From assembly GCF_000377765.1 (NCBI RefSeq), contig NZ_KB898663.1, positions 372,001 through 436,000 on the forward strand: a stretch of DNA of 64,000 nt, in the 5' to 3' direction. Of the stretch, positions 1-64,000 are shown in pieces. The translations under genes were made by a program, and so were the position numbers. The notes under the pieces were generated by a model. That model was not told where the DNA came from. It was given only the letters and a program-made list of their open reading frames with translations, and made no database searches. Position 1 is the first letter of the stretch, and every line of letters begins with the position of its first letter. Origin of the DNA: Gracilibacillus lacisalsi DSM 19029. GTDB lineage: Bacteria > Bacillota > Bacilli > Bacillales > Amphibacillaceae.

Positions 1-188
1 GGAGCTGCTCCCCATAAAACTCTTGAAAAACATTCAAGTCCCGCTACACTTTCCGAGTAGGCTGCAGCTGTCTGCCCCATTCTTATCCGTGAGTTAGTTT
101 GATCATAATACGGCTCAAGCGGTGCCCACATATCTAGTAATACTTTCTCTACATCTTTTTTCGTCTGTAAAGGATTCTGCTGCAACAT
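1..188 (-). CDS. DUF2264 family protein, N-terminal part (cut by window edge)
   Basis: The frame stays open to the window edge and gives about 62 residues. It contains the motif MGQTAAAYSESVAGLE followed by LWGAA, which resembles the N-terminus of DUF2264 proteins (an alpha/alpha-toroid family found in polysaccharide loci). Two ATG codons lie in tandem (191 and 188). I chose 188 because AGGAGG (195-200) then sits at a normal distance. The gene follows the heparinase-like gene by 10 bp and closes the operon as far as can be seen. From memory, part of DUF2264 is placed with uronic-acid-active glycoside hydrolases (GH154); I could not check this. No catalytic residues can be judged from the fragment. 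Confidence 0.72.
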   Translation of the reverse strand, partial: MLQQNPLQTKKDVEKVLLDMWAPLEPYYDQTNSRIRMGQTAAAYSESVAGLECFSRVLWGAA

Positions 189-198
189 CATATTCCTC

Positions 199-1890
199 CT
201 AATACTTAAATTCAAATCGAAGTGTAATATCTTTATCTAGGCTAATAACTTTACATAATATATGTAAATAATATTCTGTTTTACCCTGATGATTTCGAAA
301 ACTTTTCCTTTCCACACTTGATTGTACTTTATCTTTATCAAACGTTATTTCCAAGGTTGCCTGATCACCTTTTAAATAAATTCTATCCTCTTGCTGTTCA
401 AAAGGAAGATCCGCTGCAATAAAAGATTCGACCAAAGAAGATGGTTCTCTCTCCAATGCAAACTCGTCGATAACTATTAACTTTGGTCTATCTGATTTAT
501 CCCAATTAAACTTGCGAATAAATTGTAGTTGTTCGCTGTATGCATCGCTTAAATCTAATGTAAGCTCGTCCTTACCGCTGCTTTCTCTAATTTGGGTGAT
601 TTCACCAGAAAATTGCGCACCTTCTTGTTGATAGACTCCATTAATAACAGGAACAGAATGACCAGCGGCACTATTGCAGATAAATTGATAGCGTTTATCA
701 TTAAAATAATCTTTATGATACTCACCAGCTCCTAAATCTCGCAAAAACACATGTCCTTTACCATAAAGAATAAAATGCCCGATATCATTATGGTTGTGTG
801 GTTCGTCATTATGACCAGCCTTGACAGCAAATGCATATTGGTCGATTCGTGATAAAAAGATAGAAGCCTGTTCCATCAAGTAGTTCCCCTGTGGCCATTC
901 CCCTCCCTTGAAATTGGGGTCATACCAGCTTAACTCGCGGATAGCAGGTGCCCACCTACCACAATGATCAACAGCATTTGTCAACGCCACACTCTCGTTT
1001 GGTACATGTACTTCGGCGAATTTTTTATGCAAATAATGGCTGAATCCGAGCATCGGAGCAGCAGTTGGTTCAGCATCTGAGAAATTGACGACGTGATTGT
1101 CATCCAAAAATATTTTTTGCTGAAAAGAAGCAATCGCTTTTACTTTAGGACGGTCGAATAAATTAATGTCCCGAAAACGCTCTAAAAGATCAGCGAAATA
1201 GACAAAATAACCGAAACCATATTGCCAGTATCCGTAGCCTTCCGCACACGCCCCATCATCCTCGAAGCCTGCTAAATAATAATCCATCGTTTGGATCACT
1301 CTATTGATTATTTGGTTTTGTCTACGATCACCATTTAGTATATATAGCGCTGCCGCTCCAATTGATCCACCGCAGACAGATGCCCAATTATGTGTGGCTT
1401 TCTCCCAATGAAAAGATCGTTCTAGAAAAGGAGTGAAAACTCGGCGATCGATCTCAATTTTTATCTTTTCTACTAGAAAATCATCCAATTGTTCACCATA
1501 CAGATCAATAAGTTCGGCTAGTGTAAAAGCTGTCTCTGCCGCAAAAAGGTCAACAGAATATTGCAGTTGAGCAGTTTGTCGATATGTTTGATAATCTTGC
1601 TCTTCGAATTGTCTGTCTAAGTGTGCAGGCAAACACCACGTAAATTCATTACATACTTGCCATATCTCATTTTCTAACGCATCTGTATATGTTTTCGTTT
1701 CTGGGTATAGGTAGTGAAGTAAACCAAATGTCGTTAATCTTTTTCGCCGCAGAAAATACTGTGTTTCGTACATTTGCCGATCGCCGTTTCGCATAAATTG
1801 CCGGTACGTATTAAAGCTGATGTTGTCAGCTGGTGTATGCAGAAAATGCTCAGCATCCTTCTCTAATTGTGCTATAAAGCTACTATTCAT
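199..1890 (-). CDS. Heparinase II/III-type polysaccharide lyase-like protein
   Basis: The 563-residue protein resembles the heparinase II/III superfamily: an N-terminal helical toroid (about 1-320), then a beta-sandwich containing the motif HNHND (H365 and H367) that marks the heparinase II/III C-terminal domain. These enzymes cleave uronic-acid-containing glycans by beta-elimination. No signal peptide is visible, so it probably acts inside the cell on imported oligosaccharides. Its ATG overlaps the stop of the response regulator gene by four bases (ATGA), so translation is probably coupled. The neighbours are the YesM/YesN-like pair, a CUT1 sugar importer and a DUF2264 protein. The exact substrate is not readable from sequence; a hydrolase role cannot be excluded. 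Confidence 0.82.
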   Translation of the reverse strand: MNSSFIAQLEKDAEHFLHTPADNISFNTYRQFMRNGDRQMYETQYFLRRKRLTTFGLLHYLYPETKTYTDALENEIWQVCNEFTWCLPAHLDRQFEEQDYQTYRQTAQLQYSVDLFAAETAFTLAELIDLYGEQLDDFLVEKIKIEIDRRVFTPFLERSFHWEKATHNWASVCGGSIGAAALYILNGDRRQNQIINRVIQTMDYYLAGFEDDGACAEGYGYWQYGFGYFVYFADLLERFRDINLFDRPKVKAIASFQQKIFLDDNHVVNFSDAEPTAAPMLGFSHYLHKKFAEVHVPNESVALTNAVDHCGRWAPAIRELSWYDPNFKGGEWPQGNYLMEQASIFLSRIDQYAFAVKAGHNDEPHNHNDIGHFILYGKGHVFLRDLGAGEYHKDYFNDKRYQFICNSAAGHSVPVINGVYQQEGAQFSGEITQIRESSGKDELTLDLSDAYSEQLQFIRKFNWDKSDRPKLIVIDEFALEREPSSLVESFIAADLPFEQQEDRIYLKGDQATLEITFDKDKVQSSVERKSFRNHQGKTEYYLHILCKVISLDKDITLRFEFKY

Positions 1891-3494
1891 TTCACATTAG
1901 CCCCATTCCATTTACGTCCTCTATATTCTAATGGTGTACACCCTGCCTGCTTCTTGAAAATTTTGATAAAATAACTTTGATTATCGTAACCCAGTTGTTC
2001 ACATATTTGTCCAACCGAATCATTAGTTAATTCCAATAATTCTTTAGCCCTTTCGACTTTTCTCTGTTTGACATATTCTACAAAAGTAATCTGCATTTCT
2101 TTTTTGAATAGTCTGCTAAAATAACTAGCATTTAAATATAAGTATTCTGCCACTTCGTCTAACGATAATTTTTTCTCAATATTATCTGCAACATAATAAC
2201 AGGCATTGACGACATCTTGATGATAATTGTTTTTTAATTGCTGTGTCGTTTCTTTTAGGCATTTTTCAGCATAGTTATTCAGCCAATCGTGTAATTCATA
2301 TATCGTATCTAACAGAAAAACCTCTTCTTGGATGGACTCCACATGGTAATTAGATTGAAAATACGGAATCGTCCGCAATCTTATGTTCAAGTCTAAAATC
2401 ATTCGGAGAAACCATTCTTTAACAACCTTTGGCTCATACTGCTTTGCAATACAAAATTCTATCCATTTGGACAAGTTTTCTTTGAACGACACAAGATCAC
2501 GTTGGAACATGGCCTTTTTCAGTTCGTTTGCCACATCCTGATAATATTGGAAAATCTCTTGTCCATGATAAGTTCTAGTTATTTCTTCTGCATTCACTAT
2601 GGTATGGTTACGAGTGAAAAAAATCTGTTTCTCATTATTCACTAAAGCAATAATGGCTGACTTTAATAAACTTACATCCGTTTTATTTCCTATCAAGAAG
2701 CTTACCTGTATATTCAAAAAATGGTTCAGTGAATGTTGTAACTCTTTCAATAAATCACGTAATTCTCCGAAAATATCATATTTGATCGTTAAATAATCTG
2801 GATAGAAGAGAAAGCCTTTGTTTTGCTCATAATGAATGCATAAAATCTTATTCAACTCTTTCTTATTGATAATTTCTCTCATAATGTTATAAATTGCAAA
2901 TTGCAAGGTATCATCCGAAATAAAGTTTTTCTTCACTTGATAATAAGCATTTACATAAAAATATACAGGAATATATTGCACACTTTGATCAAATATTTCC
3001 AATAATTTATTGGAAGAGCCTTGCATGAGCTGTCGCAATAGCTTTTGATTTTCGATATCATAATTCATTTTCACTTTATGTCTTAATTGTTTCACTTCTA
3101 CAACTTCGGAAGTATTATTATCTAATCGCCTTTTACAAGCTATTAAAATCTCTTCCACATCTTCTGGATTAAGTGATTCCTTTAATATATAATCCTGGAC
3201 ATCTAATTTAATCGCTTGCTGGGCATATGAAAATTCGTTATGACAAGAGATTATGGCTACTTGGATATTCGGGTTCCATTTTTTTATTTCTTTTGTAAGC
3301 TCGATGCCATCCATCTTTGGCATGCCTATATCCGTAATTAAAATATCAGGCATCTCTTTTTTTGCATATTGAAAGGCATGTAACCCATTCTCATGTGTAC
3401 TGTATAATTGTAAGCCTAACTTCTTCCAATTAATCGTTTCAGATAAAAACTCAATCGTTGGATAATCATCATCAACTAACATGACTTTGTACAT
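1887..3494 (-). CDS. YesN-like response regulator with AraC-type DNA-binding domain
   Basis: The protein has an N-terminal receiver domain with acidic pocket residues near 8-10 and a phospho-acceptor D55 in the motif LITDIGMP, a long middle region, and a C-terminal AraC/XylS double helix-turn-helix (last 100 residues, with YFSRLFKKEM and GYDNQSYFIKIFKK). This is the YesN architecture of Bacillus two-component systems that control sugar importers. A start at the GTG of 3506 is possible, but the ATG at 3494 fits the upstream AGGTGG better. It overlaps the 3' end of the sensor kinase gene by 23 bp, so the two are co-translated. It probably activates the importer and lyase genes around it. Confidence 0.93.
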   Translation of the reverse strand: MYKVMLVDDDYPTIEFLSETINWKKLGLQLYSTHENGLHAFQYAKKEMPDILITDIGMPKMDGIELTKEIKKWNPNIQVAIISCHNEFSYAQQAIKLDVQDYILKESLNPEDVEEILIACKRRLDNNTSEVVEVKQLRHKVKMNYDIENQKLLRQLMQGSSNKLLEIFDQSVQYIPVYFYVNAYYQVKKNFISDDTLQFAIYNIMREIINKKELNKILCIHYEQNKGFLFYPDYLTIKYDIFGELRDLLKELQHSLNHFLNIQVSFLIGNKTDVSLLKSAIIALVNNEKQIFFTRNHTIVNAEEITRTYHGQEIFQYYQDVANELKKAMFQRDLVSFKENLSKWIEFCIAKQYEPKVVKEWFLRMILDLNIRLRTIPYFQSNYHVESIQEEVFLLDTIYELHDWLNNYAEKCLKETTQQLKNNYHQDVVNACYYVADNIEKKLSLDEVAEYLYLNASYFSRLFKKEMQITFVEYVKQRKVERAKELLELTNDSVGQICEQLGYDNQSYFIKIFKKQAGCTPLEYRGRKWNGANVK

Positions 3495-5292
3495 GACCTT
3501 CACCACCTAAAGGAATTTTTATCGTTATCATTGTACCTAACTTCAAATTACTTTCTATGTTCATCTCAGGACTCACGCGATATGAAAGCTGTAAGCGTTC
3601 GTATACATTTGCCATACCAATACTCGAAAATCCTTTATTCGAACGTTTGGTTGTTGTCGATGAACGTAATTCCTCATTTAATTTAGCTAATTGTTGTGGA
3701 CTAATCCCTTCTCCATTATCACGTATGCTAAGTTGAAGCACCTCATTATGGATGTCCGCTTTGATAATAATTTGACCGGAACCTTGGTTCAGACCATGAA
3801 TAATCGAATTCTCAATCAAAGGCTGTAATAAAAATCTAGGCACTAGTTGCTGATATGCTTCATCTGTTACATCTATCTCTAATACTACTTTATTTTTCTG
3901 TCTCATATTCATTAAATTAACGTAATCTTTCATTAAACTTATTTCATCGAATAACGTGATTTGATCTTCTTTATTATCAATGGTCCAGCGTAACAACTTC
4001 GAAAGAGACTGAATCATGCCGGCGCTTTCCTTATCACCAAATCTAAAAACTTTCATGCGAATCGAATTCAACACATTGAATAAAAAGTGCGGATTAATCT
4101 GAGCCTGAAGCATAGCCAATTCTGCTTTTCGTTTTCTTTTATGCGTTTGATTTACTTCATCAATCATCGTATTGACTCGATCGAGCATATGATTCAATGA
4201 ATGAGAGAATTGACCAATTTCGTCATGACTGTTTACGTTTGCTCGGACACTCAAATCACCTGTTTGTACCTTCTTCACCACTTTATCCAAGTGTCTTAAT
4301 GGTTTGGTAATTCTGTTCATTAGATAGGCTAAAATAACAAAAAATATGGCAAAGGAAACAGCTAATAATAAAAATACTTCTGAGAAAATCGAATTAATAT
4401 TGGAAGTAGCAGCTTTATACGGAAGAACAGAGACCAATCTCCAGTCATTAAATGTTAATGATTTATGGGTGATTACATATTTTTTTCCGTTCCATTCGGC
4501 TATTTGTGAACTATCCGTTAACGGGATATCCACTAATATTGTTGCTTTTTCACCTATCAGTTCAGGATCTTTATGGGATAATATCTGATTGTGGTCATCA
4601 ACAAGCATGATTTCTTCAGATGGGTTTTGATTGTTTAATATATTTCGAATTTTTGTTTCCAGTAAGGTGACAATAACATATCCATAAATGCCGCTGTTAC
4701 TGTCACGTAACGTTCTGGCAACAGAAAGTTGATAGGGACTTTGGATTCGTTCATATGTCAGCATCGTTGGTTCCACACCGGACCAGTAAGATTCAAAGCC
4801 ATTTAATGAACTCAATTCCTTAAACCATTGCTCTTGATAGAACGAATTAGGATTAAATTGCCCAGTAGAATAATTCGTATAATACTGCCCATTTTTCAAT
4901 AATATTGTTACATAGGATTTTTCACCTAACAGCGTTATATTTTCAATGGTTTTCCGGACTTGACGGTCTTCTAAATATTCCGTATAACTCTGATTGTCGA
5001 CTTCATTCAAGGTTAGGTTCGATTTATTCTTCAAGATCGTATTCAATTCTGAGTCTATTTGAACAAAATTGGAGGCATTGATCACATCATCTATCACTCT
5101 AGTAACATTTTCTTCAGTTAAATCAAGCTCTTTCTTTGCGTTTTGCATTGCTTGTTCTTCTACTGCATCTCTTGTTAAGTAACTGTATATGGATAATGTT
5201 AATAATACGGGAATTCCAATACATATAAAAGATGCGAGAAATACTTTGGAACGAAAAGAAGGAGACGTTAATCTCCGGTAATTAGTCCACAT
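3472..5292 (-). CDS. YesM-like membrane sensor histidine kinase
   Basis: About 606 residues. A transmembrane helix near residues 16-40 is followed by a large extracellular dCache-like sensor region, a second helix near 300-325, a HAMP domain (RITKPLRHLDKVV onward), the His_kinase motif NPHFLFNVLNSI with phospho-acceptor H402, and a C-terminal HATPase_c domain (LIENSIIHGL, DNGEGI). This is the LytS/YesM class that senses extracellular sugars or the loaded binding protein. Three ATG codons in a row follow AGGAGG; I chose the third (5292) for spacing. The gene pairs with the overlapping YesN-like regulator. A CcpA-like box lies 63 bp upstream of this start, so the pair may have its own glucose-repressed transcript. 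Confidence 0.94.
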   Translation of the reverse strand: MWTNYRRLTSPSFRSKVFLASFICIGIPVLLTLSIYSYLTRDAVEEQAMQNAKKELDLTEENVTRVIDDVINASNFVQIDSELNTILKNKSNLTLNEVDNQSYTEYLEDRQVRKTIENITLLGEKSYVTILLKNGQYYTNYSTGQFNPNSFYQEQWFKELSSLNGFESYWSGVEPTMLTYERIQSPYQLSVARTLRDSNSGIYGYVIVTLLETKIRNILNNQNPSEEIMLVDDHNQILSHKDPELIGEKATILVDIPLTDSSQIAEWNGKKYVITHKSLTFNDWRLVSVLPYKAATSNINSIFSEVFLLLAVSFAIFFVILAYLMNRITKPLRHLDKVVKKVQTGDLSVRANVNSHDEIGQFSHSLNHMLDRVNTMIDEVNQTHKRKRKAELAMLQAQINPHFLFNVLNSIRMKVFRFGDKESAGMIQSLSKLLRWTIDNKEDQITLFDEISLMKDYVNLMNMRQKNKVVLEIDVTDEAYQQLVPRFLLQPLIENSIIHGLNQGSGQIIIKADIHNEVLQLSIRDNGEGISPQQLAKLNEELRSSTTTKRSNKGFSSIGMANVYERLQLSYRVSPEMNIESNLKLGTMITIKIPLGGEGHVQSHVS

Positions 5293-5354
5293 CATCATCC
5301 TCCTCTAATACAAGAATGTTAGGGGACAACGGAATTAACGTCCCTTATATCAAT

Positions 5355-5368
5355 TGTAAACGCTTCAA
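5355..5368. promoter_or_regulatory. cre-like site (CcpA box) upstream of the YesM-like gene
   Basis: TGTAAACGCTTCAA fits the relaxed cre consensus WTGNAANCGNWNNCW with one mismatch. It lies in the 92-bp gap between the binding-protein stop codon and the kinase start. No clear core promoter was recognised beside it. Confidence 0.45.
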
Positions 5369-5384
5369 CTAAGTCATTTCAAGG

Positions 5385-6788
5385 TTATTGATTGTTTTCG
5401 ATGATTTCCTGAGCTTGCTCATGCATGGCATCAATCGTTTCATCGACATTTTGTTCCTCATAAATGAGTTTCTCATATTCATCATTAGCCATCTGATAGA
5501 TTTCAGCCTGATATGGAGCTGGCGGAATTAGTTTAGATGCTTTTGAGTTTTGTAATACGGAAATTAGTGCCTCTTTATCTACTTTTTCCGGATTATTGGT
5601 ATCGTCTAAAATAATATCGACAATATTCTCTAATTCATCATCACCTACACCATTCCAAGAAGGAATGTTTTTACCTTGAACAATTTGACCTTCCGTTGTA
5701 TACCAACGAATAAACTCGTAAGCTGCTTCCTTATGTTCAGAATTAGAAGCGACTGCCATATAGTCTGTTGTAACCGGTGTATAACCACCTTCATCATCTG
5801 GATTATTTTTCGGATATGGTGCTATCCCGACATTAAAGTCTAGCGGGAATTGATCTGTACCACCAAGTTCTGTATTCATCCAGCTTCCGATCATAACGAG
5901 ACTTGCTTCTTGATTAAAGAAGGTATCGCGATAGTGTAATTGTTGGGACATAATGTCTGTATATGGTGTAGCAGACTGATCTTCTTTCTCCATTTGCCAA
6001 CGAAGCTCTAATGTCTTCTTAAACATTGGATCCTCAAAGTTAGAGCTTCCATCTGCTTTTAGTAATTCTGTTTCCTCTGGTTTACTCGCTAAAGCTAATT
6101 TTAAATATTCCATCCAGCCGCCATTTTGCGGTCCATGAAAGAACGTTCCATAATGCTCATCTGTTGTTAATTGATTGGCATAGTCAGCAAATTCATCCCA
6201 AGTCCAATCTGTAGGCATTTCTAAGCCTGCTTCATCTAAATGGTCTTGGTTGACCAGTACATACCAAGGATTAAATTTACCTGGAAGAGCATAATACTGA
6301 TCTGCCAATTGTGTATTTACTTTATACTCCTCTGTTACCTCATATCCTTCTTCTTCAATAAATTCATCAATCGGAGCAACCATACCTAAGTCAACACGTT
6401 GCGCATACGAAGCAGGATCACTAAACATCAACACATCTAATTGTTCACCAGATGATGCTGCAAGGTCTAATTTCTGTAATGCTTCATTTGTGTCCCCTTT
6501 TTCACTTAAAATGACGAGCTCTACTTCAATATTTGGATGTTCTTCTTCAAATGCTGGAATGGTTTCCGACCAGTTATAAGACGCTTCGTTTCCATGTGTG
6601 TGAAACATAATTTTTACTGGTTCATCAGAGCTCGCTTCTTCACCCTCATTGTCACTTTCTTGTTGTTCGGTATTATCTTCTTCTGAATCAGAGCTTGTAG
6701 CTGGTTCATCCTCACTACTGCTACAAGCTGCCAAGATGCCGAGGAATAATGTCATACTTAATAATAAGAGCAGTAACTTATTTTTCAT
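5385..6788 (-). CDS. Extracellular sugar-binding lipoprotein of a CUT1 ABC importer
   Basis: A 467-residue family 1 solute-binding protein. It starts with a basic and hydrophobic signal peptide ending in a lipobox (LAAC), followed by an acidic Ser/Glu/Asp-rich linker, so it is a membrane-anchored lipoprotein. The mature part has the usual two-lobe features (WVLVNQDHLDEAGLEMP, DWTWDEFADYANQL). I chose the ATG at 6788 instead of the TTG two codons upstream because AGGGGG is then spaced by seven bases. It delivers an oligosaccharide to the two permeases encoded just upstream. The high acidic content fits a salt-adapted host. The ligand cannot be named. Confidence 0.93.
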   Translation of the reverse strand: MKNKLLLLLLSMTLFLGILAACSSSEDEPATSSDSEEDNTEQQESDNEGEEASSDEPVKIMFHTHGNEASYNWSETIPAFEEEHPNIEVELVILSEKGDTNEALQKLDLAASSGEQLDVLMFSDPASYAQRVDLGMVAPIDEFIEEEGYEVTEEYKVNTQLADQYYALPGKFNPWYVLVNQDHLDEAGLEMPTDWTWDEFADYANQLTTDEHYGTFFHGPQNGGWMEYLKLALASKPEETELLKADGSSNFEDPMFKKTLELRWQMEKEDQSATPYTDIMSQQLHYRDTFFNQEASLVMIGSWMNTELGGTDQFPLDFNVGIAPYPKNNPDDEGGYTPVTTDYMAVASNSEHKEAAYEFIRWYTTEGQIVQGKNIPSWNGVGDDELENIVDIILDDTNNPEKVDKEALISVLQNSKASKLIPPAPYQAEIYQMANDEYEKLIYEEQNVDETIDAMHEQAQEIIENNQ

Positions 6789-6896
6789 TTTCAAACCCCC
6801 TATAATATTATTGAAAACCCTTACACTAATGATGCTAACAAATTACTCTTTAGCAAACATATCACTTTTTTTACCTTTAACAACACTTTTTTTACT

Positions 6897-7736
6897 TTAC
6901 CCTTTTACTCCACCCAAGGCAATACCATCAATAACATGTTTTTGACCTAAGATAAAGACAATTAATAGTGGTAAAATAGCTGATACAGCTGCTGCCATAA
7001 TTAAAGTATAAAAACTACCATTAATAGTTGTAAATTTTTGCATCGCTAATTGAATCGTATACAATGCATCGGTACGTAGGAAAATTAACGGATTTTGATA
7101 ATCATTCCACGTCCAGATAAAACGGAGTATCGCATATGTTGCGACTGCTGGTCGTACAATTGGTAAAGCAATTCGCCAAAATATTCGCCAATGTCCTGCA
7201 CCATCAATTTTGGCTGCATCGATAAAGTCATTATGAATACCGATGAAAAACTGCCGGAGCATAAAGGTCCCTAACACACTGAAGCTACCTAGTAATATTA
7301 AACCAATATGTGTGTCAAACAACCCTAAATAACGATACAAAATAAACTGAGGTACCAAACTTGCTTGTGGTGGCACCATATATGTTGCCAGTACAATAAT
7401 AAATAACCATGCACCTGCAGGAAATCTTACTTTCGAAAAACCATAAGCAGCTAAAGATGATACAACTACCGATATTAAAGTGGTACAGACAGCTACTTTA
7501 ATCGAATTCCAGTAATATAAATAAAAGGGATGATCACCAAACCAGACTTCCTGATAGTTGCTTGCGGCGTTCCATCTTGACGGAATCCATTCTATCGGAT
7601 ATTTAAAAACATCTGCTTCAATTTTTAATGATGTTGATAACATCCAGATAAACGGTAATAAGAAAGCTATACTACAAAAGAATAAGATAATTGTACTGAT
7701 AATTTTCTTGGCATCCCATTTTCTTTGTTTTTGCAT
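6897..7736 (-). CDS. CUT1 sugar ABC transporter permease (YesQ/MalG type)
   Basis: A 279-residue membrane protein with about six transmembrane helices and the EAA-type loop that docks the ATPase (DAAKIDGAGHWRIFWRIALPIVRPA). The N-terminal helix (FFCSIAFLLPFIWMLSTSLK) is typical of the MalG-side subunit. It pairs with the permease encoded 18 bp upstream and the lipoprotein encoded 108 bp downstream. No ATPase gene occurs in the cluster, so a shared MsmX-like ATPase elsewhere in the genome is expected. The AT-rich gap after it shows no clear terminator. Confidence 0.95.
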   Translation of the reverse strand: MQKQRKWDAKKIISTIILFFCSIAFLLPFIWMLSTSLKIEADVFKYPIEWIPSRWNAASNYQEVWFGDHPFYLYYWNSIKVAVCTTLISVVVSSLAAYGFSKVRFPAGAWLFIIVLATYMVPPQASLVPQFILYRYLGLFDTHIGLILLGSFSVLGTFMLRQFFIGIHNDFIDAAKIDGAGHWRIFWRIALPIVRPAVATYAILRFIWTWNDYQNPLIFLRTDALYTIQLAMQKFTTINGSFYTLIMAAAVSAILPLLIVFILGQKHVIDGIALGGVKG

Positions 7737-7754
7737 CCAAACACATCCTTTCTC

Positions 7755-8696
7755 TTAGTAATTCACCCATTTTTTCTGTCCGATCCATTGGATAATCGTG
7801 ATCGAAAATACGAATAAGAACAATACAACAGCTATCGCTGAAGCATAACCAACATCTAGATCAAGGAACGCTCTTTCGTATAAATGCCATACAAGCATTG
7901 TTGTTGAATTTAGTGGTCCACCCTCTGTCAGTACAGCTATAAGATCAAACACTTTAAAAGAAGCAATAATACCTGTAATTAACAAAAAGAATGATGTTGG
8001 CGATATTAATGGGAATGTTATATTTCTAAATTTGTACCAGCTATTGGCACCATCAATATCAGCGGCTTCATACAGTTCTTTCGGTATCGACTGTAATCCT
8101 GCAATATAGACAATTAGGCTAAAGCCGATCGAGATCCAAATATGAATAATCATTAACGAAATAAGGGCAAAATTGGGGTCAGAAATCCATGTTGGCGGAT
8201 TTTCAATTCCCAGTGTCATTAATACTTGATTAATCGGTCCCTGAGACGGATGAAAAAGCACTTGCCATACAACAGCGATTGCAACAACACTTGAAATGTA
8301 CGGCATAAAAAAGGCTACTTTAAAATAACTTTTTAAATAGACGTTTTTATCAATAATTATAGCTAAGAAAAGTGCACACATCATCGTGATCGGGACAGTA
8401 AAAATGAAAATCGCATTATTGATCACAGATTTGATAAATTTCTCATCACTTGCTAAAGCTACAAAGTTATCAAACCCAATCCATTGTAATTGATCAATCC
8501 CAGTGACAAACTTCCAATCTGCGAAAGCTAAGATAAATGTGGCAACAATTGGGAATAACACAATAACAGATATTCCTAGTAACATTGGTGAAACAAATAA
8601 TAAACCAACGAGATTTTCACTTTTTTCGATTTTTGATTTTTTTGTTTTTTTCGATTGATGTAATTCCTCTGTTGTTGAGACGGAGTTACTCGCCAT
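7755..8696 (-). CDS. CUT1 sugar ABC transporter permease (YesP/MalF type)
   Basis: The 313-residue protein has a Lys/Ser-rich cytoplasmic N-terminus (EELHQSKKTKKSKIEKSE), about six transmembrane helices, and the EAA loop ELYEAADIDGANSWYKFRNI. It forms a heterodimer with the neighbouring MalG-type permease. I prefer the ATG at 8696, three codons inside the longest frame, because AGAGGTG lies at the right distance. The gene overlaps the end of the upstream YesL-like gene by 11 bp, which indicates one operon. Confidence 0.95.
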   Translation of the reverse strand: MASNSVSTTEELHQSKKTKKSKIEKSENLVGLLFVSPMLLGISVIVLFPIVATFILAFADWKFVTGIDQLQWIGFDNFVALASDEKFIKSVINNAIFIFTVPITMMCALFLAIIIDKNVYLKSYFKVAFFMPYISSVVAIAVVWQVLFHPSQGPINQVLMTLGIENPPTWISDPNFALISLMIIHIWISIGFSLIVYIAGLQSIPKELYEAADIDGANSWYKFRNITFPLISPTSFFLLITGIIASFKVFDLIAVLTEGGPLNSTTMLVWHLYERAFLDLDVGYASAIAVVLFLFVFSITIIQWIGQKKWVNY

Positions 8697-9354
8697 GAAG
8701 AACACCTCTTTCTTCTAAAATTGTCTTTTGGGATGGTGACATGTTGTACTTGTCCAACCTTTTCAGAGCGTAATTGCTAAAATACATGGCAATAAAGGTT
8801 AAACCACTTCCTAAATATAAGAAAGAAAACCCAGGAATCACCCAACAGATAAAAAGAAAGCTAACTAATGACAGCCCCATCCAGATCGTTTGTATTGGAA
8901 ATAGTGTACTCAGCTGTATAGCTCTTCTCATTTGTTTGATCAAGCCTAATTCCGGAAATGTAATCATGAAACTAAACACATATAACAAAACAATAACACT
9001 TAATATTAATACCGTTGAACTGCTACTAAGAATGACATAATATAGCATTCCACTAAAGTTCTGAACTAGCGCAAAATCAATGTATAAGGCTATTGCAGTG
9101 ACTACTATAAGCCCTCCTAGTAAATTACTTTTCACAAAGTACTTCTTAAATGCTTTCCAGAATTCTTGGATAACAGGAAACTCTTCGGCTTGAATCCATT
9201 TATTATTTAATGCGAACATAGCGGTGATTGCCGGGAAAACTCCTAGTACAATCCCTCCGAGCAAGCAAAACCCGATTGCTATTACATTGAGTAATGCAAG
9301 ACGATAGAGCCATTCACAAATTTTGAATAAACCACTTGATGTATCAAACTGCAT
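8686..9354 (-). CDS. YesL-like DUF624 membrane protein
   Basis: A 222-residue protein with about five hydrophobic helices and the family opening F..CEWLYRLALLNVIAIGFCLLGG, plus GVFPAITAMFAL. DUF624 (YesL) proteins occur in Bacillus beside sugar importers and YesMN sensors; their biochemical role is unknown. This is the first gene of the importer operon, under a promoter that overlaps a cre box. The gene order (YesL-like, two permeases, binding protein, kinase, regulator) resembles a rearranged B. subtilis yes cluster. Confidence 0.9.
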   Translation of the reverse strand: MQFDTSSGLFKICEWLYRLALLNVIAIGFCLLGGIVLGVFPAITAMFALNNKWIQAEEFPVIQEFWKAFKKYFVKSNLLGGLIVVTAIALYIDFALVQNFSGMLYYVILSSSSTVLILSVIVLLYVFSFMITFPELGLIKQMRRAIQLSTLFPIQTIWMGLSLVSFLFICWVIPGFSFLYLGSGLTFIAMYFSNYALKRLDKYNMSPSQKTILEERGVLHGE

Positions 9355-9379
9355 ATGGCCTCCTCCTTTCCTTACTCAA

Positions 9380-9396
9380 ATTATAAACGCTTTCAT
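9380..9396 (-). promoter_or_regulatory. Promoter -10 overlapped by a cre site, YesL-like operon
   Basis: On the minus strand ATGAAAGCGTTTATA (9382-9396) matches WTGNAANCGNWNNCW with one mismatch. It overlaps a TATAAT -10 hexamer at 9380-9385. The -35 region is weak. A CcpA molecule here would block the promoter directly. A good AGGAGG ribosome binding site follows before the ATG at 9354. Confidence 0.65.
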
Positions 9397-9661
9397 TTTG
9401 GTAAAAATAGCACTATTTTTACTTTTATCGATAGATATTTGACTTTCATGATCAACCTATATACCTGTTTATTTAGTATGTAAGACGAACTTCATAATCA
9501 TTTTCCTCTTAAACTTTTGACATGATAAGCATTAATAGGGAAAGCCATGATTCCGCGTAAGAAAACTGAGAAAAAGCTCAACCCTTATGACTAAAAACTA
9601 AAGAATTACCTTTTCTCTAGCATCCTTTATGAAATGCTTGAACAGCTTTTTTTACTCTTTT
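9397..9661. other. Intergenic stretch without a recognised gene
   Basis: This AT-rich stretch lies between the YesL-like promoter and the terminator hairpin of the large secreted enzyme gene. A 15-codon frame starting at 9547 has no good ribosome binding site. I see no operator, repeat or RNA gene that I can support. Confidence 0.5.
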
Positions 9662-9698
9662 AGAAAAGCTCCCAGGAATAATCCTTAGGAGCTTTTCT
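9662..9698. terminator. Bidirectional intrinsic terminator after the GH59-GH43 gene
   Basis: AGAAAAGCTCC and GGAGCTTTTCT form a perfect 11-bp inverted repeat around a 15-base loop, with T-rich 3' sides in both orientations. It lies about 110 bp past the stop codon of the large secreted enzyme gene. Confidence 0.7.
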
Positions 9699-9806
9699 GT
9701 TAAACTTGATATCTAAACTCAGATTCTATTCTATTGTTCCATTAACTGTAAAGCCTTTGATCAACTTCATGATGATCTAGGTTCCCCCACTACCGATAAA
9801 CCAGAA

Positions 9807-12800
9807 CTACTCTTTTATTTCACTTGGTACATTTTCAAGTAATGCATCATATTCTTCCTCTGTAATTGGTAAAACGGTACCATGACGTGGATGACTAGGT
9901 AAATCATAATCTTCGGCTACTGTCCATTCTCCGGAATCTAAATCGGTTGTTTCAAAAGGTACATAGCCTTGGCCTCCAAACTCGTCAATAAATAAATACC
10001 ATTTTTCTTCTGTGTTGGACTTAAATATTGCTGGTCCTTCCCCTTGGCTAATCGTTCCTTTACCAATTCCTTCTGTAATCATTTCAAAATCAGGGTCAAG
10101 TACAGAATCTCCTACCTCTTGGAAAATAAATTTACCATTTGGTGACGTATCTTCATTGTTAACTCGTTCATCCTTTGTGAATCGATAAATCTTATCATCA
10201 TGCTCAACCATTGTTGTGTCAATAATCGAGTAACCATAATCCAAGTAAACCTCAGGTTCACTAAATGTATGGAAGTCTCTTGTTGTTGTATACATCATAC
10301 GTTGATAACTATCTCCTGAGTTTCTATCTTCTTCACTGTCATACAGTTTCGATGCCCAGAATACGACATACTTACCGATCGTATCATCATAAAAGATCTC
10401 TGGGGCCCACGTATTTCCTGCCTCCTCAGGCGCTACCTCTACTAATCGTTGTTCTGACCAATTCACCAGATCAGTCGACTCCCAAACCATGATTGACCTG
10501 CTGCCTTCTGTTTGCGCTCTATTCCAATCCCAATTACCATTGATTTTTAAATCAGTCGCAATCATGTAAAATTTATCGCCTTCTGGAGAACGAATAATAA
10601 ACGGATCTCTTAAACCTTTTTCGCCTAATTTAGATGTGATGACGGGATCTCCATCATTAAGTTGCTGCCAGTGAAGAGGGTCATTTCCTTCACTCAAGGC
10701 AAAATATATTTGTTCTCCATTTTCGGAACCTTCACCGGTAAAATAACTAAACAAATATCCTTGATAATCGAGTGGTTCGGGCATTTCTTTTACATTTGCC
10801 ACAAATTCTTTGGTTGCTTTCTTACCATTGAGTGCTACAGTCGCTGCTAATGTTACTTCTACGTCGCCTTCTCCATGTTCAGGGCGTGTCACTTCACCTG
10901 TTGTCGTGATAACAGATGGATCTTCTGACTCCCAAGAGATAGTTGTTTCGTGCTTTCCTTCGATTGGTAATGTCAAATTACCACGGACATCATCAATATT
11001 ATAAACTTTTAACGCCTCTGCTGCTTCTTTTACTAAATCTTTATCTTTGTTCTTGTCTTTTTTACTTTTGTCTTTCTCCTTATCTTTATTTTTGTTCTTA
11101 TCTTTTTTACTTTTGTCCTTCTCTTTATTTTTTTCTGCTGGACTAGCACCTGTAATAATATCAATTCCATCCAGCACAAAGTTACCAGCTTTCACTACTA
11201 TTTTAGCTGTATGCTTCTGCTTTTTCAGACCTCGAATGTGATAAGAGGTTTGTCTGTCTCCTCTTGGATATACTCGATAATCCTCCTCCACTAATTGATC
11301 ATCAATATACACATCTATTAATGCGTCAGATGTTGCCCCAAATAGATTAAAGCCATTTCCTTTAAAATCAAAGAGTATCATATCTTCACTTTCTTCAGGT
11401 GTACTGTAAATGTTGACACCGCGATAATCCATATATTGTTCTTTTGCTTCATTGTCACCTAAAGAAACTTTTAACGTATGGGCTTTATCTTCTAACCCTC
11501 TGACTGAATATCTGATACCATCATCCTCTACGTCAAAATTATCGACACTTTCACCATCCAATTCCACATGGTAAGTGGTTTCATTTTCTGCACCTGCAAG
11601 ATAATCAATTCCCGTACCTGTGAAGTTGATGAAGATATAAGGATTATCGTTAAAGTCAGCCCAAGCATTAGTGCTGTTAGCCCCCCAGGTGTTGCCATTC
11701 TCACGGTATGCATACACTGTATTTTCCTCATTTCCAATTTCTGAATCATCAGCTATTGCAGTAAAGTCATTGGGAGCTAATGTTGTTACTGCTTCAAAGT
11801 CAATCGGATCATCTGTCTCTATTTCAGCTCGAACAAAACTTGTATAAGCTTCTTTAGCAACCACTTTAAGTGTGTGCTCAGTTTCTTCCAGATCTGTCGC
11901 TTCCCAAACCTTTTTCACGATCGAACTATTATTCAAATAATTAGCTTCACCGACAAGTTCACCGTCTAAATAAATATCTGCCGTACCATTCGACGGATTT
12001 GCTTCACCATACAATCGGATAGCATTTCCTTTAAAGGTAATGTCAAAGGAATCACCATCATTTCCCCAAGCGTTACCACTATTAGAGCCCCAATCTCCTG
12101 AATAGTAAACCTTGTTTAATGTTCCTTGCTGATTGGTAGTATCGGTATGCTCCACAGTAATGCCATTCCAAACCGGATAGTCACTTGATGCGCTCATTTG
12201 TGTACGATTATAGTGTCCATATCCAGCCTGAATAAATTCCCAGTCACCAACATATCCAATTGGGTTCCACTGATCATCGTTTTCTAATGCCTCTTCCTCT
12301 GTGTCGTAAATTTTACCTTGCGCATTATCCAGTTTCAATGATTCATATGCATAACCTTTAATTGGCTCAATTTTTAAATTATCGATAAGTGTTTCGTAAT
12401 AACCTGAGCCTAATGTCACTCTACCAGACATGACAGTTGAATCCTCATCCGTGTAAGAGGCTATTTCTTCATCATCAAGATAAAGGGTAAAGATATTTCC
12501 TTTCGCTTCAAATGCTAAGTTGTGCCATATAGTATTATCAAATGACTCTACTGTTCCTTCTTCAACCACATCACCAAGTTTCAAAATCTCATACTTTCCA
12601 TCCTTGTAGATCCGGGCATTATACGGTGCCTGAGAGTCAGACCAGTCAGATTTTACTTGGCGAACACCAATTAAAGCATAATTCTCTCTGCCTTCTGCTT
12701 CTGGCGTATGCGTATCTAATAAAAAGTCATATGATACTTTATAATTTGCCCAGCGGAAATCTCCGATATTGGTGTTAGGATTAACATTTGCTTCAGATCC

Positions 12801-14723
12801 GTCTGTTCCACCCCAAACAGCCCAATCTGCTCCGATAATATCTGGTGTGATTTTTTGTTGCAGCATACTACCGTGTTCTTCTGCGTCTGGGATTTCGCGT
12901 TTTGTTCTTTCAAAGCTACCACTTTCCACCGGTTTTGTTGCTTCTTTCACTACCTCAAAAGCACCGATTTGATCAGTTGTATACCTTGGTGTACCTCCAC
13001 GTCGTTCTATATAGTCTCTCCCTTGTTCATCTTCAGGATATTCATCATACTCAAAATCATCTGTGTAAGGCAAAGGCATAATCGTATCTTCTGATAAATC
13101 TACCGGATCGGATTGATAAGCAAAATCATCGATTTCCGTTTCTTTATCTAACGTAGAAATGGTCAAGATCGAATAAGGTTTTACCTCAATCTCATACGTT
13201 CCATCTTCCGGTTGAATGTTTTCTATGTGTTGAAACCAATTTTCATCATAATCTTGTCCTTCTTCAGGCCCACGAGTCTCCCAAACAAATACTTCCGCAT
13301 CCTCTTTTCCATCCAAGTTTTCTAATTCAATCGTATATTTACGTGTGTCTTTCGTGTTGTTGGCAAATACAGTAGTGTAATCGTCTGTTTCTGGATCTTT
13401 CAATGTCATATAATTATGGGTACTGGTGTCTACATCTACTCCTCCGTCAAAGAAATTACCATCACTGTACGTGGCATTCTTTATATATTGCCATCTTTCA
13501 TTTTCCTTTGTGGAAGGATCATCATAGCCAACAAAATTCATGACATGTCTGACACCCTGAAGGCCACCATCTACTTCATAAAAACCTGACCAAGGATCAA
13601 ATGCACTAATTAAATGCTTTGGATTGTATTGTGCACCTTGGTAAAAAGCAGCAACAGACGGTTGAAAATCAAATGAAACTGCATTTAACGGCAGATTGCC
13701 TGCTCCTTCCCACGAATAGACAGAGATGATCCGTGATGTCACATCTATAATACCGCCACGTCCACCAAGGCCATTGTAATGTGGTTCCATGTTCTCACGA
13801 TATCTAGCATTAATCATAGGTGCGATCCCTTCTGAAACCCAAAGCTCTTTTGGTTCTTTACCTTCTGCAATTAATTGGTCTTGTAATTCTGAAAGTTCAT
13901 TAGAACCTGTCAGACCATAATGAGAACTGATCACATCAATTTCATCAATCAAGTCAGGGTTATCTAATAACGTACCACTAATTGTCTCGGTATCCCGATA
14001 TCCATCTGCAGCAACTAGCTTTATATCTTGATAATCTTCTTCATAATTGGGTTCTTCCTTTATTCTGGAAGTAAAATACTCAAGCCATTCTACATCAATT
14101 CTTCCATTACCATTTTGTGCTCTCTCATTTTGCGATATGCCGATATAATCTAATTGGAAGCCATACTCTTCATTAACAGCATCGATCGTTTGTTTGTACC
14201 ACTGATAGCGATTTTCATAATCTTGATTAGCTACACCATTCCAAGTCCAGCGAGGTTCACCCCATCGTAAAATCTCGGTTGTGATTGCTGGATTAATGGA
14301 TTTCGCGTCTGCAGCAAATTGAAAGCCTGCACCTCTTAATACATTGGCAGGTTCATCTTCGTAACGCATTGTTGCTGGTTCTGTACCAGAGGAAGAATTG
14401 ATATCTCCACCTAATTCTACTTTTACATGAGTTAATCCTGCCCCTGTCTCTTTATTAAATAGTTGATTCATAATCTCCCAGTATTTTTCCGGGTGTTCTT
14501 CTTTGTAATCGAGTAATAAGCGTGAAGTATTATTGCCTGATACCGTACCAAAACCTTTAAAACGATTGTGTTCATCTACATCATTACCATCGATCGTTAT
14601 TGTTTTTGTTATTTCTTCTGCTTGCGACTGATTGATTCCGATCAGTGTCCCAAACCCTAGTAAAAACAGTGTTATAGCTAACAGTCTAATAAGTTGTTTA
14701 AAAGTGCTCCTTCTACCTGTCAT
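9807..14723 (-). CDS. Secreted multimodular glycosidase: GH59-like plus GH43
   Basis: A 1638-residue protein with a signal peptide (LIRLLAITLFLLGFGTLIGI, cut after SQA near 35). Residues 40-550 resemble GH59 galactocerebrosidases: RFKGFGTVSG, KVELGGD, candidate acid/base E200 in SQNER and nucleophile E298 in WVSEG. Residues 555-785 look like the lectin-like C-terminal domain of that family. Three jelly-roll-like modules follow (about 785-1190), each ending in a HTLKV/HTAKI strand, then a Lys/Asp linker (1197-1226), a bacterial Ig-like module, and a C-terminal GH43 domain (about 1318-1630) with candidate D1373, D1502 and E1562. Joint galactosidase and exo-glycosidase action on a galactan side-chain polymer is inferred. 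No LPXTG or S-layer anchor is visible. GH30 is an alternative class for the first domain. Confidence 0.85.
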   Translation of the reverse strand: MTGRRSTFKQLIRLLAITLFLLGFGTLIGINQSQAEEITKTITIDGNDVDEHNRFKGFGTVSGNNTSRLLLDYKEEHPEKYWEIMNQLFNKETGAGLTHVKVELGGDINSSSGTEPATMRYEDEPANVLRGAGFQFAADAKSINPAITTEILRWGEPRWTWNGVANQDYENRYQWYKQTIDAVNEEYGFQLDYIGISQNERAQNGNGRIDVEWLEYFTSRIKEEPNYEEDYQDIKLVAADGYRDTETISGTLLDNPDLIDEIDVISSHYGLTGSNELSELQDQLIAEGKEPKELWVSEGIAPMINARYRENMEPHYNGLGGRGGIIDVTSRIISVYSWEGAGNLPLNAVSFDFQPSVAAFYQGAQYNPKHLISAFDPWSGFYEVDGGLQGVRHVMNFVGYDDPSTKENERWQYIKNATYSDGNFFDGGVDVDTSTHNYMTLKDPETDDYTTVFANNTKDTRKYTIELENLDGKEDAEVFVWETRGPEEGQDYDENWFQHIENIQPEDGTYEIEVKPYSILTISTLDKETEIDDFAYQSDPVDLSEDTIMPLPYTDDFEYDEYPEDEQGRDYIERRGGTPRYTTDQIGAFEVVKEATKPVESGSFERTKREIPDAEEHGSMLQQKITPDIIGADWAVWGGTDGSEANVNPNTNIGDFRWANYKVSYDFLLDTHTPEAEGRENYALIGVRQVKSDWSDSQAPYNARIYKDGKYEILKLGDVVEEGTVESFDNTIWHNLAFEAKGNIFTLYLDDEEIASYTDEDSTVMSGRVTLGSGYYETLIDNLKIEPIKGYAYESLKLDNAQGKIYDTEEEALENDDQWNPIGYVGDWEFIQAGYGHYNRTQMSASSDYPVWNGITVEHTDTTNQQGTLNKVYYSGDWGSNSGNAWGNDGDSFDITFKGNAIRLYGEANPSNGTADIYLDGELVGEANYLNNSSIVKKVWEATDLEETEHTLKVVAKEAYTSFVRAEIETDDPIDFEAVTTLAPNDFTAIADDSEIGNEENTVYAYRENGNTWGANSTNAWADFNDNPYIFINFTGTGIDYLAGAENETTYHVELDGESVDNFDVEDDGIRYSVRGLEDKAHTLKVSLGDNEAKEQYMDYRGVNIYSTPEESEDMILFDFKGNGFNLFGATSDALIDVYIDDQLVEEDYRVYPRGDRQTSYHIRGLKKQKHTAKIVVKAGNFVLDGIDIITGASPAEKNKEKDKSKKDKNKNKDKEKDKSKKDKNKDKDLVKEAAEALKVYNIDDVRGNLTLPIEGKHETTISWESEDPSVITTTGEVTRPEHGEGDVEVTLAATVALNGKKATKEFVANVKEMPEPLDYQGYLFSYFTGEGSENGEQIYFALSEGNDPLHWQQLNDGDPVITSKLGEKGLRDPFIIRSPEGDKFYMIATDLKINGNWDWNRAQTEGSRSIMVWESTDLVNWSEQRLVEVAPEEAGNTWAPEIFYDDTIGKYVVFWASKLYDSEEDRNSGDSYQRMMYTTTRDFHTFSEPEVYLDYGYSIIDTTMVEHDDKIYRFTKDERVNNEDTSPNGKFIFQEVGDSVLDPDFEMITEGIGKGTISQGEGPAIFKSNTEEKWYLFIDEFGGQGYVPFETTDLDSGEWTVAEDYDLPSHPRHGTVLPITEEEYDALLENVPSEIKE

Positions 14724-14758
14724 GTTCCACCATTCCTTTCAAAGGTATTTAGTCCCAT
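14720..14758 (-). CDS. Possible 12-residue leader peptide coupled to the GH59-GH43 gene
   Basis: The frame MGLNTFERNGGT starts at an ATG six bases after GAGAGG (14765-14770). Its TGA overlaps the ATG of the large enzyme gene as ATGA, so ribosomes finishing it could restart on the enzyme. Only the ribosome binding site and the overlap support it; no homology is known. Confidence 0.3.
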   Translation of the reverse strand: MGLNTFERNGGT

Positions 14759-14830
14759 CACATTCCTCTCTTACATCGTTGACTATGTATTGTCATGCTG
14801 TGAAAGATACAATACCTCCTTCCATAACTA

Positions 14831-14845
14831 TGGATACGCTTACAT
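14831..14845 (-). promoter_or_regulatory. cre site (CcpA box) upstream of the GH59-GH43 gene
   Basis: On the minus strand ATGTAAGCGTATCCA matches the cre consensus WTGNAANCGNWNNCW at every defined position. It lies about 110 bp before the ATG, so glucose repression of the secreted enzyme is likely. Between it and the gene a strong GGAAGGAGG (about 14816-14824) has no obvious start codon at the right distance. Confidence 0.7.
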
Positions 14846-14995
14846 TATTTCATACAAGCTCTTGGCTTTTTGATAATATTTTTACTATTTTTATTGTTAA
14901 TTTGACATTTTAACAATTAAACCTATTAATTTATTTGTGGAATAAGGCACATTGCTTGCGAGTATTCGCTGTATAGTCATTTTTATCCGTATCAT

Positions 14996-15031
14996 AAAAA
15001 AACAGCCAAACCGAAAGATTTGACTGTTTTT
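14996..15031 (-). terminator. Intrinsic terminator after the small unknown gene
   Basis: On the minus strand AAACAGTCAAA and TTTGGCTGTTT pair with one G:U around an eight-base loop and are followed by a run of T. It begins three bases past the stop codon. Confidence 0.85.
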
Positions 15032-15033
15032 CT

Positions 15034-15405
15034 TTATCTTATAACCATTGGTCCAATTAACATTTCAATTTCTTTACCTAATAATAATTTACAGATATGA
15101 TCATAGCTAACTTCTTTATAGGTTGCTAAAATTTGTTTTACTTTATCCAGAGAATGTTCCTCTTTTAATTTTTCTATTTCTCTTTCATAAATTGACAATA
15201 CATAGCTATCCTGCACTTTTGGTAAAAAACCACTTGGGTCTTCATCCATAATCAGACAGCCTAAATATTGAAAACTGTATTGTAACTGACGTGTCAGTGT
15301 TATAATATTTTTGAATTGTTCAAATTGATCTGGATCTTCTGCTTTTAACTGTTCAATCGCAACTTGAATATCTTGTAAATGCTGTTTACTTGCTGAAATA
15401 AGCAT
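15034..15405 (-). CDS. Conserved-looking small protein of unknown function
   Basis: I do not recognise this 123-residue protein. It is mostly helical by composition, with no signal peptide or membrane segment. It starts MLISASKQHLQDIQVAIEQL and ends in a hydrophobic stretch (EMLIGPMVIR). I placed the start at the ATG of 15405, because AAGGAG lies seven bases upstream; a longer frame would start without such a site. It follows the thioesterase gene by 11 bp, so the two probably share a transcript that ends at the hairpin just downstream. Confidence 0.7.
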   Translation of the reverse strand: MLISASKQHLQDIQVAIEQLKAEDPDQFEQFKNIITLTRQLQYSFQYLGCLIMDEDPSGFLPKVQDSYVLSIYEREIEKLKEEHSLDKVKQILATYKEVSYDHICKLLLGKEIEMLIGPMVIR

Positions 15406-15416
15406 AATCCCTCTCC

Positions 15417-15932
15417 TTAATCCCATGGTTTTTCTAATGATATATTCGAAATTAACTCTTTATTTTGTTGTCTCTTCATATCTCTAATTTTCACTCGTTC
15501 ACTACTTGTTTCATATAAATATTTCTCTTCATCTGTTTCCGGTTCTACTTTTGGAACTGGCACTGGTTTTTTGTCAAGCCCGATAGCAACAAATGTAAAG
15601 AATGCTGTTGCCGCAAAACGTCTTTCTCCTGTATCTAAATCCTCGGCAATTACCTTACAGAAAATTTCCATTGAACTTGTACCTGTATATGTCACAAAAG
15701 ACTCGATACAAACAGAATCTGACTGACGAATAGGAGCAATAAAATGAACAGAATCTGTTGATGCAGTAACACACTCTTTAATTCGTGAATGTCTTCTTGC
15801 CGAAAGTGTCGCACATCCGTCCATTTTTTTCATTAACACACCACCAAAAAGTGAATGATAATTATTTAAATCGTTAATCAAAACTTGGTCAGTCTGGACA
15901 ACGCGTGTTTCTCTCATTTTCTTTGTTTCCAT
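15417..15932 (-). CDS. Acyl-CoA thioesterase, hotdog fold (YkhA-like)
   Basis: A 171-residue single hotdog domain with the family features NHHSLFGG-like segment NNYHSLFGGVLMKKMD, then a STDSVHFIAPIRQSDSV strand and FFTFVAIG. Such enzymes hydrolyse long or branched acyl-CoAs in the cytoplasm. The longest frame begins 32 codons earlier, but the ATG at 15932 is preceded by AGGGGTG and gives the family's usual N-terminus. Downstream lies the small unknown gene, probably in the same transcript. Confidence 0.88.
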   Translation of the reverse strand: METKKMRETRVVQTDQVLINDLNNYHSLFGGVLMKKMDGCATLSARRHSRIKECVTASTDSVHFIAPIRQSDSVCIESFVTYTGTSSMEIFCKVIAEDLDTGERRFAATAFFTFVAIGLDKKPVPVPKVEPETDEEKYLYETSSERVKIRDMKRQQNKELISNISLEKPWD

Positions 15933-16043
15933 ATTGTCACCCCTGCTACTTTTCTCTTTTTTCTCCCGTACTACTAAATTATAATTCCCGAAAGCGACTA
16001 AAGTACAATTCCGATCTAGTATGCTCAAGATAACAAAAATGTA

Positions 16044-16057
16044 TGTAAACGGTTAGA
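16044..16057. promoter_or_regulatory. Possible cre-like site upstream of the thioesterase gene
   Basis: TGTAAACGGTTAGA differs from TGWAANCGNTNWCA at one position. It lies about 110 bp before the thioesterase start. No adjoining promoter was recognised, so this is weak. Confidence 0.3.
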
Positions 16058-16140
16058 AATGGAATATAATCATTTTTAGAATTTTGGCATAAAGAATGAT
16101 TGGTCTTAATTGTCCGTCTTATACTAACTGATAGCACAAA

Positions 16141-16168
16141 AATAACCTGCCCCTAAGGACAGGTTCCA
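16141..16168 (-). terminator. Intrinsic terminator overlapping the end of the LysR gene
   Basis: On the minus strand AACCTGTCC, TTA, GGGGCAGGTT then ATTTTT form a compact hairpin with a T tail. The LysR stop codon lies inside the loop. Confidence 0.85.
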
Positions 16169-17055
16169 TTCTCTTTTTGCTGTACTAGTTTCTCTTTCGT
16201 AAAAGTAATAAAATGTTTATTAATTTGTGATAGATAGGCATCTTTTTTCCAAATAAACGCAAGGTTCCAAGGAATGGCCGGGTTAACAACGGGGATCCTA
16301 TTGATATTCTTCGTAAATGATTGACTTGTACTATCTGGTAAAAGCGTAACACCTAAATTCGTTGCTACCATTTCCTCTAAAAAGTCAATTTGTGATGTTT
16401 CGGAAACAATCTTTGGTTCAAAGCCAGCTTTCTTACATGCTTGGATGATAATATATCTTGACTCGAAATCTTGGTTAAACATTATAAATGACTCTTCTTG
16501 TAAATCTTGTACTTTGATTTGTTTTAAATTTGCTAATGCGTGTTGACTAGAGACGACTAGATTTAAATTATCTTCGACAAAGGTATAATAGTCTGCCGAA
16601 AGATGATCATTCAGGACTACAACACCACAATCCAGTTCCCCATCTAACACCTTATCTTCAATCACCTTTGATCCATTTTCTTCTAAATGAAACGTAACAC
16701 CAGGATAACGTTGATGAAAATCAGTAATTAACTGAGAAAAAAAGAAGGAATTAACGACAGTTGGTAAGCCAATACGTACATGATCAGTTTTTAATGTCCG
16801 TATTTGATCGATTTCCTGCTCCATTTCTATTATTTGATCTGCAATTTTTGTTGCATGTTTATGCAGTACTTTCCCAGCATCTGTAAGTGTAATTTTCTTT
16901 CTTGAACGGTGAAATAAAGCAACACCTAAGTCACTTTCTAACGTTTTTACAATTCGACTAAGTGCTGGCTGGGTAATATATAGGTTTTCTGCTGCTTGGG
17001 TAAAATTTTCAGTTTTACTTACTTCTAAAAAATATTGTAGGTGCTTGATATCCAA
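16153..17055 (-). CDS. LysR-family transcriptional regulator
   Basis: A 300-residue protein with a standard N-terminal winged helix-turn-helix (MDIKHLQYFLEVSKTENFTQ, then AAENLYITQPALSRIVKTLE) and a C-terminal periplasmic-binding-like effector domain (from about residue 90, VRIGLPTVVNSFF). Its overall look is close to the CidR/YwbI type of Bacillus, but the effector cannot be told from sequence. No divergent partner gene is present; the upstream gap holds a long hairpin and the GH1 terminator. Its target may be itself or a distant gene. Confidence 0.9.
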   Translation of the reverse strand: MDIKHLQYFLEVSKTENFTQAAENLYITQPALSRIVKTLESDLGVALFHRSRKKITLTDAGKVLHKHATKIADQIIEMEQEIDQIRTLKTDHVRIGLPTVVNSFFFSQLITDFHQRYPGVTFHLEENGSKVIEDKVLDGELDCGVVVLNDHLSADYYTFVEDNLNLVVSSQHALANLKQIKVQDLQEESFIMFNQDFESRYIIIQACKKAGFEPKIVSETSQIDFLEEMVATNLGVTLLPDSTSQSFTKNINRIPVVNPAIPWNLAFIWKKDAYLSQINKHFITFTKEKLVQQKENGTCP

Positions 17056-17082
17056 GCTAGATCCTCCTCTGATAATTTGTCA

Positions 17083-17147
17083 CGTCTGTAAAGAATCCCA
17101 CTTCAAGCTTCAAGTAACACAAGGAAGCTAAGTGCTGGGAACAGACG
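17083..17147. repeat. Long imperfect hairpin in the gap upstream of the LysR gene
   Basis: CGTCTGT (17083-17089) pairs with ACAGACG (17141-17147). Inside it TCCCA pairs with TGGGA, CTT with AAG, and AGCTTC with GAAGCT. Just beyond, AGTCTCACTTTA (about 17163-17174) is the reverse complement of a segment found in the repeats near 54.9 kb. It looks like one member of a dispersed intergenic repeat family. Confidence 0.55.
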
Positions 17148-17232
17148 CTAACACATGTTCATAGTCTCACTTTATACATAAATAATATCATATCTTGTAA
17201 AGTGATGTGGGATTGCCTTACTCTGATGTAAT

Positions 17233-17262
17233 AAAAAAGGACCTCCATTGAAGAAAGTCCTT
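17233..17262 (-). terminator. Intrinsic terminator after the GH1 gene
   Basis: On the minus strand AAGGAC and GTCCTT pair around a 13-base loop and are followed by TTTTATT. It lies seven bases past the stop codon and ends the AKR-CE7-GH1 operon. Confidence 0.8.
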
Positions 17263-17268
17263 ACTCTT

Positions 17269-18612
17269 TTAATTCTCAAACCAATTATTTGCGATGGTTT
17301 GCTTATACCAATAAAAGCTATCTTTTTTCGTTCGTTCTAATGTGCGGTAGTTGACGTGTACAATACCGAAACGCATCGTATAGCCTTCCGCCCATTCGAA
17401 GTTATCCATAAGTGACCAGGTAATATAACCTTTCACATTAACACCTGATGCGATTGCACGACTCAGTGCTGTTAAATGTTGCTGTAGATAATTAATACGC
17501 CCAGAGTCTTTTACACTACCATTTTCAGGTTCATCGTTATAACATGAACCATTTTCCGTAATATAAATGGGAATGTCACCATAGCTATTCTTAATACGCA
17601 TCAAAACGTTATAAAACCCTTCTGGGAAGATTGGCCAGCCGATATCAGTGCGATCATAATTCATTTCAACCATTTCCCAATCGAGCAATCCTTCATTTTC
17701 CTTATAACGGGCAATATGACCAGTGTAATAGTTAATACCAAGGAAATCTACTGGTTGATTGATCGTTTCCATATCGCCATCCTCTATGTCTAATTCGACA
17801 CCTTTTTTCTTAAACCAATCGACCATAAAGTCTGGATATGTTCCTTTAAATACTGGATCCATAAACCATTCGATATACCAACCGATTTCACGATTACATG
17901 CATCAATATCTTCTTGACGATTACTATAAGGCTCTAACCATGTCGTATTCGGCGCAAAGCCAATTTCGCCATCATTTCCAAGCTCACGGAATTTCTGTAC
18001 GGTTTTTCCGTGAGCTACCAGTAAGTGGTGAGAAATTTGCGTTGCTAATTGCAGATCTTGATTACCTGGTGCATGAACCCCGATGAAGTTGGATAAAAAG
18101 GAGATACACCATGGCTCATTTAATGTTAGCCATTTTTTGATTTTTCCAGAAAACTCTTGAAACATTAGTTCTGCATAACCTACAAATGCATCAATCGTTT
18201 CACGATTACCCCAGCCACCTTTATCCTGTAATGCTTGTGGCAAATCCCAGTGATAGAGCGTACACATTGGCTCAATCCCATTTTCTAATAATTTATCAAC
18301 TAAACGGTGATAATAGTCTAATCCTTCTTGGTTCACTTCACCTGTACCATTAGGAAAAATTCTCGGCCATGCTACCGAAAAACGATAAACATCAATGCCA
18401 AGGTCTTTCATTAACTCTACGTCTTCTTCATAACGGTGATAGCTGTCACAAGCTACATCTCCATTATCCCCATTTACGACGTTGCCAGGTGTTTTGGAAA
18501 ACGTATCCCAAATCGAAACACCTCGACCTCCTTTATCCGCTGCACCTTCGATTTGGTAAGATGCTGTAGCTGTACCCCATTGCATATCTTTCGGAAATTG
18601 AATAATTGCCAT
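17269..18612 (-). CDS. GH1 beta-glycosidase (beta-glucosidase or beta-mannosidase type)
   Basis: A full-length 447-residue GH1 enzyme. The acid/base is E166 in the motif TLNEPW and the nucleophile E353 in YITENG; QIEGA and the C-terminal WSLMDNFEWAEGY subsite motif are also present. There is no signal peptide, so it hydrolyses imported disaccharides in the cytoplasm. It is the last gene of an operon with an aldo-keto reductase and a CE7 esterase, behind a LacI-type operator like those of the mannan genes. Glucomannan-derived gluco- or mannobiose is therefore a plausible substrate; specificity within GH1 cannot be read here. Confidence 0.95.
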   Translation of the reverse strand: MAIIQFPKDMQWGTATASYQIEGAADKGGRGVSIWDTFSKTPGNVVNGDNGDVACDSYHRYEEDVELMKDLGIDVYRFSVAWPRIFPNGTGEVNQEGLDYYHRLVDKLLENGIEPMCTLYHWDLPQALQDKGGWGNRETIDAFVGYAELMFQEFSGKIKKWLTLNEPWCISFLSNFIGVHAPGNQDLQLATQISHHLLVAHGKTVQKFRELGNDGEIGFAPNTTWLEPYSNRQEDIDACNREIGWYIEWFMDPVFKGTYPDFMVDWFKKKGVELDIEDGDMETINQPVDFLGINYYTGHIARYKENEGLLDWEMVEMNYDRTDIGWPIFPEGFYNVLMRIKNSYGDIPIYITENGSCYNDEPENGSVKDSGRINYLQQHLTALSRAIASGVNVKGYITWSLMDNFEWAEGYTMRFGIVHVNYRTLERTKKDSFYWYKQTIANNWFEN

Positions 18613-18632
18613 TGTTATACCCCTCCAAATAT

Positions 18633-19589
18633 CTATAATCTAGTTAAAAATTGTTGAAAAGCTTGATCAGCATGATGTGGTAAATGTTCATGCCCATACT
18701 CATGATAAAGTGTCATCTGTTTGTCAGAACGAATTTTGTTATATGCGGCAAACTGTGTAGATGGTGGACAAATGTGATCCCTCATAGCTGTTACCCATTG
18801 TACAGATGCTTGAATTCGGTCTGCTAAATGTTGAATATCAATATATCCTAATTTCTTAAAAATTTCTTGATGCCGCTTGTGTGTTGGATCAAAGCACCGG
18901 AAAAAATAAGCAATTTCCTCATAAGCACTGTTTTGTACATCCATATTCCATGCTCGTTCATAATCAGATAGAAAAGGATAGACTGCATATAAATGTTTAA
19001 CCGTCGGCTCCAGTGCTGCACAAGCAGTAGCCAGTGCCCCACCCTGTGATTGCCCATAGACACCGATGCGGTTTTTATCTACTCCTTCTATCGATTGTAA
19101 AATCCTAACTGTCTGTACGGTATCAAGAAATACGTGCCGATAATACAGTTGGTCAGGATTGCTATCTTCTAATCCTCTAATAATATGACCTCTTAATGTA
19201 GGGCCCTTCGTTTGGAGGGTATCCTCTGATAAGCCTCCTTGCCCCCGACAATCTAATGCTAGGACAGTAATTCCTTGCGCTGCATATGCTAATTTATCAA
19301 GCCAATCACCACTATCTACTGAATAACCATGAAAGATAGCAATCGCTTGGCCTGTTGGATGCTTAGGTTTAACTAATTTAGCGTGAACCCGTGCTCCTCC
19401 AACCCCTGAAAAATATAAATGATAGCAGTTTGCAAAATCAGGGGTGATATCCGCTTCCTCCAAGTCATAAGCTAATGAATACTGCGCCAATTCTTCTAAA
19501 GCTCGCTTCCAGTAAGCATCAAAATCTTCCGGTTTCGGATTGGTGCCATGATAGTTTTCTAATTCCTCGAGTGGCATATCTATGTGCAT
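18633..19589 (-). CDS. CE7 acetyl esterase (acetylxylan esterase/cephalosporin-C deacetylase type)
   Basis: A 318-residue alpha/beta hydrolase of the same length as B. subtilis Cah. It has the family signature RGQGG (115-119), nucleophile S181 in GQSQGG, and the catalytic D271 and H300 (in YGHEH). CE7 enzymes remove acetyl groups from short oligosaccharides inside the cell. No signal peptide is present. In this locus the natural substrate is likely acetylated manno-oligosaccharides from softwood-type glucomannan. It sits 20 bp before the GH1 gene and 18 bp after the reductase gene. Confidence 0.93.
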   Translation of the reverse strand: MHIDMPLEELENYHGTNPKPEDFDAYWKRALEELAQYSLAYDLEEADITPDFANCYHLYFSGVGGARVHAKLVKPKHPTGQAIAIFHGYSVDSGDWLDKLAYAAQGITVLALDCRGQGGLSEDTLQTKGPTLRGHIIRGLEDSNPDQLYYRHVFLDTVQTVRILQSIEGVDKNRIGVYGQSQGGALATACAALEPTVKHLYAVYPFLSDYERAWNMDVQNSAYEEIAYFFRCFDPTHKRHQEIFKKLGYIDIQHLADRIQASVQWVTAMRDHICPPSTQFAAYNKIRSDKQMTLYHEYGHEHLPHHADQAFQQFLTRL

Positions 19590-19607
19590 CGGTGTTCCCC
19601 CTTTATG

Positions 19608-20597
19608 CTAAGTTAATATACTGTTAATCGCTTGGCCTTCTTCATTGGTGAATGATAGATTTTCTACTGTTTTCATATTTTCAATGAGTTGCTCAACATT
19701 TCGAACACCAATCAACGCTGAAGAAACCGATTTCCTTTTTAGCACCCAAGCAATTGCCAACTGTGGAACAGATTGACCTCTGTTATCTGCTATTTCTTTT
19801 AATTGTTGTACTTTTGCTATTCGGTCGTGTGTAATCTGATCACTAGAAATCGAGTCCACGTTTTGAGCAATCCGGGAATCTTCTGGAATCCCATCTTGAT
19901 ATTTGGTACTTAAAAGTCCCTGAAATAACGGTTGATAAACAATTGCTCCAAGGCCTTCCTTTTCTAATAAAGGAAATAAACGCTTCTCCGGTTCTCTCAA
20001 AAACATCGAATATTGGACTTGATGTACGACAAATGGCGTTCGGTATTGCTTGAATAAAGCAATGACCTCCTCCATCATGTCAGCTGGATAATTAGAAACA
20101 CCGGCATATAAGGCTTTACCTTGTTTGACAGCAGTGTCTAACGCCGAGACTGTTTCCTCTAAAGGAGTATCAGGATCATAACGATGTGAGTAATAAATAT
20201 CTACATAATCTAAGCCCAACCTATGTAAACTCTGATTCAGGCTAGCGAGCATATATTTCCTTGAACCGCCGTCACCATATGGTCCAGGCCACATATCATA
20301 ACCTGCTTTTGTCGCGATAATCATTTCATCACGATATGTTGCTAACTCTTTTCGTAAAATTTGGCCAAATAATGTTTCAGCACTTCCATTTGGCTCACCA
20401 TAATTGTTTGCTAAATCAAAATGAGTAATACCATTATCAAAAGCAGTTAGAAGAATGTCTTTTGCTCTTTGATATGGAGTGTCTTCACCAAAATTACGAT
20501 ACAAGCCCAATGATATAGCTGGAAGTAGTAAGCCACTATCACCACAACGGTTGTAAGTCATTCGTTGATAGCGTTCTTGATTTGCTATGTATGGCAT
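19608..20597 (-). CDS. Aldo-keto reductase, YghZ-like
   Basis: A 329-residue (beta/alpha)8 NADPH-dependent reductase with the catalytic tetrad D61, Y66, K97 and H138, and a C-terminal cofactor-binding segment (SALIGVRNVEQLIENMK). It resembles the YghZ/GprA group that reduces small aldehydes such as L-glyceraldehyde 3-phosphate. It leads the AKR-CE7-GH1 operon. Its role in sugar catabolism here is not obvious; reduction of a sugar aldehyde or a detoxifying role are both possible. Confidence 0.92.
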   Translation of the reverse strand: MPYIANQERYQRMTYNRCGDSGLLLPAISLGLYRNFGEDTPYQRAKDILLTAFDNGITHFDLANNYGEPNGSAETLFGQILRKELATYRDEMIIATKAGYDMWPGPYGDGGSRKYMLASLNQSLHRLGLDYVDIYYSHRYDPDTPLEETVSALDTAVKQGKALYAGVSNYPADMMEEVIALFKQYRTPFVVHQVQYSMFLREPEKRLFPLLEKEGLGAIVYQPLFQGLLSTKYQDGIPEDSRIAQNVDSISSDQITHDRIAKVQQLKEIADNRGQSVPQLAIAWVLKRKSVSSALIGVRNVEQLIENMKTVENLSFTNEEGQAINSILT

Positions 20598-20630
20598 AAT
20601 CGCCCTCCTCTAATTTAGGATACCGGTTTC

Positions 20631-20662
20631 ATTATACCACACATTTAAGTTATCGTTTACTT
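20631..20662 (-). promoter_or_regulatory. Promoter with LacI-type operator, AKR-CE7-GH1 operon
   Basis: On the minus strand AAGTAAACGATAACTTAAAT (20643-20662) matches the operator upstream of the alpha-galactosidase gene at 15 of its first 16 positions. It is followed by an extended -10 element, TGGTATAAT (TATAAT at 20631-20636). The operator covers the -35 position, as expected for repression. Confidence 0.7.
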
Positions 20663-20713
20663 AAAAGACTCAAAACGTCGATTAGTTATATTATTATATA
20701 ATTGTATGAAAAT

Positions 20714-20727
20714 TGCAAACGTTTTTT
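20714..20727. promoter_or_regulatory. Weak cre-like site upstream of the AKR operon
   Basis: TGCAAACGTTTTTT keeps the left half and central CG of the cre consensus but lacks the right-hand C. It lies about 80 bp upstream of the extended -10 element. Confidence 0.3.
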
Positions 20728-20740
20728 TATGATATTTCCA

Positions 20741-21184
20741 TCACAAATTCTTCTTGATAACGACTCTTTCCTGATTTTCCACATAATTATTTTTTATATA
20801 AAAGGCTTCTGCAGCTCCGCCCTTGGCTGTTAATAGATAAAGACTTTGAATATTTCTTTCCTTTAATTCATTCTCTAAATATTGAAGTAATCTAGATCCA
20901 TAACCTTTGCCTTGGACTTGATTATGAACACATAATTCAGCTATATAAAAAGTTAACCCTTTATCTGATTGTTTACTGTTTCCAGCAATGAACCCGACTA
21001 AATCGTCCTTTTCATATAATAGAAAGCCCAGAAATTTAGGTGTTTTCACTAAATCTACCAGTCTTTCTTTAGCATCTTCAACTGTCCACGTCTCATTCCA
21101 TGGTTCATTGTTAAAAACATTTCTATATAATTCGATACACTGTTCTACCGTATTCATACTCATGGGTACAATTAGTTCCGCCAC
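20741..21184 (-). CDS. GNAT-family N-acetyltransferase
   Basis: A 147-residue GNAT protein with the acetyl-CoA binding motif V..QVQGKGYGSRLLQYLE and a FYIKNNYVE C-terminal segment. I chose the GTG at 21184 as start, because AGGAG lies eight bases upstream; the longer frame starts at a TTG without a site. It probably acetylates a small molecule or a protein N-terminus; the target is unknown. It appears to be a single-gene unit between the SGNH gene terminator and the AKR promoter. Confidence 0.85.
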   Translation of the reverse strand: MAELIVPMSMNTVEQCIELYRNVFNNEPWNETWTVEDAKERLVDLVKTPKFLGFLLYEKDDLVGFIAGNSKQSDKGLTFYIAELCVHNQVQGKGYGSRLLQYLENELKERNIQSLYLLTAKGGAAEAFYIKNNYVENQERVVIKKNL

Positions 21185-21297
21185 TTTAAACACTCCTATC
21201 GATATTACTTCTAGGGTTGATGTTTTCAAGCGTATATGATGTCCAGCATTTTTGCAACATACTGATTGTACTCATCTAATAAATAATACACTAACGC

Positions 21298-21341
21298 AAA
21301 AAAGTAGCCCATTTTGGATATACTCCAAACGGAACTACTTT
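21298..21341 (-). terminator. Intrinsic terminator ending the mannan operon
   Basis: On the minus strand AAAGTAG and CTACTTT form the base and TTTGGA/TCCAAA the top of a hairpin, followed by TTT. It lies just past the stop of the SGNH hydrolase gene, the last gene of the binding protein-permease-GH113-GH2 operon. Confidence 0.8.
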
Positions 21342-21347
21342 CTCTTA

Positions 21348-21965
21348 CTACTCTGTTCGTTTTTCTACCGCTTCGATCCACGTTTTTGCCATCAACATAT
21401 TTCCGGCACTATTCATATGAACACCATCTGTTGTCAGTTCGTATCTGCTATTTTTCGCTAAATACTGGACAAATGCTCTATGTGTAGGGACTAATACGGC
21501 CTGGTATTCATTAGCTAATTGGTTGACGATCTCCACATACTTTTTAAGTAATTGATTTCCTTCTGACTGGAGATTTTCTTCAATAACAGTTGGTTCCATT
21601 AAAATTAATTGACATGATTTTACTTGATCTAACAGCTGACGATAGGTCGCATCAAATACTTCCGGTGATACTTGTTCCATCCCCGGATGATCTAATTGAC
21701 GCCAAACATCATTAATCCCAATCGAGATCGACACAACGTCAGGCGTTAAATCAGTAACATCCTGTTGCCATCGTTGTTTCATATCGATAATCCGATCGCC
21801 ACCAACACCTTTGTTAAATATCTCAAAATTCTTCTCAGGTGCACTTACACGCAAATAATCATGTAGTAGTCTTACATAACCAGTGCCAATTCCTTCTGAA
21901 TCCTCATATCTTCCCCATTCCGTTATACTGTCACCAATAAAAACTATTCGTTTTCCTAGTTCCAT
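21348..21965 (-). CDS. SGNH/GDSL-family esterase
   Basis: A 205-residue SGNH hydrolase with all four blocks: GDSITE (nucleophile Ser), GVGGDRI (Gly), SIGINDVW (Asn), and DGVHMNSAG (Asp/His). There is no signal peptide, so it acts in the cytoplasm. In this operon it is most likely a deacetylase of imported acetylated manno-oligosaccharides, in parallel to the CE7 enzyme encoded 1 kb away. I chose the ATG at 21965, with AAGGAG seven bases upstream; an ATG two codons earlier is too close to that site. Confidence 0.9.
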   Translation of the reverse strand: MELGKRIVFIGDSITEWGRYEDSEGIGTGYVRLLHDYLRVSAPEKNFEIFNKGVGGDRIIDMKQRWQQDVTDLTPDVVSISIGINDVWRQLDHPGMEQVSPEVFDATYRQLLDQVKSCQLILMEPTVIEENLQSEGNQLLKKYVEIVNQLANEYQAVLVPTHRAFVQYLAKNSRYELTTDGVHMNSAGNMLMAKTWIEAVEKRTE

Positions 21966-21976
21966 TACCATTCTCC

Positions 21977-22960
21977 TTACGGTTTACTAACGAGTGTCTT
22001 TTCTTTATTATACCATTTTTTTACAATATACTCTGCTCTTTTACCGTAAATATCAAAATCGAGATCTTTTTTGGCATCTTCTAAAGGATACATTGTAGTT
22101 TTCCAGTCCCACCAGAAGAATCCTGCGAACCACGGTTTATCCCAAAATACTTGAAAGACAGACTCATAAAAGTTTGCCTGTTCATCTTCGTCGAAAGGTA
22201 AATGTGTATGCTCAAAATCCCAAGGCATGGTGGCACAACCTAATGCACTGCGACAACCGATTTCCATGAAAATGATCTGTTTGTTGTATTGTTGAGAAAG
22301 TTTTTCTAGCTTAACACTTATTTGTTCCCACTTTTTCACCATATTTTCTACCGAATCACCAGGCTTGTCTGCTACTGGATAATAAGCACTTGTCCCGATA
22401 AAATCAACGGCATCAAACCATTCGACACCTTCTTCTTTTCCATGATTAGCATTATATATAATCGGTCCATTATACAGACGTCGAACCTGTTCAATCACGA
22501 GTCGCCATCTGTCAACTTGATGTTCTGTGTTTATCATTTCACAGCCAATACAGAACATTTCACATTCAAGCTCTTCTGCTAGTTCTGCATAATGTAATAA
22601 GAAATTAGTGTAAGATTTGAACCATTGATTCCAGTCACTTTCAGCTTCCTCTGGAAAACCAATTCGCGCTCTCCATATACCGTCACGACAATTCACAACC
22701 GGTTTCAAGCAAACTTTCAAACCTAATGATTTGGCCTGTTTTACCGCAAATATGATATCACGATCTGTCATCGTATGGCCGTAATCAAAATGAATATCTG
22801 TGGAATGATACGTATCTTGCAAGGCAAAAAATGATAACGCAATCCATTCACTGCCTGTAGCTTTTAGTTTTGTTAAGGAATCAACAGCAGCTTCTGTCTG
22901 ATAAGCCCCTCTTGTCGTATTCCAACCATATGTCATACCTTTAATAAAAATTTCCTGCAT
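21977..22960 (-). CDS. GH113 beta-mannanase/mannosidase
   Basis: A 327-residue TIM-barrel protein of the GH113 type (the family of Alicyclobacillus ManA). Features are KGMTYGWNTTRGAY near the start, acid/base E141 in FCIGCEM, and nucleophile E233 in IIFMEIGCRS. It lacks a signal peptide and so cleaves short manno-oligosaccharides inside the cell. The start at 22960 uses GAGG that overlaps the stop of the beta-mannosidase gene. It is a paralogue of the protein encoded at 25474-26403; both share GIWRA, GCEM and W-rich C-terminal motifs. Confidence 0.92.
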   Translation of the reverse strand: MQEIFIKGMTYGWNTTRGAYQTEAAVDSLTKLKATGSEWIALSFFALQDTYHSTDIHFDYGHTMTDRDIIFAVKQAKSLGLKVCLKPVVNCRDGIWRARIGFPEEAESDWNQWFKSYTNFLLHYAELAEELECEMFCIGCEMINTEHQVDRWRLVIEQVRRLYNGPIIYNANHGKEEGVEWFDAVDFIGTSAYYPVADKPGDSVENMVKKWEQISVKLEKLSQQYNKQIIFMEIGCRSALGCATMPWDFEHTHLPFDEDEQANFYESVFQVFWDKPWFAGFFWWDWKTTMYPLEDAKKDLDFDIYGKRAEYIVKKWYNKEKTLVSKP

Positions 22961-22971
22961 GTTACTCATCC

Positions 22972-25416
22972 TCAATGTGTAATATGGTAAACACTTCTTA
23001 TGCTGAGTGTTCTTTCTAATGCAGCCTTTGTAACTGACTTTGGAAGCCTGTTTTTAGCTATTGTCACGTTTTTCGGCTCATCTGGTGATAAATCAAAGAA
23101 ATTATCTGATAATACGGCGTCCTGTTCTAATTGTATTTCTACGTATTTCGTGTACGCTTTTGCACTTACTTGAATAGTAAATTGCTGATTCCCTTCCTCC
23201 ACTTGGAAGTTCAATTGTGGATTTAAGAAGTCAAAATGCTTTGGCTTAGTAAAAATAACAGTCGTATTACTATAAGCCTCACCATCTATATAGAGAGTTG
23301 CTTCTAAATAAGTTTGATATTTCGTATTTTCATTAATCTCATCCGAAAAATCTAAGTATTGACAAGATTTCGCCGATAAACCATCGACCTTCACTTCTTT
23401 CCAACCTTCCCGAATAACTCGTGATTGATTATCACGTAGTTTCCATTCAATACGGCCAACAATAGCTTCTAAATGATCATTAGTAACATAGATGGAAGCA
23501 TCTTTTTCCCCTTCTTCTATCGATAGAAGGATAGGATCATAGAATTTTTTAGCGTAATAATGTAAAGCTTTCCAACGACCGTAATAATCAACACTGGACC
23601 ATGAAGCTACCGGCCAACAATCATTTAATTGCCAATATAGTGATCCCATACATCTGCCTAAATTTCGTCTCCAATGCTCGACACCGTATTTAATTGCTTC
23701 CGCTTGTAACAGTTGGGAAGTGTAAAGCAGTGCATCAAAGTTTTTCGGATAAAGGAAGTTTTCAGATAAATAATAAAGAATCATACCATTTGCAGCATCA
23801 TTTTTCTGATGTTGTTCCATTACTCTTGAGAAAATATTGCGATCTTCCGGTTTGGTGAAACTTTCTATTGTTTTCATTGATGGGAATGACTGAAAACCAA
23901 ATTCAGAACAAAAACGGAAATAATAGTTTCGATAGTCTGTAAATGGTTTCTGACCATGCCACACTTCCCAATAGTGAACATCTCCAATATTCGGATCACG
24001 CGGTTTATCAAAACCTCCACCTGATGATGGTGACGAGGACCAATAAAAGGTTTGCGGATCATATTCCGCAACAATATCAGGTAAAATGATTTCGAATAAT
24101 TTGATATAATCACGGCGCCAGTCCGCTCTCTTCGGCCAACCCCAATGCTCCATGGCTTCCTCGACTTCATTATTTCCGCACCATATTCCTAGACAAGCAT
24201 GATGACGAATCCGCTTGACTTGATCGATTGCCTCTTGCCGCACAGTTTGTTCAAACTGTTCTGTTAAACGATAAACACTACACGCAAACATAAAATCCTG
24301 CCAAACAATAATGCCGTACCTGTCACATAAATCATAGAAATAATCTTCTGGGTAATGTCCCCCACCCCAGACACGAATCATGTTAAAGTTGGCAGCCACT
24401 GAATCTTGAATCAAACGTTCTGTTCGCTCTTTCGATGTTCGTGGCAATAAATTATCTTCTGGAATATAGTTAGCACCTTTCATAAAAATCGGATAACCAT
24501 TTATAATAAACGTAAATGATTTTCCCCACTCATCTGGTTCATGTTTTACTTCAATCGTTCTTAGTCCAATACTTTTTGTCAGGCTATCAATTTGCTCGCC
24601 ATCCTTGCTGAGTGAAACCTCCAACGTATATAACGATTGCTCACCATATCCGGCAGGCCACCATAGTTGTGGGTCATCCATTTCAAATAGAAAGGAATCT
24701 TTTCCAACATCCTTACTTACCACTTGACCAGCAGGATCTTTTAACAATACGGTTGTCTCACAGCTGTCCATTTGATTTTCTACTGTTACATCCACCCTCA
24801 CCTGTACTTGATTATTATTGTGAATTTGATGAATATGAATATCCTCTAATCGATTGTCGTTCCATGCTTTTAGTTCGACATCTCGCCACAAACCTAAATC
24901 GGGTATTTTCGGACCCCAGTCCCAGCCATACATACTGTGTGCTTTACGTAAATGCTGATACCCATCTACAGCATGATCAACACCAGCTAAGCGATTCTTT
25001 CTTTGTTTTTCCTCAATATATTTTAACGGGGAGAATAGCGTGACGCGGATCTCATTTTCCCCCTCAACTAACAGTTCTTTCACATTCCATTCATAAATAC
25101 GGTGCATATTTTCTGTAGTTGCTAATTTTTGTCCATTTATTGTAATTTCTGCAATGGTATCGATGCCATGAAAAGTAATCGTAACCTTCTCATGTGCAAA
25201 TAATGTCTGATCTACTTCAAATCTTTTATAAAATAGATAATCCTTATTCGCCACTTCTAATGCCTGCTCTTCATTATCACGGTAAAAAGGGTCCGCTATT
25301 TCATGCGCGTCTAATAAAGTATTCATTACAGAAGCAGGCAATCTGACATGATATTCTTTCTCTGTTTGTAAATCCTTCATTGTCCAATTGTCGTTAAAAT
25401 TAACCTTTAGCATCAT
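22972..25416 (-). CDS. GH2 beta-mannosidase
   Basis: An 814-residue intracellular GH2 enzyme with the beta-mannosidase layout: N-terminal jelly roll (1-190), Ig-like domain, TIM barrel (about 300-600), and C-terminal beta domains. The acid/base is E417 in WCGNNEVEE and the nucleophile E505 in CSEFGFQS. The mannose-recognising WDWGP motif (165-169) and RVWGGG are present. It releases mannose from the non-reducing ends of manno-oligosaccharides. The gene sits between two GH113 genes in one operon. Two ATGs open the frame; either could be used. Confidence 0.96.
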   Translation of the reverse strand: MMLKVNFNDNWTMKDLQTEKEYHVRLPASVMNTLLDAHEIADPFYRDNEEQALEVANKDYLFYKRFEVDQTLFAHEKVTITFHGIDTIAEITINGQKLATTENMHRIYEWNVKELLVEGENEIRVTLFSPLKYIEEKQRKNRLAGVDHAVDGYQHLRKAHSMYGWDWGPKIPDLGLWRDVELKAWNDNRLEDIHIHQIHNNNQVQVRVDVTVENQMDSCETTVLLKDPAGQVVSKDVGKDSFLFEMDDPQLWWPAGYGEQSLYTLEVSLSKDGEQIDSLTKSIGLRTIEVKHEPDEWGKSFTFIINGYPIFMKGANYIPEDNLLPRTSKERTERLIQDSVAANFNMIRVWGGGHYPEDYFYDLCDRYGIIVWQDFMFACSVYRLTEQFEQTVRQEAIDQVKRIRHHACLGIWCGNNEVEEAMEHWGWPKRADWRRDYIKLFEIILPDIVAEYDPQTFYWSSSPSSGGGFDKPRDPNIGDVHYWEVWHGQKPFTDYRNYYFRFCSEFGFQSFPSMKTIESFTKPEDRNIFSRVMEQHQKNDAANGMILYYLSENFLYPKNFDALLYTSQLLQAEAIKYGVEHWRRNLGRCMGSLYWQLNDCWPVASWSSVDYYGRWKALHYYAKKFYDPILLSIEEGEKDASIYVTNDHLEAIVGRIEWKLRDNQSRVIREGWKEVKVDGLSAKSCQYLDFSDEINENTKYQTYLEATLYIDGEAYSNTTVIFTKPKHFDFLNPQLNFQVEEGNQQFTIQVSAKAYTKYVEIQLEQDAVLSDNFFDLSPDEPKNVTIAKNRLPKSVTKAALERTLSIRSVYHITH

Positions 25417-25436
25417 TACACCACCCTATTTATAGA

Positions 25437-25467
25437 AGAAGCCGTACTATCTGATAGCACGACTTCT
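25437..25467 (-). terminator. Intra-operon hairpin between the GH113 and GH2 genes
   Basis: In the minus-strand RNA a 15-bp stem (AGAAGTCGTGCTATC against GATAGTACGGCTTCT) closes with two G:U pairs. Those pairs would be mismatches in the other strand, so the structure is selected in the sense RNA. The T tail is short. It may be an attenuating terminator or an mRNA stabiliser. Confidence 0.6.
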
Positions 25468-25473
25468 GTTGTT

Positions 25474-26403
25474 TTACATCGATTGATAGAAGTTTTTTAT
25501 CACCTTTTCTGCCGCTTTTCCATAAACGGCATAGTCATCGTCCTGCTCCGCTTGAGATTCTGGATAAAGAATTGCTTTCCAGTCCCAAAGACCGAAACCT
25601 TTCACCCAATCACGTTTTGCTGTTTTTTCAAACATATCTTGATAAAAGGCTTTTTGCTCCTCTTGGTTAATCGCACCTGCTAGTCCCCAATCATTAGGGA
25701 TTTGTGCGGAACCGGATCTGCTCGGGCAACCTGCCTCCGCAAAGAAAAACGGTTTATTAAAAGGTTTGATAATCTGCTCTATTCGATCTAACTGATTATC
25801 CCAGTCCCCTAACGGATAATAGCCACTGGAAGAAATAACATCTACTTCATCCCACCATGTTACATTCGCTTCCTGGTATTTATCTGTGTTATAGGTAATC
25901 AAACCGGAATATACTTCACGTACATCTCTGACTAAGTTGCGCCATTCTTTTTCACGACGCTCGGTCTGCACCATTTCACAGCCAACAATAAACATTTCAG
26001 CTTCTTTTTCTTCTGCTATTTTGGCATAATGCAGTTGATAATCTGTATAACTTTTAAACCAATCGCTCCATTTCGGTTCACATGGTACATCAATGTCAAA
26101 GAAATTAATATGGGCCCGCCAAATCCCATCAGCAGGATTGACGGTAGGCTTGATCATAACTTTTAAACCTATGCTTCGTGCATAATCAACCATATCTTTT
26201 AGTTCTTCATCTGTTACCATATGTTCTCCTTGATAGATCACATCGGTAGAAAAGGCTGTTTCTTGTGTGGCAGCTAAAGCAAAAATAACATAATTACTTG
26301 CTGTTCGTTCTTTCATTAATCGTAAAGATTGTTTTGCTTCTGGTTTGGTAAAATCTCCACGTTTCGCTCCCCAGCCAAACGTGAAACCTTTAATATACTC
26401 CAT
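25474..26403 (-). CDS. GH113 beta-mannanase/mannosidase (second paralogue)
   Basis: A 309-residue GH113 protein with acid/base E143 in MFIVGCEM and nucleophile E223 in FFFAEAGCPSRSG. It has no signal peptide. It lies 11 bp after the second permease gene, with ACGGAGG before its ATG. Its divergence from the other GH113 of the operon (for example a shorter N-terminus and different loop after GIWRA) suggests a different chain-length or glucose-containing substrate preference. Whether it acts endo or from the reducing end cannot be told by reading. Confidence 0.92.
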   Translation of the reverse strand: MEYIKGFTFGWGAKRGDFTKPEAKQSLRLMKERTASNYVIFALAATQETAFSTDVIYQGEHMVTDEELKDMVDYARSIGLKVMIKPTVNPADGIWRAHINFFDIDVPCEPKWSDWFKSYTDYQLHYAKIAEEKEAEMFIVGCEMVQTERREKEWRNLVRDVREVYSGLITYNTDKYQEANVTWWDEVDVISSSGYYPLGDWDNQLDRIEQIIKPFNKPFFFAEAGCPSRSGSAQIPNDWGLAGAINQEEQKAFYQDMFEKTAKRDWVKGFGLWDWKAILYPESQAEQDDDYAVYGKAAEKVIKNFYQSM

Positions 26404-26414
26404 AAATACCTCCG

Positions 26415-27245
26415 TTATTTTACTGATCCTGATGTTAAGCCATTATAGATATGTTTTTGCAAGGAAATGAATGCAAGAAATGTTGGAATAATGGCAAGCA
26501 TGATCCCAGCACAGATAACTTCCCACTCTGACCCGTATGGCCCCTGGAATTTAAACAGTGCTGTTGAAATAACATGCAACTCTGTCTTCGGCATGTATAA
26601 GAATGGTGTATAGAAATCGTTATATACGAAAATACCTCTTACGATAATCACCGTAACAATTGCAGGTTTTAGTAACGGTAAAATGATTTTCGTATAAATG
26701 GTAAAATAAGATGCCCCATCCAGCATCGCTGATTCGTCTAGTGATACCGAGATTGAATTCATAAATTGCAAGAATATATAGATAGCGATAATGTCCGTAC
26801 CTAAGTAAAGTATGATCGCTGCCCACATCGTATTAAATAAACCTAGTGCATTTACGATTTGGAATGTTGCTACTTGTGTTGTTACCCCTGGGATTAGTGT
26901 AGCTAGTAAGAATGCACCCAAAATTAATTTACTTCCTCTGAACTTAAAACGATTCAACACAAAGGCAACCATTGATCCGATAAGTGTGGTACCAATAATC
27001 GAGATCAAGAGTATAATAACGGTATTCTTAAAACCGTTTAACATGTTTCCTTCTACGAAGGCACGTTTAAAGTTTTCGAAATTCGTCCAGTCACTCGGAG
27101 GAGTAAGTGGACCAGTTGTTGTATATTCTGCACCTGTCTTAAAAGAGGCAAAAAATACAACTAAGATAGGTAATATTGCAGCAATTACTCCTAAAATTAA
27201 TGACCCATACTTTAAAATGCTTCCCGCCGCATATTTCGCTTTCAT
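26415..27245 (-). CDS. CUT1 sugar ABC transporter permease (MalG type)
   Basis: A 276-residue protein with about six membrane helices and the ATPase-docking loop SVSLDESAMLDGASYFTIYTKIILPLLKPA. It starts one base before the end region of the partner permease gene, whose 3' end supplies the GGAGGAGG site. It forms the mannan-oligosaccharide importer with that partner and the lipoprotein. No ATPase gene lies nearby. Confidence 0.95.
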   Translation of the reverse strand: MKAKYAAGSILKYGSLILGVIAAILPILVVFFASFKTGAEYTTTGPLTPPSDWTNFENFKRAFVEGNMLNGFKNTVIILLISIIGTTLIGSMVAFVLNRFKFRGSKLILGAFLLATLIPGVTTQVATFQIVNALGLFNTMWAAIILYLGTDIIAIYIFLQFMNSISVSLDESAMLDGASYFTIYTKIILPLLKPAIVTVIIVRGIFVYNDFYTPFLYMPKTELHVISTALFKFQGPYGSEWEVICAGIMLAIIPTFLAFISLQKHIYNGLTSGSVK

Positions 27246-27246
27246 C

Positions 27247-28119
27247 TTAATCCTCCTCCGAAAAGAATCGTTTTTGTAGGACAGTTACAATAATGACGAT
27301 AAACAAGAGAATAACTGCCATCGCTGATGCAAGACCAATTTTTCCATATTTAAACGCTGTGTCTACTGTTTGAATGACAAATGTCGCACTTCCATTTGCT
27401 CCACCAGTCATGATATATGGAATTTCAAATGCACTTAAAGCACCACTGATTGCTAAAACTAGATTTAAAGAAATAATGATACGGATACTTGGCATAATAA
27501 TGTAGCGGAATTGTTGCCAGCGATTCGCACCATCAATTTCAGCTGCTTCATAAATTTCTCCAGAGATAGATGAGATCGCACCTAAGAAAATAATGAAGTT
27601 AAAGCCCATGTATCGCCAGATCGATGTACCAGCTAAAGATATATTGATAATATCCGGATTACCTAGCCAATGCATGGCTAAGTCCCCTAGTCCAATCATC
27701 TGCAAGACCGTATCTAAGGCACCATCTGGTCTGAAGAAAAATAAAAACATAAACCCGATTGCTACCCCATTAAGAAGATAAGGGAAGAAAATAACCCCTT
27801 TAAAAAAGTTTTTAAATCGAACTCTAAAGCTTAATATCGTTGCAAAGTACAATGCAATCGCCATTTGTACGAATGTTGCAAAGAAATAGTACAAACTGAC
27901 ACCAAATACTCGGAAATACTCTGGATCTGTAAATACGGTAATGTAATTTTCCAAGCCTACAAATTCTTTGTCACTATAGCCATTCCAGTCAGTCACACTG
28001 TACCAGAACATATTGGCAACAGGTAAAAAAGAAAAAGTAGCTAGTAATGTAAGTGGTACAATTAAAAAGGAAACAATAATAATGATTCGTTGCGTTCTAT
28101 AGGATAATTTGGAAAACAT
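27247..28119 (-). CDS. CUT1 sugar ABC transporter permease (MalF type)
   Basis: A 290-residue protein with about six membrane helices and the docking loop EIYEAAEIDGANRWQQFRYI. I chose the ATG at 28119 (MFSKLSYRTQ), which gives the usual short basic N-terminus; AGGAGG lies 12 bases upstream, slightly far. The longest frame adds 23 unlikely residues. A perfect hairpin separates it from the binding-protein gene, probably lowering permease relative to binding-protein synthesis. Confidence 0.94.
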   Translation of the reverse strand: MFSKLSYRTQRIIIIVSFLIVPLTLLATFSFLPVANMFWYSVTDWNGYSDKEFVGLENYITVFTDPEYFRVFGVSLYYFFATFVQMAIALYFATILSFRVRFKNFFKGVIFFPYLLNGVAIGFMFLFFFRPDGALDTVLQMIGLGDLAMHWLGNPDIINISLAGTSIWRYMGFNFIIFLGAISSISGEIYEAAEIDGANRWQQFRYIIMPSIRIIISLNLVLAISGALSAFEIPYIMTGGANGSATFVIQTVDTAFKYGKIGLASAMAVILLFIVIIVTVLQKRFFSEED

Positions 28120-28253
28120 CTGATTGTCGCACCTCCTGGTAAAAACTAAATGAAACTGGAAGCAACTTGCATACTTCCAACATTTCATTTAATTTTCACT
28201 TTTCTCTCTATTAATCTATTATGGCAGTAGAAATAGATTGATGTTGAAAAGGA

Positions 28254-28284
28254 ACACTATTCACCACTATTGGGTGAATAGTGT
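28254..28284 (-). terminator. Perfect 12-bp hairpin between binding-protein and permease genes
   Basis: ACACTATTCACC and GGTGAATAGTGT form a perfect stem with a seven-base loop 13 bp past the binding-protein stop codon. It lacks a T run, so it is more likely a processing or stabilising hairpin, or a weak terminator that sets the protein ratio. Confidence 0.65.
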
Positions 28285-28297
28285 ACACTTTCACCTA

Positions 28298-29656
28298 TTA
28301 TTCGTTTACAACTTTTTCATAAGCAGCAGACCAATCTTCATTCCATTTGTTCATTAAATCATCAAATGAGTCGTCACGGTTACCAATTGCTGCTTCGATA
28401 AGAATTTGTTTTCGAGGTTCTAACCAAAGACCAACTTCCGATTCTTTGTCTATTTCATCTAATAAACCTTTTTTGCCGTCCGGAGAAGGTGTTAACATAG
28501 AGAATTGCCAACCTTCTTCTTCACCTGCAGCTAAAGCTTCTGGTAATGGAACATCCTTAGATGCACTAATACCGCCAGCTTGTTCTACAGAATAACCTGA
28601 TTCATGAATAAACCAGTCAACCCAAGCAAAAGCAGCTTCTTTATTTTCACTATGTTTGTTAATAGAAATATTTAAATCAGCACCTAAAGAGAAAATAGTT
28701 TCTTCTGCATCAGATGGATACGGCATAATCGCAATGTCATCCGCATTTTCTCCAGCACCCTGAACTTGTTCAAGCGCCCAAGAACCTAATACCATTGTTG
28801 CTATTTCACCATTATTCATTCTTACTTTAGAAGATTCCCAATCTGTAGTTAATGGATCTTCTTCAATTAAACCTTGCTCAGCAAGATCATACATTAATTT
28901 ATAGTGTTCATAGTGTGGATCTCCTTCATCAAACGGAGTCGGATCATCGAGCATGTCCACATTGTAATAATCAACATCTCCAGCAGTTGTCGTCACAGCA
29001 CCTTCCCATTGTGTTAACGGCCAACCATCTGCATAGTTTGTATAAAGCGGAATCGCATCTGTATTATCTTTAATTTGTTGCATAGCATCGATAAACTCTT
29101 CTTTAGTAGCTGGAATTCCTTCCACACCAGCTTCTTCAAATACTGCTTTATTATAAATAACGCCTGTGTAAGTTACGGCAATTGGAATCCCATAAACGGT
29201 GTTATCAACTGCACGTTCTTCTACACCTAAGTAATTTTCTTCCATTTCGTCTAATTTACCAATTGGCTCAAAGAAGTTTGGAATATCTGCAATTGGAACC
29301 TCAACTGGTAGGTATTGCACATCCCCATAGTCTTGTGTGTTCATACGTGGCATAATTTCTCCACCGTAATCGGTTAGTGCTTCAAACTCTACATTTACAT
29401 TCGGATATTTTTCATTGAATTGATCTTTATAATCTTGGTAGACAGAATCTACAATATCCGTTCTGTGCGTGATGACAGTAAGGTCTCCTTCAATTTCTTC
29501 TGGATCTTTGTCTTTCCAGGTTTCATAAAGTGGTGCGTCAGATCCTGTGTCTTCACCATTGTCATTGCTAGTATCTTCACTATCTGATGAGCATCCTGCA
29601 ATGATACCTAAAACGATTAACATACTTGCAAAAAACACTAATAACTTTTTACTCAT
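28298..29656 (-). CDS. Extracellular sugar-binding lipoprotein (mannan oligosaccharide importer)
   Basis: A 452-residue family 1 binding protein with a signal peptide and lipobox (IAGC, Cys near 22), then a Ser/Asp/Glu-rich tether. It contains TVITHRTDIVDSVYQDY and the ligand-lobe segment GVIYNKAVFEEAGVEGIP. AAAGGGG precedes the ATG. First gene of the seven-gene operon with two permeases, two GH113 enzymes, GH2 and the SGNH esterase; the ligand is therefore inferred to be (galacto/gluco)manno-oligosaccharides. The promoter carries a cre box and LacI-type operators. Confidence 0.93.
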   Translation of the reverse strand: MSKKLLVFFASMLIVLGIIAGCSSDSEDTSNDNGEDTGSDAPLYETWKDKDPEEIEGDLTVITHRTDIVDSVYQDYKDQFNEKYPNVNVEFEALTDYGGEIMPRMNTQDYGDVQYLPVEVPIADIPNFFEPIGKLDEMEENYLGVEERAVDNTVYGIPIAVTYTGVIYNKAVFEEAGVEGIPATKEEFIDAMQQIKDNTDAIPLYTNYADGWPLTQWEGAVTTTAGDVDYYNVDMLDDPTPFDEGDPHYEHYKLMYDLAEQGLIEEDPLTTDWESSKVRMNNGEIATMVLGSWALEQVQGAGENADDIAIMPYPSDAEETIFSLGADLNISINKHSENKEAAFAWVDWFIHESGYSVEQAGGISASKDVPLPEALAAGEEEGWQFSMLTPSPDGKKGLLDEIDKESEVGLWLEPRKQILIEAAIGNRDDSFDDLMNKWNEDWSAAYEKVVNE

Positions 29657-29680
29657 GTTTTTTGACCCCTTTCTCGAATT

Positions 29681-29741
29681 CGTTAAGTTAACGTTAAGTT
29701 AATAACAACTTAATAATAACCTGAAAACGCTTGCTAGTCAA
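29681..29741 (-). promoter_or_regulatory. Promoter with cre box and tandem LacI-type operators, mannan operon
   Basis: On the minus strand TTGACT (29736-29741), a 17-bp spacer and TATTAT (29713-29718) form the promoter. TGAAAACGC-type sequence TGAAAACGCTTGCT (plus strand 29722-29735), a cre match, fills the spacer. Downstream of the -10, the 11-bp unit CGTTAAGTTAA occurs twice in tandem (29681-29702), containing the operator core TAAGTTAACGTT found at other promoters here. Confidence 0.8.
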
Positions 29742-29894
29742 TACTTTTTTTGCTTTTTTATAAGTAATTTTTATCATGTTCCATTACTCATTTTAACCTA
29801 TTACGATCATATCAACCTATAGTAGGTTTCTAATGATTTACAACAACAGGCAGACATGATTAATTTAGCGTTAAAGTTATATTGATTGATGTAC

Positions 29895-29924
29895 AAAAAA
29901 ATCCCTTGAGAAAAAACTCAAGGG
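29895..29924 (-). terminator. Intrinsic terminator after the DUF624 gene
   Basis: CCCTTGAG and CTCAAGGG form a perfect 8-bp stem with a six-base loop; on the minus strand it is followed by ATTTTTTT. It lies 18 bp past the DUF624 stop codon. Confidence 0.9.
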
Positions 29925-29942
29925 TATAATCTTTCTCTAATC

Positions 29943-30539
29943 CTATTTTTCTAAAAACGGAGGCGAAAATTTGATAAAGCTCGTTGTGATACCACAACCA
30001 TATATACAAGGAGCTAGAGCGATAAATGCAACAAGGTTCCAAGTAAATAAAAAGGACAAGATCGCTACGATAAACAATATATATATGGATCTTAACGGAT
30101 ATTTAATGGAAGAAACAAAAGCTAACGCCAATAATTTTTTCCACGCTTTGATACCCTTAGTCAGATAATACAATATAAAAGTATAGTTAATCACAAATAG
30201 AATCATAAAGTAGACAATTACTATCACCAACGCAAGACTAAACGAATGGTCAGATCTGTTCGCAAAAAACAGGGCCGTATAACTTAAAATCACAAACATC
30301 ACACTTAAGAAAGAAGCAAAATAATACGATTGATAGCTTTGATAATTTTCTTTAAACAATAATCCGATATCTTCTGGATTTTCATGGATTAGAAATTGCT
30401 CACTCGTCTTCAGCAATGATGCAGTTGCCGGTATAAAACTGTAAATAACGACTCCTTTTAGCAGGTAAAGCCAATAATAAAAACTGATTAAAAAAAGTTT
30501 ATAACAAAACTGAAATACTTTTTGAATGGAACCACTCAT
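29943..30539 (-). CDS. DUF624 (YesL-like) membrane protein
   Basis: A 198-residue protein with five or so hydrophobic helices. The N-terminal segment (FCYKLFLISFYYWLYLLKGV, then YSFIPATASLL) matches the DUF624 pattern seen also in the protein at 8686-9354, though the two are quite diverged. The role of the family is unknown; its members accompany sugar importers. It stands alone between the LacI gene terminator region and its own terminator. No operator of the LacI type was seen before it. Confidence 0.8.
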   Translation of the reverse strand: MSGSIQKVFQFCYKLFLISFYYWLYLLKGVVIYSFIPATASLLKTSEQFLIHENPEDIGLLFKENYQSYQSYYFASFLSVMFVILSYTALFFANRSDHSFSLALVIVIVYFMILFVINYTFILYYLTKGIKAWKKLLALAFVSSIKYPLRSIYILFIVAILSFLFTWNLVAFIALAPCIYGCGITTSFIKFSPPFLEK

Positions 30540-30613
30540 CCCTCATCATCCTTTGTCTACATTTCAACAGAAAAACCATTAACCACACTAGATCCCACGA
30601 GCATTTATGGAAC

Positions 30614-30790
30614 GGACATTTAGTGCCTTATTTGAATGGAAATCAGCTATTTTTCGATGTTAGCGGACATTGAATCCCTTATTTGATTCATTCCGGCCAC
30701 CATTAGCACTATTTTCGATGAATAGCGGAATAGATGTCCACTGATAGCCTAAAAAGGCCACTTTTGTCACAAATAACGGAACGAATGTCC
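30614..30790. repeat. Degenerate intergenic repeat with GGACAT/ATGTCC motifs
   Basis: Two units begin GGACATT and continue CCTTATTTGA after five variable bases (30614 and 30665), each followed by a TTTTCGATG segment. Two later units carry the motif in palindromic form (GGAATAGATGTCC at 30727-30739 and GGAACGAATGTCC at 30778-30790). It fills most of the 340-bp gap between the LacI and DUF624 genes. No reading frame explains it. Confidence 0.55.
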
Positions 30791-30841
30791 GCACTTAGTC
30801 CCCTAGCTTTAGGGGTAACACCCTCAAACTCTCTGCCTTTG

Positions 30842-30877
30842 CAAACAAAACCAAGGCAGTCACCTTGGTTTTGTTTG
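30842..30877 (-). terminator. Strong intrinsic terminator after the LacI gene
   Basis: CAAACAAAACCAAGG and CCTTGGTTTTGTTTG form a perfect 15-bp stem with a six-base loop immediately past the stop codon. The A/T ends give poly-U on either strand. Confidence 0.9.
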
Positions 30878-30878
30878 T

Positions 30879-31886
30879 TTATTTTATCGCTTTTACTGAA
30901 TCGCGGTAAATAATTTTACCTTTTACTGCGACTCTTCCGAATTTCACTTCCGGATTATCCATTTTATCGCATATAAATTTAACCGTGTTTTTAGCCATTT
31001 CTTCGATATCTACTTCTACGGTTGTTAGGTGAGGCGTTGTCAGTGTGGCATAGATATCATTATCGAATCCGACCACCGAGCAATCTTCTGGTACCCGATA
31101 CCCTTCTTTATTTAACCTTTCGATAAGTAAATGTGCTACTTGATCACAGTTACAAACGAAAGCGGTTGGCATTTGGTCGGGTAAATCCATTTCGATAAAA
31201 GCTCCCCGCTCATCCCGATCACTAATGACATATTCCTGTTTCAAATGAATTTTATGCTCTAATAATGACTTATAATATCCAAGAAAACGGTCCTGAATAC
31301 TACTTGTAGAAAAAAGATTGCCGACATAGGCAACTTCTTTGTGCCCCTGTTGAATCAATGAATTCGTAATTTCATAAGCTCCATAAAAGTTATCGGTAAT
31401 GACTGCATCTACATTATCATTCTCGTCATAGAAATCGAGGAAAACTAAAGGCATTTCCACACTTTGCATTAATTCTATATACTCTTTGCTAGGTTGTCCA
31501 AGCATAATGAAGCCATCTACTCTGCGCTCGTGATAAATGCGCGGCAACTTTAATTGATCTTCGTCTTCATTAGGTAAAATATGAATAATTCCGTAATAAC
31601 CACGGTCTTCTAAAATCTGTGCAATCGCTTGATATACTTTTAAATAAAAAGATTGTGTCATTCCGGTGTATCGTTCAGGGATAATAACACACACATTATA
31701 TGACTTACCATCTTTCATCGATTTCGCCATCGTATTGTAACGATATCCCATTTTATCCGCTAACGTTTTAATCTTTTCTTTTAATTCTTCACTGACGCCT
31801 TCTTTGTCGTTCAGTGCTTTAGAAACCGTGACACTGCTCACATTTAATTTTTCAGCAATATCTTTCATCGTGACATTCGACTTCAT
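30879..31886 (-). CDS. LacI-family repressor, probable regulator of the mannan locus
   Basis: A 335-residue protein with the LacI helix-turn-helix (TMKDIAEKLNVSSVTVSKAL, near 6-25), hinge helix region, and a periplasmic-binding-like effector domain (from about 60; GFIMLGQPS, VGFDNDIYATLTTP). I chose the ATG at 31886 behind GGGGTGA; a GTG three codons upstream is possible. The effector is probably a manno-oligosaccharide. Operator-like sequences with the half-site TAACTTA lie before its own gene and before four other transcription units, which all encode mannan or galactoside functions. Confidence 0.94.
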   Translation of the reverse strand: MKSNVTMKDIAEKLNVSSVTVSKALNDKEGVSEELKEKIKTLADKMGYRYNTMAKSMKDGKSYNVCVIIPERYTGMTQSFYLKVYQAIAQILEDRGYYGIIHILPNEDEDQLKLPRIYHERRVDGFIMLGQPSKEYIELMQSVEMPLVFLDFYDENDNVDAVITDNFYGAYEITNSLIQQGHKEVAYVGNLFSTSSIQDRFLGYYKSLLEHKIHLKQEYVISDRDERGAFIEMDLPDQMPTAFVCNCDQVAHLLIERLNKEGYRVPEDCSVVGFDNDIYATLTTPHLTTVEVDIEEMAKNTVKFICDKMDNPEVKFGRVAVKGKIIYRDSVKAIK

Positions 31887-31944
31887 TTTGTTCACCCCAT
31901 ACTCTAACTTCCCATTTCGTCTATCATAACATTTTTAAAGAAAA

Positions 31945-31970
31945 ATTACTTAATAATTTAACTTAATTCG
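31945..31970. promoter_or_regulatory. LacI-type operator upstream of the lacI-like gene
   Basis: The plus strand holds ATTACTTAATAATTTAAC then TTAATTCG, with two copies of ACTTAAT. It shares the half-site TTAACTTAA with the operators of the epimerase and alpha-galactosidase genes. It lies about 60-85 bp before the start codon, which suggests autoregulation. A TATGAT -10 candidate lies between it and the gene. Confidence 0.5.
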
Positions 31971-32000
31971 TGTTTATTTTACCCTAATCGACAAGAAGAG

Positions 32001-32029
32001 AAAAGGGTGAACCAGGATGTCACCCTTTT
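32001..32029 (-). terminator. Intrinsic terminator after the GH130 gene
   Basis: AAAAGGGTGA and TCACCCTTTT form a perfect 10-bp stem with a nine-base loop that contains the last bases of the gene; the minus-strand RNA ends in UUUUCUC. Confidence 0.85.
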
Positions 32030-33195
32030 AGTAATGCTTCATTCTGTTCGATTAACGATTTACGTTGTTCTGCATTTTCTAGAGACCGATACGGATCTTC
32101 AGGTGTATGGAACGTGTAATCTACTAATTGGTCTACAGTTGTTTTAGCCACATGAATTCTCGTATCACTAGATGCATAGTAAACAAATACTTCATTTTCT
32201 TCATTAACAACTGCACCATTACAGAAAATAACATTAGACACATCACCTGTACGCTCGTCATCGTATGGTGCAATGAAATGTCCACCCGGTAATGCAATGA
32301 GTTTCGTAGGATCTTCTAAACTCGTAGCAAAAGTATAGAGAACATAACGCAAGCCGGCCGCAGTGTTACGAACACCGTGAGCAATATGAATCCAACCTTT
32401 ATCTGTTTTAATCGGCGCAGGCCCTTGTCCGTTTTTGACTTCATAAATCGTATGATACTTCTTGCCGTGAATTACTTGTTCATCTTGAATAATTGGGTTT
32501 GTAATATCTTCTGTTAATCCGAATGCAATTCCTCCGCCCGAGCCAGTTGAAATAAAACCGTCTTGCGGTCGAGTATAGAAGGCGTATTGTCCATCAACAA
32601 ATTCAGGATGTAATACGACATTTCGTTGTTGAGGTGATGGCGTCTTGATATTCGGCAAACGTTCCCAGTTCTTGAGATCATTCGTACGAACAAGACCTGC
32701 TTGTGCTACTGCACTGGATGTGTCAAATTCACCTGCATCCGCATCCTTGCTCTCCGAACAATAAATACCATAAATCCAGCCATCTTCATGCTTCACTAAT
32801 CGCATGTCGTACATATTAGTTTCTTCTTGATCAATATCATCCCAAACTAGTGGAGTATCAATAAATCGGAATTGATCGACACCATTGTCACTTACTGCTA
32901 AAGCAAAAATTGATTTACGATCCAACCCTTCTAACCTCACTACCATATAATATTTCCCTTCGTGATAGATCGCACCAGGATTAAACGTCGCATTAACACC
33001 TAAACGTTCCATAAAGAACGGATTCGTTTCCTTATTCAAATCAAATCGCCAATGGAGTGGAACATGATGTCTCGTTATGGCCGGATATTGATATTTCGTA
33101 TAAATACCATTATAAAATTGCTTGTTTTCTGGATTTTCACGTTGAATTAATCGTTCTTGTTCCTCCAAAAGCTGATAGTATTTTTCATGAATCAT
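32020..33195 (-). CDS. GH130 4-O-beta-mannosyl-glucose (manno-oligosaccharide) phosphorylase
   Basis: A 391-residue five-bladed propeller protein of GH130. It has [13 protein letters not shown], the NMYDMRLV strand, the [10 protein letters not shown] segment and [14 protein letters not shown], which resemble the subfamily 1 enzymes that phosphorolyse mannosyl-beta-1,4-glucose to mannose 1-phosphate and glucose. The true ATG at 33195 overlaps the epimerase stop by four bases (ATGA). Epimerase plus GH130 form the known mannobiose pathway: mannobiose is first converted to mannosyl-glucose, then phosphorolysed. No signal peptide. Confidence 0.93.
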
Positions 33196-34367
33196 GACTG
33201 CTTCACCCTTTCGATAAATTCTAAACAAAATCTACTATTATGGTAAGATGTCTTCCACGGTTCTCCGATTGCTCTTTCTGTTGGCTTGCCATCAGGCTCT
33301 ATCGACCAATACCATTCTCCATTTTCACGATTATCGACTATATGTTTTTTAATATAGTCCCAAAGATTCTCCATTAATTGTTGAAATTTCGGATCTTGTG
33401 TATGTTCAAATGCATTTAAATAGCCGACCATCGCTTCTGCTTGTACCCACCAAATTCTCGTTTCATCATAATGGTCATCAACCTGTTCGTTGATTAATGA
33501 ACCATCTGCCTGCATCGCATATGCAGCAATATTATACGCAATATCGAGCACCATTTGATCAAACCTTTTATCATTTATCCCTATTGTTTTAATGGTTTCA
33601 TCCATCAACCAGCTCGCTTCAATATCATGGCCGAATGATTTCATATTGACTAATGAATTCCATTGCTTATCGAAAAAAACGCCTAAAAAATTGGTATCTT
33701 GGTTATAAATCTTCTGATAATGCACTTCTAACAAATCTAGTAATCTTTGTTTTAATGCATCCGTAGGGTTTGCTTTATACAAATTGGTATACGCTTCCAA
33801 TACGTGAATATGTGTATTCATTGTAATTTCTGCAACGACACCATTTTCACTTAACATTTCGTTTGATACCGGATTCCAACATTGATCGAACTCTTCACCA
33901 TAAGCACGATTTTGCTGGTCATAACCCTTCTCTTCAATTAAATGATAGATTTCATTTGCCAAAGCTAATGCTTCCTCTAATTTCGTGACTCGATAATATT
34001 CACTTAATGCATAAATCGCAAATGATTGGGCGTATACATGCTTTCTTTTATCTTTCGGTTGCCCTTGATAATCCACTAACCAATAGATGCCTAGATGTTC
34101 CTGATCATATAGTTTGTCACGAAGAAAGTGATAAAGGTGATGAGCATGCTCTAAGTATTCTTCTTTCCCAGTAACTCGATATGCAGCTGAAAAAGTCCAG
34201 AGGAATCTTGCTGTCGCAATCCCTCCCTTATCTGCTTGCTTATTAATTTCTAAATGATAGTCTACTTCCCCATAAAAACCTCCATGTTGCTCATCCTTCA
34301 ACTGCATCCAAAACGGGAGGATTTTCTGTTCTAAATGTTGTTGAATTTCGTCTGTCAGCTTTTTCAT
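33192..34367 (-). CDS. Cellobiose 2-epimerase (mannobiose to mannosyl-glucose)
   Basis: A 391-residue (alpha/alpha)6-barrel of the N-acylglucosamine/cellobiose 2-epimerase family. Recognisable parts are [18 protein letters not shown], the [19 protein letters not shown] segment with catalytic-type His, [23 protein letters not shown], and [14 protein letters not shown]. It inverts C2 of the reducing-end sugar of beta-1,4 disaccharides. Coupled translation with the GH130 phosphorylase gene makes mannobiose the likely substrate. It has its own LacI-controlled promoter. Confidence 0.94.
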
Positions 34368-34393
34368 AAATGAAACCCCCTCTTTATGTTTAT

Positions 34394-34440
34394 CGTTAAC
34401 TTAATAAATTAATAATAATTAACTTAATGGCGTTTGTCAA
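34394..34440 (-). promoter_or_regulatory. Promoter with two LacI-type operator copies, epimerase-GH130 operon
   Basis: On the minus strand TTGACA (34435-34440), 17 bp and TATTAT (34412-34417) form a near-consensus promoter. ATTAACTTAATGG (34418-34430, plus strand) fills the spacer, and CGTTAACTTAATAA (34394-34407) lies just downstream of the -10. Both carry TTAACTTAAT. Confidence 0.8.
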
Positions 34441-34479
34441 TTACTTACTACTTAAATTGAACTTCGATTCAACTCATTC

Positions 34480-34517
34480 AAAAAGCCAGCAAAAGAACAA
34501 AATCTTTCACCGGCTTT
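34480..34517 (-). terminator. Intrinsic terminator after the chemoreceptor gene
   Basis: On the minus strand AAAGCCGG and GCTGGCTTT pair (one G:U) around a loop of about 20 bases, followed by TTG. It lies four bases past the stop codon. Confidence 0.75.
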
Positions 34518-34520
34518 GAT

Positions 34521-36308
34521 TTATACTTTAAATTTTGCAAAGGTTTCTTCTAATTCATGCGCCATAGATGCTAATTCTTGCGAGGAAGCAAGTAATTGTT
34601 GCATAGCTGCATTTTGTTGTTCTGAACCTGCCGCAATTTGCTCGATACTTTCTGCTGACTTTTCCGAGATTTCTTGAATATTGGTAGTTGCCGCACTTAC
34701 TTGATCTATTTTGTCATTTGTTATGTCAATCGTTTGACTAGCTTGCTGATTATGGTTATTTAACATTTGAATCGAGCCTGATAAGTGGTCAAATACCGTA
34801 CCTACCTTTTTGACTTTTTCTACTCCTTGATTAACCGATTCTGTACTCATTTCCATCACTTCTACTGCTTGATGAGTATCTTCAATCGAAGTAGCAATTA
34901 ATGACTGAATATTCTCCGTGGCATCTGCCGTTTGCTCGGCAAGTTTACGAACTTCATCTGCAACAACAGCAAATCCTTTGCCATGTTCACCGGCTCTGGC
35001 AGCCTCTATCGTCGCATTAAGTGCTAATAAATTGGTTTGCGACGAAATAGAATGAATCATATCTACAATACTGCTAATCTTAGAAGAATGCTCACTTAAT
35101 GAGTTAATAATGGTTGCTATTTCGTCCACTTGCCTTTTAACCATATCCATCTGCTCTACCGTATCTGTTACATCATGGGTTCCATTCTCAATCTCCTGTT
35201 TCGTTTCCTTACTTAAGCGAATCGCTTCTTGCATCGTTGTGGTAACTTCCGCCCAAGATTTTTTCATCTCTTCCATTATCGCTGTTGATTTTTGAACGGT
35301 TTGAACTTGCTCTTCACTACCATTCGCTATATCTACCATCGTAGTAGTGATCTGAGTATTTACATCCGTTGTTTCTTCCGCATTTTCTCTTAAGGCTTTC
35401 GACATATTCGTTACTGTTTCGGTTGTTTCTAATAATCGGACAATCGAACGTTGCAAATGATCAGCCATTTGATTCATTGCATTTTGGATAACTGCAATTT
35501 CATCTTTACCTTCCACTTCGATTCGTTCAACCGTTAAATCACCATCTCCTAATCGTTTCGCAAACAACGCCAAGCTTGCAAACTTGGTGGACATTCTTTT
35601 ATTTACAACTACTAGAATAACAATAGAACTAACTAAAACAAATACAACAAGTGCAACCACTACAATCATGGTGATGGTGGACTGTTTTTGTATATTGTCT
35701 TGTAAGGCACTTCGTTCAGATAACATCAATTCCTTTAACTCCATTAGTTCATCGATCGTATAATTGCGGAGTGTTGTTGTTTTTTTATGTAAATCAGTCT
35801 GAACAAAAATGTCTACTCTTTCTCCGTTGTCTCGATATTCGGCAGTTTTGGGTATGATTTCATCAAAAAATAATTGATCCATTTGGTCATTATAATCTAA
35901 CACTTTCTCATATATTTTTTGTTGTTCATTTGTTTCTAATTCTGCTTCAATCATTTCCACAGAAGTTAAAAATGCATCTCCTTCGGCCTGATAATCTTCA
36001 ACCGTGGTGGTTGGATGCTGCTCCGTTAAAATATCAGCAATAATAATCGATTTTTGCTTAAAGATCGAAGCTGCCTCCACTATTTCTATCGATGCATCAC
36101 TTTTTTCATCTACTGCTCGAGATTCTTTTAGCACTCCATTCATCGATAAAATCGTAATCAATAAGGAGAGGACAAATAACACTAAAACACCAGTAAACAA
36201 TAAGCCATATTTTTGTCCCACTTTACGATCTGTCAGAAAATGACGATTCCAACGTATTTTTTTTAGATTCCATTTCGGCAAAGATATCTTTTTCCATCTT
36301 CTTTTCAT
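34521..36308 (-). CDS. Methyl-accepting chemotaxis protein
   Basis: A 595-residue chemoreceptor. A basic N-terminus is followed by a transmembrane helix (36-56), an extracellular helical region (57-210, four-helix-bundle type), a second helix (211-236), HAMP, and a cytoplasmic signalling domain with the hairpin tip [20 protein letters not shown]. It has no CheW-binding truncation. Its position inside the mannan locus, between the epimerase promoter and the ABC exporter gene, suggests it might sense a related sugar, but it has its own terminator and no clear LacI operator. The ligand is unknown. Confidence 0.94.
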
Positions 36309-36341
36309 ATGAATCCCCTTTCATCTTATAAAGAAAACCTA

Positions 36342-36395
36342 CCATCAGCGAGATTTCATTATTCTACTCACTGATGGTTAGCAACACTTATCAGG
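36342..36395. repeat. Dispersed hairpin repeat, copy A
   Basis: CCATCAG (36342-36348) pairs with CTGATGG (36371-36377), extended inside by GAG/CTC. The conserved tail GGTTAGCAACACTTATCAGG follows. The same tail, with two or three changes, occurs at 54928, 55047 and 59529. It lies between the ABC exporter stop codon and the chemoreceptor start. Confidence 0.6.
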
Positions 36396-36418
36396 TCTTC
36401 ACAGGCAACACAGATGCG

Positions 36419-38221
36419 TCAGGAAATCTGAACTGCTTCTGAAGCCATTTTTATTTGATAGAATTCCCCTTGTTTCTCTACTAACTCGTCATACGTTCCC
36501 ATTTCTACGCATTGGCCATTTTTCATCACGACGATACGGTCTGCATCTCGGATTGTTGATAAACGATGTGCTACGATAAAGGTTGTTTTCCCTTTAATTA
36601 ATTCCTGCATGGCATCCTGAATTAATTTTTCCGAGACGTTATCTAATGCAGAAGTTGCTTCATCCAAAATGACCATTTGTGGTTTACGAATAAATGCTCT
36701 AGCAATGGCAATCCGTTGCCTTTGGCCACCTGACATCCGATCACCGTGTTCCCCGATTTTTGTTTCCAAACCATCTGGTAATTCATCGATGATATCTTGC
36801 AAATTAGCCATTTGAACAGCTTGTTGTACCTCTTCTTCTGTAACTTCAGCTAAACCATACGTGATATTTTCACGGATCGATCCCGAGAAAAGAATCGTGT
36901 TTTGTGGCACTACCGCGATCTTCTTTCGGAAGCTTCTCATACTTAAATCATCCATCACGACGTCATCTATTAAGATCCTTCCATTACTAGGCCGATAAAA
37001 CCCGGTTACTAGATTCAAAATAGTAGATTTACCTGCTCCCGACTCCCCAACGAAAGCAATCGTTTCTCCAGGTTTTACTTCAAGCTGAAAGTCTGTTAAT
37101 ACATGTTTATCTGAATCGCGATATTTGAAATAAACGTGGTCAAAGTCTACCTTACCGTCTAATTGCTTTAGCTTCGTCTTCCCCTGGTATTCCTGTGTTT
37201 CCTTCGCAAAAAGGATTTCTGAGATCGAATGAACGGACTCAAAGCCTTTTGCTAATTGAGGATAAATGTTAATCACGCCAGATATAGACATTAAAATTTG
37301 CGTGAAATATGTCTGGTATAACACGACATCTCCAATCGGTATTTGTCCTTGATAAGCAAGGTAAACAGTAAAAAGTAAACATAAAACTTGAAACAGTTGA
37401 AATGCTACCCAGTTACTCGCTCCAAAGAAAGCCTCCGTAATATCCAAACGATAACCTTTGCCACGGACATGATGTAATAAAGAATCTACTTTATTAATCT
37501 CTACTTTTTCTAATCCATGCGCTCGTGTTACTGGGATCATCTCTACTGTTTCCGCTACCTGACCAGACATTTCTTCTACTTGTTCCCGGAATTCCCTGTT
37601 TCGTTTCGTTAGCTTCCCACGGAAAAAATAAACAATTAAAATCGAAATCGGTATCGCCACCAAAAAGAAGGATGTTACGGTCCAACTTCTATTCGCCGTT
37701 ACTGCAATTGCCACAATCACATTCATAAATGCCGGCAAGACACCCATCATAGTTTGCTTGGACATAATCTCGATCATTTCAACGTCACGCAGCACTTTTG
37801 CCTGTAACTTACCAGACCTTAATTCACTGTGAAAAGAAATGGAGAGATGTTGTAATTTTCGAATTAACGTACTTCTCAAGCCAGCTTCTACGTGACGAAT
37901 CGCCTTACTCATAAAACTGATATGCAAAATTTGACTCGGCAAATTTTGAATAATAACAATGGTTAATACAATAATATTCATCCATAAATAACGAACGTCA
38001 TAACTACTTGGATCAGATGCAAAATTGATTAGGTTTGCCGTTACAATCGGCAGAATCCAAACCGGTGAATGCTTTAACAAAAAGAAAATAAATGAGACAA
38101 ATAATTTCAGATAATGGCCTCGGTACATGACATGTAACGTTCGAAACAGTCGTCCTTTTATATCTTGTTGTTCTTCAAATCGCTTTTCAAAGTCTAAGGA
38201 AATACCATTTTTGCTAGACAC
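36419..38221 (-). CDS. ABC exporter half-transporter (MsbA/BmrA type)
   Basis: A 600-residue fusion of a six-helix transmembrane domain (about 35-325) and an ATPase domain: Walker A GESGAGKST (near 393), signature MSGGQRQR (near 496, with M for the usual L), and Walker B MVILDEATSALD. Such proteins work as dimers and export lipids, peptides or drugs. It starts with GTG after AGGAGG. The promoter faces that of the alpha-galactosidase gene and has a perfect operator palindrome, so it appears to belong to the mannan regulon. Substrate unknown. Confidence 0.93.
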   Translation of the reverse strand: MSSKNGISLDFEKRFEEQQDIKGRLFRTLHVMYRGHYLKLFVSFIFFLLKHSPVWILPIVTANLINFASDPSSYDVRYLWMNIIVLTIVIIQNLPSQILHISFMSKAIRHVEAGLRSTLIRKLQHLSISFHSELRSGKLQAKVLRDVEMIEIMSKQTMMGVLPAFMNVIVAIAVTANRSWTVTSFFLVAIPISILIVYFFRGKLTKRNREFREQVEEMSGQVAETVEMIPVTRAHGLEKVEINKVDSLLHHVRGKGYRLDITEAFFGASNWVAFQLFQVLCLLFTVYLAYQGQIPIGDVVLYQTYFTQILMSISGVINIYPQLAKGFESVHSISEILFAKETQEYQGKTKLKQLDGKVDFDHVYFKYRDSDKHVLTDFQLEVKPGETIAFVGESGAGKSTILNLVTGFYRPSNGRILIDDVVMDDLSMRSFRKKIAVVPQNTILFSGSIRENITYGLAEVTEEEVQQAVQMANLQDIIDELPDGLETKIGEHGDRMSGGQRQRIAIARAFIRKPQMVILDEATSALDNVSEKLIQDAMQELIKGKTTFIVAHRLSTIRDADRIVVMKNGQCVEMGTYDELVEKQGEFYQIKMASEAVQIS

Positions 38222-38252
38222 ATAATCCCTCCTATATATTTATATCGGATCA

Positions 38253-38303
38253 TAACTTAATCCATTAAGTAATATATTAAAACTTTTTGCTTTTAATTGT
38301 CTA
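38253..38303 (-). promoter_or_regulatory. Promoter and LacI-type operator of the ABC exporter gene
   Basis: On the minus strand TAGACA (38298-38303), 18 bp and TAATAT (38274-38279) form the promoter. Directly downstream lies the perfect palindrome ACTTAAT-CC-ATTAAGT (38255-38270), built from the TAACTTAA half-site of the other operators. Confidence 0.7.
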
Positions 38304-38331
38304 GATATTTATCTTATTCTACTATTCTACT

Positions 38332-38385
38332 TTGACAATAACCTGCGAATTTAATATATTATAATAAGTAAACGTTAACTTACTT
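38332..38385 (+). promoter_or_regulatory. Promoter and LacI-type operator of the alpha-galactosidase gene
   Basis: TTGACA (38332-38337), 17 bp and TATATT (38355-38360) are followed by the operator AAGTAAACGTTAACTTACTT (38366-38385), with arms AAGTAA/TTACTT. The operator covers the expected transcription start. GGGAGG precedes the ATG. Confidence 0.85.
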
Positions 38386-38408
38386 ATGAAAAAGGGAGGA
38401 AAAATATC

Positions 38409-40637
38409 ATGCCAATCCAAGTGAACCAGGAGCAATTAGAATTTCATCTATATAACGACAGTGTAAGTTATATTTTCCGTGTATTAGAAAAAAGCCACCA
38501 ACTTGAACATTTATATTTTGGTAAGCGAATTCATCATAGGGAATCATTCACCCACTTAATTGAACGAGAAATTCGCCCATCAACCAATATGTTTGAAGGT
38601 GATCATACTTCCTCGATGGAACATATTAAACAGGAGTATCCAAGTTATGGATCAACAGACTTTCGCTACCCTGCTCATGCAATTTTAAGAGAGGATGGCA
38701 GTCATATTACGAACTTCACTTATGATAGCTATCGCATCATAAAAGGAAAGAAGACGTTAGCGAACTTACCTGCTACATATGTAGAAAATGAGGAGGAAGC
38801 TGATACTCTCGAAATCGAATTAGTAGATGATGTATTGCGATGTCGATTAATTCTTTCTTATACTATTTATCAAAATCGGAGTATAATTACCAGAAACGCG
38901 AAATTCATCAATGAAGGTACAGAAACTTATTATCTTGATCAGGCAATGAGTATGAATGTTGATTTAGCTGATGACCAATTTGATATGGTGCATTTACATG
39001 GAGCTTGGGCAAGAGAAGGACATGTGGAAACAAAACGGTTATCGAAAGGGATACAATCGATCTATTCAAACCGTGGTGCAAGCAGCCATGTTTTCAATCC
39101 ATTTTTTGCATTAAAGCGACTAAACGCCAATGAGCATCAAGGGGAAGTCTACGGTTTCAGTCTCGTTTACAGTGGAAACTTCTTAGCTCAAGTAGAAGTA
39201 GACACTTATAATGTGAGCCGCGTTAACATGGGAATTAATCCTTATCGTTTTAAATGGAAATTAGCGAGTAGTGAAAGCTTCCAAACCCCTGAGTGTGTCA
39301 TGGTTTACTCTGATCAAGGATTAAATGGCATGAGTCAAACCTTCCACAAACTGTATCGCGAACGACTAGTAAGAGGGCATTGGCGTGATAAAGTTCGTCC
39401 TATCTTGATTAATAATTGGGAAGCAACGTATTTTGATTTTAATGAAGATAAAGTACTGGATATTGCCAAAACAGCAAGCAACTTGGGCATTGAATTATTT
39501 GTTCTCGATGATGGCTGGTTCGGAAAACGCGATGATGACACAAGTTCACTTGGAGATTGGTTTGAATATCAAGAAAAATTACCAAATGGAATTGATGGCT
39601 TAAGTGAAAAAGTAGAAGCATTAGACATGCAATTTGGTCTTTGGTTTGAACCAGAAATGGTATGTAAAGATACCAAACTATTCGAAGAACACCCTGACTG
39701 GATTCTCTCTACACCTGAACGAAGAGCCTCACATGGTCGAAACCAATTTGTATTAGACTTCACTCGTGGTGAGGTAGTTGATTATATTTTTGATTTAATG
39801 GATAAGATTATTTCGAAATCCAAAATTTCCTATATCAAATGGGATATGAACCGGCATATTACAGAAGCATTTTCCCAAAGTCTACCTGCTGATCAACAAG
39901 GGGAAGTGTTCCATCGATATATTTTAGGTGTGTATGACTTATATGAACGTCTAATCAAGAAATATCCTGAAATCCTTTTTGAATCATGTGCCGGTGGTGG
40001 TGCCAGATTTGATCCGGGTATGTTATATTACGCACCACAAACTTGGACAAGTGATGATACCGATGCAGTCGAGCGTTTGAAGATACAATATGGTACATCA
40101 ATGGTCTATCCGTTAAGTGCTATCGGAAGTCATGTTTCCGCCATTCCCAACCACCAAGTTGGACGGCTTGCTTCGCTTGATACTCGTGCAGCTGTCGCTT
40201 ATTTTGGTACTTTTGGCTATGAGTTGGATATTACGAAACTGACAGAAACAGAGCAACAAAAAGTAAAAGAACAAGTTGCTTTCTTTAAAGAAAAAAGAGC
40301 CTTGATTAGAGATGGGGAATTTTACCGACTATCCAGTCCATTTGAAAATAATGAAACAACATGGATGGTGGTAAATGAAGAAAAATCCGAAGCATTAGTT
40401 GGTTATTATAAAGTACTGGCAAAACCGAATGAGGCATATAACCGCGTCAAATTAACCGGTCTAGATCCGGATAGATTGTATGAAGTAAATGGCGAAACAA
40501 CGTATTATGGTAGTGAACTGCTGAATATCGGGATTATCCTAGCAGGTAATTACATTGACCGTGCTGATGAATATTGGGGGCAGGAGCATCCTGGGGATTA
40601 TCAATCGCGTTTGTTTCATTTAAAGGCGTTGTCATAA
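38409..40637 (+). CDS. GH36 alpha-galactosidase
   Basis: A 742-residue GH36 enzyme of the tetrameric Bacillus/Geobacillus type. It has an N-terminal beta-supersandwich (1-330), a TIM barrel with the nucleophile D479 in IKWDMNR and acid/base D549 in WTSDDTDAVER, the ESCAGGGARFD motif and LFVLDDGWFG. No signal peptide. It removes alpha-1,6-galactose from imported galactomanno-oligosaccharides. It is the only mannan gene on the plus strand and faces the ABC exporter gene across a control region with two operators. Confidence 0.96.
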   Translation: MPIQVNQEQLEFHLYNDSVSYIFRVLEKSHQLEHLYFGKRIHHRESFTHLIEREIRPSTNMFEGDHTSSMEHIKQEYPSYGSTDFRYPAHAILREDGSHITNFTYDSYRIIKGKKTLANLPATYVENEEEADTLEIELVDDVLRCRLILSYTIYQNRSIITRNAKFINEGTETYYLDQAMSMNVDLADDQFDMVHLHGAWAREGHVETKRLSKGIQSIYSNRGASSHVFNPFFALKRLNANEHQGEVYGFSLVYSGNFLAQVEVDTYNVSRVNMGINPYRFKWKLASSESFQTPECVMVYSDQGLNGMSQTFHKLYRERLVRGHWRDKVRPILINNWEATYFDFNEDKVLDIAKTASNLGIELFVLDDGWFGKRDDDTSSLGDWFEYQEKLPNGIDGLSEKVEALDMQFGLWFEPEMVCKDTKLFEEHPDWILSTPERRASHGRNQFVLDFTRGEVVDYIFDLMDKIISKSKISYIKWDMNRHITEAFSQSLPADQQGEVFHRYILGVYDLYERLIKKYPEILFESCAGGGARFDPGMLYYAPQTWTSDDTDAVERLKIQYGTSMVYPLSAIGSHVSAIPNHQVGRLASLDTRAAVAYFGTFGYELDITKLTETEQQKVKEQVAFFKEKRALIRDGEFYRLSSPFENNETTWMVVNEEKSEALVGYYKVLAKPNEAYNRVKLTGLDPDRLYEVNGETTYYGSELLNIGIILAGNYIDRADEYWGQEHPGDYQSRLFHLKALS

Positions 40638-40649
40638 TTAGCAATCGTT

Positions 40650-40684
40650 AAAAAGCTTAGGGATGATTGATCTCTAAGCTTTTT
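40650..40684. terminator. Bidirectional terminator after the alpha-galactosidase gene
   Basis: AAAAAGCTTAG and CTAAGCTTTTT form a perfect 11-bp stem, with poly-T on the plus strand and poly-A (poly-U in the minus RNA) opposite. It also contains the stop codon of the VanZ-like remnant. Confidence 0.9.
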
Positions 40685-40931
40685 TCTTAAATACAGTTAA
40701 AAGTCTAAAACCTAAGAATCCACCTAATGTATTTAATATAAGATCATCTACGTCAAATACACCTAATTGAGTAACAAGTTGTATGACTTCAATCGTTAAA
40801 CTGAGAAAAAAAGGGATACCAATTATTAAAAGCGATTCTTTGCGCTTTGTCGATAATATTGGAAACAAAATTCCGAGGGGGCACAAAAACATACCTCCTC
40901 CATACAAGAAAATATGTCCAAGCTCTGCTAA
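40674..40931 (-). pseudogene. VanZ-like gene remnant, N-terminal half missing
   Basis: The open frame gives LAELGHIFLYGGGMFLCPLG, then ILFPIL and the VanZ C-terminal signature SLTIEVIQLVTQLGVFDVDDLILNTLGGFLGF. A full VanZ such as the protein at 42928-43392 has about 150 residues; here the first half, with the first membrane helix, is missing behind a stop codon. The only usable starts (TTG at 40907, ATG at 40892) lack proper ribosome binding sites. I read it as a decayed duplicate; a functional short protein is not excluded. Confidence 0.65.
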
Positions 40932-40994
40932 TTATTCAGTTATGATTTCCTATAAATCGAAATATAGTCTATACATATTATTTTCCAGCTTACT

Positions 40995-41001
40995 CATAAT
41001 A
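40995..41001 (+). promoter_or_regulatory. Possible sigma-G type -10 element before the Tlp gene
   Basis: CATAATA matches the forespore sigma-G -10 consensus CATWMTA and lies 31 bp before the GTG start. The -35 region (around 40971-40977) matches poorly, so this is tentative. Confidence 0.35.
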
Positions 41002-41031
41002 TAACTAATGATATGTAAAGGAGGAATGAGA

Positions 41032-41259
41032 GTGACAAAGCAACAAAACCAGCCGAATCCAGATGATCGCTCAGATAATGTGGAAAAATTACAACACAAG
41101 GTGCAAGATACAATAGAAAATATAGAAGAAGCACACGAGACGATGCAGTTTGCTTCTTCAGAAGAAAAAGAAAAAATTATCGAGAAAAATCGTCGTAGAG
41201 AAGAAGCAATTTCAGGTATGAGAGAAGAAATTAAAGATGAAGCACGAGATCAACAGTAG
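41032..41259 (+). CDS. tlp: Small acid-soluble spore protein Tlp (thioredoxin-like protein)
   Basis: A 75-residue hydrophilic protein with the Tlp signature PNPDDRSDNVEKLQHKVQDT and ENIEEAHETMQFASSEEKEK. Tlp is made in the forespore and is a minor spore protein. I chose GTG at 41032, seven bases after AAAGGAGG; the ATG six bases earlier is too close to that site. The gene is direct evidence that the host forms endospores. It is a single-gene unit with its own terminator. Confidence 0.93.
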   Translation: MTKQQNQPNPDDRSDNVEKLQHKVQDTIENIEEAHETMQFASSEEKEKIIEKNRRREEAISGMREEIKDEARDQQ

Positions 41260-41273
41260 ATATACAAAAATAC

Positions 41274-41312
41274 AAAAGGCATATGGAATTAGCATATTCT
41301 TTATGCCTTTTT
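41274..41312 (+). terminator. Intrinsic terminator after the Tlp gene
   Basis: AAAAGGCATA and TATGCCTTTT form a 10-bp stem with an 18-base loop, followed by T. It starts 15 bp past the stop codon. Confidence 0.85.
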
Positions 41313-41361
41313 CCGAAAAAGATTGGTTTTTAATTATACTCACGCCTGACAAAAACTTATC

Positions 41362-42150
41362 TTAAACCCACTCTTTCCGATGATTACGAATAAATTGAAT
41401 ATCGTATTGATAGTGGGAAAGATGTCCTTCATCAATCATATTTTGAAACGCTGTATCTCCTTCACTGGCTTTTCTTATAATAGTTTTACATAACCCTTCT
41501 AAACGGAGTAGCACCATTTCTAAATACTCTTCTTCCATCCTTTCCCCATAAGCTTCAAAGAAAATTCTAACTCTTTCCTTTATACGCTTAGCATGCTGTG
41601 ATGAATGATAATACACTTTCTCGCCTTTTTCTGAAAGATAAAATCTACTTAGCGGAACGCAAGTATAAAGAGTGTAAGCTATGTCCCAAAGCCTAGGCCC
41701 TGGTCCAGCAACATCAAAATCAATAATACCTATTGGTCTTTCATGATGAAATATAATGTTGTATATTGCAAAATCATTATGGCATAGTACTTCAAATGGT
41801 TGAGGGGTGTTATCGATCGGTTGCCAGCTATCAAATGAAAAATCACTCACAGAATCATGATAAAGACGGAGTATTTTCGCTATTTCTACCAAGACTTTAT
41901 CAGACCACATATACTCTTTTACAGGGTAATTACCAACTTCCCCTTCAATGAAAGATAAAATCTCTCTCCCTTTTTCATCAATCCCTAAAAACCTTGGTGC
42001 ATAACTGAAACCTTTTGTTTCCAAATGCTTTAGTAATTTATGAATGTTTGGACTTTGTTTCTTTATCTCTCTTCGTACAGTATTTCCCGAACGATAAACG
42101 TTTGAGACATTTCCTCCTGATAGTATTTCTTCATTTTTATCGTTTGACAT
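41362..42150 (-). CDS. Aminoglycoside phosphotransferase/choline kinase-like protein
   Basis: A 262-residue kinase-fold protein. The catalytic segment LCHNDFAIYNIIFH (HxDxxxxN) and metal-binding IGIIDFDVAGPGP are both present, along with an N-terminal GGNVSNVYRSGNTVRR nucleotide loop. Related proteins phosphorylate small molecules (aminoglycosides, choline, sugars). Nothing points to resistance specifically. It follows the methyltransferase gene by about 50 bp. Confidence 0.88.
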   Translation of the reverse strand: MSNDKNEEILSGGNVSNVYRSGNTVRREIKKQSPNIHKLLKHLETKGFSYAPRFLGIDEKGREILSFIEGEVGNYPVKEYMWSDKVLVEIAKILRLYHDSVSDFSFDSWQPIDNTPQPFEVLCHNDFAIYNIIFHHERPIGIIDFDVAGPGPRLWDIAYTLYTCVPLSRFYLSEKGEKVYYHSSQHAKRIKERVRIFFEAYGERMEEEYLEMVLLRLEGLCKTIIRKASEGDTAFQNMIDEGHLSHYQYDIQFIRNHRKEWV

Positions 42151-42202
42151 TTAAATCCTCCCTTCTGTGACTCTTCACCTTCCTGTAAAACTAGTGACTT
42201 AA

Positions 42203-42814
42203 TTATAATCGGACTGGCTTCGCCCATATTAAATAGATGATATCTGACCAATAACGTTCGATATGATCGACCTGAAGATTTGAATTTCTCACTATCTCAT
42301 TGATATTTCTGTTACAATGGCATCCAGAAATCTTTTTATGTAGTGGATCAATCATTTTTTGACCGAAGGAAAGAAAGCTATTAGAACTCAAGCCATGTTC
42401 CATTAACAATATAATCCCATCTTTGCGGCACCAATGATTAAATTTATTTAATGTAACAATTGGATCGGGATAGCTACAAAGGGAAAGCGTTGATACGATA
42501 CAATCAAAGGAGTTGTCTTCTAACACCAGCTCATCAATATCTGCTTGGATAAATTCCGCCTTCACCTGAAGTTGTGCTGCTGTCCTCTTGGCGCTCTTGA
42601 TCATCTCTGAACTAAAATCAACCCCTGTTACCTCAACATTATCCCTATCATAATAGGGAAAGTTTGCTCCCGCTCCAATTCCAACCTCCAAGACTTTTCC
42701 GTATGTGCTTTTTATTATTTTATTTCTCCATCGAGCAAGCTTTTGATTCGCACGATTATTTTCATACATTTTAGCCTGTTTATCATATTTTTCGATGAGT
42801 TTTTCGTTTTTCAC
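42203..42814 (-). CDS. Class I SAM-dependent methyltransferase
   Basis: A 203-residue protein with motif I LEVGIGAGANFPYY, motif II VTGVDFSSEMI and IVSTLSLCSYPDP, as in UbiE/phospholipid methyltransferase-like enzymes. The C-terminal CHCNRNINEIVRNSNLQVDHIERYW is typical of a methyltransferase group with METTL7-like features. The substrate is unknown. It is probably co-transcribed with the phosphotransferase gene. Confidence 0.9.
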   Translation of the reverse strand: MKNEKLIEKYDKQAKMYENNRANQKLARWRNKIIKSTYGKVLEVGIGAGANFPYYDRDNVEVTGVDFSSEMIKSAKRTAAQLQVKAEFIQADIDELVLEDNSFDCIVSTLSLCSYPDPIVTLNKFNHWCRKDGIILLMEHGLSSNSFLSFGQKMIDPLHKKISGCHCNRNINEIVRNSNLQVDHIERYWSDIIYLIWAKPVRL

Positions 42815-42927
42815 TTTCTCACCCTCTACAAAGTAATATTGTGCTTAACATGGATAATTATTATATTAGTTGCAGGTAAAAATCTTTCATCTAAGTAAAT
42901 GCTGCTTCCTTTTCCAAATATGTCATA

Positions 42928-43392
42928 TCACCGAAATACAAGTTTCTTAACAATATTGGATCTCCAAATAGTAAAAACTAGCAAAGCACCAAACACATTA
43001 AGAATTAAATCATCTATATCAAAACTTCCTCTTCTTGTAAACGCTTGGATTGTTTCGATACATAAGATGAGTACAATCATGGAAATGGTGAACCTAGTCA
43101 CGCTATTTAATTTCCTTATAAAGATCGGCAGGAACACACCCATCGGCATAAAAGCTATAATGTTACCAATAATATTTCGTAAAATTATATTTATATTTAA
43201 AGTTTCGTTAAACATTGCCTGCACATAAAAATATATGGTGTTAAACGGAATGAAATTAGAGGATCTCTTTATGTATTCTAAAAAGGATAGGTTTGTTTCA
43301 GTACCTCTACTTTCAAAAAATAAGAGAATGACCAATACAAATATATATGCTATAAAACAAATTCCTATAATAAATTTTAATACCTTTCTCAT
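42928..43392 (-). CDS. VanZ-family membrane protein
   Basis: A 154-residue protein with about four membrane helices and the VanZ pattern NFIPFNTI, NIIGNIIAFMPMGVFLP, and CIETIQAFTRRGSFDIDDLILNVFGALL. VanZ proteins can confer low-level glycopeptide tolerance, but the family is wide and the role here is unknown. The gene stands alone. A decayed relative lies 2 kb to the left. Confidence 0.9.
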   Translation of the reverse strand: MRKVLKFIIGICFIAYIFVLVILLFFESRGTETNLSFLEYIKRSSNFIPFNTIYFYVQAMFNETLNINIILRNIIGNIIAFMPMGVFLPIFIRKLNSVTRFTISMIVLILCIETIQAFTRRGSFDIDDLILNVFGALLVFTIWRSNIVKKLVFR

Positions 43393-43480
43393 ATATCCAC
43401 CTTACACCCTTAAGTAATATTTCTTCGGTTTATTTTAACATAAAATACCAGGGGCGATCCGTTTTTATTCAAAACTACTA

Positions 43481-43768
43481 TTAGCAAACACTTTCTGATA
43501 GGAGAATACGATACGAATAAACATCATAAAATGCATCACCATCACGTACCCAAGAACGTAGAATTCCTTCGTTGACAAAATTATTTTTTTCTAACAACCG
43601 AGCAGAAGCATAATTATCCATGTCTACATATGCCGTAAGCCTCTCTAACTCCCAATGGTCTTCTTGGTCAGCCTCCATATCATAAAATGAATATTCATCA
43701 TCGTAATGCCAGTTAAATGCAATATCTTCAGCTTCTTCTTGTGTCATAACAGTAAATTTATATGACAT
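43481..43768 (-). pseudogene. GNAT acetyltransferase remnant: N- and C-terminal pieces joined
   Basis: The 95-residue frame starts like one GNAT protein (MSYKFTVMTQEEAEDIAFNW) and ends like a RimJ/L-type GNAT (RLTAYVDMDNYASARLLEKN, then NFVNEGILRSW). The central acetyl-CoA binding motif (Q/RxxGxG/A) is missing. GNAT proteins usually have 150-180 residues, so an in-frame deletion, or recombination between two GNAT genes, is the simplest explanation. It cannot be a working acetyltransferase as read. Confidence 0.6.
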
Positions 43769-44056
43769 TTTTTATATCTCCTTATCCATCTCTATAAATC
43801 CATTACCCTTCTAGAATAACGTTACATTTACTTTACCTTTTCTCACTTCAATGTTGTATCTCCTTTCTTCCCTTACATTATTTTAACATAATATTCCATC
43901 AAAAAATTCACCTTGATTTATTTCAACATAACCCCTAATTGTCTCATCACGGTCTTGAACATTAATTTTACCTGTAGAAACTTATGTAGGGACTCTCCTA
44001 CTATTCTTGAAAGCATGGTTATTTATAAATGTTTTGAGACGAATCATATTTTGTAC
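43769..44056. other. AT-rich intergenic stretch, no gene recognised
   Basis: This gap between the GNAT remnant and the PadR promoter holds short frames without ribosome binding sites. I see no clear terminator, RNA or repeat in it. Confidence 0.5.
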
Positions 44057-44096
44057 TTTACAATAGTATGCGTCATACAGTATACTACATGTAGGA
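44057..44096 (+). promoter_or_regulatory. Promoter and probable PadR operator
   Basis: TTTACA (44057-44062), 18 bp and TATACT (44081-44086) form the promoter. The inverted repeat GTATG-CGT-CATAC (44066-44078) fills the spacer and AGTATACT is a palindrome over the -10. GTAGGAG then serves the ATG at 44107. Autoregulation by PadR would fit. Confidence 0.65.
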
Positions 44097-44106
44097 GTTG
44101 ATAAAG

Positions 44107-44469
44107 ATGAAAGATGCGAATGAATATTTGGATAAACTATTGCAAGAATTGCGGCGGGGCACGATTACTATTAGTGTATTGAGTCAACTATCGGAACCGC
44201 AATATGGCTACTGGCTTGTCACCATGTTGGAGGAGAAAGGAATTCATGTAGAACCTGGGACACTTTATCCACTTTTAAGAAGACTAGAAAAACAAGGACT
44301 ACTGGAAAGTAAATGGGACACAGAGGAAGCAAGACCACGTAAATATTACTTATTAAGTGAAACAGGTAAAGAAGTTTATAAACTGTTGATCGTTGAATGG
44401 CAACAAATTGTAGAAAGCATGAGTAATGTTATTGACATTAAAGGAGGCAAAATGGATGGAGATGATTGA
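44107..44469 (+). CDS. PadR-family transcriptional regulator
   Basis: A 120-residue winged-helix protein: RRGTITISVLSQLSEPQYGYWLVTMLEEKGI, then VEPGTLYPLLRRLEKQGLLESKW and PRKYYLLSETGKE, which is the PadR fold. I chose the ATG at 44107; a TTG three codons upstream is too close to GTAGGAG. The next gene, for a HAAS-domain membrane protein, overlaps its end by 14 bp, a pairing common in Bacillota. Confidence 0.93.
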   Translation: MKDANEYLDKLLQELRRGTITISVLSQLSEPQYGYWLVTMLEEKGIHVEPGTLYPLLRRLEKQGLLESKWDTEEARPRKYYLLSETGKEVYKLLIVEWQQIVESMSNVIDIKGGKMDGDD

Positions 44470-45457
44470 CCGTTATATTTATGCTGTCACTCAGAAGCTC
44501 CCCCTATCACAAAGGGAGGATATTGCGGAAGAACTCCGCAGTTTAATTGAGGATATGTTGGAGGAACGAGTCCAAGGTGAAGATGTTACAGATAATGATG
44601 TGGTAGAAGTATTAATGGAACTAGGAGATCCGAGGCAATTAGCTCAAAAATATAAAGGAACGAAAAACTATCTAATTGGACCAGAATTATTTGATAGCTA
44701 CATGTTGGTATTAAAAATTGTTTTAATTTCAACTGCCATTGCAATATCTATCACTTTCATTATCAAAACTATCATAAATCCAGTTACCATTCTGGATCAT
44801 TTCGTCGAATTGATTGTCGCTTTTGTTACCGCTCTTCCAGCAGCTTTTGGCTGGACAACATTTGGCTTTGCGATCTCGGACCATTTCGGGGAAATTAACG
44901 CAAAAGATTTAGAGATTGGAACAGAATGGAAGCCATCGGATTTAGCTCCCATTCCCGATGAAAAAAGACAAATCAAGTACTATGAGCCAATCGTGAGTAT
45001 TACATTTTATACGTTATTAATCATCATGTTTGTTTTTTCCAATGAATACCTAGGGGTCTGGATTTTTCAAGATGGGTTTTCTGATGTGGTTCCGTTTTTA
45101 AATAACGAAACATATACTACTTCCTTGTTATTCATTATTCTTATTATGGGTATTGGAATAACAAAAGAATGCCTTAAGCTCATATATGGTAAGTGGACCT
45201 CCAAGCTAGTCACTTATATAGCAATAGTTAATGTGATTTCAACTATAGCTGTATTATTTATGATAAATGGAAATGCATTTTGGAACCCTGATTTTCTTCT
45301 TGAGCTTACACAAGCAGGTGTAATTACTGAAAATAGTGATGGATATAGAACTGTAAGTATGATTTGGAATCAATCTACATTATGGATTTTAGTTCTTTTA
45401 GTTGTAGGATTAATTTGGGAATTGATTGACGGCTTGATTAAGGCTAACAAAAAATAA
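44456..45457 (+). CDS. HAAS-domain membrane protein, partner of PadR
   Basis: A 333-residue protein. The cytoplasmic N-terminus (MIDRYIYAVTQKLPLSQRED, then IAEELRSLIEDMLEE) is the HAAS signalling domain, which is found encoded beside PadR regulators. About six to eight membrane helices follow (from residue 82). AAAGGAGG at 44440-44447 gives the ATG at 44456. The function of these pairs is poorly known; envelope stress or antimicrobial response is a possibility. Confidence 0.85.
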   Translation: MEMIDRYIYAVTQKLPLSQREDIAEELRSLIEDMLEERVQGEDVTDNDVVEVLMELGDPRQLAQKYKGTKNYLIGPELFDSYMLVLKIVLISTAIAISITFIIKTIINPVTILDHFVELIVAFVTALPAAFGWTTFGFAISDHFGEINAKDLEIGTEWKPSDLAPIPDEKRQIKYYEPIVSITFYTLLIIMFVFSNEYLGVWIFQDGFSDVVPFLNNETYTTSLLFIILIMGIGITKECLKLIYGKWTSKLVTYIAIVNVISTIAVLFMINGNAFWNPDFLLELTQAGVITENSDGYRTVSMIWNQSTLWILVLLVVGLIWELIDGLIKANKK

Positions 45458-45480
45458 AGTAAGTTGATTATTCTTAATTT

Positions 45481-45525
45481 GAGCATTATTGATTGTCACT
45501 AAAGTTAATCAATAATGCTCTTTAT
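45481..45525 (+). terminator. Intrinsic terminator after the HAAS gene
   Basis: GAGCATTATTGATT and AATCAATAATGCTC form a perfect 14-bp stem with a 12-base loop, followed by TTTAT. Confidence 0.85.
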
Positions 45526-45574
45526 ATTTCCACATTAAAGATCACACTACCCATGATAATGTAAGGTTTTCTCA

Positions 45575-46411
45575 TTATATGGCCATATGAACAATTTCAT
45601 CAACCCATTCAGTACGTTCTTCAATTCCGAACTTATTACAAATATTTAGATGGACTCTTTTAAATTCTGGGACTATACTTTTCATAACATTAATAATTTC
45701 AGAGACATCCCTACCACATTCCCAACTATCAAGAAGCGAGAGTTGCCAATCTATTAGTTTACTTCTCTCACCCTCATATTTTGCCCAATCACCAAATGCA
45801 TTTGGTTGAATTCCAACTTCCATATACCAACCTGTTATCATAGATAAACGTAAGCTATCAATACATTTTAAAGCATAATACAATTCTTTTCTCATTGCTC
45901 GACGATAAGCTTCGTGAAAATGCGCAAAAAACTTTGTACGCCAGAATTCAATCTCTTCTCTTGACGGTTTATAAGATAGACTCGTTGATTTATTCAATGT
46001 ATCTTCTAACTGTCCATCTAGATCTCGTACAATTTTTATGTTTTGTAACCAGACAGAGGGCTTAATATCTTCAAATTTATAATAAAATGTATCAATTTTT
46101 ATAAAACAATCATAGTGCGCGATGGAGTAAGTTACATCAGGTCCTAAATCCTCAAAATATACAACATTTCCCCATCTTTTTAGGCGCTCTTTTTTATTTA
46201 AAATAAATTCCTGAAATTTTTCAGGTGATACAACTATACGTAGGTCGATATCGGAATATAAATCCGTATTATCATTTCCTATAGAACCACCATAGAAAAC
46301 TCCTAAGACATCATCATCATTTAACAAATCTTTTTCAATGGAATTAATTAAATCTTGGCGATGCTTTGGAATTTTTAAATCTCTCTCGAAGTGTCTAGAT
46401 ACAAATCCCAC
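45575..46411 (-). CDS. Nucleotidyltransferase-domain protein
   Basis: A 278-residue protein with the polymerase-beta-like nucleotidyltransferase motif GVFYGGSIGNDNTDLYSDID (GS...D.D) and a helical C-terminal region (about 150-278). It resembles aminoglycoside adenylyltransferase-like proteins, but lacks enough to claim resistance. The substrate is unknown. It follows the DinB gene by about 50 bp on the same strand. Confidence 0.85.
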   Translation of the reverse strand: MGFVSRHFERDLKIPKHRQDLINSIEKDLLNDDDVLGVFYGGSIGNDNTDLYSDIDLRIVVSPEKFQEFILNKKERLKRWGNVVYFEDLGPDVTYSIAHYDCFIKIDTFYYKFEDIKPSVWLQNIKIVRDLDGQLEDTLNKSTSLSYKPSREEIEFWRTKFFAHFHEAYRRAMRKELYYALKCIDSLRLSMITGWYMEVGIQPNAFGDWAKYEGERSKLIDWQLSLLDSWECGRDVSEIINVMKSIVPEFKRVHLNICNKFGIEERTEWVDEIVHMAI

Positions 46412-46463
46412 ACATTTAATTCAACCTCTTTTCATTAGACTGGTAACCCTTCACTAAATTTAA

Positions 46464-46931
46464 CTACTCCTTATTCATTTTGCGTATATAAGTTAGTTGG
46501 CCAATATGATAAGCATTATGCGTCGTTGCATTTGCAATTAATGCCCACCACTCAGTTTTTACTGGAAAGCCATTTACATTTGATTCCAACTTCTCTTCGG
46601 TAATTAATTCTTGCCAGCGTAATAGTACCTTTATTAATCTCTCTTTAAGCTCTGGGAAGCTCCTGTTTTCGGGTATATGAAAACTATCCGCATTATCCGC
46701 TAGAGATTGTTGAGCATTAAAATTGGAATTTTCATACCGGATTTGCCAAACTTCATTCCAGTAAATAAGATGTTGTACAATTTCTGCGATACTATGACTT
46801 CCTTTATCAGGTTTCCAAAAAGCTTCCTCATTTGAAATGCCGTCAACTGCTTCTTCAAAGGAAGCATACCAGCTTCGATCATTTACGTTTGCCAGCAACT
46901 GATCTAATAAAACCTCTTTAGCGTGAATCAT
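46464..46931 (-). CDS. DinB-family protein
   Basis: A 155-residue four-helix-bundle protein. The three metal-ligand histidines fit HLIYWNEVW (near residue 48) and THNAYHIGQLTY (near 137-141), the DinB/YfiT pattern. Many members are thiol (bacillithiol)-dependent transferases; the exact role here is unknown. It is followed by the nucleotidyltransferase gene. Confidence 0.9.
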   Translation of the reverse strand: MIHAKEVLLDQLLANVNDRSWYASFEEAVDGISNEEAFWKPDKGSHSIAEIVQHLIYWNEVWQIRYENSNFNAQQSLADNADSFHIPENRSFPELKERLIKVLLRWQELITEEKLESNVNGFPVKTEWWALIANATTHNAYHIGQLTYIRKMNKE

Positions 46932-47025
46932 TCTTCCTCATCTCCTCCGGTTAATTAGTATATACGTTTGTACTTCGTAATGATGTTCTAACTTAATACT
47001 AACATAATATTCCAAAATAGCTTTA

Positions 47026-47060
47026 TACAAAACAAGACGATCTTTGATGATCGCCTTGTT
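47026..47060 (-). terminator. Intrinsic terminator after the MFS gene
   Basis: On the minus strand AACAAGGCGATC and GATCGTCTTGTT pair with one G:U around a six-base loop, followed by TTGTAT. The G:U is allowed only in this strand. Confidence 0.8.
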
Positions 47061-47076
47061 CAGATTGTTACTATAG

Positions 47077-48288
47077 TTAATAAGCTCTAACAAATGCTTT
47101 TCCTTTCCACCATACACAAACAGCAATAGCCATGCCTATCACTCCAGCGACAAACAAAATTAACCGGATATTTATTCCTGCTGAAGCTAACGCACTTACA
47201 ACACCATATGCAATTGGATCAAAACCATTCATCGCTAAGAAGATAATGCTCATTACTCGCCCCATGATTCGATTTTCGGTATTTTCTTGAGCTGCTGTGA
47301 AAAAAGGGATGAACACAAATGCAATCGAAAATCCAATAAAAAACAATATTGTTGTCAGGAACATTAAATTAGTTGCAATACTAAAAATAATGAAGAAAAG
47401 TAATGAAGCCATAAGTCCCATTAGCGATGTAAAGCCTTTACGCTTCACTTTTACAAAACTCAAAATCAGCGTACCAATTACCATACCAACCCCTAAGCTA
47501 ACCTCCATAAAACTTAAATTAATAGGTGTTCCGCCAAGAAGATCAACTAATAATGGCATAGCAATTTGCAGTCCACCAAATACAAAGAAATTTACCGTGA
47601 TCAACACAATAATCCCTGTTAATAGAAATGTAGAAGATTTCATATAGGATATACCTTCACGAAAATCTTCTAATGTACTTTGGTCCCCCTTATGCTCTAC
47701 TGGTCCTTCCTTAATAAAAGGTGGAAAAACTACGAGAGCAGATAACAAAACCAATATAGTCGCCACAAAGTAACTAGTCGCTATAGAGCTGGTTTCCATG
47801 ATTACACCTGCAAGGATTGGACCGATAATAAAAGATATTTGATCTATACCTTGGAAATAAGCATTTGCTTGCTGTAATTGCGATTTTTCTACCACTTTCG
47901 GTATCAGTGATGAACTAGCTGGTCCAAAAAATGCATCCAGCATACCAAATAAACCTACCGTAACGAATAATAAGACTAGTGTCATCGAGTCACTTGCCAC
48001 AAGCCAAGATATACAGAAAAGTACTAGTGCTTGCAGCAAGTTAGTACCAAACATAATTGTTGTTTTTTTGTACTTATCTGCCAATACTCCACCAAAAGTA
48101 ATTAATAGTAAACGTGGCACTGTTGCCGTAATTAAAGCAATTCCCAAGATGCCAGGTGAACTTAATACATTGATAATATACCAAGAGGTCGTTGTCAGAA
48201 ACATACTAAAGCCAACGATCGCAAAAATACCTGCAACTAACAATAACATATATGTGCGATTTCGAAAGATTGATTGTTTCATTGCCAT
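47077..48288 (-). CDS. MFS efflux transporter
   Basis: A 403-residue, 12-helix major facilitator of the MFS_3/DHA class, with GGVLADKYKKTTIMFGTNLL in the loop between helices 2 and 3 and a LAGVIMETSSIATSYF segment. Such proteins export drugs or siderophores. The divergent MerR regulator gene across an unusual long-spacer promoter suggests drug-induced expression. Confidence 0.93.
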   Translation of the reverse strand: MAMKQSIFRNRTYMLLLVAGIFAIVGFSMFLTTTSWYIINVLSSPGILGIALITATVPRLLLITFGGVLADKYKKTTIMFGTNLLQALVLFCISWLVASDSMTLVLLFVTVGLFGMLDAFFGPASSSLIPKVVEKSQLQQANAYFQGIDQISFIIGPILAGVIMETSSIATSYFVATILVLLSALVVFPPFIKEGPVEHKGDQSTLEDFREGISYMKSSTFLLTGIIVLITVNFFVFGGLQIAMPLLVDLLGGTPINLSFMEVSLGVGMVIGTLILSFVKVKRKGFTSLMGLMASLLFFIIFSIATNLMFLTTILFFIGFSIAFVFIPFFTAAQENTENRIMGRVMSIIFLAMNGFDPIAYGVVSALASAGINIRLILFVAGVIGMAIAVCVWWKGKAFVRAY

Positions 48289-48319
48289 TTCTCCATTTCT
48301 AATTGTTGTGTACTAAATC

Positions 48320-48350
48320 ATCTTATGGTATATAGTAACTATATAGTCAA
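48320..48350 (-). promoter_or_regulatory. MerR-type promoter with 19-bp spacer, MFS gene
   Basis: On the minus strand TTGACT (48345-48350) and TAAGAT (48320-48325) are separated by 19 bp. The spacer holds the palindrome ATATAG-TTA-CTATAT (48330-48344). This is the layout of MerR-activated promoters, in which the regulator untwists an overlong spacer. The regulator gene starts 18 bp to the right. Confidence 0.8.
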
Positions 48351-48367
48351 GACTGGAGTGTTGAAAA

Positions 48368-49210
48368 ATGACTGATAAAAATATTAAATATTTGACAACA
48401 GGTGAATTTGCCAAACTCTGCAGAGTAAACAAGCAAACACTTTTTTATTATGATCAAATTGGTCTTTTATCACCTATGCTTAAAAACGAAAAAGGCTACC
48501 GTTATTATTCCATTCACCAATTAGAGTTATTTACCCTCATAACGTTGTTAAAAGATCTAGGCATGTCATTACATGATATTCGTCAATATGTTGAACATAA
48601 ATCACCAGAAAAATTCTTATCAATTATGCATCAACAGAAAGAAAAAGTAGCGAAACAACGGATGGAAATAGAAATGAAAGAGAATATGATCGATGCACAA
48701 ATTGAATTAATGAATAAAGCAGCAAGGATAGATTTTGATCAAGTTAGTGTTGAACGATTACCGGAACAAACATATTATTTAAGTAAAAATATCGAGGATA
48801 TTTCAGATGAGGAATTTTTTGAAGTGTTCTCCGACTTTGTTGAGGAATTGTACAAATTACATATTGATACCGGATACCCTATCGGTGGCTTAACTAAACG
48901 AGAACAAGTGCTGAAGGGTGAGTTTACTAATTATAGTTATTTATATATAAAACAACTTCATTCTCAGAAGGATAACCCCTACCTAAAGACTATAAAAGGT
49001 GACTTTTTAATCGGATACCATAAAGGGGAAGATAAGAAAATTCACCATACCTATAAACGACTTTTGTCAGAGCTGGAACGATTAAATCTAGAATTAGGAG
49101 ACTATGTTTTAGAAGAATATATTTATGACACTGTCGTTAAAAACAGTGAGGAGCAATATGTGACAAAGATTATGATGCAGGTGAGATCTAAGGCAGATAT
49201 GACATTCTAA
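48368..49210 (+). CDS. MerR-family regulator of the adjacent MFS pump (BmrR/BltR type)
   Basis: A 280-residue protein: MerR winged helix (LTTGEFAKLCRVNKQTLFYYDQIGLLSP, residues 9-36), coiled-coil dimer helix (about 75-118), and a C-terminal ligand-binding domain of the GyrI type (SVERLPEQTYYLSKNI onward) as in BmrR. It probably binds a cationic drug and activates the divergent transporter gene. GGAGTG precedes the ATG. It is followed by the 20-bp repeat array. Confidence 0.92.
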   Translation: MTDKNIKYLTTGEFAKLCRVNKQTLFYYDQIGLLSPMLKNEKGYRYYSIHQLELFTLITLLKDLGMSLHDIRQYVEHKSPEKFLSIMHQQKEKVAKQRMEIEMKENMIDAQIELMNKAARIDFDQVSVERLPEQTYYLSKNIEDISDEEFFEVFSDFVEELYKLHIDTGYPIGGLTKREQVLKGEFTNYSYLYIKQLHSQKDNPYLKTIKGDFLIGYHKGEDKKIHHTYKRLLSELERLNLELGDYVLEEYIYDTVVKNSEEQYVTKIMMQVRSKADMTF

Positions 49211-49220
49211 TTGTTCTCGC

Positions 49221-49350
49221 TTTTTTTGCAAGCTCCAAGATTTATTTGCAATTTTACTAATTTATTTGCATTTGTAGATATTTATTTGCAACTTTACTCA
49301 TTTATTTGCAAGTCGACTTGTTTATTTGCAAATTCCTGAATTTATTTGCA
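49221..49350. repeat. Array of seven 20-bp units with the core TTTATTTGCA
   Basis: Seven units begin at 49221, 49241, 49261, 49281, 49301, 49321 and 49341, exactly 20 bp apart. Each starts with TTTATTTGCA (the first has TTTTTTTGCA), followed by 10 bases that differ from unit to unit, often opening with A. The array lies between the MerR stop codon and a terminator. No reading frame covers it. Confidence 0.9.
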
Positions 49351-49415
49351 ACTTCTTCTGTTCTTAACATCAGATCACTTAAAATAGCAAACGCAATCGC
49401 ATATTTATCACATTG

Positions 49416-49445
49416 AAAATGAGGTGCGAATTGCACCTCATTTTT
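49416..49445. terminator. Bidirectional terminator between the MerR and PTS IIA genes
   Basis: AAAATGAGGTGC and GCACCTCATTTT form a perfect 12-bp stem with a five-base loop. T-rich sides occur on both strands, so it can end both the MerR and the IIA transcripts. Confidence 0.9.
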
Positions 49446-49478
49446 GTTTGTTGTTTACTCTAAACCAGACATATTAAG

Positions 49479-49970
49479 TTACTTTTTTTCAATATGAAAT
49501 AAAATATCTTTTCCGAATTCGACATCTTGTTCACTCGCGACATTACTCATCGCAAAATCTTCACCATTCAATAAAATGATAGGCGTCACTGTTTTGTATC
49601 CTTCCGCCGCAACGGTATTAAGATCAAATGTAGCTAGTGGATCTCCTTTTTTAACCTTCTGGCCATTTTCTACTTGAATATCGAAACCTTTTCCATCTAA
49701 TTCAACGGTTTCTAATCCCATGTGCACTAAAATTTCAGCCCCGCCATCCGTTTTCAGACTAATCGCATGTTTTGTCTTAAATACGTCCGCTACTTCACCA
49801 TCAATAGGAGATACCACTTGTTTATCTGTTGGCTCAATCGCTACACCATCCCCCATCATTTTTTGGGAAAAGACTTGATCAGGTACTTGGTCTAATGGTA
49901 TTGCTTTTCCCGTCAATGGTGCCATTAAGTCTGTATTCACTTCTTTCTGCTTGAATAGCTTCTTTAACAT
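49479..49970 (-). CDS. PTS glucose-type IIA protein
   Basis: A 163-residue IIA(Glc)-type phosphocarrier. H83 in ILVHMGLETVEL is the expected phosphorylation site and H68 the second conserved histidine; the numbering matches the B. subtilis IIA(Glc) domain. No IIBC gene is near, so this free IIA must serve a transporter coded elsewhere or have a regulatory role. It lies downstream of the ThuA operon but is separated by a strong terminator. Confidence 0.93.
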   Translation of the reverse strand: MLKKLFKQKEVNTDLMAPLTGKAIPLDQVPDQVFSQKMMGDGVAIEPTDKQVVSPIDGEVADVFKTKHAISLKTDGGAEILVHMGLETVELDGKGFDIQVENGQKVKKGDPLATFDLNTVAAEGYKTVTPIILLNGEDFAMSNVASEQDVEFGKDILFHIEKK

Positions 49971-50080
49971 AGCTTACCCCCTCCATTAGGTTAATATATA
50001 GTTACTTCTACCCCAAAATGAGCCAAAATAATCATATAAATGTTGGCGATAAATCAGCTTTTATCTTATGAACAGATAAA

Positions 50081-50118
50081 AAGTTCCCCATTTTATGATT
50101 CCATAAAGTGGGGAACTT
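50081..50118 (-). terminator. Strong terminator ending the ThuA operon
   Basis: AAGTTCCCCATTTTAT and ATAAAGTGGGGAACTT form a 16-bp stem with one mismatch and a six-base loop; the minus-strand RNA continues with UUU. It lies six bases past the last stop codon. Confidence 0.9.
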
Positions 50119-50123
50119 CACTC

Positions 50124-50885
50124 TTATTTATTAATAACTTTTTTCAAATTAACAACATTCTCTTCAGCACTTTCGAGCGGATCACCGTCGAATTGTTCTT
50201 GTTCAATGACATACCAGTTCACACCGACAGATTCTCCTGTTTCCCATAATGTCGCAATGTCTAATGAACCTTTTCCGATTTCAATGCTGCGTTTTTCACC
50301 ATTTTCTACTGTCAAATCTTTAATGTGTAAGGACACAACTAGATCATCATAAGCTTTGATCGTTTGTAATGGGTCTACGCCAACATGTGTTGCCCAATAA
50401 CAATCGAGTTCCATCTTTACATACTCACGATCTGTTTCCTCAAAAAGAATGTCGAAGCCTCTTTTTCCATTACCAAGATCAAAGAATTCCATATTATGAT
50501 TGTGATAAGCAAAAGTGAATCCAGCTTCGGAGCATTTACGTCCAATCTCATTTAATTCTTCTGCAGCACGGTAATAGGCACCTTCATCTGCTCTCAGCTC
50601 TTCCGGTAAAATTGGACAAATAATTAAATCATTACCAATTGTTTTATTATAGGTTAACGAAGCTTCTAGTTGATCACCTGTTAAACTGTCAAAAGGCATA
50701 TGACTGCCAGCAGCAACTAAACCTGATTCATCCATTACTTGTTTTAATTCATTGGCGGGTGTATCAAAGAATCCGGCAAACTGTACGGCCTCATATCCCA
50801 TTTCACCCAATTTTCGTAAAGTACCTAAAAAATCTTTTGAAGTATGGTCACGTACTGAATACAATTGAATTGCAATTTTCCCCAT
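50124..50885 (-). CDS. Sugar phosphate isomerase/epimerase (xylose isomerase-like TIM barrel)
   Basis: A 253-residue AP-endonuclease-2-type barrel: MGKIAIQLYSVRDHTSKDFL, YHNHNMEF, and LDCYWATHVGVDP with metal-binding acidic/His residues. The ATG at 50885 has GGGAGG before it; the longer frame runs into the upstream dehydrogenase gene. It is the last gene of the five-gene operon. Together with the dehydrogenases it probably isomerises an oxidised sugar or cyclitol. Confidence 0.9.
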   Translation of the reverse strand: MGKIAIQLYSVRDHTSKDFLGTLRKLGEMGYEAVQFAGFFDTPANELKQVMDESGLVAAGSHMPFDSLTGDQLEASLTYNKTIGNDLIICPILPEELRADEGAYYRAAEELNEIGRKCSEAGFTFAYHNHNMEFFDLGNGKRGFDILFEETDREYVKMELDCYWATHVGVDPLQTIKAYDDLVVSLHIKDLTVENGEKRSIEIGKGSLDIATLWETGESVGVNWYVIEQEQFDGDPLESAEENVVNLKKVINK

Positions 50886-50898
50886 GTGTAATGCCTCC

Positions 50899-51939
50899 CT
50901 ATAGATATACGGCCTTACCCGTTTCAGCTGATTGGTATAGTCCGTCGATAATTTTTTGAATATTGGTACCTTGCTTCGCATAACGATCAGTAATATTACC
51001 TTCAATGCAGTCCGCAACAAAAGCATGAATTTCTGTTTGATGTGCATTTATTTCTGGTAAATAGGCTGGTGTAATATCAATTAAAGTATCATGCTTTTCC
51101 TGATACATTTTTAATGGAAAAATGTCTGCTCCACCTTTGTTACCCATTAACGACACTTGCATGGTATCACGCTTTTCCACATTAGCAGCAAATGCTGATT
51201 CTAATACGAGTGATGCACCATTTTGGAAAGTTATCATCCCCACCGCCATATCCTCGACAGTATAGTTTTGATAATCCCATTCGCCTAATAAACCGACACC
51301 TTTCTTCGTTCCGAGTTGTTGATGTGTCTGACCAAGGACTACTACAGGCTCTGGGTAGCCCATTAAATATAATGCTGTATCTAACATATGGACACCGATA
51401 TCGATTAATGGACCGCCACCTTGCAATTCCTTGTTAGTAAATACTCCCCAACCAGGAATGCCACGTCGTCTAATTGCTTGCACACGTCCGGAATAAATGT
51501 CACCGAGTTCACCTGCATCAATAAAACGTTTGGCAGCCTGCGTCTCCGATTGGAAACGATAATGGAAACCATACATCAACAATTTCCCTGATTTTACCTG
51601 CGCCTCTTCCATTTCTTTTGCTTCTTCTTGATTCATTGCTGGTGGCTTTTCACATAAGACATGACAGCCTGCTTCTAACGCAGTAATCGCTGCCTCCTTA
51701 TGAAATTTATTTGGCACACAAACGCTGACAGCATCAATGTCTGTTTCTCTTAACATAGTGTGATAATCGTCAAATGCTGCTTGAATACCATGTTCACTTG
51801 CCACTGCTTTTGCTTTTTCATAAGCGACATCTGCTATAGCTACAATTTCCACTTGTTCTGGCACTTTTCGATAAGCAGGAATATGGACATCTGTCGCAAT
51901 ACCTCCTGCACCAATCAGTGCAACTTTTAACTTTGTCAT
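50899..51939 (-). CDS. Gfo/Idh/MocA-family oxidoreductase
   Basis: A 346-residue dehydrogenase: N-terminal Rossmann fold with VALIGAGGIATDVHIPAY, then CEKPPAMN (the conserved EKP Lys) and a C-terminal beta-sheet domain with GGGPLIDIGVHMLDTALYLM. Such enzymes oxidise sugars, inositols or sugar phosphates with NAD. It is the fourth gene of the ThuA operon, 16 bp after the isomerase gene. Confidence 0.93.
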   Translation of the reverse strand: MTKLKVALIGAGGIATDVHIPAYRKVPEQVEIVAIADVAYEKAKAVASEHGIQAAFDDYHTMLRETDIDAVSVCVPNKFHKEAAITALEAGCHVLCEKPPAMNQEEAKEMEEAQVKSGKLLMYGFHYRFQSETQAAKRFIDAGELGDIYSGRVQAIRRRGIPGWGVFTNKELQGGGPLIDIGVHMLDTALYLMGYPEPVVVLGQTHQQLGTKKGVGLLGEWDYQNYTVEDMAVGMITFQNGASLVLESAFAANVEKRDTMQVSLMGNKGGADIFPLKMYQEKHDTLIDITPAYLPEINAHQTEIHAFVADCIEGNITDRYAKQGTNIQKIIDGLYQSAETGKAVYL

Positions 51940-51955
51940 CTGTGACTTCCTTTCC

Positions 51956-52924
51956 TTACGCCCACCACATCTCAGCCGGGCTTTCTTTAATATTTACTGC
52001 TTTTAAATTATCTACAGCACGAGCAAACCCTTCATCAATGGACATAATAGGATCTTCATGCTCAATACTTACAACATAATCATAGCCAAACGTTCGAAGA
52101 GCACTAATCATGTTAGACCATTCTTCTAAACCATGACCACATCCAACAGACCGGAAATTCCATGCTCTTGTTTGAATGTTGCCATATGGTTGCATATCTG
52201 TAAGACCATACATATTGACATTATCCTGATCAATGTAAGTATCTTTTGCATGGAAATGATGTATCGCATTTTCTTTTCCTAGAATCTTAATCGCTGCAAC
52301 TGGATCGATTCCTTGCCACCATAAATGGCTTGGATCCAAGTTAGCTCCAATTGCTGGGCTTGTTTCTTCACGAAGCTTTAGCATTGTATATGGTGTGTGC
52401 ACTAAAAACCCAGCATGTAATTCAATACCGATTTTAACGTTATGTTGTTCAGCCAGTTCACCAATCTCTTTCCAGTATGGGACCAACTTTTCTTCCCATT
52501 GCCATTCCAGAACATCTGCGTATTCTGTTGGCCATGGTGCGACAGGCCAGTTTGGTGCTTTAGCGTTTTCTTGGTCTCCGGGAGTCCCCGAAAAACAGTT
52601 GACAACCGGTACACCAGTTAGACCTGCAAGTTCAATTGTTTTACGAAGAATTTGATCACTTTCTTCCGCAAATGGCTTATCAGGTGTTAATGGATTGCCA
52701 TGACAGCTAAAGGCACTAATCGTTAGCCCTCTATCTTTAACCTCTTGTAAATAATGATCGCGTTTCACCGCATCTTCTAAAAGTACATCAATTTTACAAT
52801 GTGCATCTCCCGGGTAGCCGCCAGTTCCAATTTCCACGGCATCTAACCCGCTAGCTTTCACATGGTCCAACATCTCTTCGAAATTTTTTTCTGCAAATAG
52901 TACCGTAAATACACCAAGTTTCAT
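51956..52924 (-). CDS. Sugar phosphate isomerase/epimerase family protein
   Basis: A 322-residue TIM barrel with MKLGVFTVLFAEKNFEEMLD, GIELHAGFLVHTPYTML, NLDPSHLWWQGIDPV and HFHAKDTYID, the metal-binding layout of this family. It differs from the shorter paralogue at 50124-50885. It may act in one pathway with the two dehydrogenases, as in cyclitol or 3-keto-sugar metabolism. Confidence 0.92.
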   Translation of the reverse strand: MKLGVFTVLFAEKNFEEMLDHVKASGLDAVEIGTGGYPGDAHCKIDVLLEDAVKRDHYLQEVKDRGLTISAFSCHGNPLTPDKPFAEESDQILRKTIELAGLTGVPVVNCFSGTPGDQENAKAPNWPVAPWPTEYADVLEWQWEEKLVPYWKEIGELAEQHNVKIGIELHAGFLVHTPYTMLKLREETSPAIGANLDPSHLWWQGIDPVAAIKILGKENAIHHFHAKDTYIDQDNVNMYGLTDMQPYGNIQTRAWNFRSVGCGHGLEEWSNMISALRTFGYDYVVSIEHEDPIMSIDEGFARAVDNLKAVNIKESPAEMWWA

Positions 52925-52939
52925 GACTGTCTCCTCCTT

Positions 52940-53965
52940 CTATAAGGTTATATTCTTCTTCGTTTCATTCGCTTCTAATGCTGCTAAAATAATTTGTAAT
53001 GATTTATAGCCTTCTTCTCCGTCTATTAATGGTTTGGAATCATTTCGTACACTGTCAACAAAATGATCAATAACACCTGAAGACGTTTGGCCACCACTGT
53101 CATTGGTTTGGATTTGACCAAGCTCATAATTGATTTTTGATCCGTCTGTATAGGTTGCTATTAAGCTGTAAGCAGGATCATCTTCAAGACGAAGCATTCC
53201 TTTTTCTCCGTAAATGACGGTTGAGTTATCTTCTCCAGCTCCATAAGCCCAGCTAGCTGTCAATGTACCAATAATGCCCTTCTCACTACGTAAAATCGTA
53301 ACCGCTTGATCATCAACATCACTGTTCTCCTTGGCAGACGATTCTACCATAGCCGCTACTTCAGTAAATTCTGTTCCCAAAATATAGCGAATTAAATCAG
53401 CTTTATGTACGCCAAGGTCACCTAACGCACCAATAAATGCCTCTTCTTTACGGAAGAACCAGCTTTCCTTTCCATCAATACTCCAACCTTCTGGCCCACC
53501 ATGACCGAATGTGGTACGGAAGCTGTACACTTTGCCGATCTCACCATTTGCGATTAATTGTCTCGCTTTTTCATGGCTAGGTACAAAGCGTTGATTATGT
53601 GCGATCATTAATTTTTTACCTGCTTTATTGCTAGTATCGATCATTTGCTTTGCCTCTTCTTCAGAAGTTGCCATCGGTTTTTCACATAAAACATGTTTCC
53701 CTTGTTCAGCAGCAAATATAGAGACAGGCGCATGCAAATAGTTCGGTAAACAAACGCTGACAAGATCTGCGTTAGAGTCTGTTATCGCTTGTTTATAATC
53801 CGTATACGCTTGTGCGTTATATTCAGATGCTGCTGACTGAGCACGCTCCTCTTTAATATCACAGACAGCCACAATTTCTACAAAAGGATTTCCCTGATAT
53901 TCTGGTAAATGACGATGAATTGCAATACTTCCACAGCCAATTACAGCAACTTTTAACTTTTCCAT
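52940..53965 (-). CDS. Gfo/Idh/MocA-family oxidoreductase
   Basis: A 341-residue dehydrogenase with VAVIGCGSIAIHRHLPEYQG, CEKPMATSEEEAKQMID and GALGDLGVHKADLIRYILG. The start at 53965 gives nine bases to GGGAG; the ATG three codons upstream touches that site. It is the second gene of the operon and only a distant relative of the dehydrogenase at 50899-51939. Confidence 0.93.
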   Translation of the reverse strand: MEKLKVAVIGCGSIAIHRHLPEYQGNPFVEIVAVCDIKEERAQSAASEYNAQAYTDYKQAITDSNADLVSVCLPNYLHAPVSIFAAEQGKHVLCEKPMATSEEEAKQMIDTSNKAGKKLMIAHNQRFVPSHEKARQLIANGEIGKVYSFRTTFGHGGPEGWSIDGKESWFFRKEEAFIGALGDLGVHKADLIRYILGTEFTEVAAMVESSAKENSDVDDQAVTILRSEKGIIGTLTASWAYGAGEDNSTVIYGEKGMLRLEDDPAYSLIATYTDGSKINYELGQIQTNDSGGQTSSGVIDHFVDSVRNDSKPLIDGEEGYKSLQIILAALEANETKKNITL

Positions 53966-53980
53966 AGATTCCATCTCCCT

Positions 53981-54703
53981 TTATGATTTTGGTTTTATTT
54001 CTTCTAATGGTTGGGCATTTCCATAGCTAGAAAATTCCCTTGTTGTTGGCTTAGCCCATCTTACGGCATTTTGAATTACTTTTTGAACATCTTGATGGTA
54101 ATACGTCGGGTAGCCTTCGTGACCTGGGCGGAAATAAAAGACTTTGCCATGTCCTCTTCGATAGGTACAACCGGAGCGGAATACTTCCCCGCCTTCAAAC
54201 CAGCTGACAAGCACTAATTCATCTGGTGCAGGGATATCAAAATGTTCTCCATACATTTCTTCTTTTTCTATTTCAATATATTCACCAATCCCTTCGACAA
54301 TCGGATGAGAAGGATTGACCACCCACATTCTTTCCTTTTCATCTGCTTCACGCCATTTCAAGTCACAGCCAGTTCCCATTAATTTCTGAAAGATTTTCGA
54401 GAAATGTCCGGAATGAAGGACAATCAATCCCATTCCTTCAAGTACACGTTTATGTACTTTATCCACTATTTCATCAGCTACCTCATGATGAGCTAAATGT
54501 CCCCACCATAGCATGACATCTGTCTCTGCTAACTTTTCATCCGTAATTCCATGGTTCGGCTCATCTAATGTAGCGGTTTCAACATGAATATCGTCTGTTT
54601 CTAAAAACGCTTTAATTGCTTCATGAATCCCATTCGGATAGATTTTTGCTACTTCTTCGTCTTGCTGTTCATGTCTGAATTCATTCCATATTAAAACATT
54701 CAT
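53981..54703 (-). CDS. ThuA-domain protein
   Basis: A 240-residue ThuA (glutamine-amidotransferase-like fold) protein: [10 protein letters not shown] at the start, [31 protein letters not shown], and [23 protein letters not shown] at the end. ThuA proteins occur in disaccharide (trehalose, maltitol) and 3-keto-glycoside catabolism; the reaction is not clearly defined. It is the first gene of the five-gene operon, facing the AraC regulator gene across a repeat-rich gap. Confidence 0.93.
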
Positions 54704-54893
54704 TAATTTCTACTCCACCTTTCGTATTTGCGTAAAGAATAAGAGTTAACAATCAAAATCATGATGAGCGAAAATAGACCGCTCTGATAATGTTACCCTT
54801 TTCATTTTGCAATATTAGTTATTTATTATCATAAATGATCAGCTATCATTTGAACATAAATGATATAATCAAAACATGAACTATTTTGCTATA

Positions 54894-54946
54894 AAGTGAG
54901 ACTTGCAGCAGTGGGATTTTCACTGCTGGTTAGCGATACTTATCAG
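54894..54946. repeat. Dispersed hairpin repeat, copy B
   Basis: AAGTGAGACTTG is followed by the perfect stem CAGCAGTG-GGATTTT-CACTGCTG and then the tail GGTTAGCGATACTTATCAGG. A second copy starts 117 bp to the right. The gap between the ThuA and AraC genes (377 bp) is largely filled by this pair. Confidence 0.7.
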
Positions 54947-55010
54947 GGTGTTACCGAGCGTTAACTTCTTGATATACTCTTACATATTACGGACGGTTAC
55001 CACCGTGGAA

Positions 55011-55062
55011 AAGTGAGACTTCTAGCAGTGGGATTTTCACTGTTGGTTAGCGAAACTTATCT
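55011..55062. repeat. Dispersed hairpin repeat, copy C, directly before the AraC gene
   Basis: AAGTGAGACTTC, the stem AGCAGTG-GGATTTT-CACTGTT and the tail GGTTAGCGAAACTTATCTG repeat copy B with about six changes. It ends eight bases before the GGAGG of the AraC gene, so it would form a hairpin in that leader RNA. Confidence 0.7.
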
Positions 55063-55080
55063 GAAATGGAGGATTTTTTG

Positions 55081-55845
55081 ATGAAAATTAATTTTTGCGG
55101 TTACTCTTATCATAATTATCGTTATCACACATCCCATCAATCTCGATATGCGTCATACTTATTCCGTCTTCAAACAGAGGGAAGGTCACAGGTGAAGGTA
55201 AATGCGGATACTCGTGTAGTGGAAAAAGGAGATTTACTTATTATAAAACCCGGGGAGAATTATGAGTTATACGTGGAGGAAGGACAACAAAGCGGCGATT
55301 TTCATTTATATTGTGAAGGAAAATGGATAGACGAACGCTTCAAGGACGCTCCAACCTTTGCAAAAATCACATTAGATGAAGCAGTATTAGATTTCTGGCA
55401 TCATTTGATCATTGAGGAAAGACGCCCGAAAAAAGAAAGAAACAGCGAACTTACCTACTATTTGGTTAGTGCACTGTGTGTTTCTTTACAAAGAGCTATG
55501 GATAAAAGATCGAATGACATCTACCGTCCGTATGTAGTAACGAAAATGATGCGCTTCATTGAGGAAAACGCGACAAAACAAGGCTTTAAAGTAGAGGACA
55601 TTGCCAATCACTGCAACCTGAGTGTTTCTAGATGTGTGCATCTGTTCAAAGAACATGTCAATCAAACGTTAATTGAGTATGCCCAATCTATTCGCATATC
55701 TGCAGCAATTAACCAAATGAAATATACTACGATGACACTTGAAAATATTGCCCAAAATTGTGGATTTGGCTCTTACTCTTATTTCCATCGCGTTTTCAAA
55801 AAAAATTATGATGTCTCCCCAAGAGCATATCGTGAAAAAATGTAG
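55081..55845 (+). CDS. AraC-family transcriptional regulator
   Basis: A 254-residue regulator with an N-terminal cupin-like sensing domain (YASYLFRLQTEGRSQVKVNA) and a C-terminal AraC double helix-turn-helix (VEDIANHCNLSVSRCVHLFK, then NCGFGSYSYFHRVFKK). I chose the ATG at 55081 after GGAGG. It faces the ThuA operon and probably controls it in response to a sugar. Confidence 0.94.
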   Translation: MKINFCGYSYHNYRYHTSHQSRYASYLFRLQTEGRSQVKVNADTRVVEKGDLLIIKPGENYELYVEEGQQSGDFHLYCEGKWIDERFKDAPTFAKITLDEAVLDFWHHLIIEERRPKKERNSELTYYLVSALCVSLQRAMDKRSNDIYRPYVVTKMMRFIEENATKQGFKVEDIANHCNLSVSRCVHLFKEHVNQTLIEYAQSIRISAAINQMKYTTMTLENIAQNCGFGSYSYFHRVFKKNYDVSPRAYREKM

Positions 55846-55850
55846 GATGA

Positions 55851-56528
55851 TCAGCCGGTCATATCAGACAATATTTGCAGAAGTTCGACTCGACTTTTAA
55901 TTTTAAGCTTTTTATAAATGAGTGACAAATAATTCTTGACTGTCCCCTCACTGATCCCTAATTGATCGGCTATCATTCGGTTTGTCCAACCTTTTTTCAT
56001 CAACTGAATAATTTGCAATTCACGATTGTTCAAATCTTTATGTTGATTAAACTGTTCTTTAATAAAATGCAATGAACTTTCCCGTTCCAGCTTAAGTAGG
56101 GATTCTAAACGCTGTGAAAAATGCTGAACTAATGTCTGAGGAGCAACAAATTTACCATCCATAATAAAACGAAGTGTATCTTTAAATTCATCTAATCCTG
56201 AACTTTTTAATATGTATCCATCAGCTGAAACAGATAGTACTGTTTCGATCGACTCTTCATCATCAAAAGCAGATAATAAAACTACTTTAATGTTTGGGTG
56301 CATTTCTTTTAATTTTTTTGCACATTCTAATCCATTCATAACCGGCATATGAATATCTAATAAAATCAAAAAGGGACGAACTTCCTTCTCTTTGATAAAA
56401 TTGATGACTTCTTGTCCATTTGTTAATGTACCAATCACCCGAAACTCTTCCATGTCTTCCACAAAATTCGTAATCATATCACGAAAAAGTGTTTGTGACT
56501 CTGCCACAACTACCGTGTGTTTTATCAT
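55851..56528 (-). CDS. Orphan NarL/FixJ-type response regulator
   Basis: A 225-residue protein: receiver domain with D58 in LILLDIHMPV and a LuxR-type helix-turn-helix (ELQIIQLMKKGWTNRMIADQ, then LGISEGTVKNYLSLIYKKL). It resembles DegU. No histidine kinase gene is adjacent, so it is an orphan here. It ends five bases from the convergent AraC gene. Its closeness to glycosyltransferase genes and a SinR-like gene suggests an exopolysaccharide or biofilm role. Confidence 0.92.
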   Translation of the reverse strand: MIKHTVVVAESQTLFRDMITNFVEDMEEFRVIGTLTNGQEVINFIKEKEVRPFLILLDIHMPVMNGLECAKKLKEMHPNIKVVLLSAFDDEESIETVLSVSADGYILKSSGLDEFKDTLRFIMDGKFVAPQTLVQHFSQRLESLLKLERESSLHFIKEQFNQHKDLNNRELQIIQLMKKGWTNRMIADQLGISEGTVKNYLSLIYKKLKIKSRVELLQILSDMTG

Positions 56529-56732
56529 ACTATTTTCCCCCTATTATTTACTAAATTAATGATTATTTTAATCTAGCTATTACTTAAGCTCCTGACTCTT
56601 TTTTATTATAACGCATTTTTCATTCGTTTTAAAGAACATTTTGGTTTAAATTTACTATTTTTTATTTTTAATTGTCCATTGAGTTGTAGAATTTTTGACT
56701 TTTACGTGAAAACTAGTCGAATCAAAGCCACT

Positions 56733-57737
56733 TTATTTATATTTTTTTATTAACTTTAAGATCTGTTGATTATAATAAGGTGGTTCATTTTTCATATAAA
56801 TGATAGGCTTCTTCATTGTTTCAGCTTCAAAATTTAACGCAGATTGTGGCTCCCATTCCACGTAGAGATCAGCTTGTTCTAAATATCGAAATACATTGGC
56901 TATACTACCAATAAACACAACATAATCCTCTAATTGATGGTTTTTGAGCTCATTCCGGATCATTGTTTCATTGTGATGATCACCATAAAGATACCACTTG
57001 AAGGCAATCCGCTGTTTTACAAAGTACTTGATCATAAAAATAAATCCTTCAATATGCCTCCTGTACTTTAGATTATTGGCTGATAAAACAGATAAATATT
57101 GAGGATGATACCTTGTTGCTTCATCTAATTTTAAAACGCGGTAGAGTGATTCTTTATAATAAGGATCTGCATAGTACTTTATTTGATGATTATTTTTCGC
57201 TAACTCACGATACATGGATTGTGAAGCTGTGTATATCAAATCCTGTTGACGTAATCGACCTATCACAGGTGCTACAGCCTTTTTGAACTGTCTAATTGGA
57301 AAGTAATAAATTTTCTTGTCAGCTTGTACTTTATCTCTTAAGTAAAAGGATGGGATACCAGAAGACAAACTAACTGCCTCATCAAAATGAATATGACTTT
57401 CCGCTATGCTCTCATTAATAGATTTCCAATACAACCGAACTAACGATGGAAAATTATAATATGCTTTTCTAATATGTAATGGGATTGAATGAGATTGCAA
57501 CGTATAACTCCAATTCCGCTGATCTTGGAAATTCTTTCTAGTAGAAGAAAGGACATGACTGATTGGTAGCATTACCTTTATCTGTTTATTTAAATGTTGT
57601 AAAAACATGGAATCATTCTCGAGTAATTTTACATATATCTCAGATATAGGCTCAAGATGACGGTAGGTAAGATATAATTGATGTTCAATGGAAAGCCCGA
57701 GGTCTAACGGATCAAATATCATTAACACTTTTTTCAT
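56733..57737 (-). CDS. Glycosyltransferase-like protein (GT4-like, weak)
   Basis: A 334-residue protein whose C-terminal half has the GT-B pattern (FKWYLYGDHHNETMIRNEL, VFIGSIANVFRYLEQADLYV, then EAETMKKPIIY). The N-terminal half is unlike common GT4 enzymes and contains little recognised. The ATG at 57737 lies after AAGGA; the one two codons upstream is too close. It probably builds a surface glycan with the GT4 encoded at 58330-59448. Confidence 0.6.
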   Translation of the reverse strand: MKKVLMIFDPLDLGLSIEHQLYLTYRHLEPISEIYVKLLENDSMFLQHLNKQIKVMLPISHVLSSTRKNFQDQRNWSYTLQSHSIPLHIRKAYYNFPSLVRLYWKSINESIAESHIHFDEAVSLSSGIPSFYLRDKVQADKKIYYFPIRQFKKAVAPVIGRLRQQDLIYTASQSMYRELAKNNHQIKYYADPYYKESLYRVLKLDEATRYHPQYLSVLSANNLKYRRHIEGFIFMIKYFVKQRIAFKWYLYGDHHNETMIRNELKNHQLEDYVVFIGSIANVFRYLEQADLYVEWEPQSALNFEAETMKKPIIYMKNEPPYYNQQILKLIKKYK

Positions 57738-57892
57738 GAACATTCCTTCTTTCTATCTACTTTTCACCGTAAATGCTTGCCTGAACCTCTTGGCCATTCT
57801 CATACAAGTATATGTAATTGGTTTTTTATTATAACTATTTCTAGTACCTTACTTGGTTATTAAACAAGCAGAAGTCTATATCCACTTTTACT

Positions 57893-58231
57893 TCACTTCT
57901 TTGCATCCTTTTGGTTCTTCCATTTAATGAATTCAAAGACGATTCGATATTCATCAAAGTCTGGTTTCGTTATTCCTAAGGATTTTAAATTATCGACAAA
58001 CTTGATCCATTCCTCATCATTCGTAAACGGCTGATCTTCTTCTCCTAACAGTGTCACCACTTCAACCTCTAATACTTCTGCTAATTTTTCTACTATTTGA
58101 ATAGATGGGTTATCATTTAAGTTCCGTTCGATATTACTTAAATAAGATTTTGACACATCGGACCTTTCCGCTAACTCCGATAAAGTTAAATTCTTCTTCT
58201 TTCTGATTCGGTTTATATTATTCCCTATCAT
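57893..58231 (-). CDS. SinR-like XRE-family repressor
   Basis: A 112-residue protein with an XRE helix-turn-helix (INRIRKKKNLTLSELAERSD, then VSKSYLSNIERN) and a C-terminal SinI/SinR-type dimerisation hook (WIKFVDNLKSLGITKPDFDE, then YRIVFEFIKW). This is the SinR layout of B. subtilis, where it represses biofilm matrix genes. No sinI-like gene is next to it. Glycosyltransferase genes lie on both sides, which fits control of exopolysaccharide. Confidence 0.88.
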   Translation of the reverse strand: MIGNNINRIRKKKNLTLSELAERSDVSKSYLSNIERNLNDNPSIQIVEKLAEVLEVEVVTLLGEEDQPFTNDEEWIKFVDNLKSLGITKPDFDEYRIVFEFIKWKNQKDAKK

Positions 58232-58329
58232 TTTTACAATACCTCAATCCCATCGATATTCTTTTTTTATCACATTGTTAAGGGTCTTTAAGATGCTCAT
58301 AGTCTCCCTTTACTCAAGGGAGTGTTACA

Positions 58330-59448
58330 TTATATGCCATCATCTCTTAGCTGCAAATACGTTTGCTCCGTTTGATGAACTACTTGCTCTAGATCATATC
58401 CTTTATTTATTAATATTTCTGGCGCAATAGGATTTCTAGCTTTGTTCTCATAAGCAGCATACATCGCTTCTAACCACTTTCTTTTATTATCTATAGGAAT
58501 GAATTGAACTAGTCCCACTCCCAAATCAACTTCCTTCGATATACTGTCGGAAGCAATAATCGGCAACCCTGCACCTTGTGCTTCTACTAGAGTTAGTGGT
58601 AACCCTTCGGATAAAGAAGGGAAAATAAACAAATCAAATACTTGTAACCATTTTCCCAAATCTTCTTTCGCTCCTAATAAAATCACATGATCTTGGATGC
58701 GATATTGCTTCACTTTTGCTTCGATTTCTGCTCGTAAAGGTCCATCTCCTACTAATATTAATTTTGATTGCGGAATTCTTCTGCGGAATCCTACAAATAA
58801 TTCTATTAAATAATGATAATTTTTTTGGGCAGTAAACCGACCGATATGACCAATAACAAATTCCTTATCGATGATGCCAAGTTCCTGCCTTCCTTGCTCT
58901 CTCAATGAATGCGAATAACAAAAACGCTCTAAATCGATTGCTTTAAACATGATTTCTGCTTGATTGGCCCTTCTTTTAAACAACCATTCTGCCGCTTCAG
59001 GTGAAGAAGCAAAAAAATGAGTGGCATAGAGTGGAATTAATGAGCTGGCTATCTCATCTAACATCTTTACCGTTCCTGTTGCGTTACCTTTTGTACGATG
59101 ACTATGAGCTACTCTTACAGGTATCCCTGTTCTTTTTGCTGCTCTTAAGGGATAGATACTCATCTGATTTATATGCGAATGCATAACAATGTAAAACCGA
59201 TGTCCTTTAAAAAATTGGCGTAATGATTTTCGATAACCCCTTATTCCAGCTTCCTTTATCGACGGAATACGGTATATAAGACCGCCTAACTGATGTATTT
59301 CCTGATCATAATCTCCTTCTTCATTTGTTAAAAAGTCAAATTGTACTTTGCTTCGATCCAAGTTTCGGTAGACATTCATCAGCATCGTTCCTACCTCACT
59401 TTGGTTCATACTTTCCACCACATGTAAAATTCGAAGTGCACTTTCCAC
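58330..59448 (-). CDS. GT4 glycosyltransferase (EpsF-like)
   Basis: A 372-residue GT-B enzyme: ILHVVESMNQSEVGTMLMNV at the start, RVAHSHRTKGN, IGHIGRFTAQKNYHYLIELF, and the donor-binding motif FPSLSEGLPLTLVEAQGAGL with its Glu pair. It resembles EpsF-type transferases of exopolysaccharide operons. It is separated from the SinR-like gene by about 100 bp. No polymerase or flippase gene lies nearby, so the cluster is incomplete. Confidence 0.92.
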   Translation of the reverse strand: MESALRILHVVESMNQSEVGTMLMNVYRNLDRSKVQFDFLTNEEGDYDQEIHQLGGLIYRIPSIKEAGIRGYRKSLRQFFKGHRFYIVMHSHINQMSIYPLRAAKRTGIPVRVAHSHRTKGNATGTVKMLDEIASSLIPLYATHFFASSPEAAEWLFKRRANQAEIMFKAIDLERFCYSHSLREQGRQELGIIDKEFVIGHIGRFTAQKNYHYLIELFVGFRRRIPQSKLILVGDGPLRAEIEAKVKQYRIQDHVILLGAKEDLGKWLQVFDLFIFPSLSEGLPLTLVEAQGAGLPIIASDSISKEVDLGVGLVQFIPIDNKRKWLEAMYAAYENKARNPIAPEILINKGYDLEQVVHQTEQTYLQLRDDGI

Positions 59449-59528
59449 CTTTGTTCCTCCTCAATCATTTCATTATAACGAACGGTTATGTATATCGTTT
59501 TATTGCAGGGCTTTATCTCCCACTGTAT

Positions 59529-59610
59529 GTTAGCAAAACTTATAAGGGTATTAACTCTCCGAACTCCTTAGATTTGCGGATGATTTGTACCGTGATAAAG
59601 TGGGAATCTA
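59529..59610. repeat. Dispersed repeat, copy D (degenerate)
   Basis: GTTAGCAAAACTTATAAGGG (59529-59548) matches the tail of copies A-C. Further right, GCGGATGATTTGTACCGTGA and AAAGTGGGA match, with changes, the segment between copies B and C at 54990-55018. The stem before the tail is lost except for CCCACTG. Confidence 0.5.
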
Positions 59611-59789
59611 TCATTTTTTATGCAAACCTTTAAAACTACATCATTTCTCTATAAAGAACATAAATATATATTCTCATGATTTTAATAGGATGTCAACTAA
59701 CATTTGGAAGTAAGAAAAACCGGTAAACAACGACGTCCATTATTACTTTGGTAGTAATGATAAAATATTTGAACAACTTGATCACCACT
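59611..59789. other. Intergenic stretch, no gene recognised
   Basis: This part of the 680-bp gap between the GT4 gene and the small membrane protein gene holds no supported frame, operator or terminator. It is flanked by a dispersed repeat and the large palindrome. Confidence 0.5.
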
Positions 59790-59912
59790 CCGGCTGCCCA
59801 TTTCCCTTTCCGTGGGGTTTGCCCTTCAGCTAACTTTTTCGAGCAAAAACCGCTCGAAAAAGTGGATCTTCAGGTCAAACAATTCCCACAGGAGTGAAAA
59901 TGGGCGGCCTTC
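59790..59912. repeat. Large imperfect palindrome (about 120 bp) with perfect 12-bp apex stem
   Basis: The apex is ACTTTTTCGAGC (59833-59844), loop AAAAACC, GCTCGAAAAAGT (59852-59863). Outward, GTTTGCCCT faces AGGTCAAAC, GTGGG faces CCCAC, and GGCTGCCCATTT (59793-59804) faces AAATGGGCGGCC (59898-59909). The pairing covers most of the element. Right of it a segment TGCCCGCGGAAAGCGTAGTA (59961-59980) looks like a common Bacillaceae repeat. It is more GC-rich than its surroundings. Confidence 0.75.
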
Positions 59913-60071
59913 GTTAAGATCTGCTCTACAACACTAACATAAAGTTAGCGACTTTTACTTTGCCCGCGGAAAGCGTAGTAATTAGTTGGAATGTTGCCAA
60001 TATCCATCAAACCTTTCAAAATAACTACTTCGTTTAACACGGTTATTGCGCTGATTTTATACGTTCCATAT

Positions 60072-60105
60072 AAAAATAGAAGGATGAACATGGCTCATCC
60101 TTCTA
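60072..60105 (-). terminator. Intrinsic terminator after the small membrane protein gene
   Basis: TAGAAGGATGA and TCATCCTTCTA form a perfect 11-bp stem with a seven-base loop; on the minus strand it is followed by TTTTTA. Confidence 0.9.
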
Positions 60106-60128
60106 CTTATTATCTATTTGATTGTTCG

Positions 60129-60572
60129 CTATTCTTCCATCATCTTTCTTCTGTCATTTTCTTCTGTTAAGAAATTAATAAATGTTTGTAGCCCCATTTT
60201 CGGCTGTGCTTTTATGAGAGAAATATAATCTTTCTTTTTGTGTTCATTTAAGATGTCACTTTTTTCAATTCTAGTTACGATATGTTCCATCTCTAATTGT
60301 TGGATTTTTTTCTTAATGTGCTTGGATTCTTTATATAACGCCATTCCAACTGCGGCCATCAATGCATAGACAACGACAACGGCAACCATACCATTTGAAA
60401 ATCCACCAAAAAACAAGAAAAAGATTAAGTTAAACACCGAGATAAACAATAACGGAACAGCAAACATCATATATTTAGCATTCTTTTTGATTAAAGGATT
60501 TATTTTATGAAATAACTTTTCTAACTCGCCTTTCATAAATGCGGGAATGTTACTGGTAAAAAACGAAACCAT
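60129..60572 (-). CDS. Small membrane protein, DUF5392/YwnF-like
   Basis: A 147-residue protein with two hydrophobic helices (about 34-56 and 62-80) between charged cytoplasmic ends; the C-terminal half is helical and basic (KHIKKKIQQLEMEHIVTRIE). The layout resembles B. subtilis YwnF (DUF5392), recognised from memory only. Function unknown. It is a single-gene unit. Confidence 0.65.
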   Translation of the reverse strand: MVSFFTSNIPAFMKGELEKLFHKINPLIKKNAKYMMFAVPLLFISVFNLIFFLFFGGFSNGMVAVVVVYALMAAVGMALYKESKHIKKKIQQLEMEHIVTRIEKSDILNEHKKKDYISLIKAQPKMGLQTFINFLTEENDRRKMMEE

Positions 60573-60755
60573 AACGATAACCTCCTTACTAGAGTTATAC
60601 CCAAATTTGTTAAAAGAAAAACCTACACCTTTTTCATTGGTATAGGATTCATGACAATTATCTCTATAGTACTATTATATGTTTCACACCTGTAGAACGT
60701 CAAAATCTTTGCTTTAGCAAAAGATAATACCTTATGATGGGGATGAGGTGATAAA

Positions 60756-61475
60756 ATGAGATTCGCTTTTATTTCGGACATTCACGGAAATGCTGTAGCT
60801 TTGGAAGAAGTATTACATGATATCGAAAAGAAACAAGTTGATCGTATTGCCGTACTTGGTGATATCGCCTATCGTGGACCTGAACCATCCAAGTCAATAA
60901 ACTTAATTCGGGGATTAAACACGGATGTTATCAAAGGGAATGCTGATCAATGGGTTGTTAGGGGTGTTCGAGAAGGTGAAGTGCCACAGCAAGCCTTGGA
61001 AACCATGCAGCAAGAACAAGAATGGATAAGAAGCCAACTAAATGAAGAGCAAATTTCGTACCTTGAGTCTCTGCCAACAGAATTAACATTAGAAGAAGAG
61101 GGAGTCCGGCTTCATGCTTTCCATGCAACTCCCGACAGTTTATTTGATGTGGTCTTACCAAATATGAAGGACAATGATCTGTTAGCAAAATTAACGACAA
61201 AGAAAGAAGCAGAATTATATTTATATGGCCATATTCACAAAGCTTACGAACGTACAGTAGAAGGTAAAACCATTATTAATTTAGGTAGTGTTGGTTTACC
61301 TTTTGACGGGATTGCCAAAGCTTCTTATGTAATCATTGATATTGTCGCGGGACAAGTACAAACAAGTCATGTGCGAGTTCCATATGATCTTGAAAAAGTG
61401 TGCCAGCAATATGAAGAGTTTAACTATCCTAATGTAGAAAAGATGCAGAATATTATTCGCTCTGGTCGCAACTAA
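60756..61475 (+). CDS. Metallophosphoesterase (calcineurin-like)
   Basis: A 239-residue phosphoesterase with all metal-binding motifs: ISDIHGN (D9, H11), AVLGDIAYRGP, IKGNADQW, HAFHATP and YGHIHKAY. It is of the YfcE/MJ0936-like group that act on phosphodiesters or nucleotides. Substrate unknown. GATGAGGTG precedes the ATG. Confidence 0.92.
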   Translation: MRFAFISDIHGNAVALEEVLHDIEKKQVDRIAVLGDIAYRGPEPSKSINLIRGLNTDVIKGNADQWVVRGVREGEVPQQALETMQQEQEWIRSQLNEEQISYLESLPTELTLEEEGVRLHAFHATPDSLFDVVLPNMKDNDLLAKLTTKKEAELYLYGHIHKAYERTVEGKTIINLGSVGLPFDGIAKASYVIIDIVAGQVQTSHVRVPYDLEKVCQQYEEFNYPNVEKMQNIIRSGRN

Positions 61476-61485
61476 TTGATTTTTA

Positions 61486-61532
61486 GTGCCTGTTCACGAG
61501 TTTTTGTGGTATGATCTCGTGAACAGAGGCAC
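61486..61532. terminator. Long hairpin between convergent genes
   Basis: GTGCC-T-GTTCACGAG (61486-61500) pairs with CTCGTGAAC-AGA-GGCAC (61516-61532) around a 15-base loop. No T run follows on the plus strand within five bases. It lies between the convergent phosphoesterase and cadA-like genes and probably blocks read-through. Confidence 0.6.
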
Positions 61533-61536
61533 CTAT

Positions 61537-63609
61537 CTATCCTCTTTTTCGCATTAACCTTAATGCATTTAAAACGACCAATAATGTCGCTCCCATATCC
61601 GCAAATATCGCTAACCACAATGTTAACCATCCCGGTATCACAAGTAAAAGGGCAACAACTTTTAATAACAGCGCTAAGAAAATGTTCGCTTTTATAATCC
61701 GTAATGTTCGCTTACTTAAGTGAATCGAGTCAGGAATCTTCGATAAGTCATCTCCCATTAACGCAATATCAGCTGTTTCCAACGCTACATCCGTACCTGC
61801 CCCGCCCATAGCAATACCAACATTTGCTTCAGCTAATGATGGTGCGTCATTGATTCCATCGCCAACCATCGCCACACGGTGAGTCTGTTTTAATTGTCTT
61901 ATATAAGCAAGTTTATCTTCGGGAAAAAGTTCTGCCTTTACTTCCGATACGCCAGTTTCTTGTCCAATTTCTTCTGCGACATTCGTTACATCGCCTGTTA
62001 ACATGACTGTATTACTTACCCCTAATCGATGAAGATTAGTAATTTGTTGTTTTACATTCGGTCGAGGCTGATCAGCAACCGTTACATATCCTATTACTTC
62101 GTCATCGGTGCCAATATACAATACTGTATTTGCTGACACTGACGGTAGTTCGCTCTCTTCAAACAGTTTAGCGTTTCCTATTTTATAGCGGACACCATTT
62201 ATCACCGCTGCGATTCCTTTTCCGGTAAAGGATTGAAATTGTGTTGCTTCTGGCAACCGCATCCCTTGTGTTTTGTTATGAATCGCACGAGCTATTGGGT
62301 GTTCAGAGTATGCTTCTAGTGCGCCTGCTATTTGCAATAATTCTTCTTCAGTAATACTTATAGCTTTTACTTCTGTTACTATAGGTTTACCTAATGTAAG
62401 CGTTCCTGTTTTATCAAAAGCGATAGTCTCAATGTTTGCTAGTTGCTCTAAATGAATTCCACCTTTGATTAGTACGCCATTTCGCGCTGCATTGCCAATC
62501 GCTGTCACAATTGCAACCGGTGTCGAAATGACCAGTGCACATGGACAACCAACAACTAACACAGCTAACCCATTATAAATCCATGTCTGCCAGTCTGCGC
62601 CAAAGATTGTTGGGATAACGATCACAAGCAAAGCTAATATCATAATCGCAGGAGTGTAATATTTCGCAAAACGATCAACAAATTGTTGAGTTGGCGCTTT
62701 TTCCGCTTGTGCTTCCTCTACTAAATGAATGATTTTAGCGATCGTTGTATCCTCACTTGATTTGGTTACTTCGACTACTAATGCACCTTCCTCATTGATA
62801 GAACCCGCAAAAACAGTTGATCCATCTTCTTTTTCAACTGGAACAGATTCACCCGTAATCGCCGCTTGGTTAACGTAAGAGTTCCCCTCTATCACAACAC
62901 CGTCCATTGCAATTTTTTCTCCAGGCTTAACAATCATCGTATCTCCAATTCGCACATCTTCAACATCGATTTCAATTAGTTGATTATCTCTTTTTATGGT
63001 TGCTCGATTTGGTGCAACATCCATTAAGGATTGGATCGAATTTCGTGCCTTATCCATCGAATAACCTTCCAGTGCTTCACTCAAAGCAAAAAGGAAAACA
63101 ACAACCGCTGCCTCTGCCCATTCGCCAATAATCGCTGCGCCAATCACGGCAATTGTCATTAATGTTTTCATGTCAAACTGGAGTTTCAGCAAGTTTCTAC
63201 TTCCTGTTTTGATCAGATCATAACCACCAATGATAATGGCCATTAGAAAGGTTCCAATTGTTAAAGCATGATGCTCACCGATTTGGAAATAGAAGACATA
63301 GCCAATCATGACTAATAATAAAGAAAGCATCGTTAACTGGTTTTCTCTTTTTTGGTAAAAAGGAATAGTCGGTGCTTTCGTTTTTTCAGGATACACTTTA
63401 ATATGGTCAAAAGCCCCTGCTTCTTCTAACTGTTTGATGGTAGCATTACCATAAACGGTTAATTTTGCAGCAGAAAAATTAACATTTACATCATCCACAC
63501 TTTTAATATTACGGACATTTTTCTCAAACGTAGCAGCACAGTTGGTACATGATAAACCTTGAAGGCGAAAGACTTGTTTCTCAGCCAACACGAACACCTT
63601 CTTCCGCAT
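61537..63609 (-). CDS. cadA: Heavy-metal P-type ATPase (CadA-like, Cd/Zn/Pb export)
   Basis: A 690-residue P1B-type ATPase: N-terminal HMA domain with LSCTNCAATFEKNV (CxxC), about eight membrane helices, the metal-site VGCPCALVIS (CPC), the phosphorylation motif AFDKTGTLT, SEHPIARAI, TGES, and MVGDGINDAPSLAEA. CPC with the CadC-like regulator upstream points to Cd2+/Zn2+/Pb2+. It overlaps the regulator gene. The start may be the ATG at 63609 or the GTG at 63591; the second gives an 11-bp overlap and an AAGG before it. Confidence 0.95.
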   Translation of the reverse strand: MRKKVFVLAEKQVFRLQGLSCTNCAATFEKNVRNIKSVDDVNVNFSAAKLTVYGNATIKQLEEAGAFDHIKVYPEKTKAPTIPFYQKRENQLTMLSLLLVMIGYVFYFQIGEHHALTIGTFLMAIIIGGYDLIKTGSRNLLKLQFDMKTLMTIAVIGAAIIGEWAEAAVVVFLFALSEALEGYSMDKARNSIQSLMDVAPNRATIKRDNQLIEIDVEDVRIGDTMIVKPGEKIAMDGVVIEGNSYVNQAAITGESVPVEKEDGSTVFAGSINEEGALVVEVTKSSEDTTIAKIIHLVEEAQAEKAPTQQFVDRFAKYYTPAIMILALLVIVIPTIFGADWQTWIYNGLAVLVVGCPCALVISTPVAIVTAIGNAARNGVLIKGGIHLEQLANIETIAFDKTGTLTLGKPIVTEVKAISITEEELLQIAGALEAYSEHPIARAIHNKTQGMRLPEATQFQSFTGKGIAAVINGVRYKIGNAKLFEESELPSVSANTVLYIGTDDEVIGYVTVADQPRPNVKQQITNLHRLGVSNTVMLTGDVTNVAEEIGQETGVSEVKAELFPEDKLAYIRQLKQTHRVAMVGDGINDAPSLAEANVGIAMGGAGTDVALETADIALMGDDLSKIPDSIHLSKRTLRIIKANIFLALLLKVVALLLVIPGWLTLWLAIFADMGATLLVVLNALRLMRKRG

Positions 63610-63931
63610 GTGCTTTTGCGATCGTCACAAGTTGACGTACATGATCATCTTTTAATGAATAAAAAACAAGCTTTCCTTCCTTACGATATTTTGCCAACCC
63701 CATATTGCGGAGCATTCGCAAATGATGAGATGCAGTTGCTGTCGAAGATCCAATAATATTCGCTACATCACATACACATAGTTCTTTTTCTAATGTTAAT
63801 GCATAGGTGATCTTTAACCGTGTCGCATCAGATAATGCTTTAAAAATCATTTCGACACCTGAAAGTTGTTCTATTTTCGGTTGCACACGCGCCACAACTG
63901 CTTCATCATAACAATATGTTTCACATTTCAT
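63581..63931 (-). CDS. cadC: ArsR/SmtB-family metal sensor CadC
   Basis: A 116-residue winged-helix repressor. The CadC metal site is complete: two cysteines near the N-terminus (C3, C7 in MKCETYCYDE) and C52/C54 in ELCVCDVANI. The recognition helix STATASHHLRMLRNMGL is close to that of plasmid pI258 CadC. It releases the operator when Cd, Pb or Zn binds. It is the first gene of the cadC-cadA pair. Confidence 0.95.
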   Translation of the reverse strand: MKCETYCYDEAVVARVQPKIEQLSGVEMIFKALSDATRLKITYALTLEKELCVCDVANIIGSSTATASHHLRMLRNMGLAKYRKEGKLVFYSLKDDHVRQLVTIAKAHAEEGVRVG

Positions 63932-63944
63932 TTATCGACACCTC

Positions 63945-63972
63945 ATTCAAACATTCATTTGATTGTTTGAAT
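63945..63972 (-). promoter_or_regulatory. CadC operator
   Basis: ATTCAAACA and TGTTTGAAT form a perfect 9-bp inverted repeat with a 10-bp spacer, 14 bp before the cadC start. This is the usual form of CadC/ArsR sites, which contain TTCAAA half-sites. The core promoter was not clearly placed. Confidence 0.75.
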
Positions 63973-64000
63973 ATAGTATATGATAAAAAGTAGTGAATGT

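Follow-up and report, generated by a model that had tools for sequence, protein, structure and literature searches.

Control of mannan genes has been described in Firmicutes. In Bacillus sp. N16-5, a mannan cluster that includes the LacI-family gene manR is reported to be highly transcribed only on galactomannan, and not on mannose or galactose, and glucose represses the two genes tested (PMC3542313, PMC4792470). The parts of these accounts that treat the cluster describe its induction by galactomannan and give no operator or binding site, and manR itself stands there as a sequence annotation. Ravcheev et al. (2014; RegPrecise) distinguish five LacI-family groups for mannose and mannosides, with ManR as an example, and local regulators of the family are usually, although not obligatorily, autoregulated (PMC4052901). 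Control of mannanase genes is also described for GmuR of B. subtilis, which differs from the system presented here in working with a PTS, and for the LacI-family, mannobiose-responsive GlyR2 of C. thermocellum, which differs in that its confirmed activity is on one mannanase gene (PMC10766802).

We analyzed 64,000 nucleotides of the genome of the salt-loving bacterium Gracilibacillus lacisalsi DSM 19029 (the window), which hold a cluster resembling the manR-K cluster of N16-5 in gene content: a LacI-family gene, an ABC binding protein with permeases, mannanases, an alpha-galactosidase, a CE7 esterase and an epimerase (PMC4792470, PMC3542313). We consider it highly probable from the sequence that the local LacI protein is a ManR-type repressor of beta-mannan genes, acting by operator block and oligosaccharide release, with glucose repression through CcpA added. 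The system is an ordinary but solid example of bacterial sugar-gene control, its kind known and this member new. For the repressor of a mannan pathway of the GH113/GH130 type, it supplies a predicted operator whose support extends over several families within the order. Among the literature matches listed, we found no published description of the operator TTAASTWAWCGWTAACTTA; RegPrecise and article supplements lay outside that search.

A predicted local repressor and four mannan promoters

The product of the lacI gene has both parts expected of the family, a helix-turn-helix domain (LacI, PF00356, 46.3 bits against a cut-off of 27) and a periplasmic-binding-protein-like sensor (Peripla_BP_3, PF13377, 115.1 bits, above its cut-off). 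Its closest solved sequences, 1zvv and 1rzr, are annotated as glucose-resistance amylase regulator, which we take to be CcpA. The recognition helix is near-invariant across 35 orthologs of the protein.

We found the CG-centered palindrome TTAASTWAWCGWTAACTTA at four promoters, those of the AKR-CE7-GH1, binding protein-GH113-GH2 and epimerase-GH130 operons and of the alpha-galactosidase gene (Table 1). The 20-bp sites start at -67, -46, -37 and -45, respectively, relative to the start codon, with sugar catabolic operons behind them. An even palindrome with a central CG, standing near the start codon of sugar catabolic targets, is also what characterizes LacI-family local regulons (PMC4052901). 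Searching the whole window for the 20-mer with up to three mismatches returned two places, 38366 and 20643, where chance gives a mean of 0.01.

Table 1. Predicted regulatory sites and genes of the G. lacisalsi mannan cluster (positions in the window).
Feature	Position	Strand	Basis
AKR, CE7 esterase and GH1 genes, in order of transcription; gaps 18 and 20 bp	17269..20597	-	Pfam, spacing
cre-like site TGAAACCGGTATCC, directly after -10 of AKR promoter	20618..20631	-	1 mismatch to cre
Predicted operator of AKR-CE7-GH1 operon, TTAAGTAAACGATAACTTAA	20645..20664	-	Matrix 27.3 (in training); genome's top model match (in training)
Binding protein, two permeases, GH113, GH2, GH113, GDSL esterase (7 genes)	21348..29656	-	Pfam, spacing
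Main predicted operator of binding-protein operon, TTAACTTAACGTTAACTTAA, directly downstream of -10	29683..29702	-	Matrix 26.7 (in training); genome's second match (in training)
Binding-protein promoter TTGACT-17-TATTAT	29713..29741	-	Promoter motif match
cre AGCAAGCGTTTTCA in spacer of binding-protein promoter	29722..29735	-	At most 1 mismatch in 23/26 orthologous promoters
Weaker upstream predicted operator TTAATTTAGCGTTAAAGTTA, 177 bp from main binding-protein one	29860..29879	+	Matrix 16.0
LacI-family repressor (predicted ManR-type), 338 aa	30879..31895	-	Pfam, orthologs; recognition helix VSSVTVSKALND
Epimerase and GH130 phosphorylase genes	32020..34367	-	Pfam
Predicted operator of epimerase-GH130, TTAAGTTAACGATAAACATA	34385..34404	-	Matrix 15.2, p 0.002, held out; genome's fourth place, outside model's training set
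Epimerase promoter TTGACA-17-TATTAT; spacer holds half-site AAGTTA	34412..34440	-	Promoter motif match
ABC exporter (half-transporter)	36419..38221	-	Pfam ABC_membrane, ABC_tran
Exporter-promoter palindrome TTACTTAATGGATTAAGTTA, conserved, different motif	38253..38272	-	Consensus exact in 8/12 exporter upstream regions; matrix < 15
GH36 promoter TTGACA-17-TATATT	38332..38360	+	Promoter motif match
Predicted operator of GH36, ATAAGTAAACGTTAACTTAC, directly after -10	38364..38383	+	Matrix 26.0 (in training); genome's third place (in training)
GH36 alpha-galactosidase	38409..40637	+	Pfam Melibiase, GH36 N and C domains

A first-pass annotation of this DNA had proposed six related operators. The four near 20643, 29681, 34394 and 38366 stand, while those at 31945 (p 0.22) and 38255 (conserved, in a different arrangement) are set apart below, so that its regulon of at least 14 genes in six units becomes a predicted one of about 13 genes in four units. 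The tandem arrangement it gave at 29681 holds, a second half-site lying 11 bp off; as to the two copies placed at 34394, one is the operator in Table 1 and the other, near 34420, is a lone half-site. It is very likely, judging from sequence, that the four near-identical operators belong to the adjacent repressor gene.

Three of the four promoters have a consensus-like -35 and -10, with the operator lying over the -10 or after it. This is repressor geometry, and it argues against the local LacI protein being an activator, or dual-acting, at the four promoters; the AKR operator, which lies upstream of its -10 and where no -35 was seen, would suit such a role, but we regard it as highly improbable. 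Promoter-like matches as such occur at chance density (44, versus 47.6 in shuffles). We infer that a dimer of the LacI protein would bind TTAASTWAWCGWTAACTTA over or beside the -10 and, acting as a repressor, block RNA polymerase. Release would come from an oligosaccharide derived from mannan and imported through the ABC transporter that the repressor would itself control, and CcpA on the cre sites of the binding-protein and AKR promoters would add glucose repression.

The weaker operator upstream of the binding-protein promoter was not in the first-pass annotation, and second upstream sites are also found in six relatives (G014, G012, G009, G016, G011 and G002). The gene at 29943-30539, presumably a DUF624 gene as labeled, had no Pfam match, and no Rfam family reached its gathering threshold within 16000-42000.

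Conservation of the predicted operator and genome-wide controls

We trained a matrix on 11 near genomes with the epimerase promoters held out, and it still found the epimerase site in 18 of 19 genomes. In nine more distant family genomes, likewise held out, it recovered the binding-protein site in 7/7 and the GH36 site in 6/7, and 14 order-level genomes yielded 38 matches, at least one in each and 36 of them intergenic, versus a mean of 1.3 for permuted matrices. In G003, where the binding-protein gene is absent from the region taken and which contributed no site to training, the operator stands before GH2, indicating that the predicted site follows the operon. No site was recovered at the epimerase-like and GH36 promoters of G061, and neither AKR gene of G126 and G020 has one (0/2), AKR being an inner gene in both. 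Our alignment of 43 sites, taken from 54 listed words, is no test of the central CG because only CG-centered words entered it.

With a motif model, for which 150 of 5,423 first-look candidates were scored, the four best places in the 4.41-Mb genome are the four mannan-cluster promoters, three of which were in the training set. The first-pass annotation had named random density in a genome scan as evidence against its motif; this top ranking speaks for the motif, while its looser forms do occur at control density. Its half-site TAACTTA is not enriched by itself: the window holds 19 copies where 14.75 are expected, and 16 of 100 shuffles contain at least 19. The 16-mer AAGTTAACGTTAACTT with up to three mismatches occurs 51 times in the G. 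lacisalsi genome, versus 109 for the control. For the 16-mer with one mismatch in 17 genomes there is no excess (45 and 49 rows versus 45 and 48), and exact counts across 159 genomes show no clear excess (26 rows versus 21 for the reversed control). Because the looser forms behave in this way, we base our conclusion on the matrix, on the longer word and on where the sites lie. The exact 16-mer has 21 places, of which 14 lie in mannan clusters, all intergenic at promoters, and the other seven inside unrelated ORFs; all 12 places of the exact 19-mer lie in mannan clusters (reversed control, one place).

Since a CG center is common to most operators of the LacI family, the sites could instead be cre sites of CcpA, or belong to another LacI paralog, with the local gene a bystander. 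CcpA is expected in nearly all genomes of the family. Of the 159 family genomes, however, 22 have an ortholog of the local protein (a match at E 1e-70 or better), and the exact 19-mer is confined to nine of these, none of the 137 others containing it. The co-occurrence is in part a trivial one, since gene and sites sit in one cluster. In five genus genomes without the LacI gene, the best model match has E 0.22 or worse. The G. lacisalsi genome does hold 22 LacI-domain genes above the family cut-off, the local one counted, and the GH36 operator is only two mismatches from cre; yet the helix word SSVTVSK of the local protein does not appear in any of the 16 paralogs, out of 21 others, whose sequence was compared, and two promoters have separate cre sites beside their operators. 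We therefore hold this alternative to be very improbable. The proposal of one local regulon under the local LacI protein is, on these sequence grounds, well supported, the 19-mer being confined to ortholog genomes and the motif recurring in held-out promoters and genomes.

Near matches outside the cluster were inspected and set aside: of six in G. lacisalsi, five fall within ORFs and the sixth (L092) is intergenic, and four in relatives also fall within ORFs. Extra model matches outside the cluster were likewise set aside: three are inside ORFs (G009:C22, G012 and G000:C4), the first with E 0.13 ranking above the epimerase site of its own genome, and three are between ORFs (G000:C20, G013 and G006).

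The motif may serve as a gel-shift target and regulon predictor, although for GH26 genes of relatives sites are mostly absent or weak. GH26 occurs in 15 of 27 genomes searched (19 genes), and none was found in G. lacisalsi at E 1e-10. The exact 16-mer lies upstream of two of the 19 (G039 and G040), two mismatches were seen in G031, G038 and one of G061's genes, and the remainder have three mismatches or no site, some GH26 starts being uncertain. In G039 and G040 the operator stands between the GH26 gene and two further genes that, we assume, resemble a ROK kinase and mannose-6-phosphate isomerase.

cre sites beside the operators

Like the local LacI protein, CcpA belongs to the LacI family and reads a CG-centered palindrome, but it is a global regulator with another recognition helix (L149) and operator. 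Sites within one mismatch of cre are present in 23 of 26 orthologous binding-protein and five of eight AKR upstream regions, and elsewhere in 2/21 for GH36, 1/29 for the epimerase and 0/35 for lacI; shuffled binding-protein promoters average 3.2 mismatches. Only the binding-protein and AKR promoters thus carry the mark of the CcpA regulon, and each combines a predicted local repressor site with a cre site in one promoter. Across the window there are 12 such cre matches where 5.3 are expected, and 3 of 100 shuffles give at least 12. Neither of the two cre sites in Table 1 was in the first-pass annotation.

The exporter palindrome, the lacI promoter and half-site arrays

The palindrome at the exporter promoter, downstream of a -10, has perfect arms of 7 bp (ACTTAAT/ATTAAGT). 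Its center is GG instead of CG, its TTAA cores are two bases further apart than at the other sites, and it scores below 15, so we do not count it as the same operator; the exporter is only a possible regulon member. The lacI promoter also falls below 15 (at 31945, matrix score -0.4, p 0.22), its words being direct repeats, and autoregulation in G. lacisalsi is not supported, unlike in the usual local regulons of the family (PMC4052901). The sequence model recovers only a half-site at the exporter (4.2 bits, E 8.4) and likewise about 4 bits at lacI (E 8 to 9).

These features weigh against the reading that all six sites are one operator type, with a second half-site CGWTTAAGT tolerated and the exporter and lacI promoters also bound. 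That reading draws on the exporter palindrome being conserved (Table 1) and exact, once per genome, in seven of 17 genus genomes, on exact TTAAGT half-sites in seven of 84 distinct operator words, and on the lacI promoters of relatives, which score weakly (8/21 at p < 0.05) but in G525 and G488 have a good operator before them. We find it doubtful. A place in G005 like the exporter palindrome (one mismatch, CG center) was rejected; it lies before a sensor-kinase-like gene, and the exporter close to it shows no more than 33% identity. The GH36 operator and the exporter promoter share one intergenic region.

In 16 of 26 binding-protein promoters, half-sites on one strand are spaced by 11 bp (allowing up to one mismatch), versus about one in shuffles; offsets of 6, 12, 16, 17, 19, 22 and 28 are elevated as well, which partly reflects the inner symmetry of a single operator. 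It is conceivable, if rather unlikely, that the repressor recognizes half-sites of two forms, CGWTAACTT and CGWTTAAGT, as well as arrays of half-sites in helical phase. One protein could then act on the canonical operators, the GG-centered exporter palindrome and the auxiliary site lying 177 bp upstream, so that control inside a single cluster would be graded.

The operator within the mannan cluster

The window (G000:C2:372001-436000) belongs to a 4.41-Mb Gracilibacillus genome. Its mannan cluster encodes carbohydrate enzymes (GH1, CE7 (AXE1), an aldo/keto reductase (AKR), a GDSL esterase, two GH113 proteins, a GH2 mannosidase, GH130, an epimerase and GH36) together with a solute-binding protein, two permeases, a LacI protein, a methyl-accepting chemotaxis protein (MCP) and an ABC exporter. 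Judging from gene layout, with gaps within units of at most 20 bp save for 57 and 109 bp in the binding-protein unit, four operator-bearing units comprise 13 genes; the single regulon of at least 14 genes in six units proposed in the first-pass annotation is reduced to these.

We found that the palindrome TTAASTWAWCGWTAACTTA, and not its half-site alone, carries the signal. The 20-mer proposed earlier matched, with up to three mismatches, two places in the window versus 0.01 expected, whereas the half-site, offered as the common element, was not enriched (19 versus 14.75 expected). Between 28000 and 41000, five promoter-like matches reached at least 10/12; two were intragenic and three lay at the epimerase, GH36 and binding-protein promoters, where the operator overlaps or comes after the -10. 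The total number of promoter-like matches was at chance level. At the AKR promoter, the operator is upstream of the -10. CcpA sites (cre, up to one mismatch) fell inside the binding-protein promoter spacer in 23/26 genomes and directly past the -10 of AKR in 5/8, and were rare at the epimerase (1/29) and GH36 (2/21) promoters.

Coordinates of the operators and neighboring features
Feature	Position	Promoter	Unit
AKR operator	20645..20664	extended -10	AKR-CE7-GH1
Binding-protein operator	29683..29702	TTGACT-17-TATTAT	binding protein-permeases-GH113-GH2-GH113-GDSL
Epimerase operator	34385..34404	TTGACA-17-TATTAT	epimerase-GH130
GH36 operator	38364..38383	TTGACA-17-TATATT	GH36
Phased half-sites	29680-29730		
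Weaker operator	29860-29879		
Terminator-like hairpin	28254-28284		
lacI gene	30879-31895 (-)		
Inverted repeat	32001-32029		
Chemotaxis receptor	34521-36308		
Exporter palindrome	38253..38272		

Several smaller features accompany these units. Half-sites recur at 11 bp in the binding-protein promoter, as they do in 16/26 orthologous promoters. A weaker operator lies 177 bp upstream of the main one, and six relatives have second upstream sites at 146 to 300 bp with differing words; looping between the two is possible, though the spacing varies among relatives. The hairpin separating the binding-protein gene from the first permease gene could possibly raise the level of binding protein over that of the downstream genes. 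Between GH130 and lacI, an inverted repeat, AAAAGGGTGA...TCACCCTTTT, is absent from the output of a hairpin scan that admits loops of up to 8; it is likely a terminator that would isolate lacI from the epimerase operon. The chemotaxis receptor gene has no operator in G000, the window's genome; G014, G012, G119 and G031 each carry a homologue in their cluster region.

Recurrence of the operator among relatives

LacI protein matches at E 1e-70 or better occurred in at least 22 of 159 family genomes (up to 13 best candidates scored in each), and close relatives with the protein include G. suaedae, G. orientalis, G. dipsosauri, G. ureilyticus and G. oryzae. We extracted segments no longer than 40 kb from 20 of the 21 other genomes with a match, excluding G007 because its match was partial and at a contig end, and found the palindrome again ahead of the binding-protein, GH36 and AKR genes. 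A matrix was built on 22 distinct sites from these promoters in 11 genomes of the near group, nine of them Gracilibacillus and two from other genera; the twelfth near genome, G003, contributed no site. Among epimerase promoters, which were held out of training, 18/19 reached p <0.007; in G005, the top match was the shared GH36 operator, and its own epimerase site scored 17.4. In 9 more distant family genomes, the matrix recovered operators at binding-protein (7/7) and GH36 (6/7) promoters and at 0/2 AKR promoters. Upstream regions of inner genes were mostly at chance level, the exceptions at p <0.05 being GH2 of G003 and G119, CE7 of G020, MCP of G031 and GH113 of G040; in G003, the operator precedes GH2, and the binding-protein gene was not found in the region taken. 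Matches were intergenic in 50/52 cases in the near group, which includes the training sites (permuted control, 0.4), and in 27/28 in the distant family group (permuted control, 0.65).

Of 397 order-level genomes sampled, 19 had a LacI match at E 1e-100, and all 14 new ones were used. These yielded 38 matrix matches at a score of at least 15, with one or more in every genome; 36/38 were intergenic and 35/38 had an ORF start no more than 250 bp away, in DNA that is 85% coding, while column-permuted matrices gave a mean of 1.3 matches (maximum, 12). Homologues of cluster genes stand downstream of most matches; the sole match in G513 was not linked to any.

In the genome scan that had been set as a refutation test, the four best places in G000 were the AKR, binding-protein, GH36 and epimerase operators. 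The scan used R1, a model of 43 CG-centred sites chosen from 54 listed words, and scored the best 150 of 5423 candidates; the four operators had E 0.0014 to 0.20, three of them having been in the training set and the epimerase site outside it, and the next place elsewhere had E 0.69. In G001, G006, G008, G013 and G015, which lack an ortholog at E 1e-60, the best R1 E was 0.22; this comparison covered five of the six such genomes, G004 being the sixth. The exact 19-mer occurred in 9/159 family genomes, all with the LacI ortholog, and all 12 of its places were in mannan clusters, versus 1 place for the reversed control. The exact 16-mer occurred in 16/159 genomes (12 with the ortholog and 4 without) at 21 places, 14 at cluster-gene promoters, including one on a separate G010 contig with GH36 and the exporter, and 7 inside unrelated ORFs. 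Its count alone across the 159 genomes was 26 rows versus 21 in the reversed control, and with one mismatch there was no excess in 17 genomes; 16-mer counts alone are no proof of an operator. The motif is well supported.

The predicted regulator and known systems

The recognition helix VSSVT[VI]SKALND was nearly constant in the 35 orthologs read, with variants VTSVT in G525 and G488 and VSNVT in G538, and it appeared in 0/16 other readable LacI paralogs of G000; four further loci yielded no readable helix, and one yielded a spurious frame. Given co-occurrence, cluster position and helix conservation, we predict with high confidence that the local LacI protein binds the operator. All 35 of the orthologs read carry Met in the hinge helix (A[KR]SM), in place of the Leu of LacI and CcpA.

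A similar mannan cluster, also including a LacI gene (manR), is found in Bacillus sp. N16-5; that cluster is highly transcribed on galactomannan only, not on mannose or galactose, and two tested genes are under glucose repression (PMC3542313, PMC4792470). Ravcheev et al. describe five groups of LacI-family regulators assigned to mannose and mannosides, and the G000 sites conform to their general rules of LacI-family regulation (PMC4052901). From the N16-5 cluster and these groups, we conclude that the G000 system falls within a known type of regulation.

The lacI promoter, the exporter palindrome and other sites

The window's lacI promoter, also put forward as an operator, scored -0.4 (p 0.22) and is not supported as one. 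Among lacI promoters of 21 genomes, 2 were at p <0.01 and 8 at p <0.05, and a strong operator lies ahead of lacI in G525 and G488, which suggests that lacI autoregulation may exist in other genomes. The exporter palindrome was kept in 8/12 regions examined (G010 among them) and was exact in 7/17 genus genomes, at one place each. Its halves, TTAAGT read outward, were exact in 7/84 operator words, and it may be either a variant operator or the site of another protein. This palindrome and the phased half-site array are the parts that a specialist might take up.

Operators or operator-like sites also occur at other genes of relatives. At L065 (G039) and L046 (G040), one side of an exact operator has a GH26 gene whose start is signal-like; on the other side are genes that, by appearance, we take to encode a ROK kinase and mannose-6-phosphate isomerase. 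At L049 (G014) and L051 (G009), a second ABC transporter, presumably accompanied by a two-component system, lies within the mannan cluster, and an operator-like site ahead of its genes is centred on TG rather than CG.
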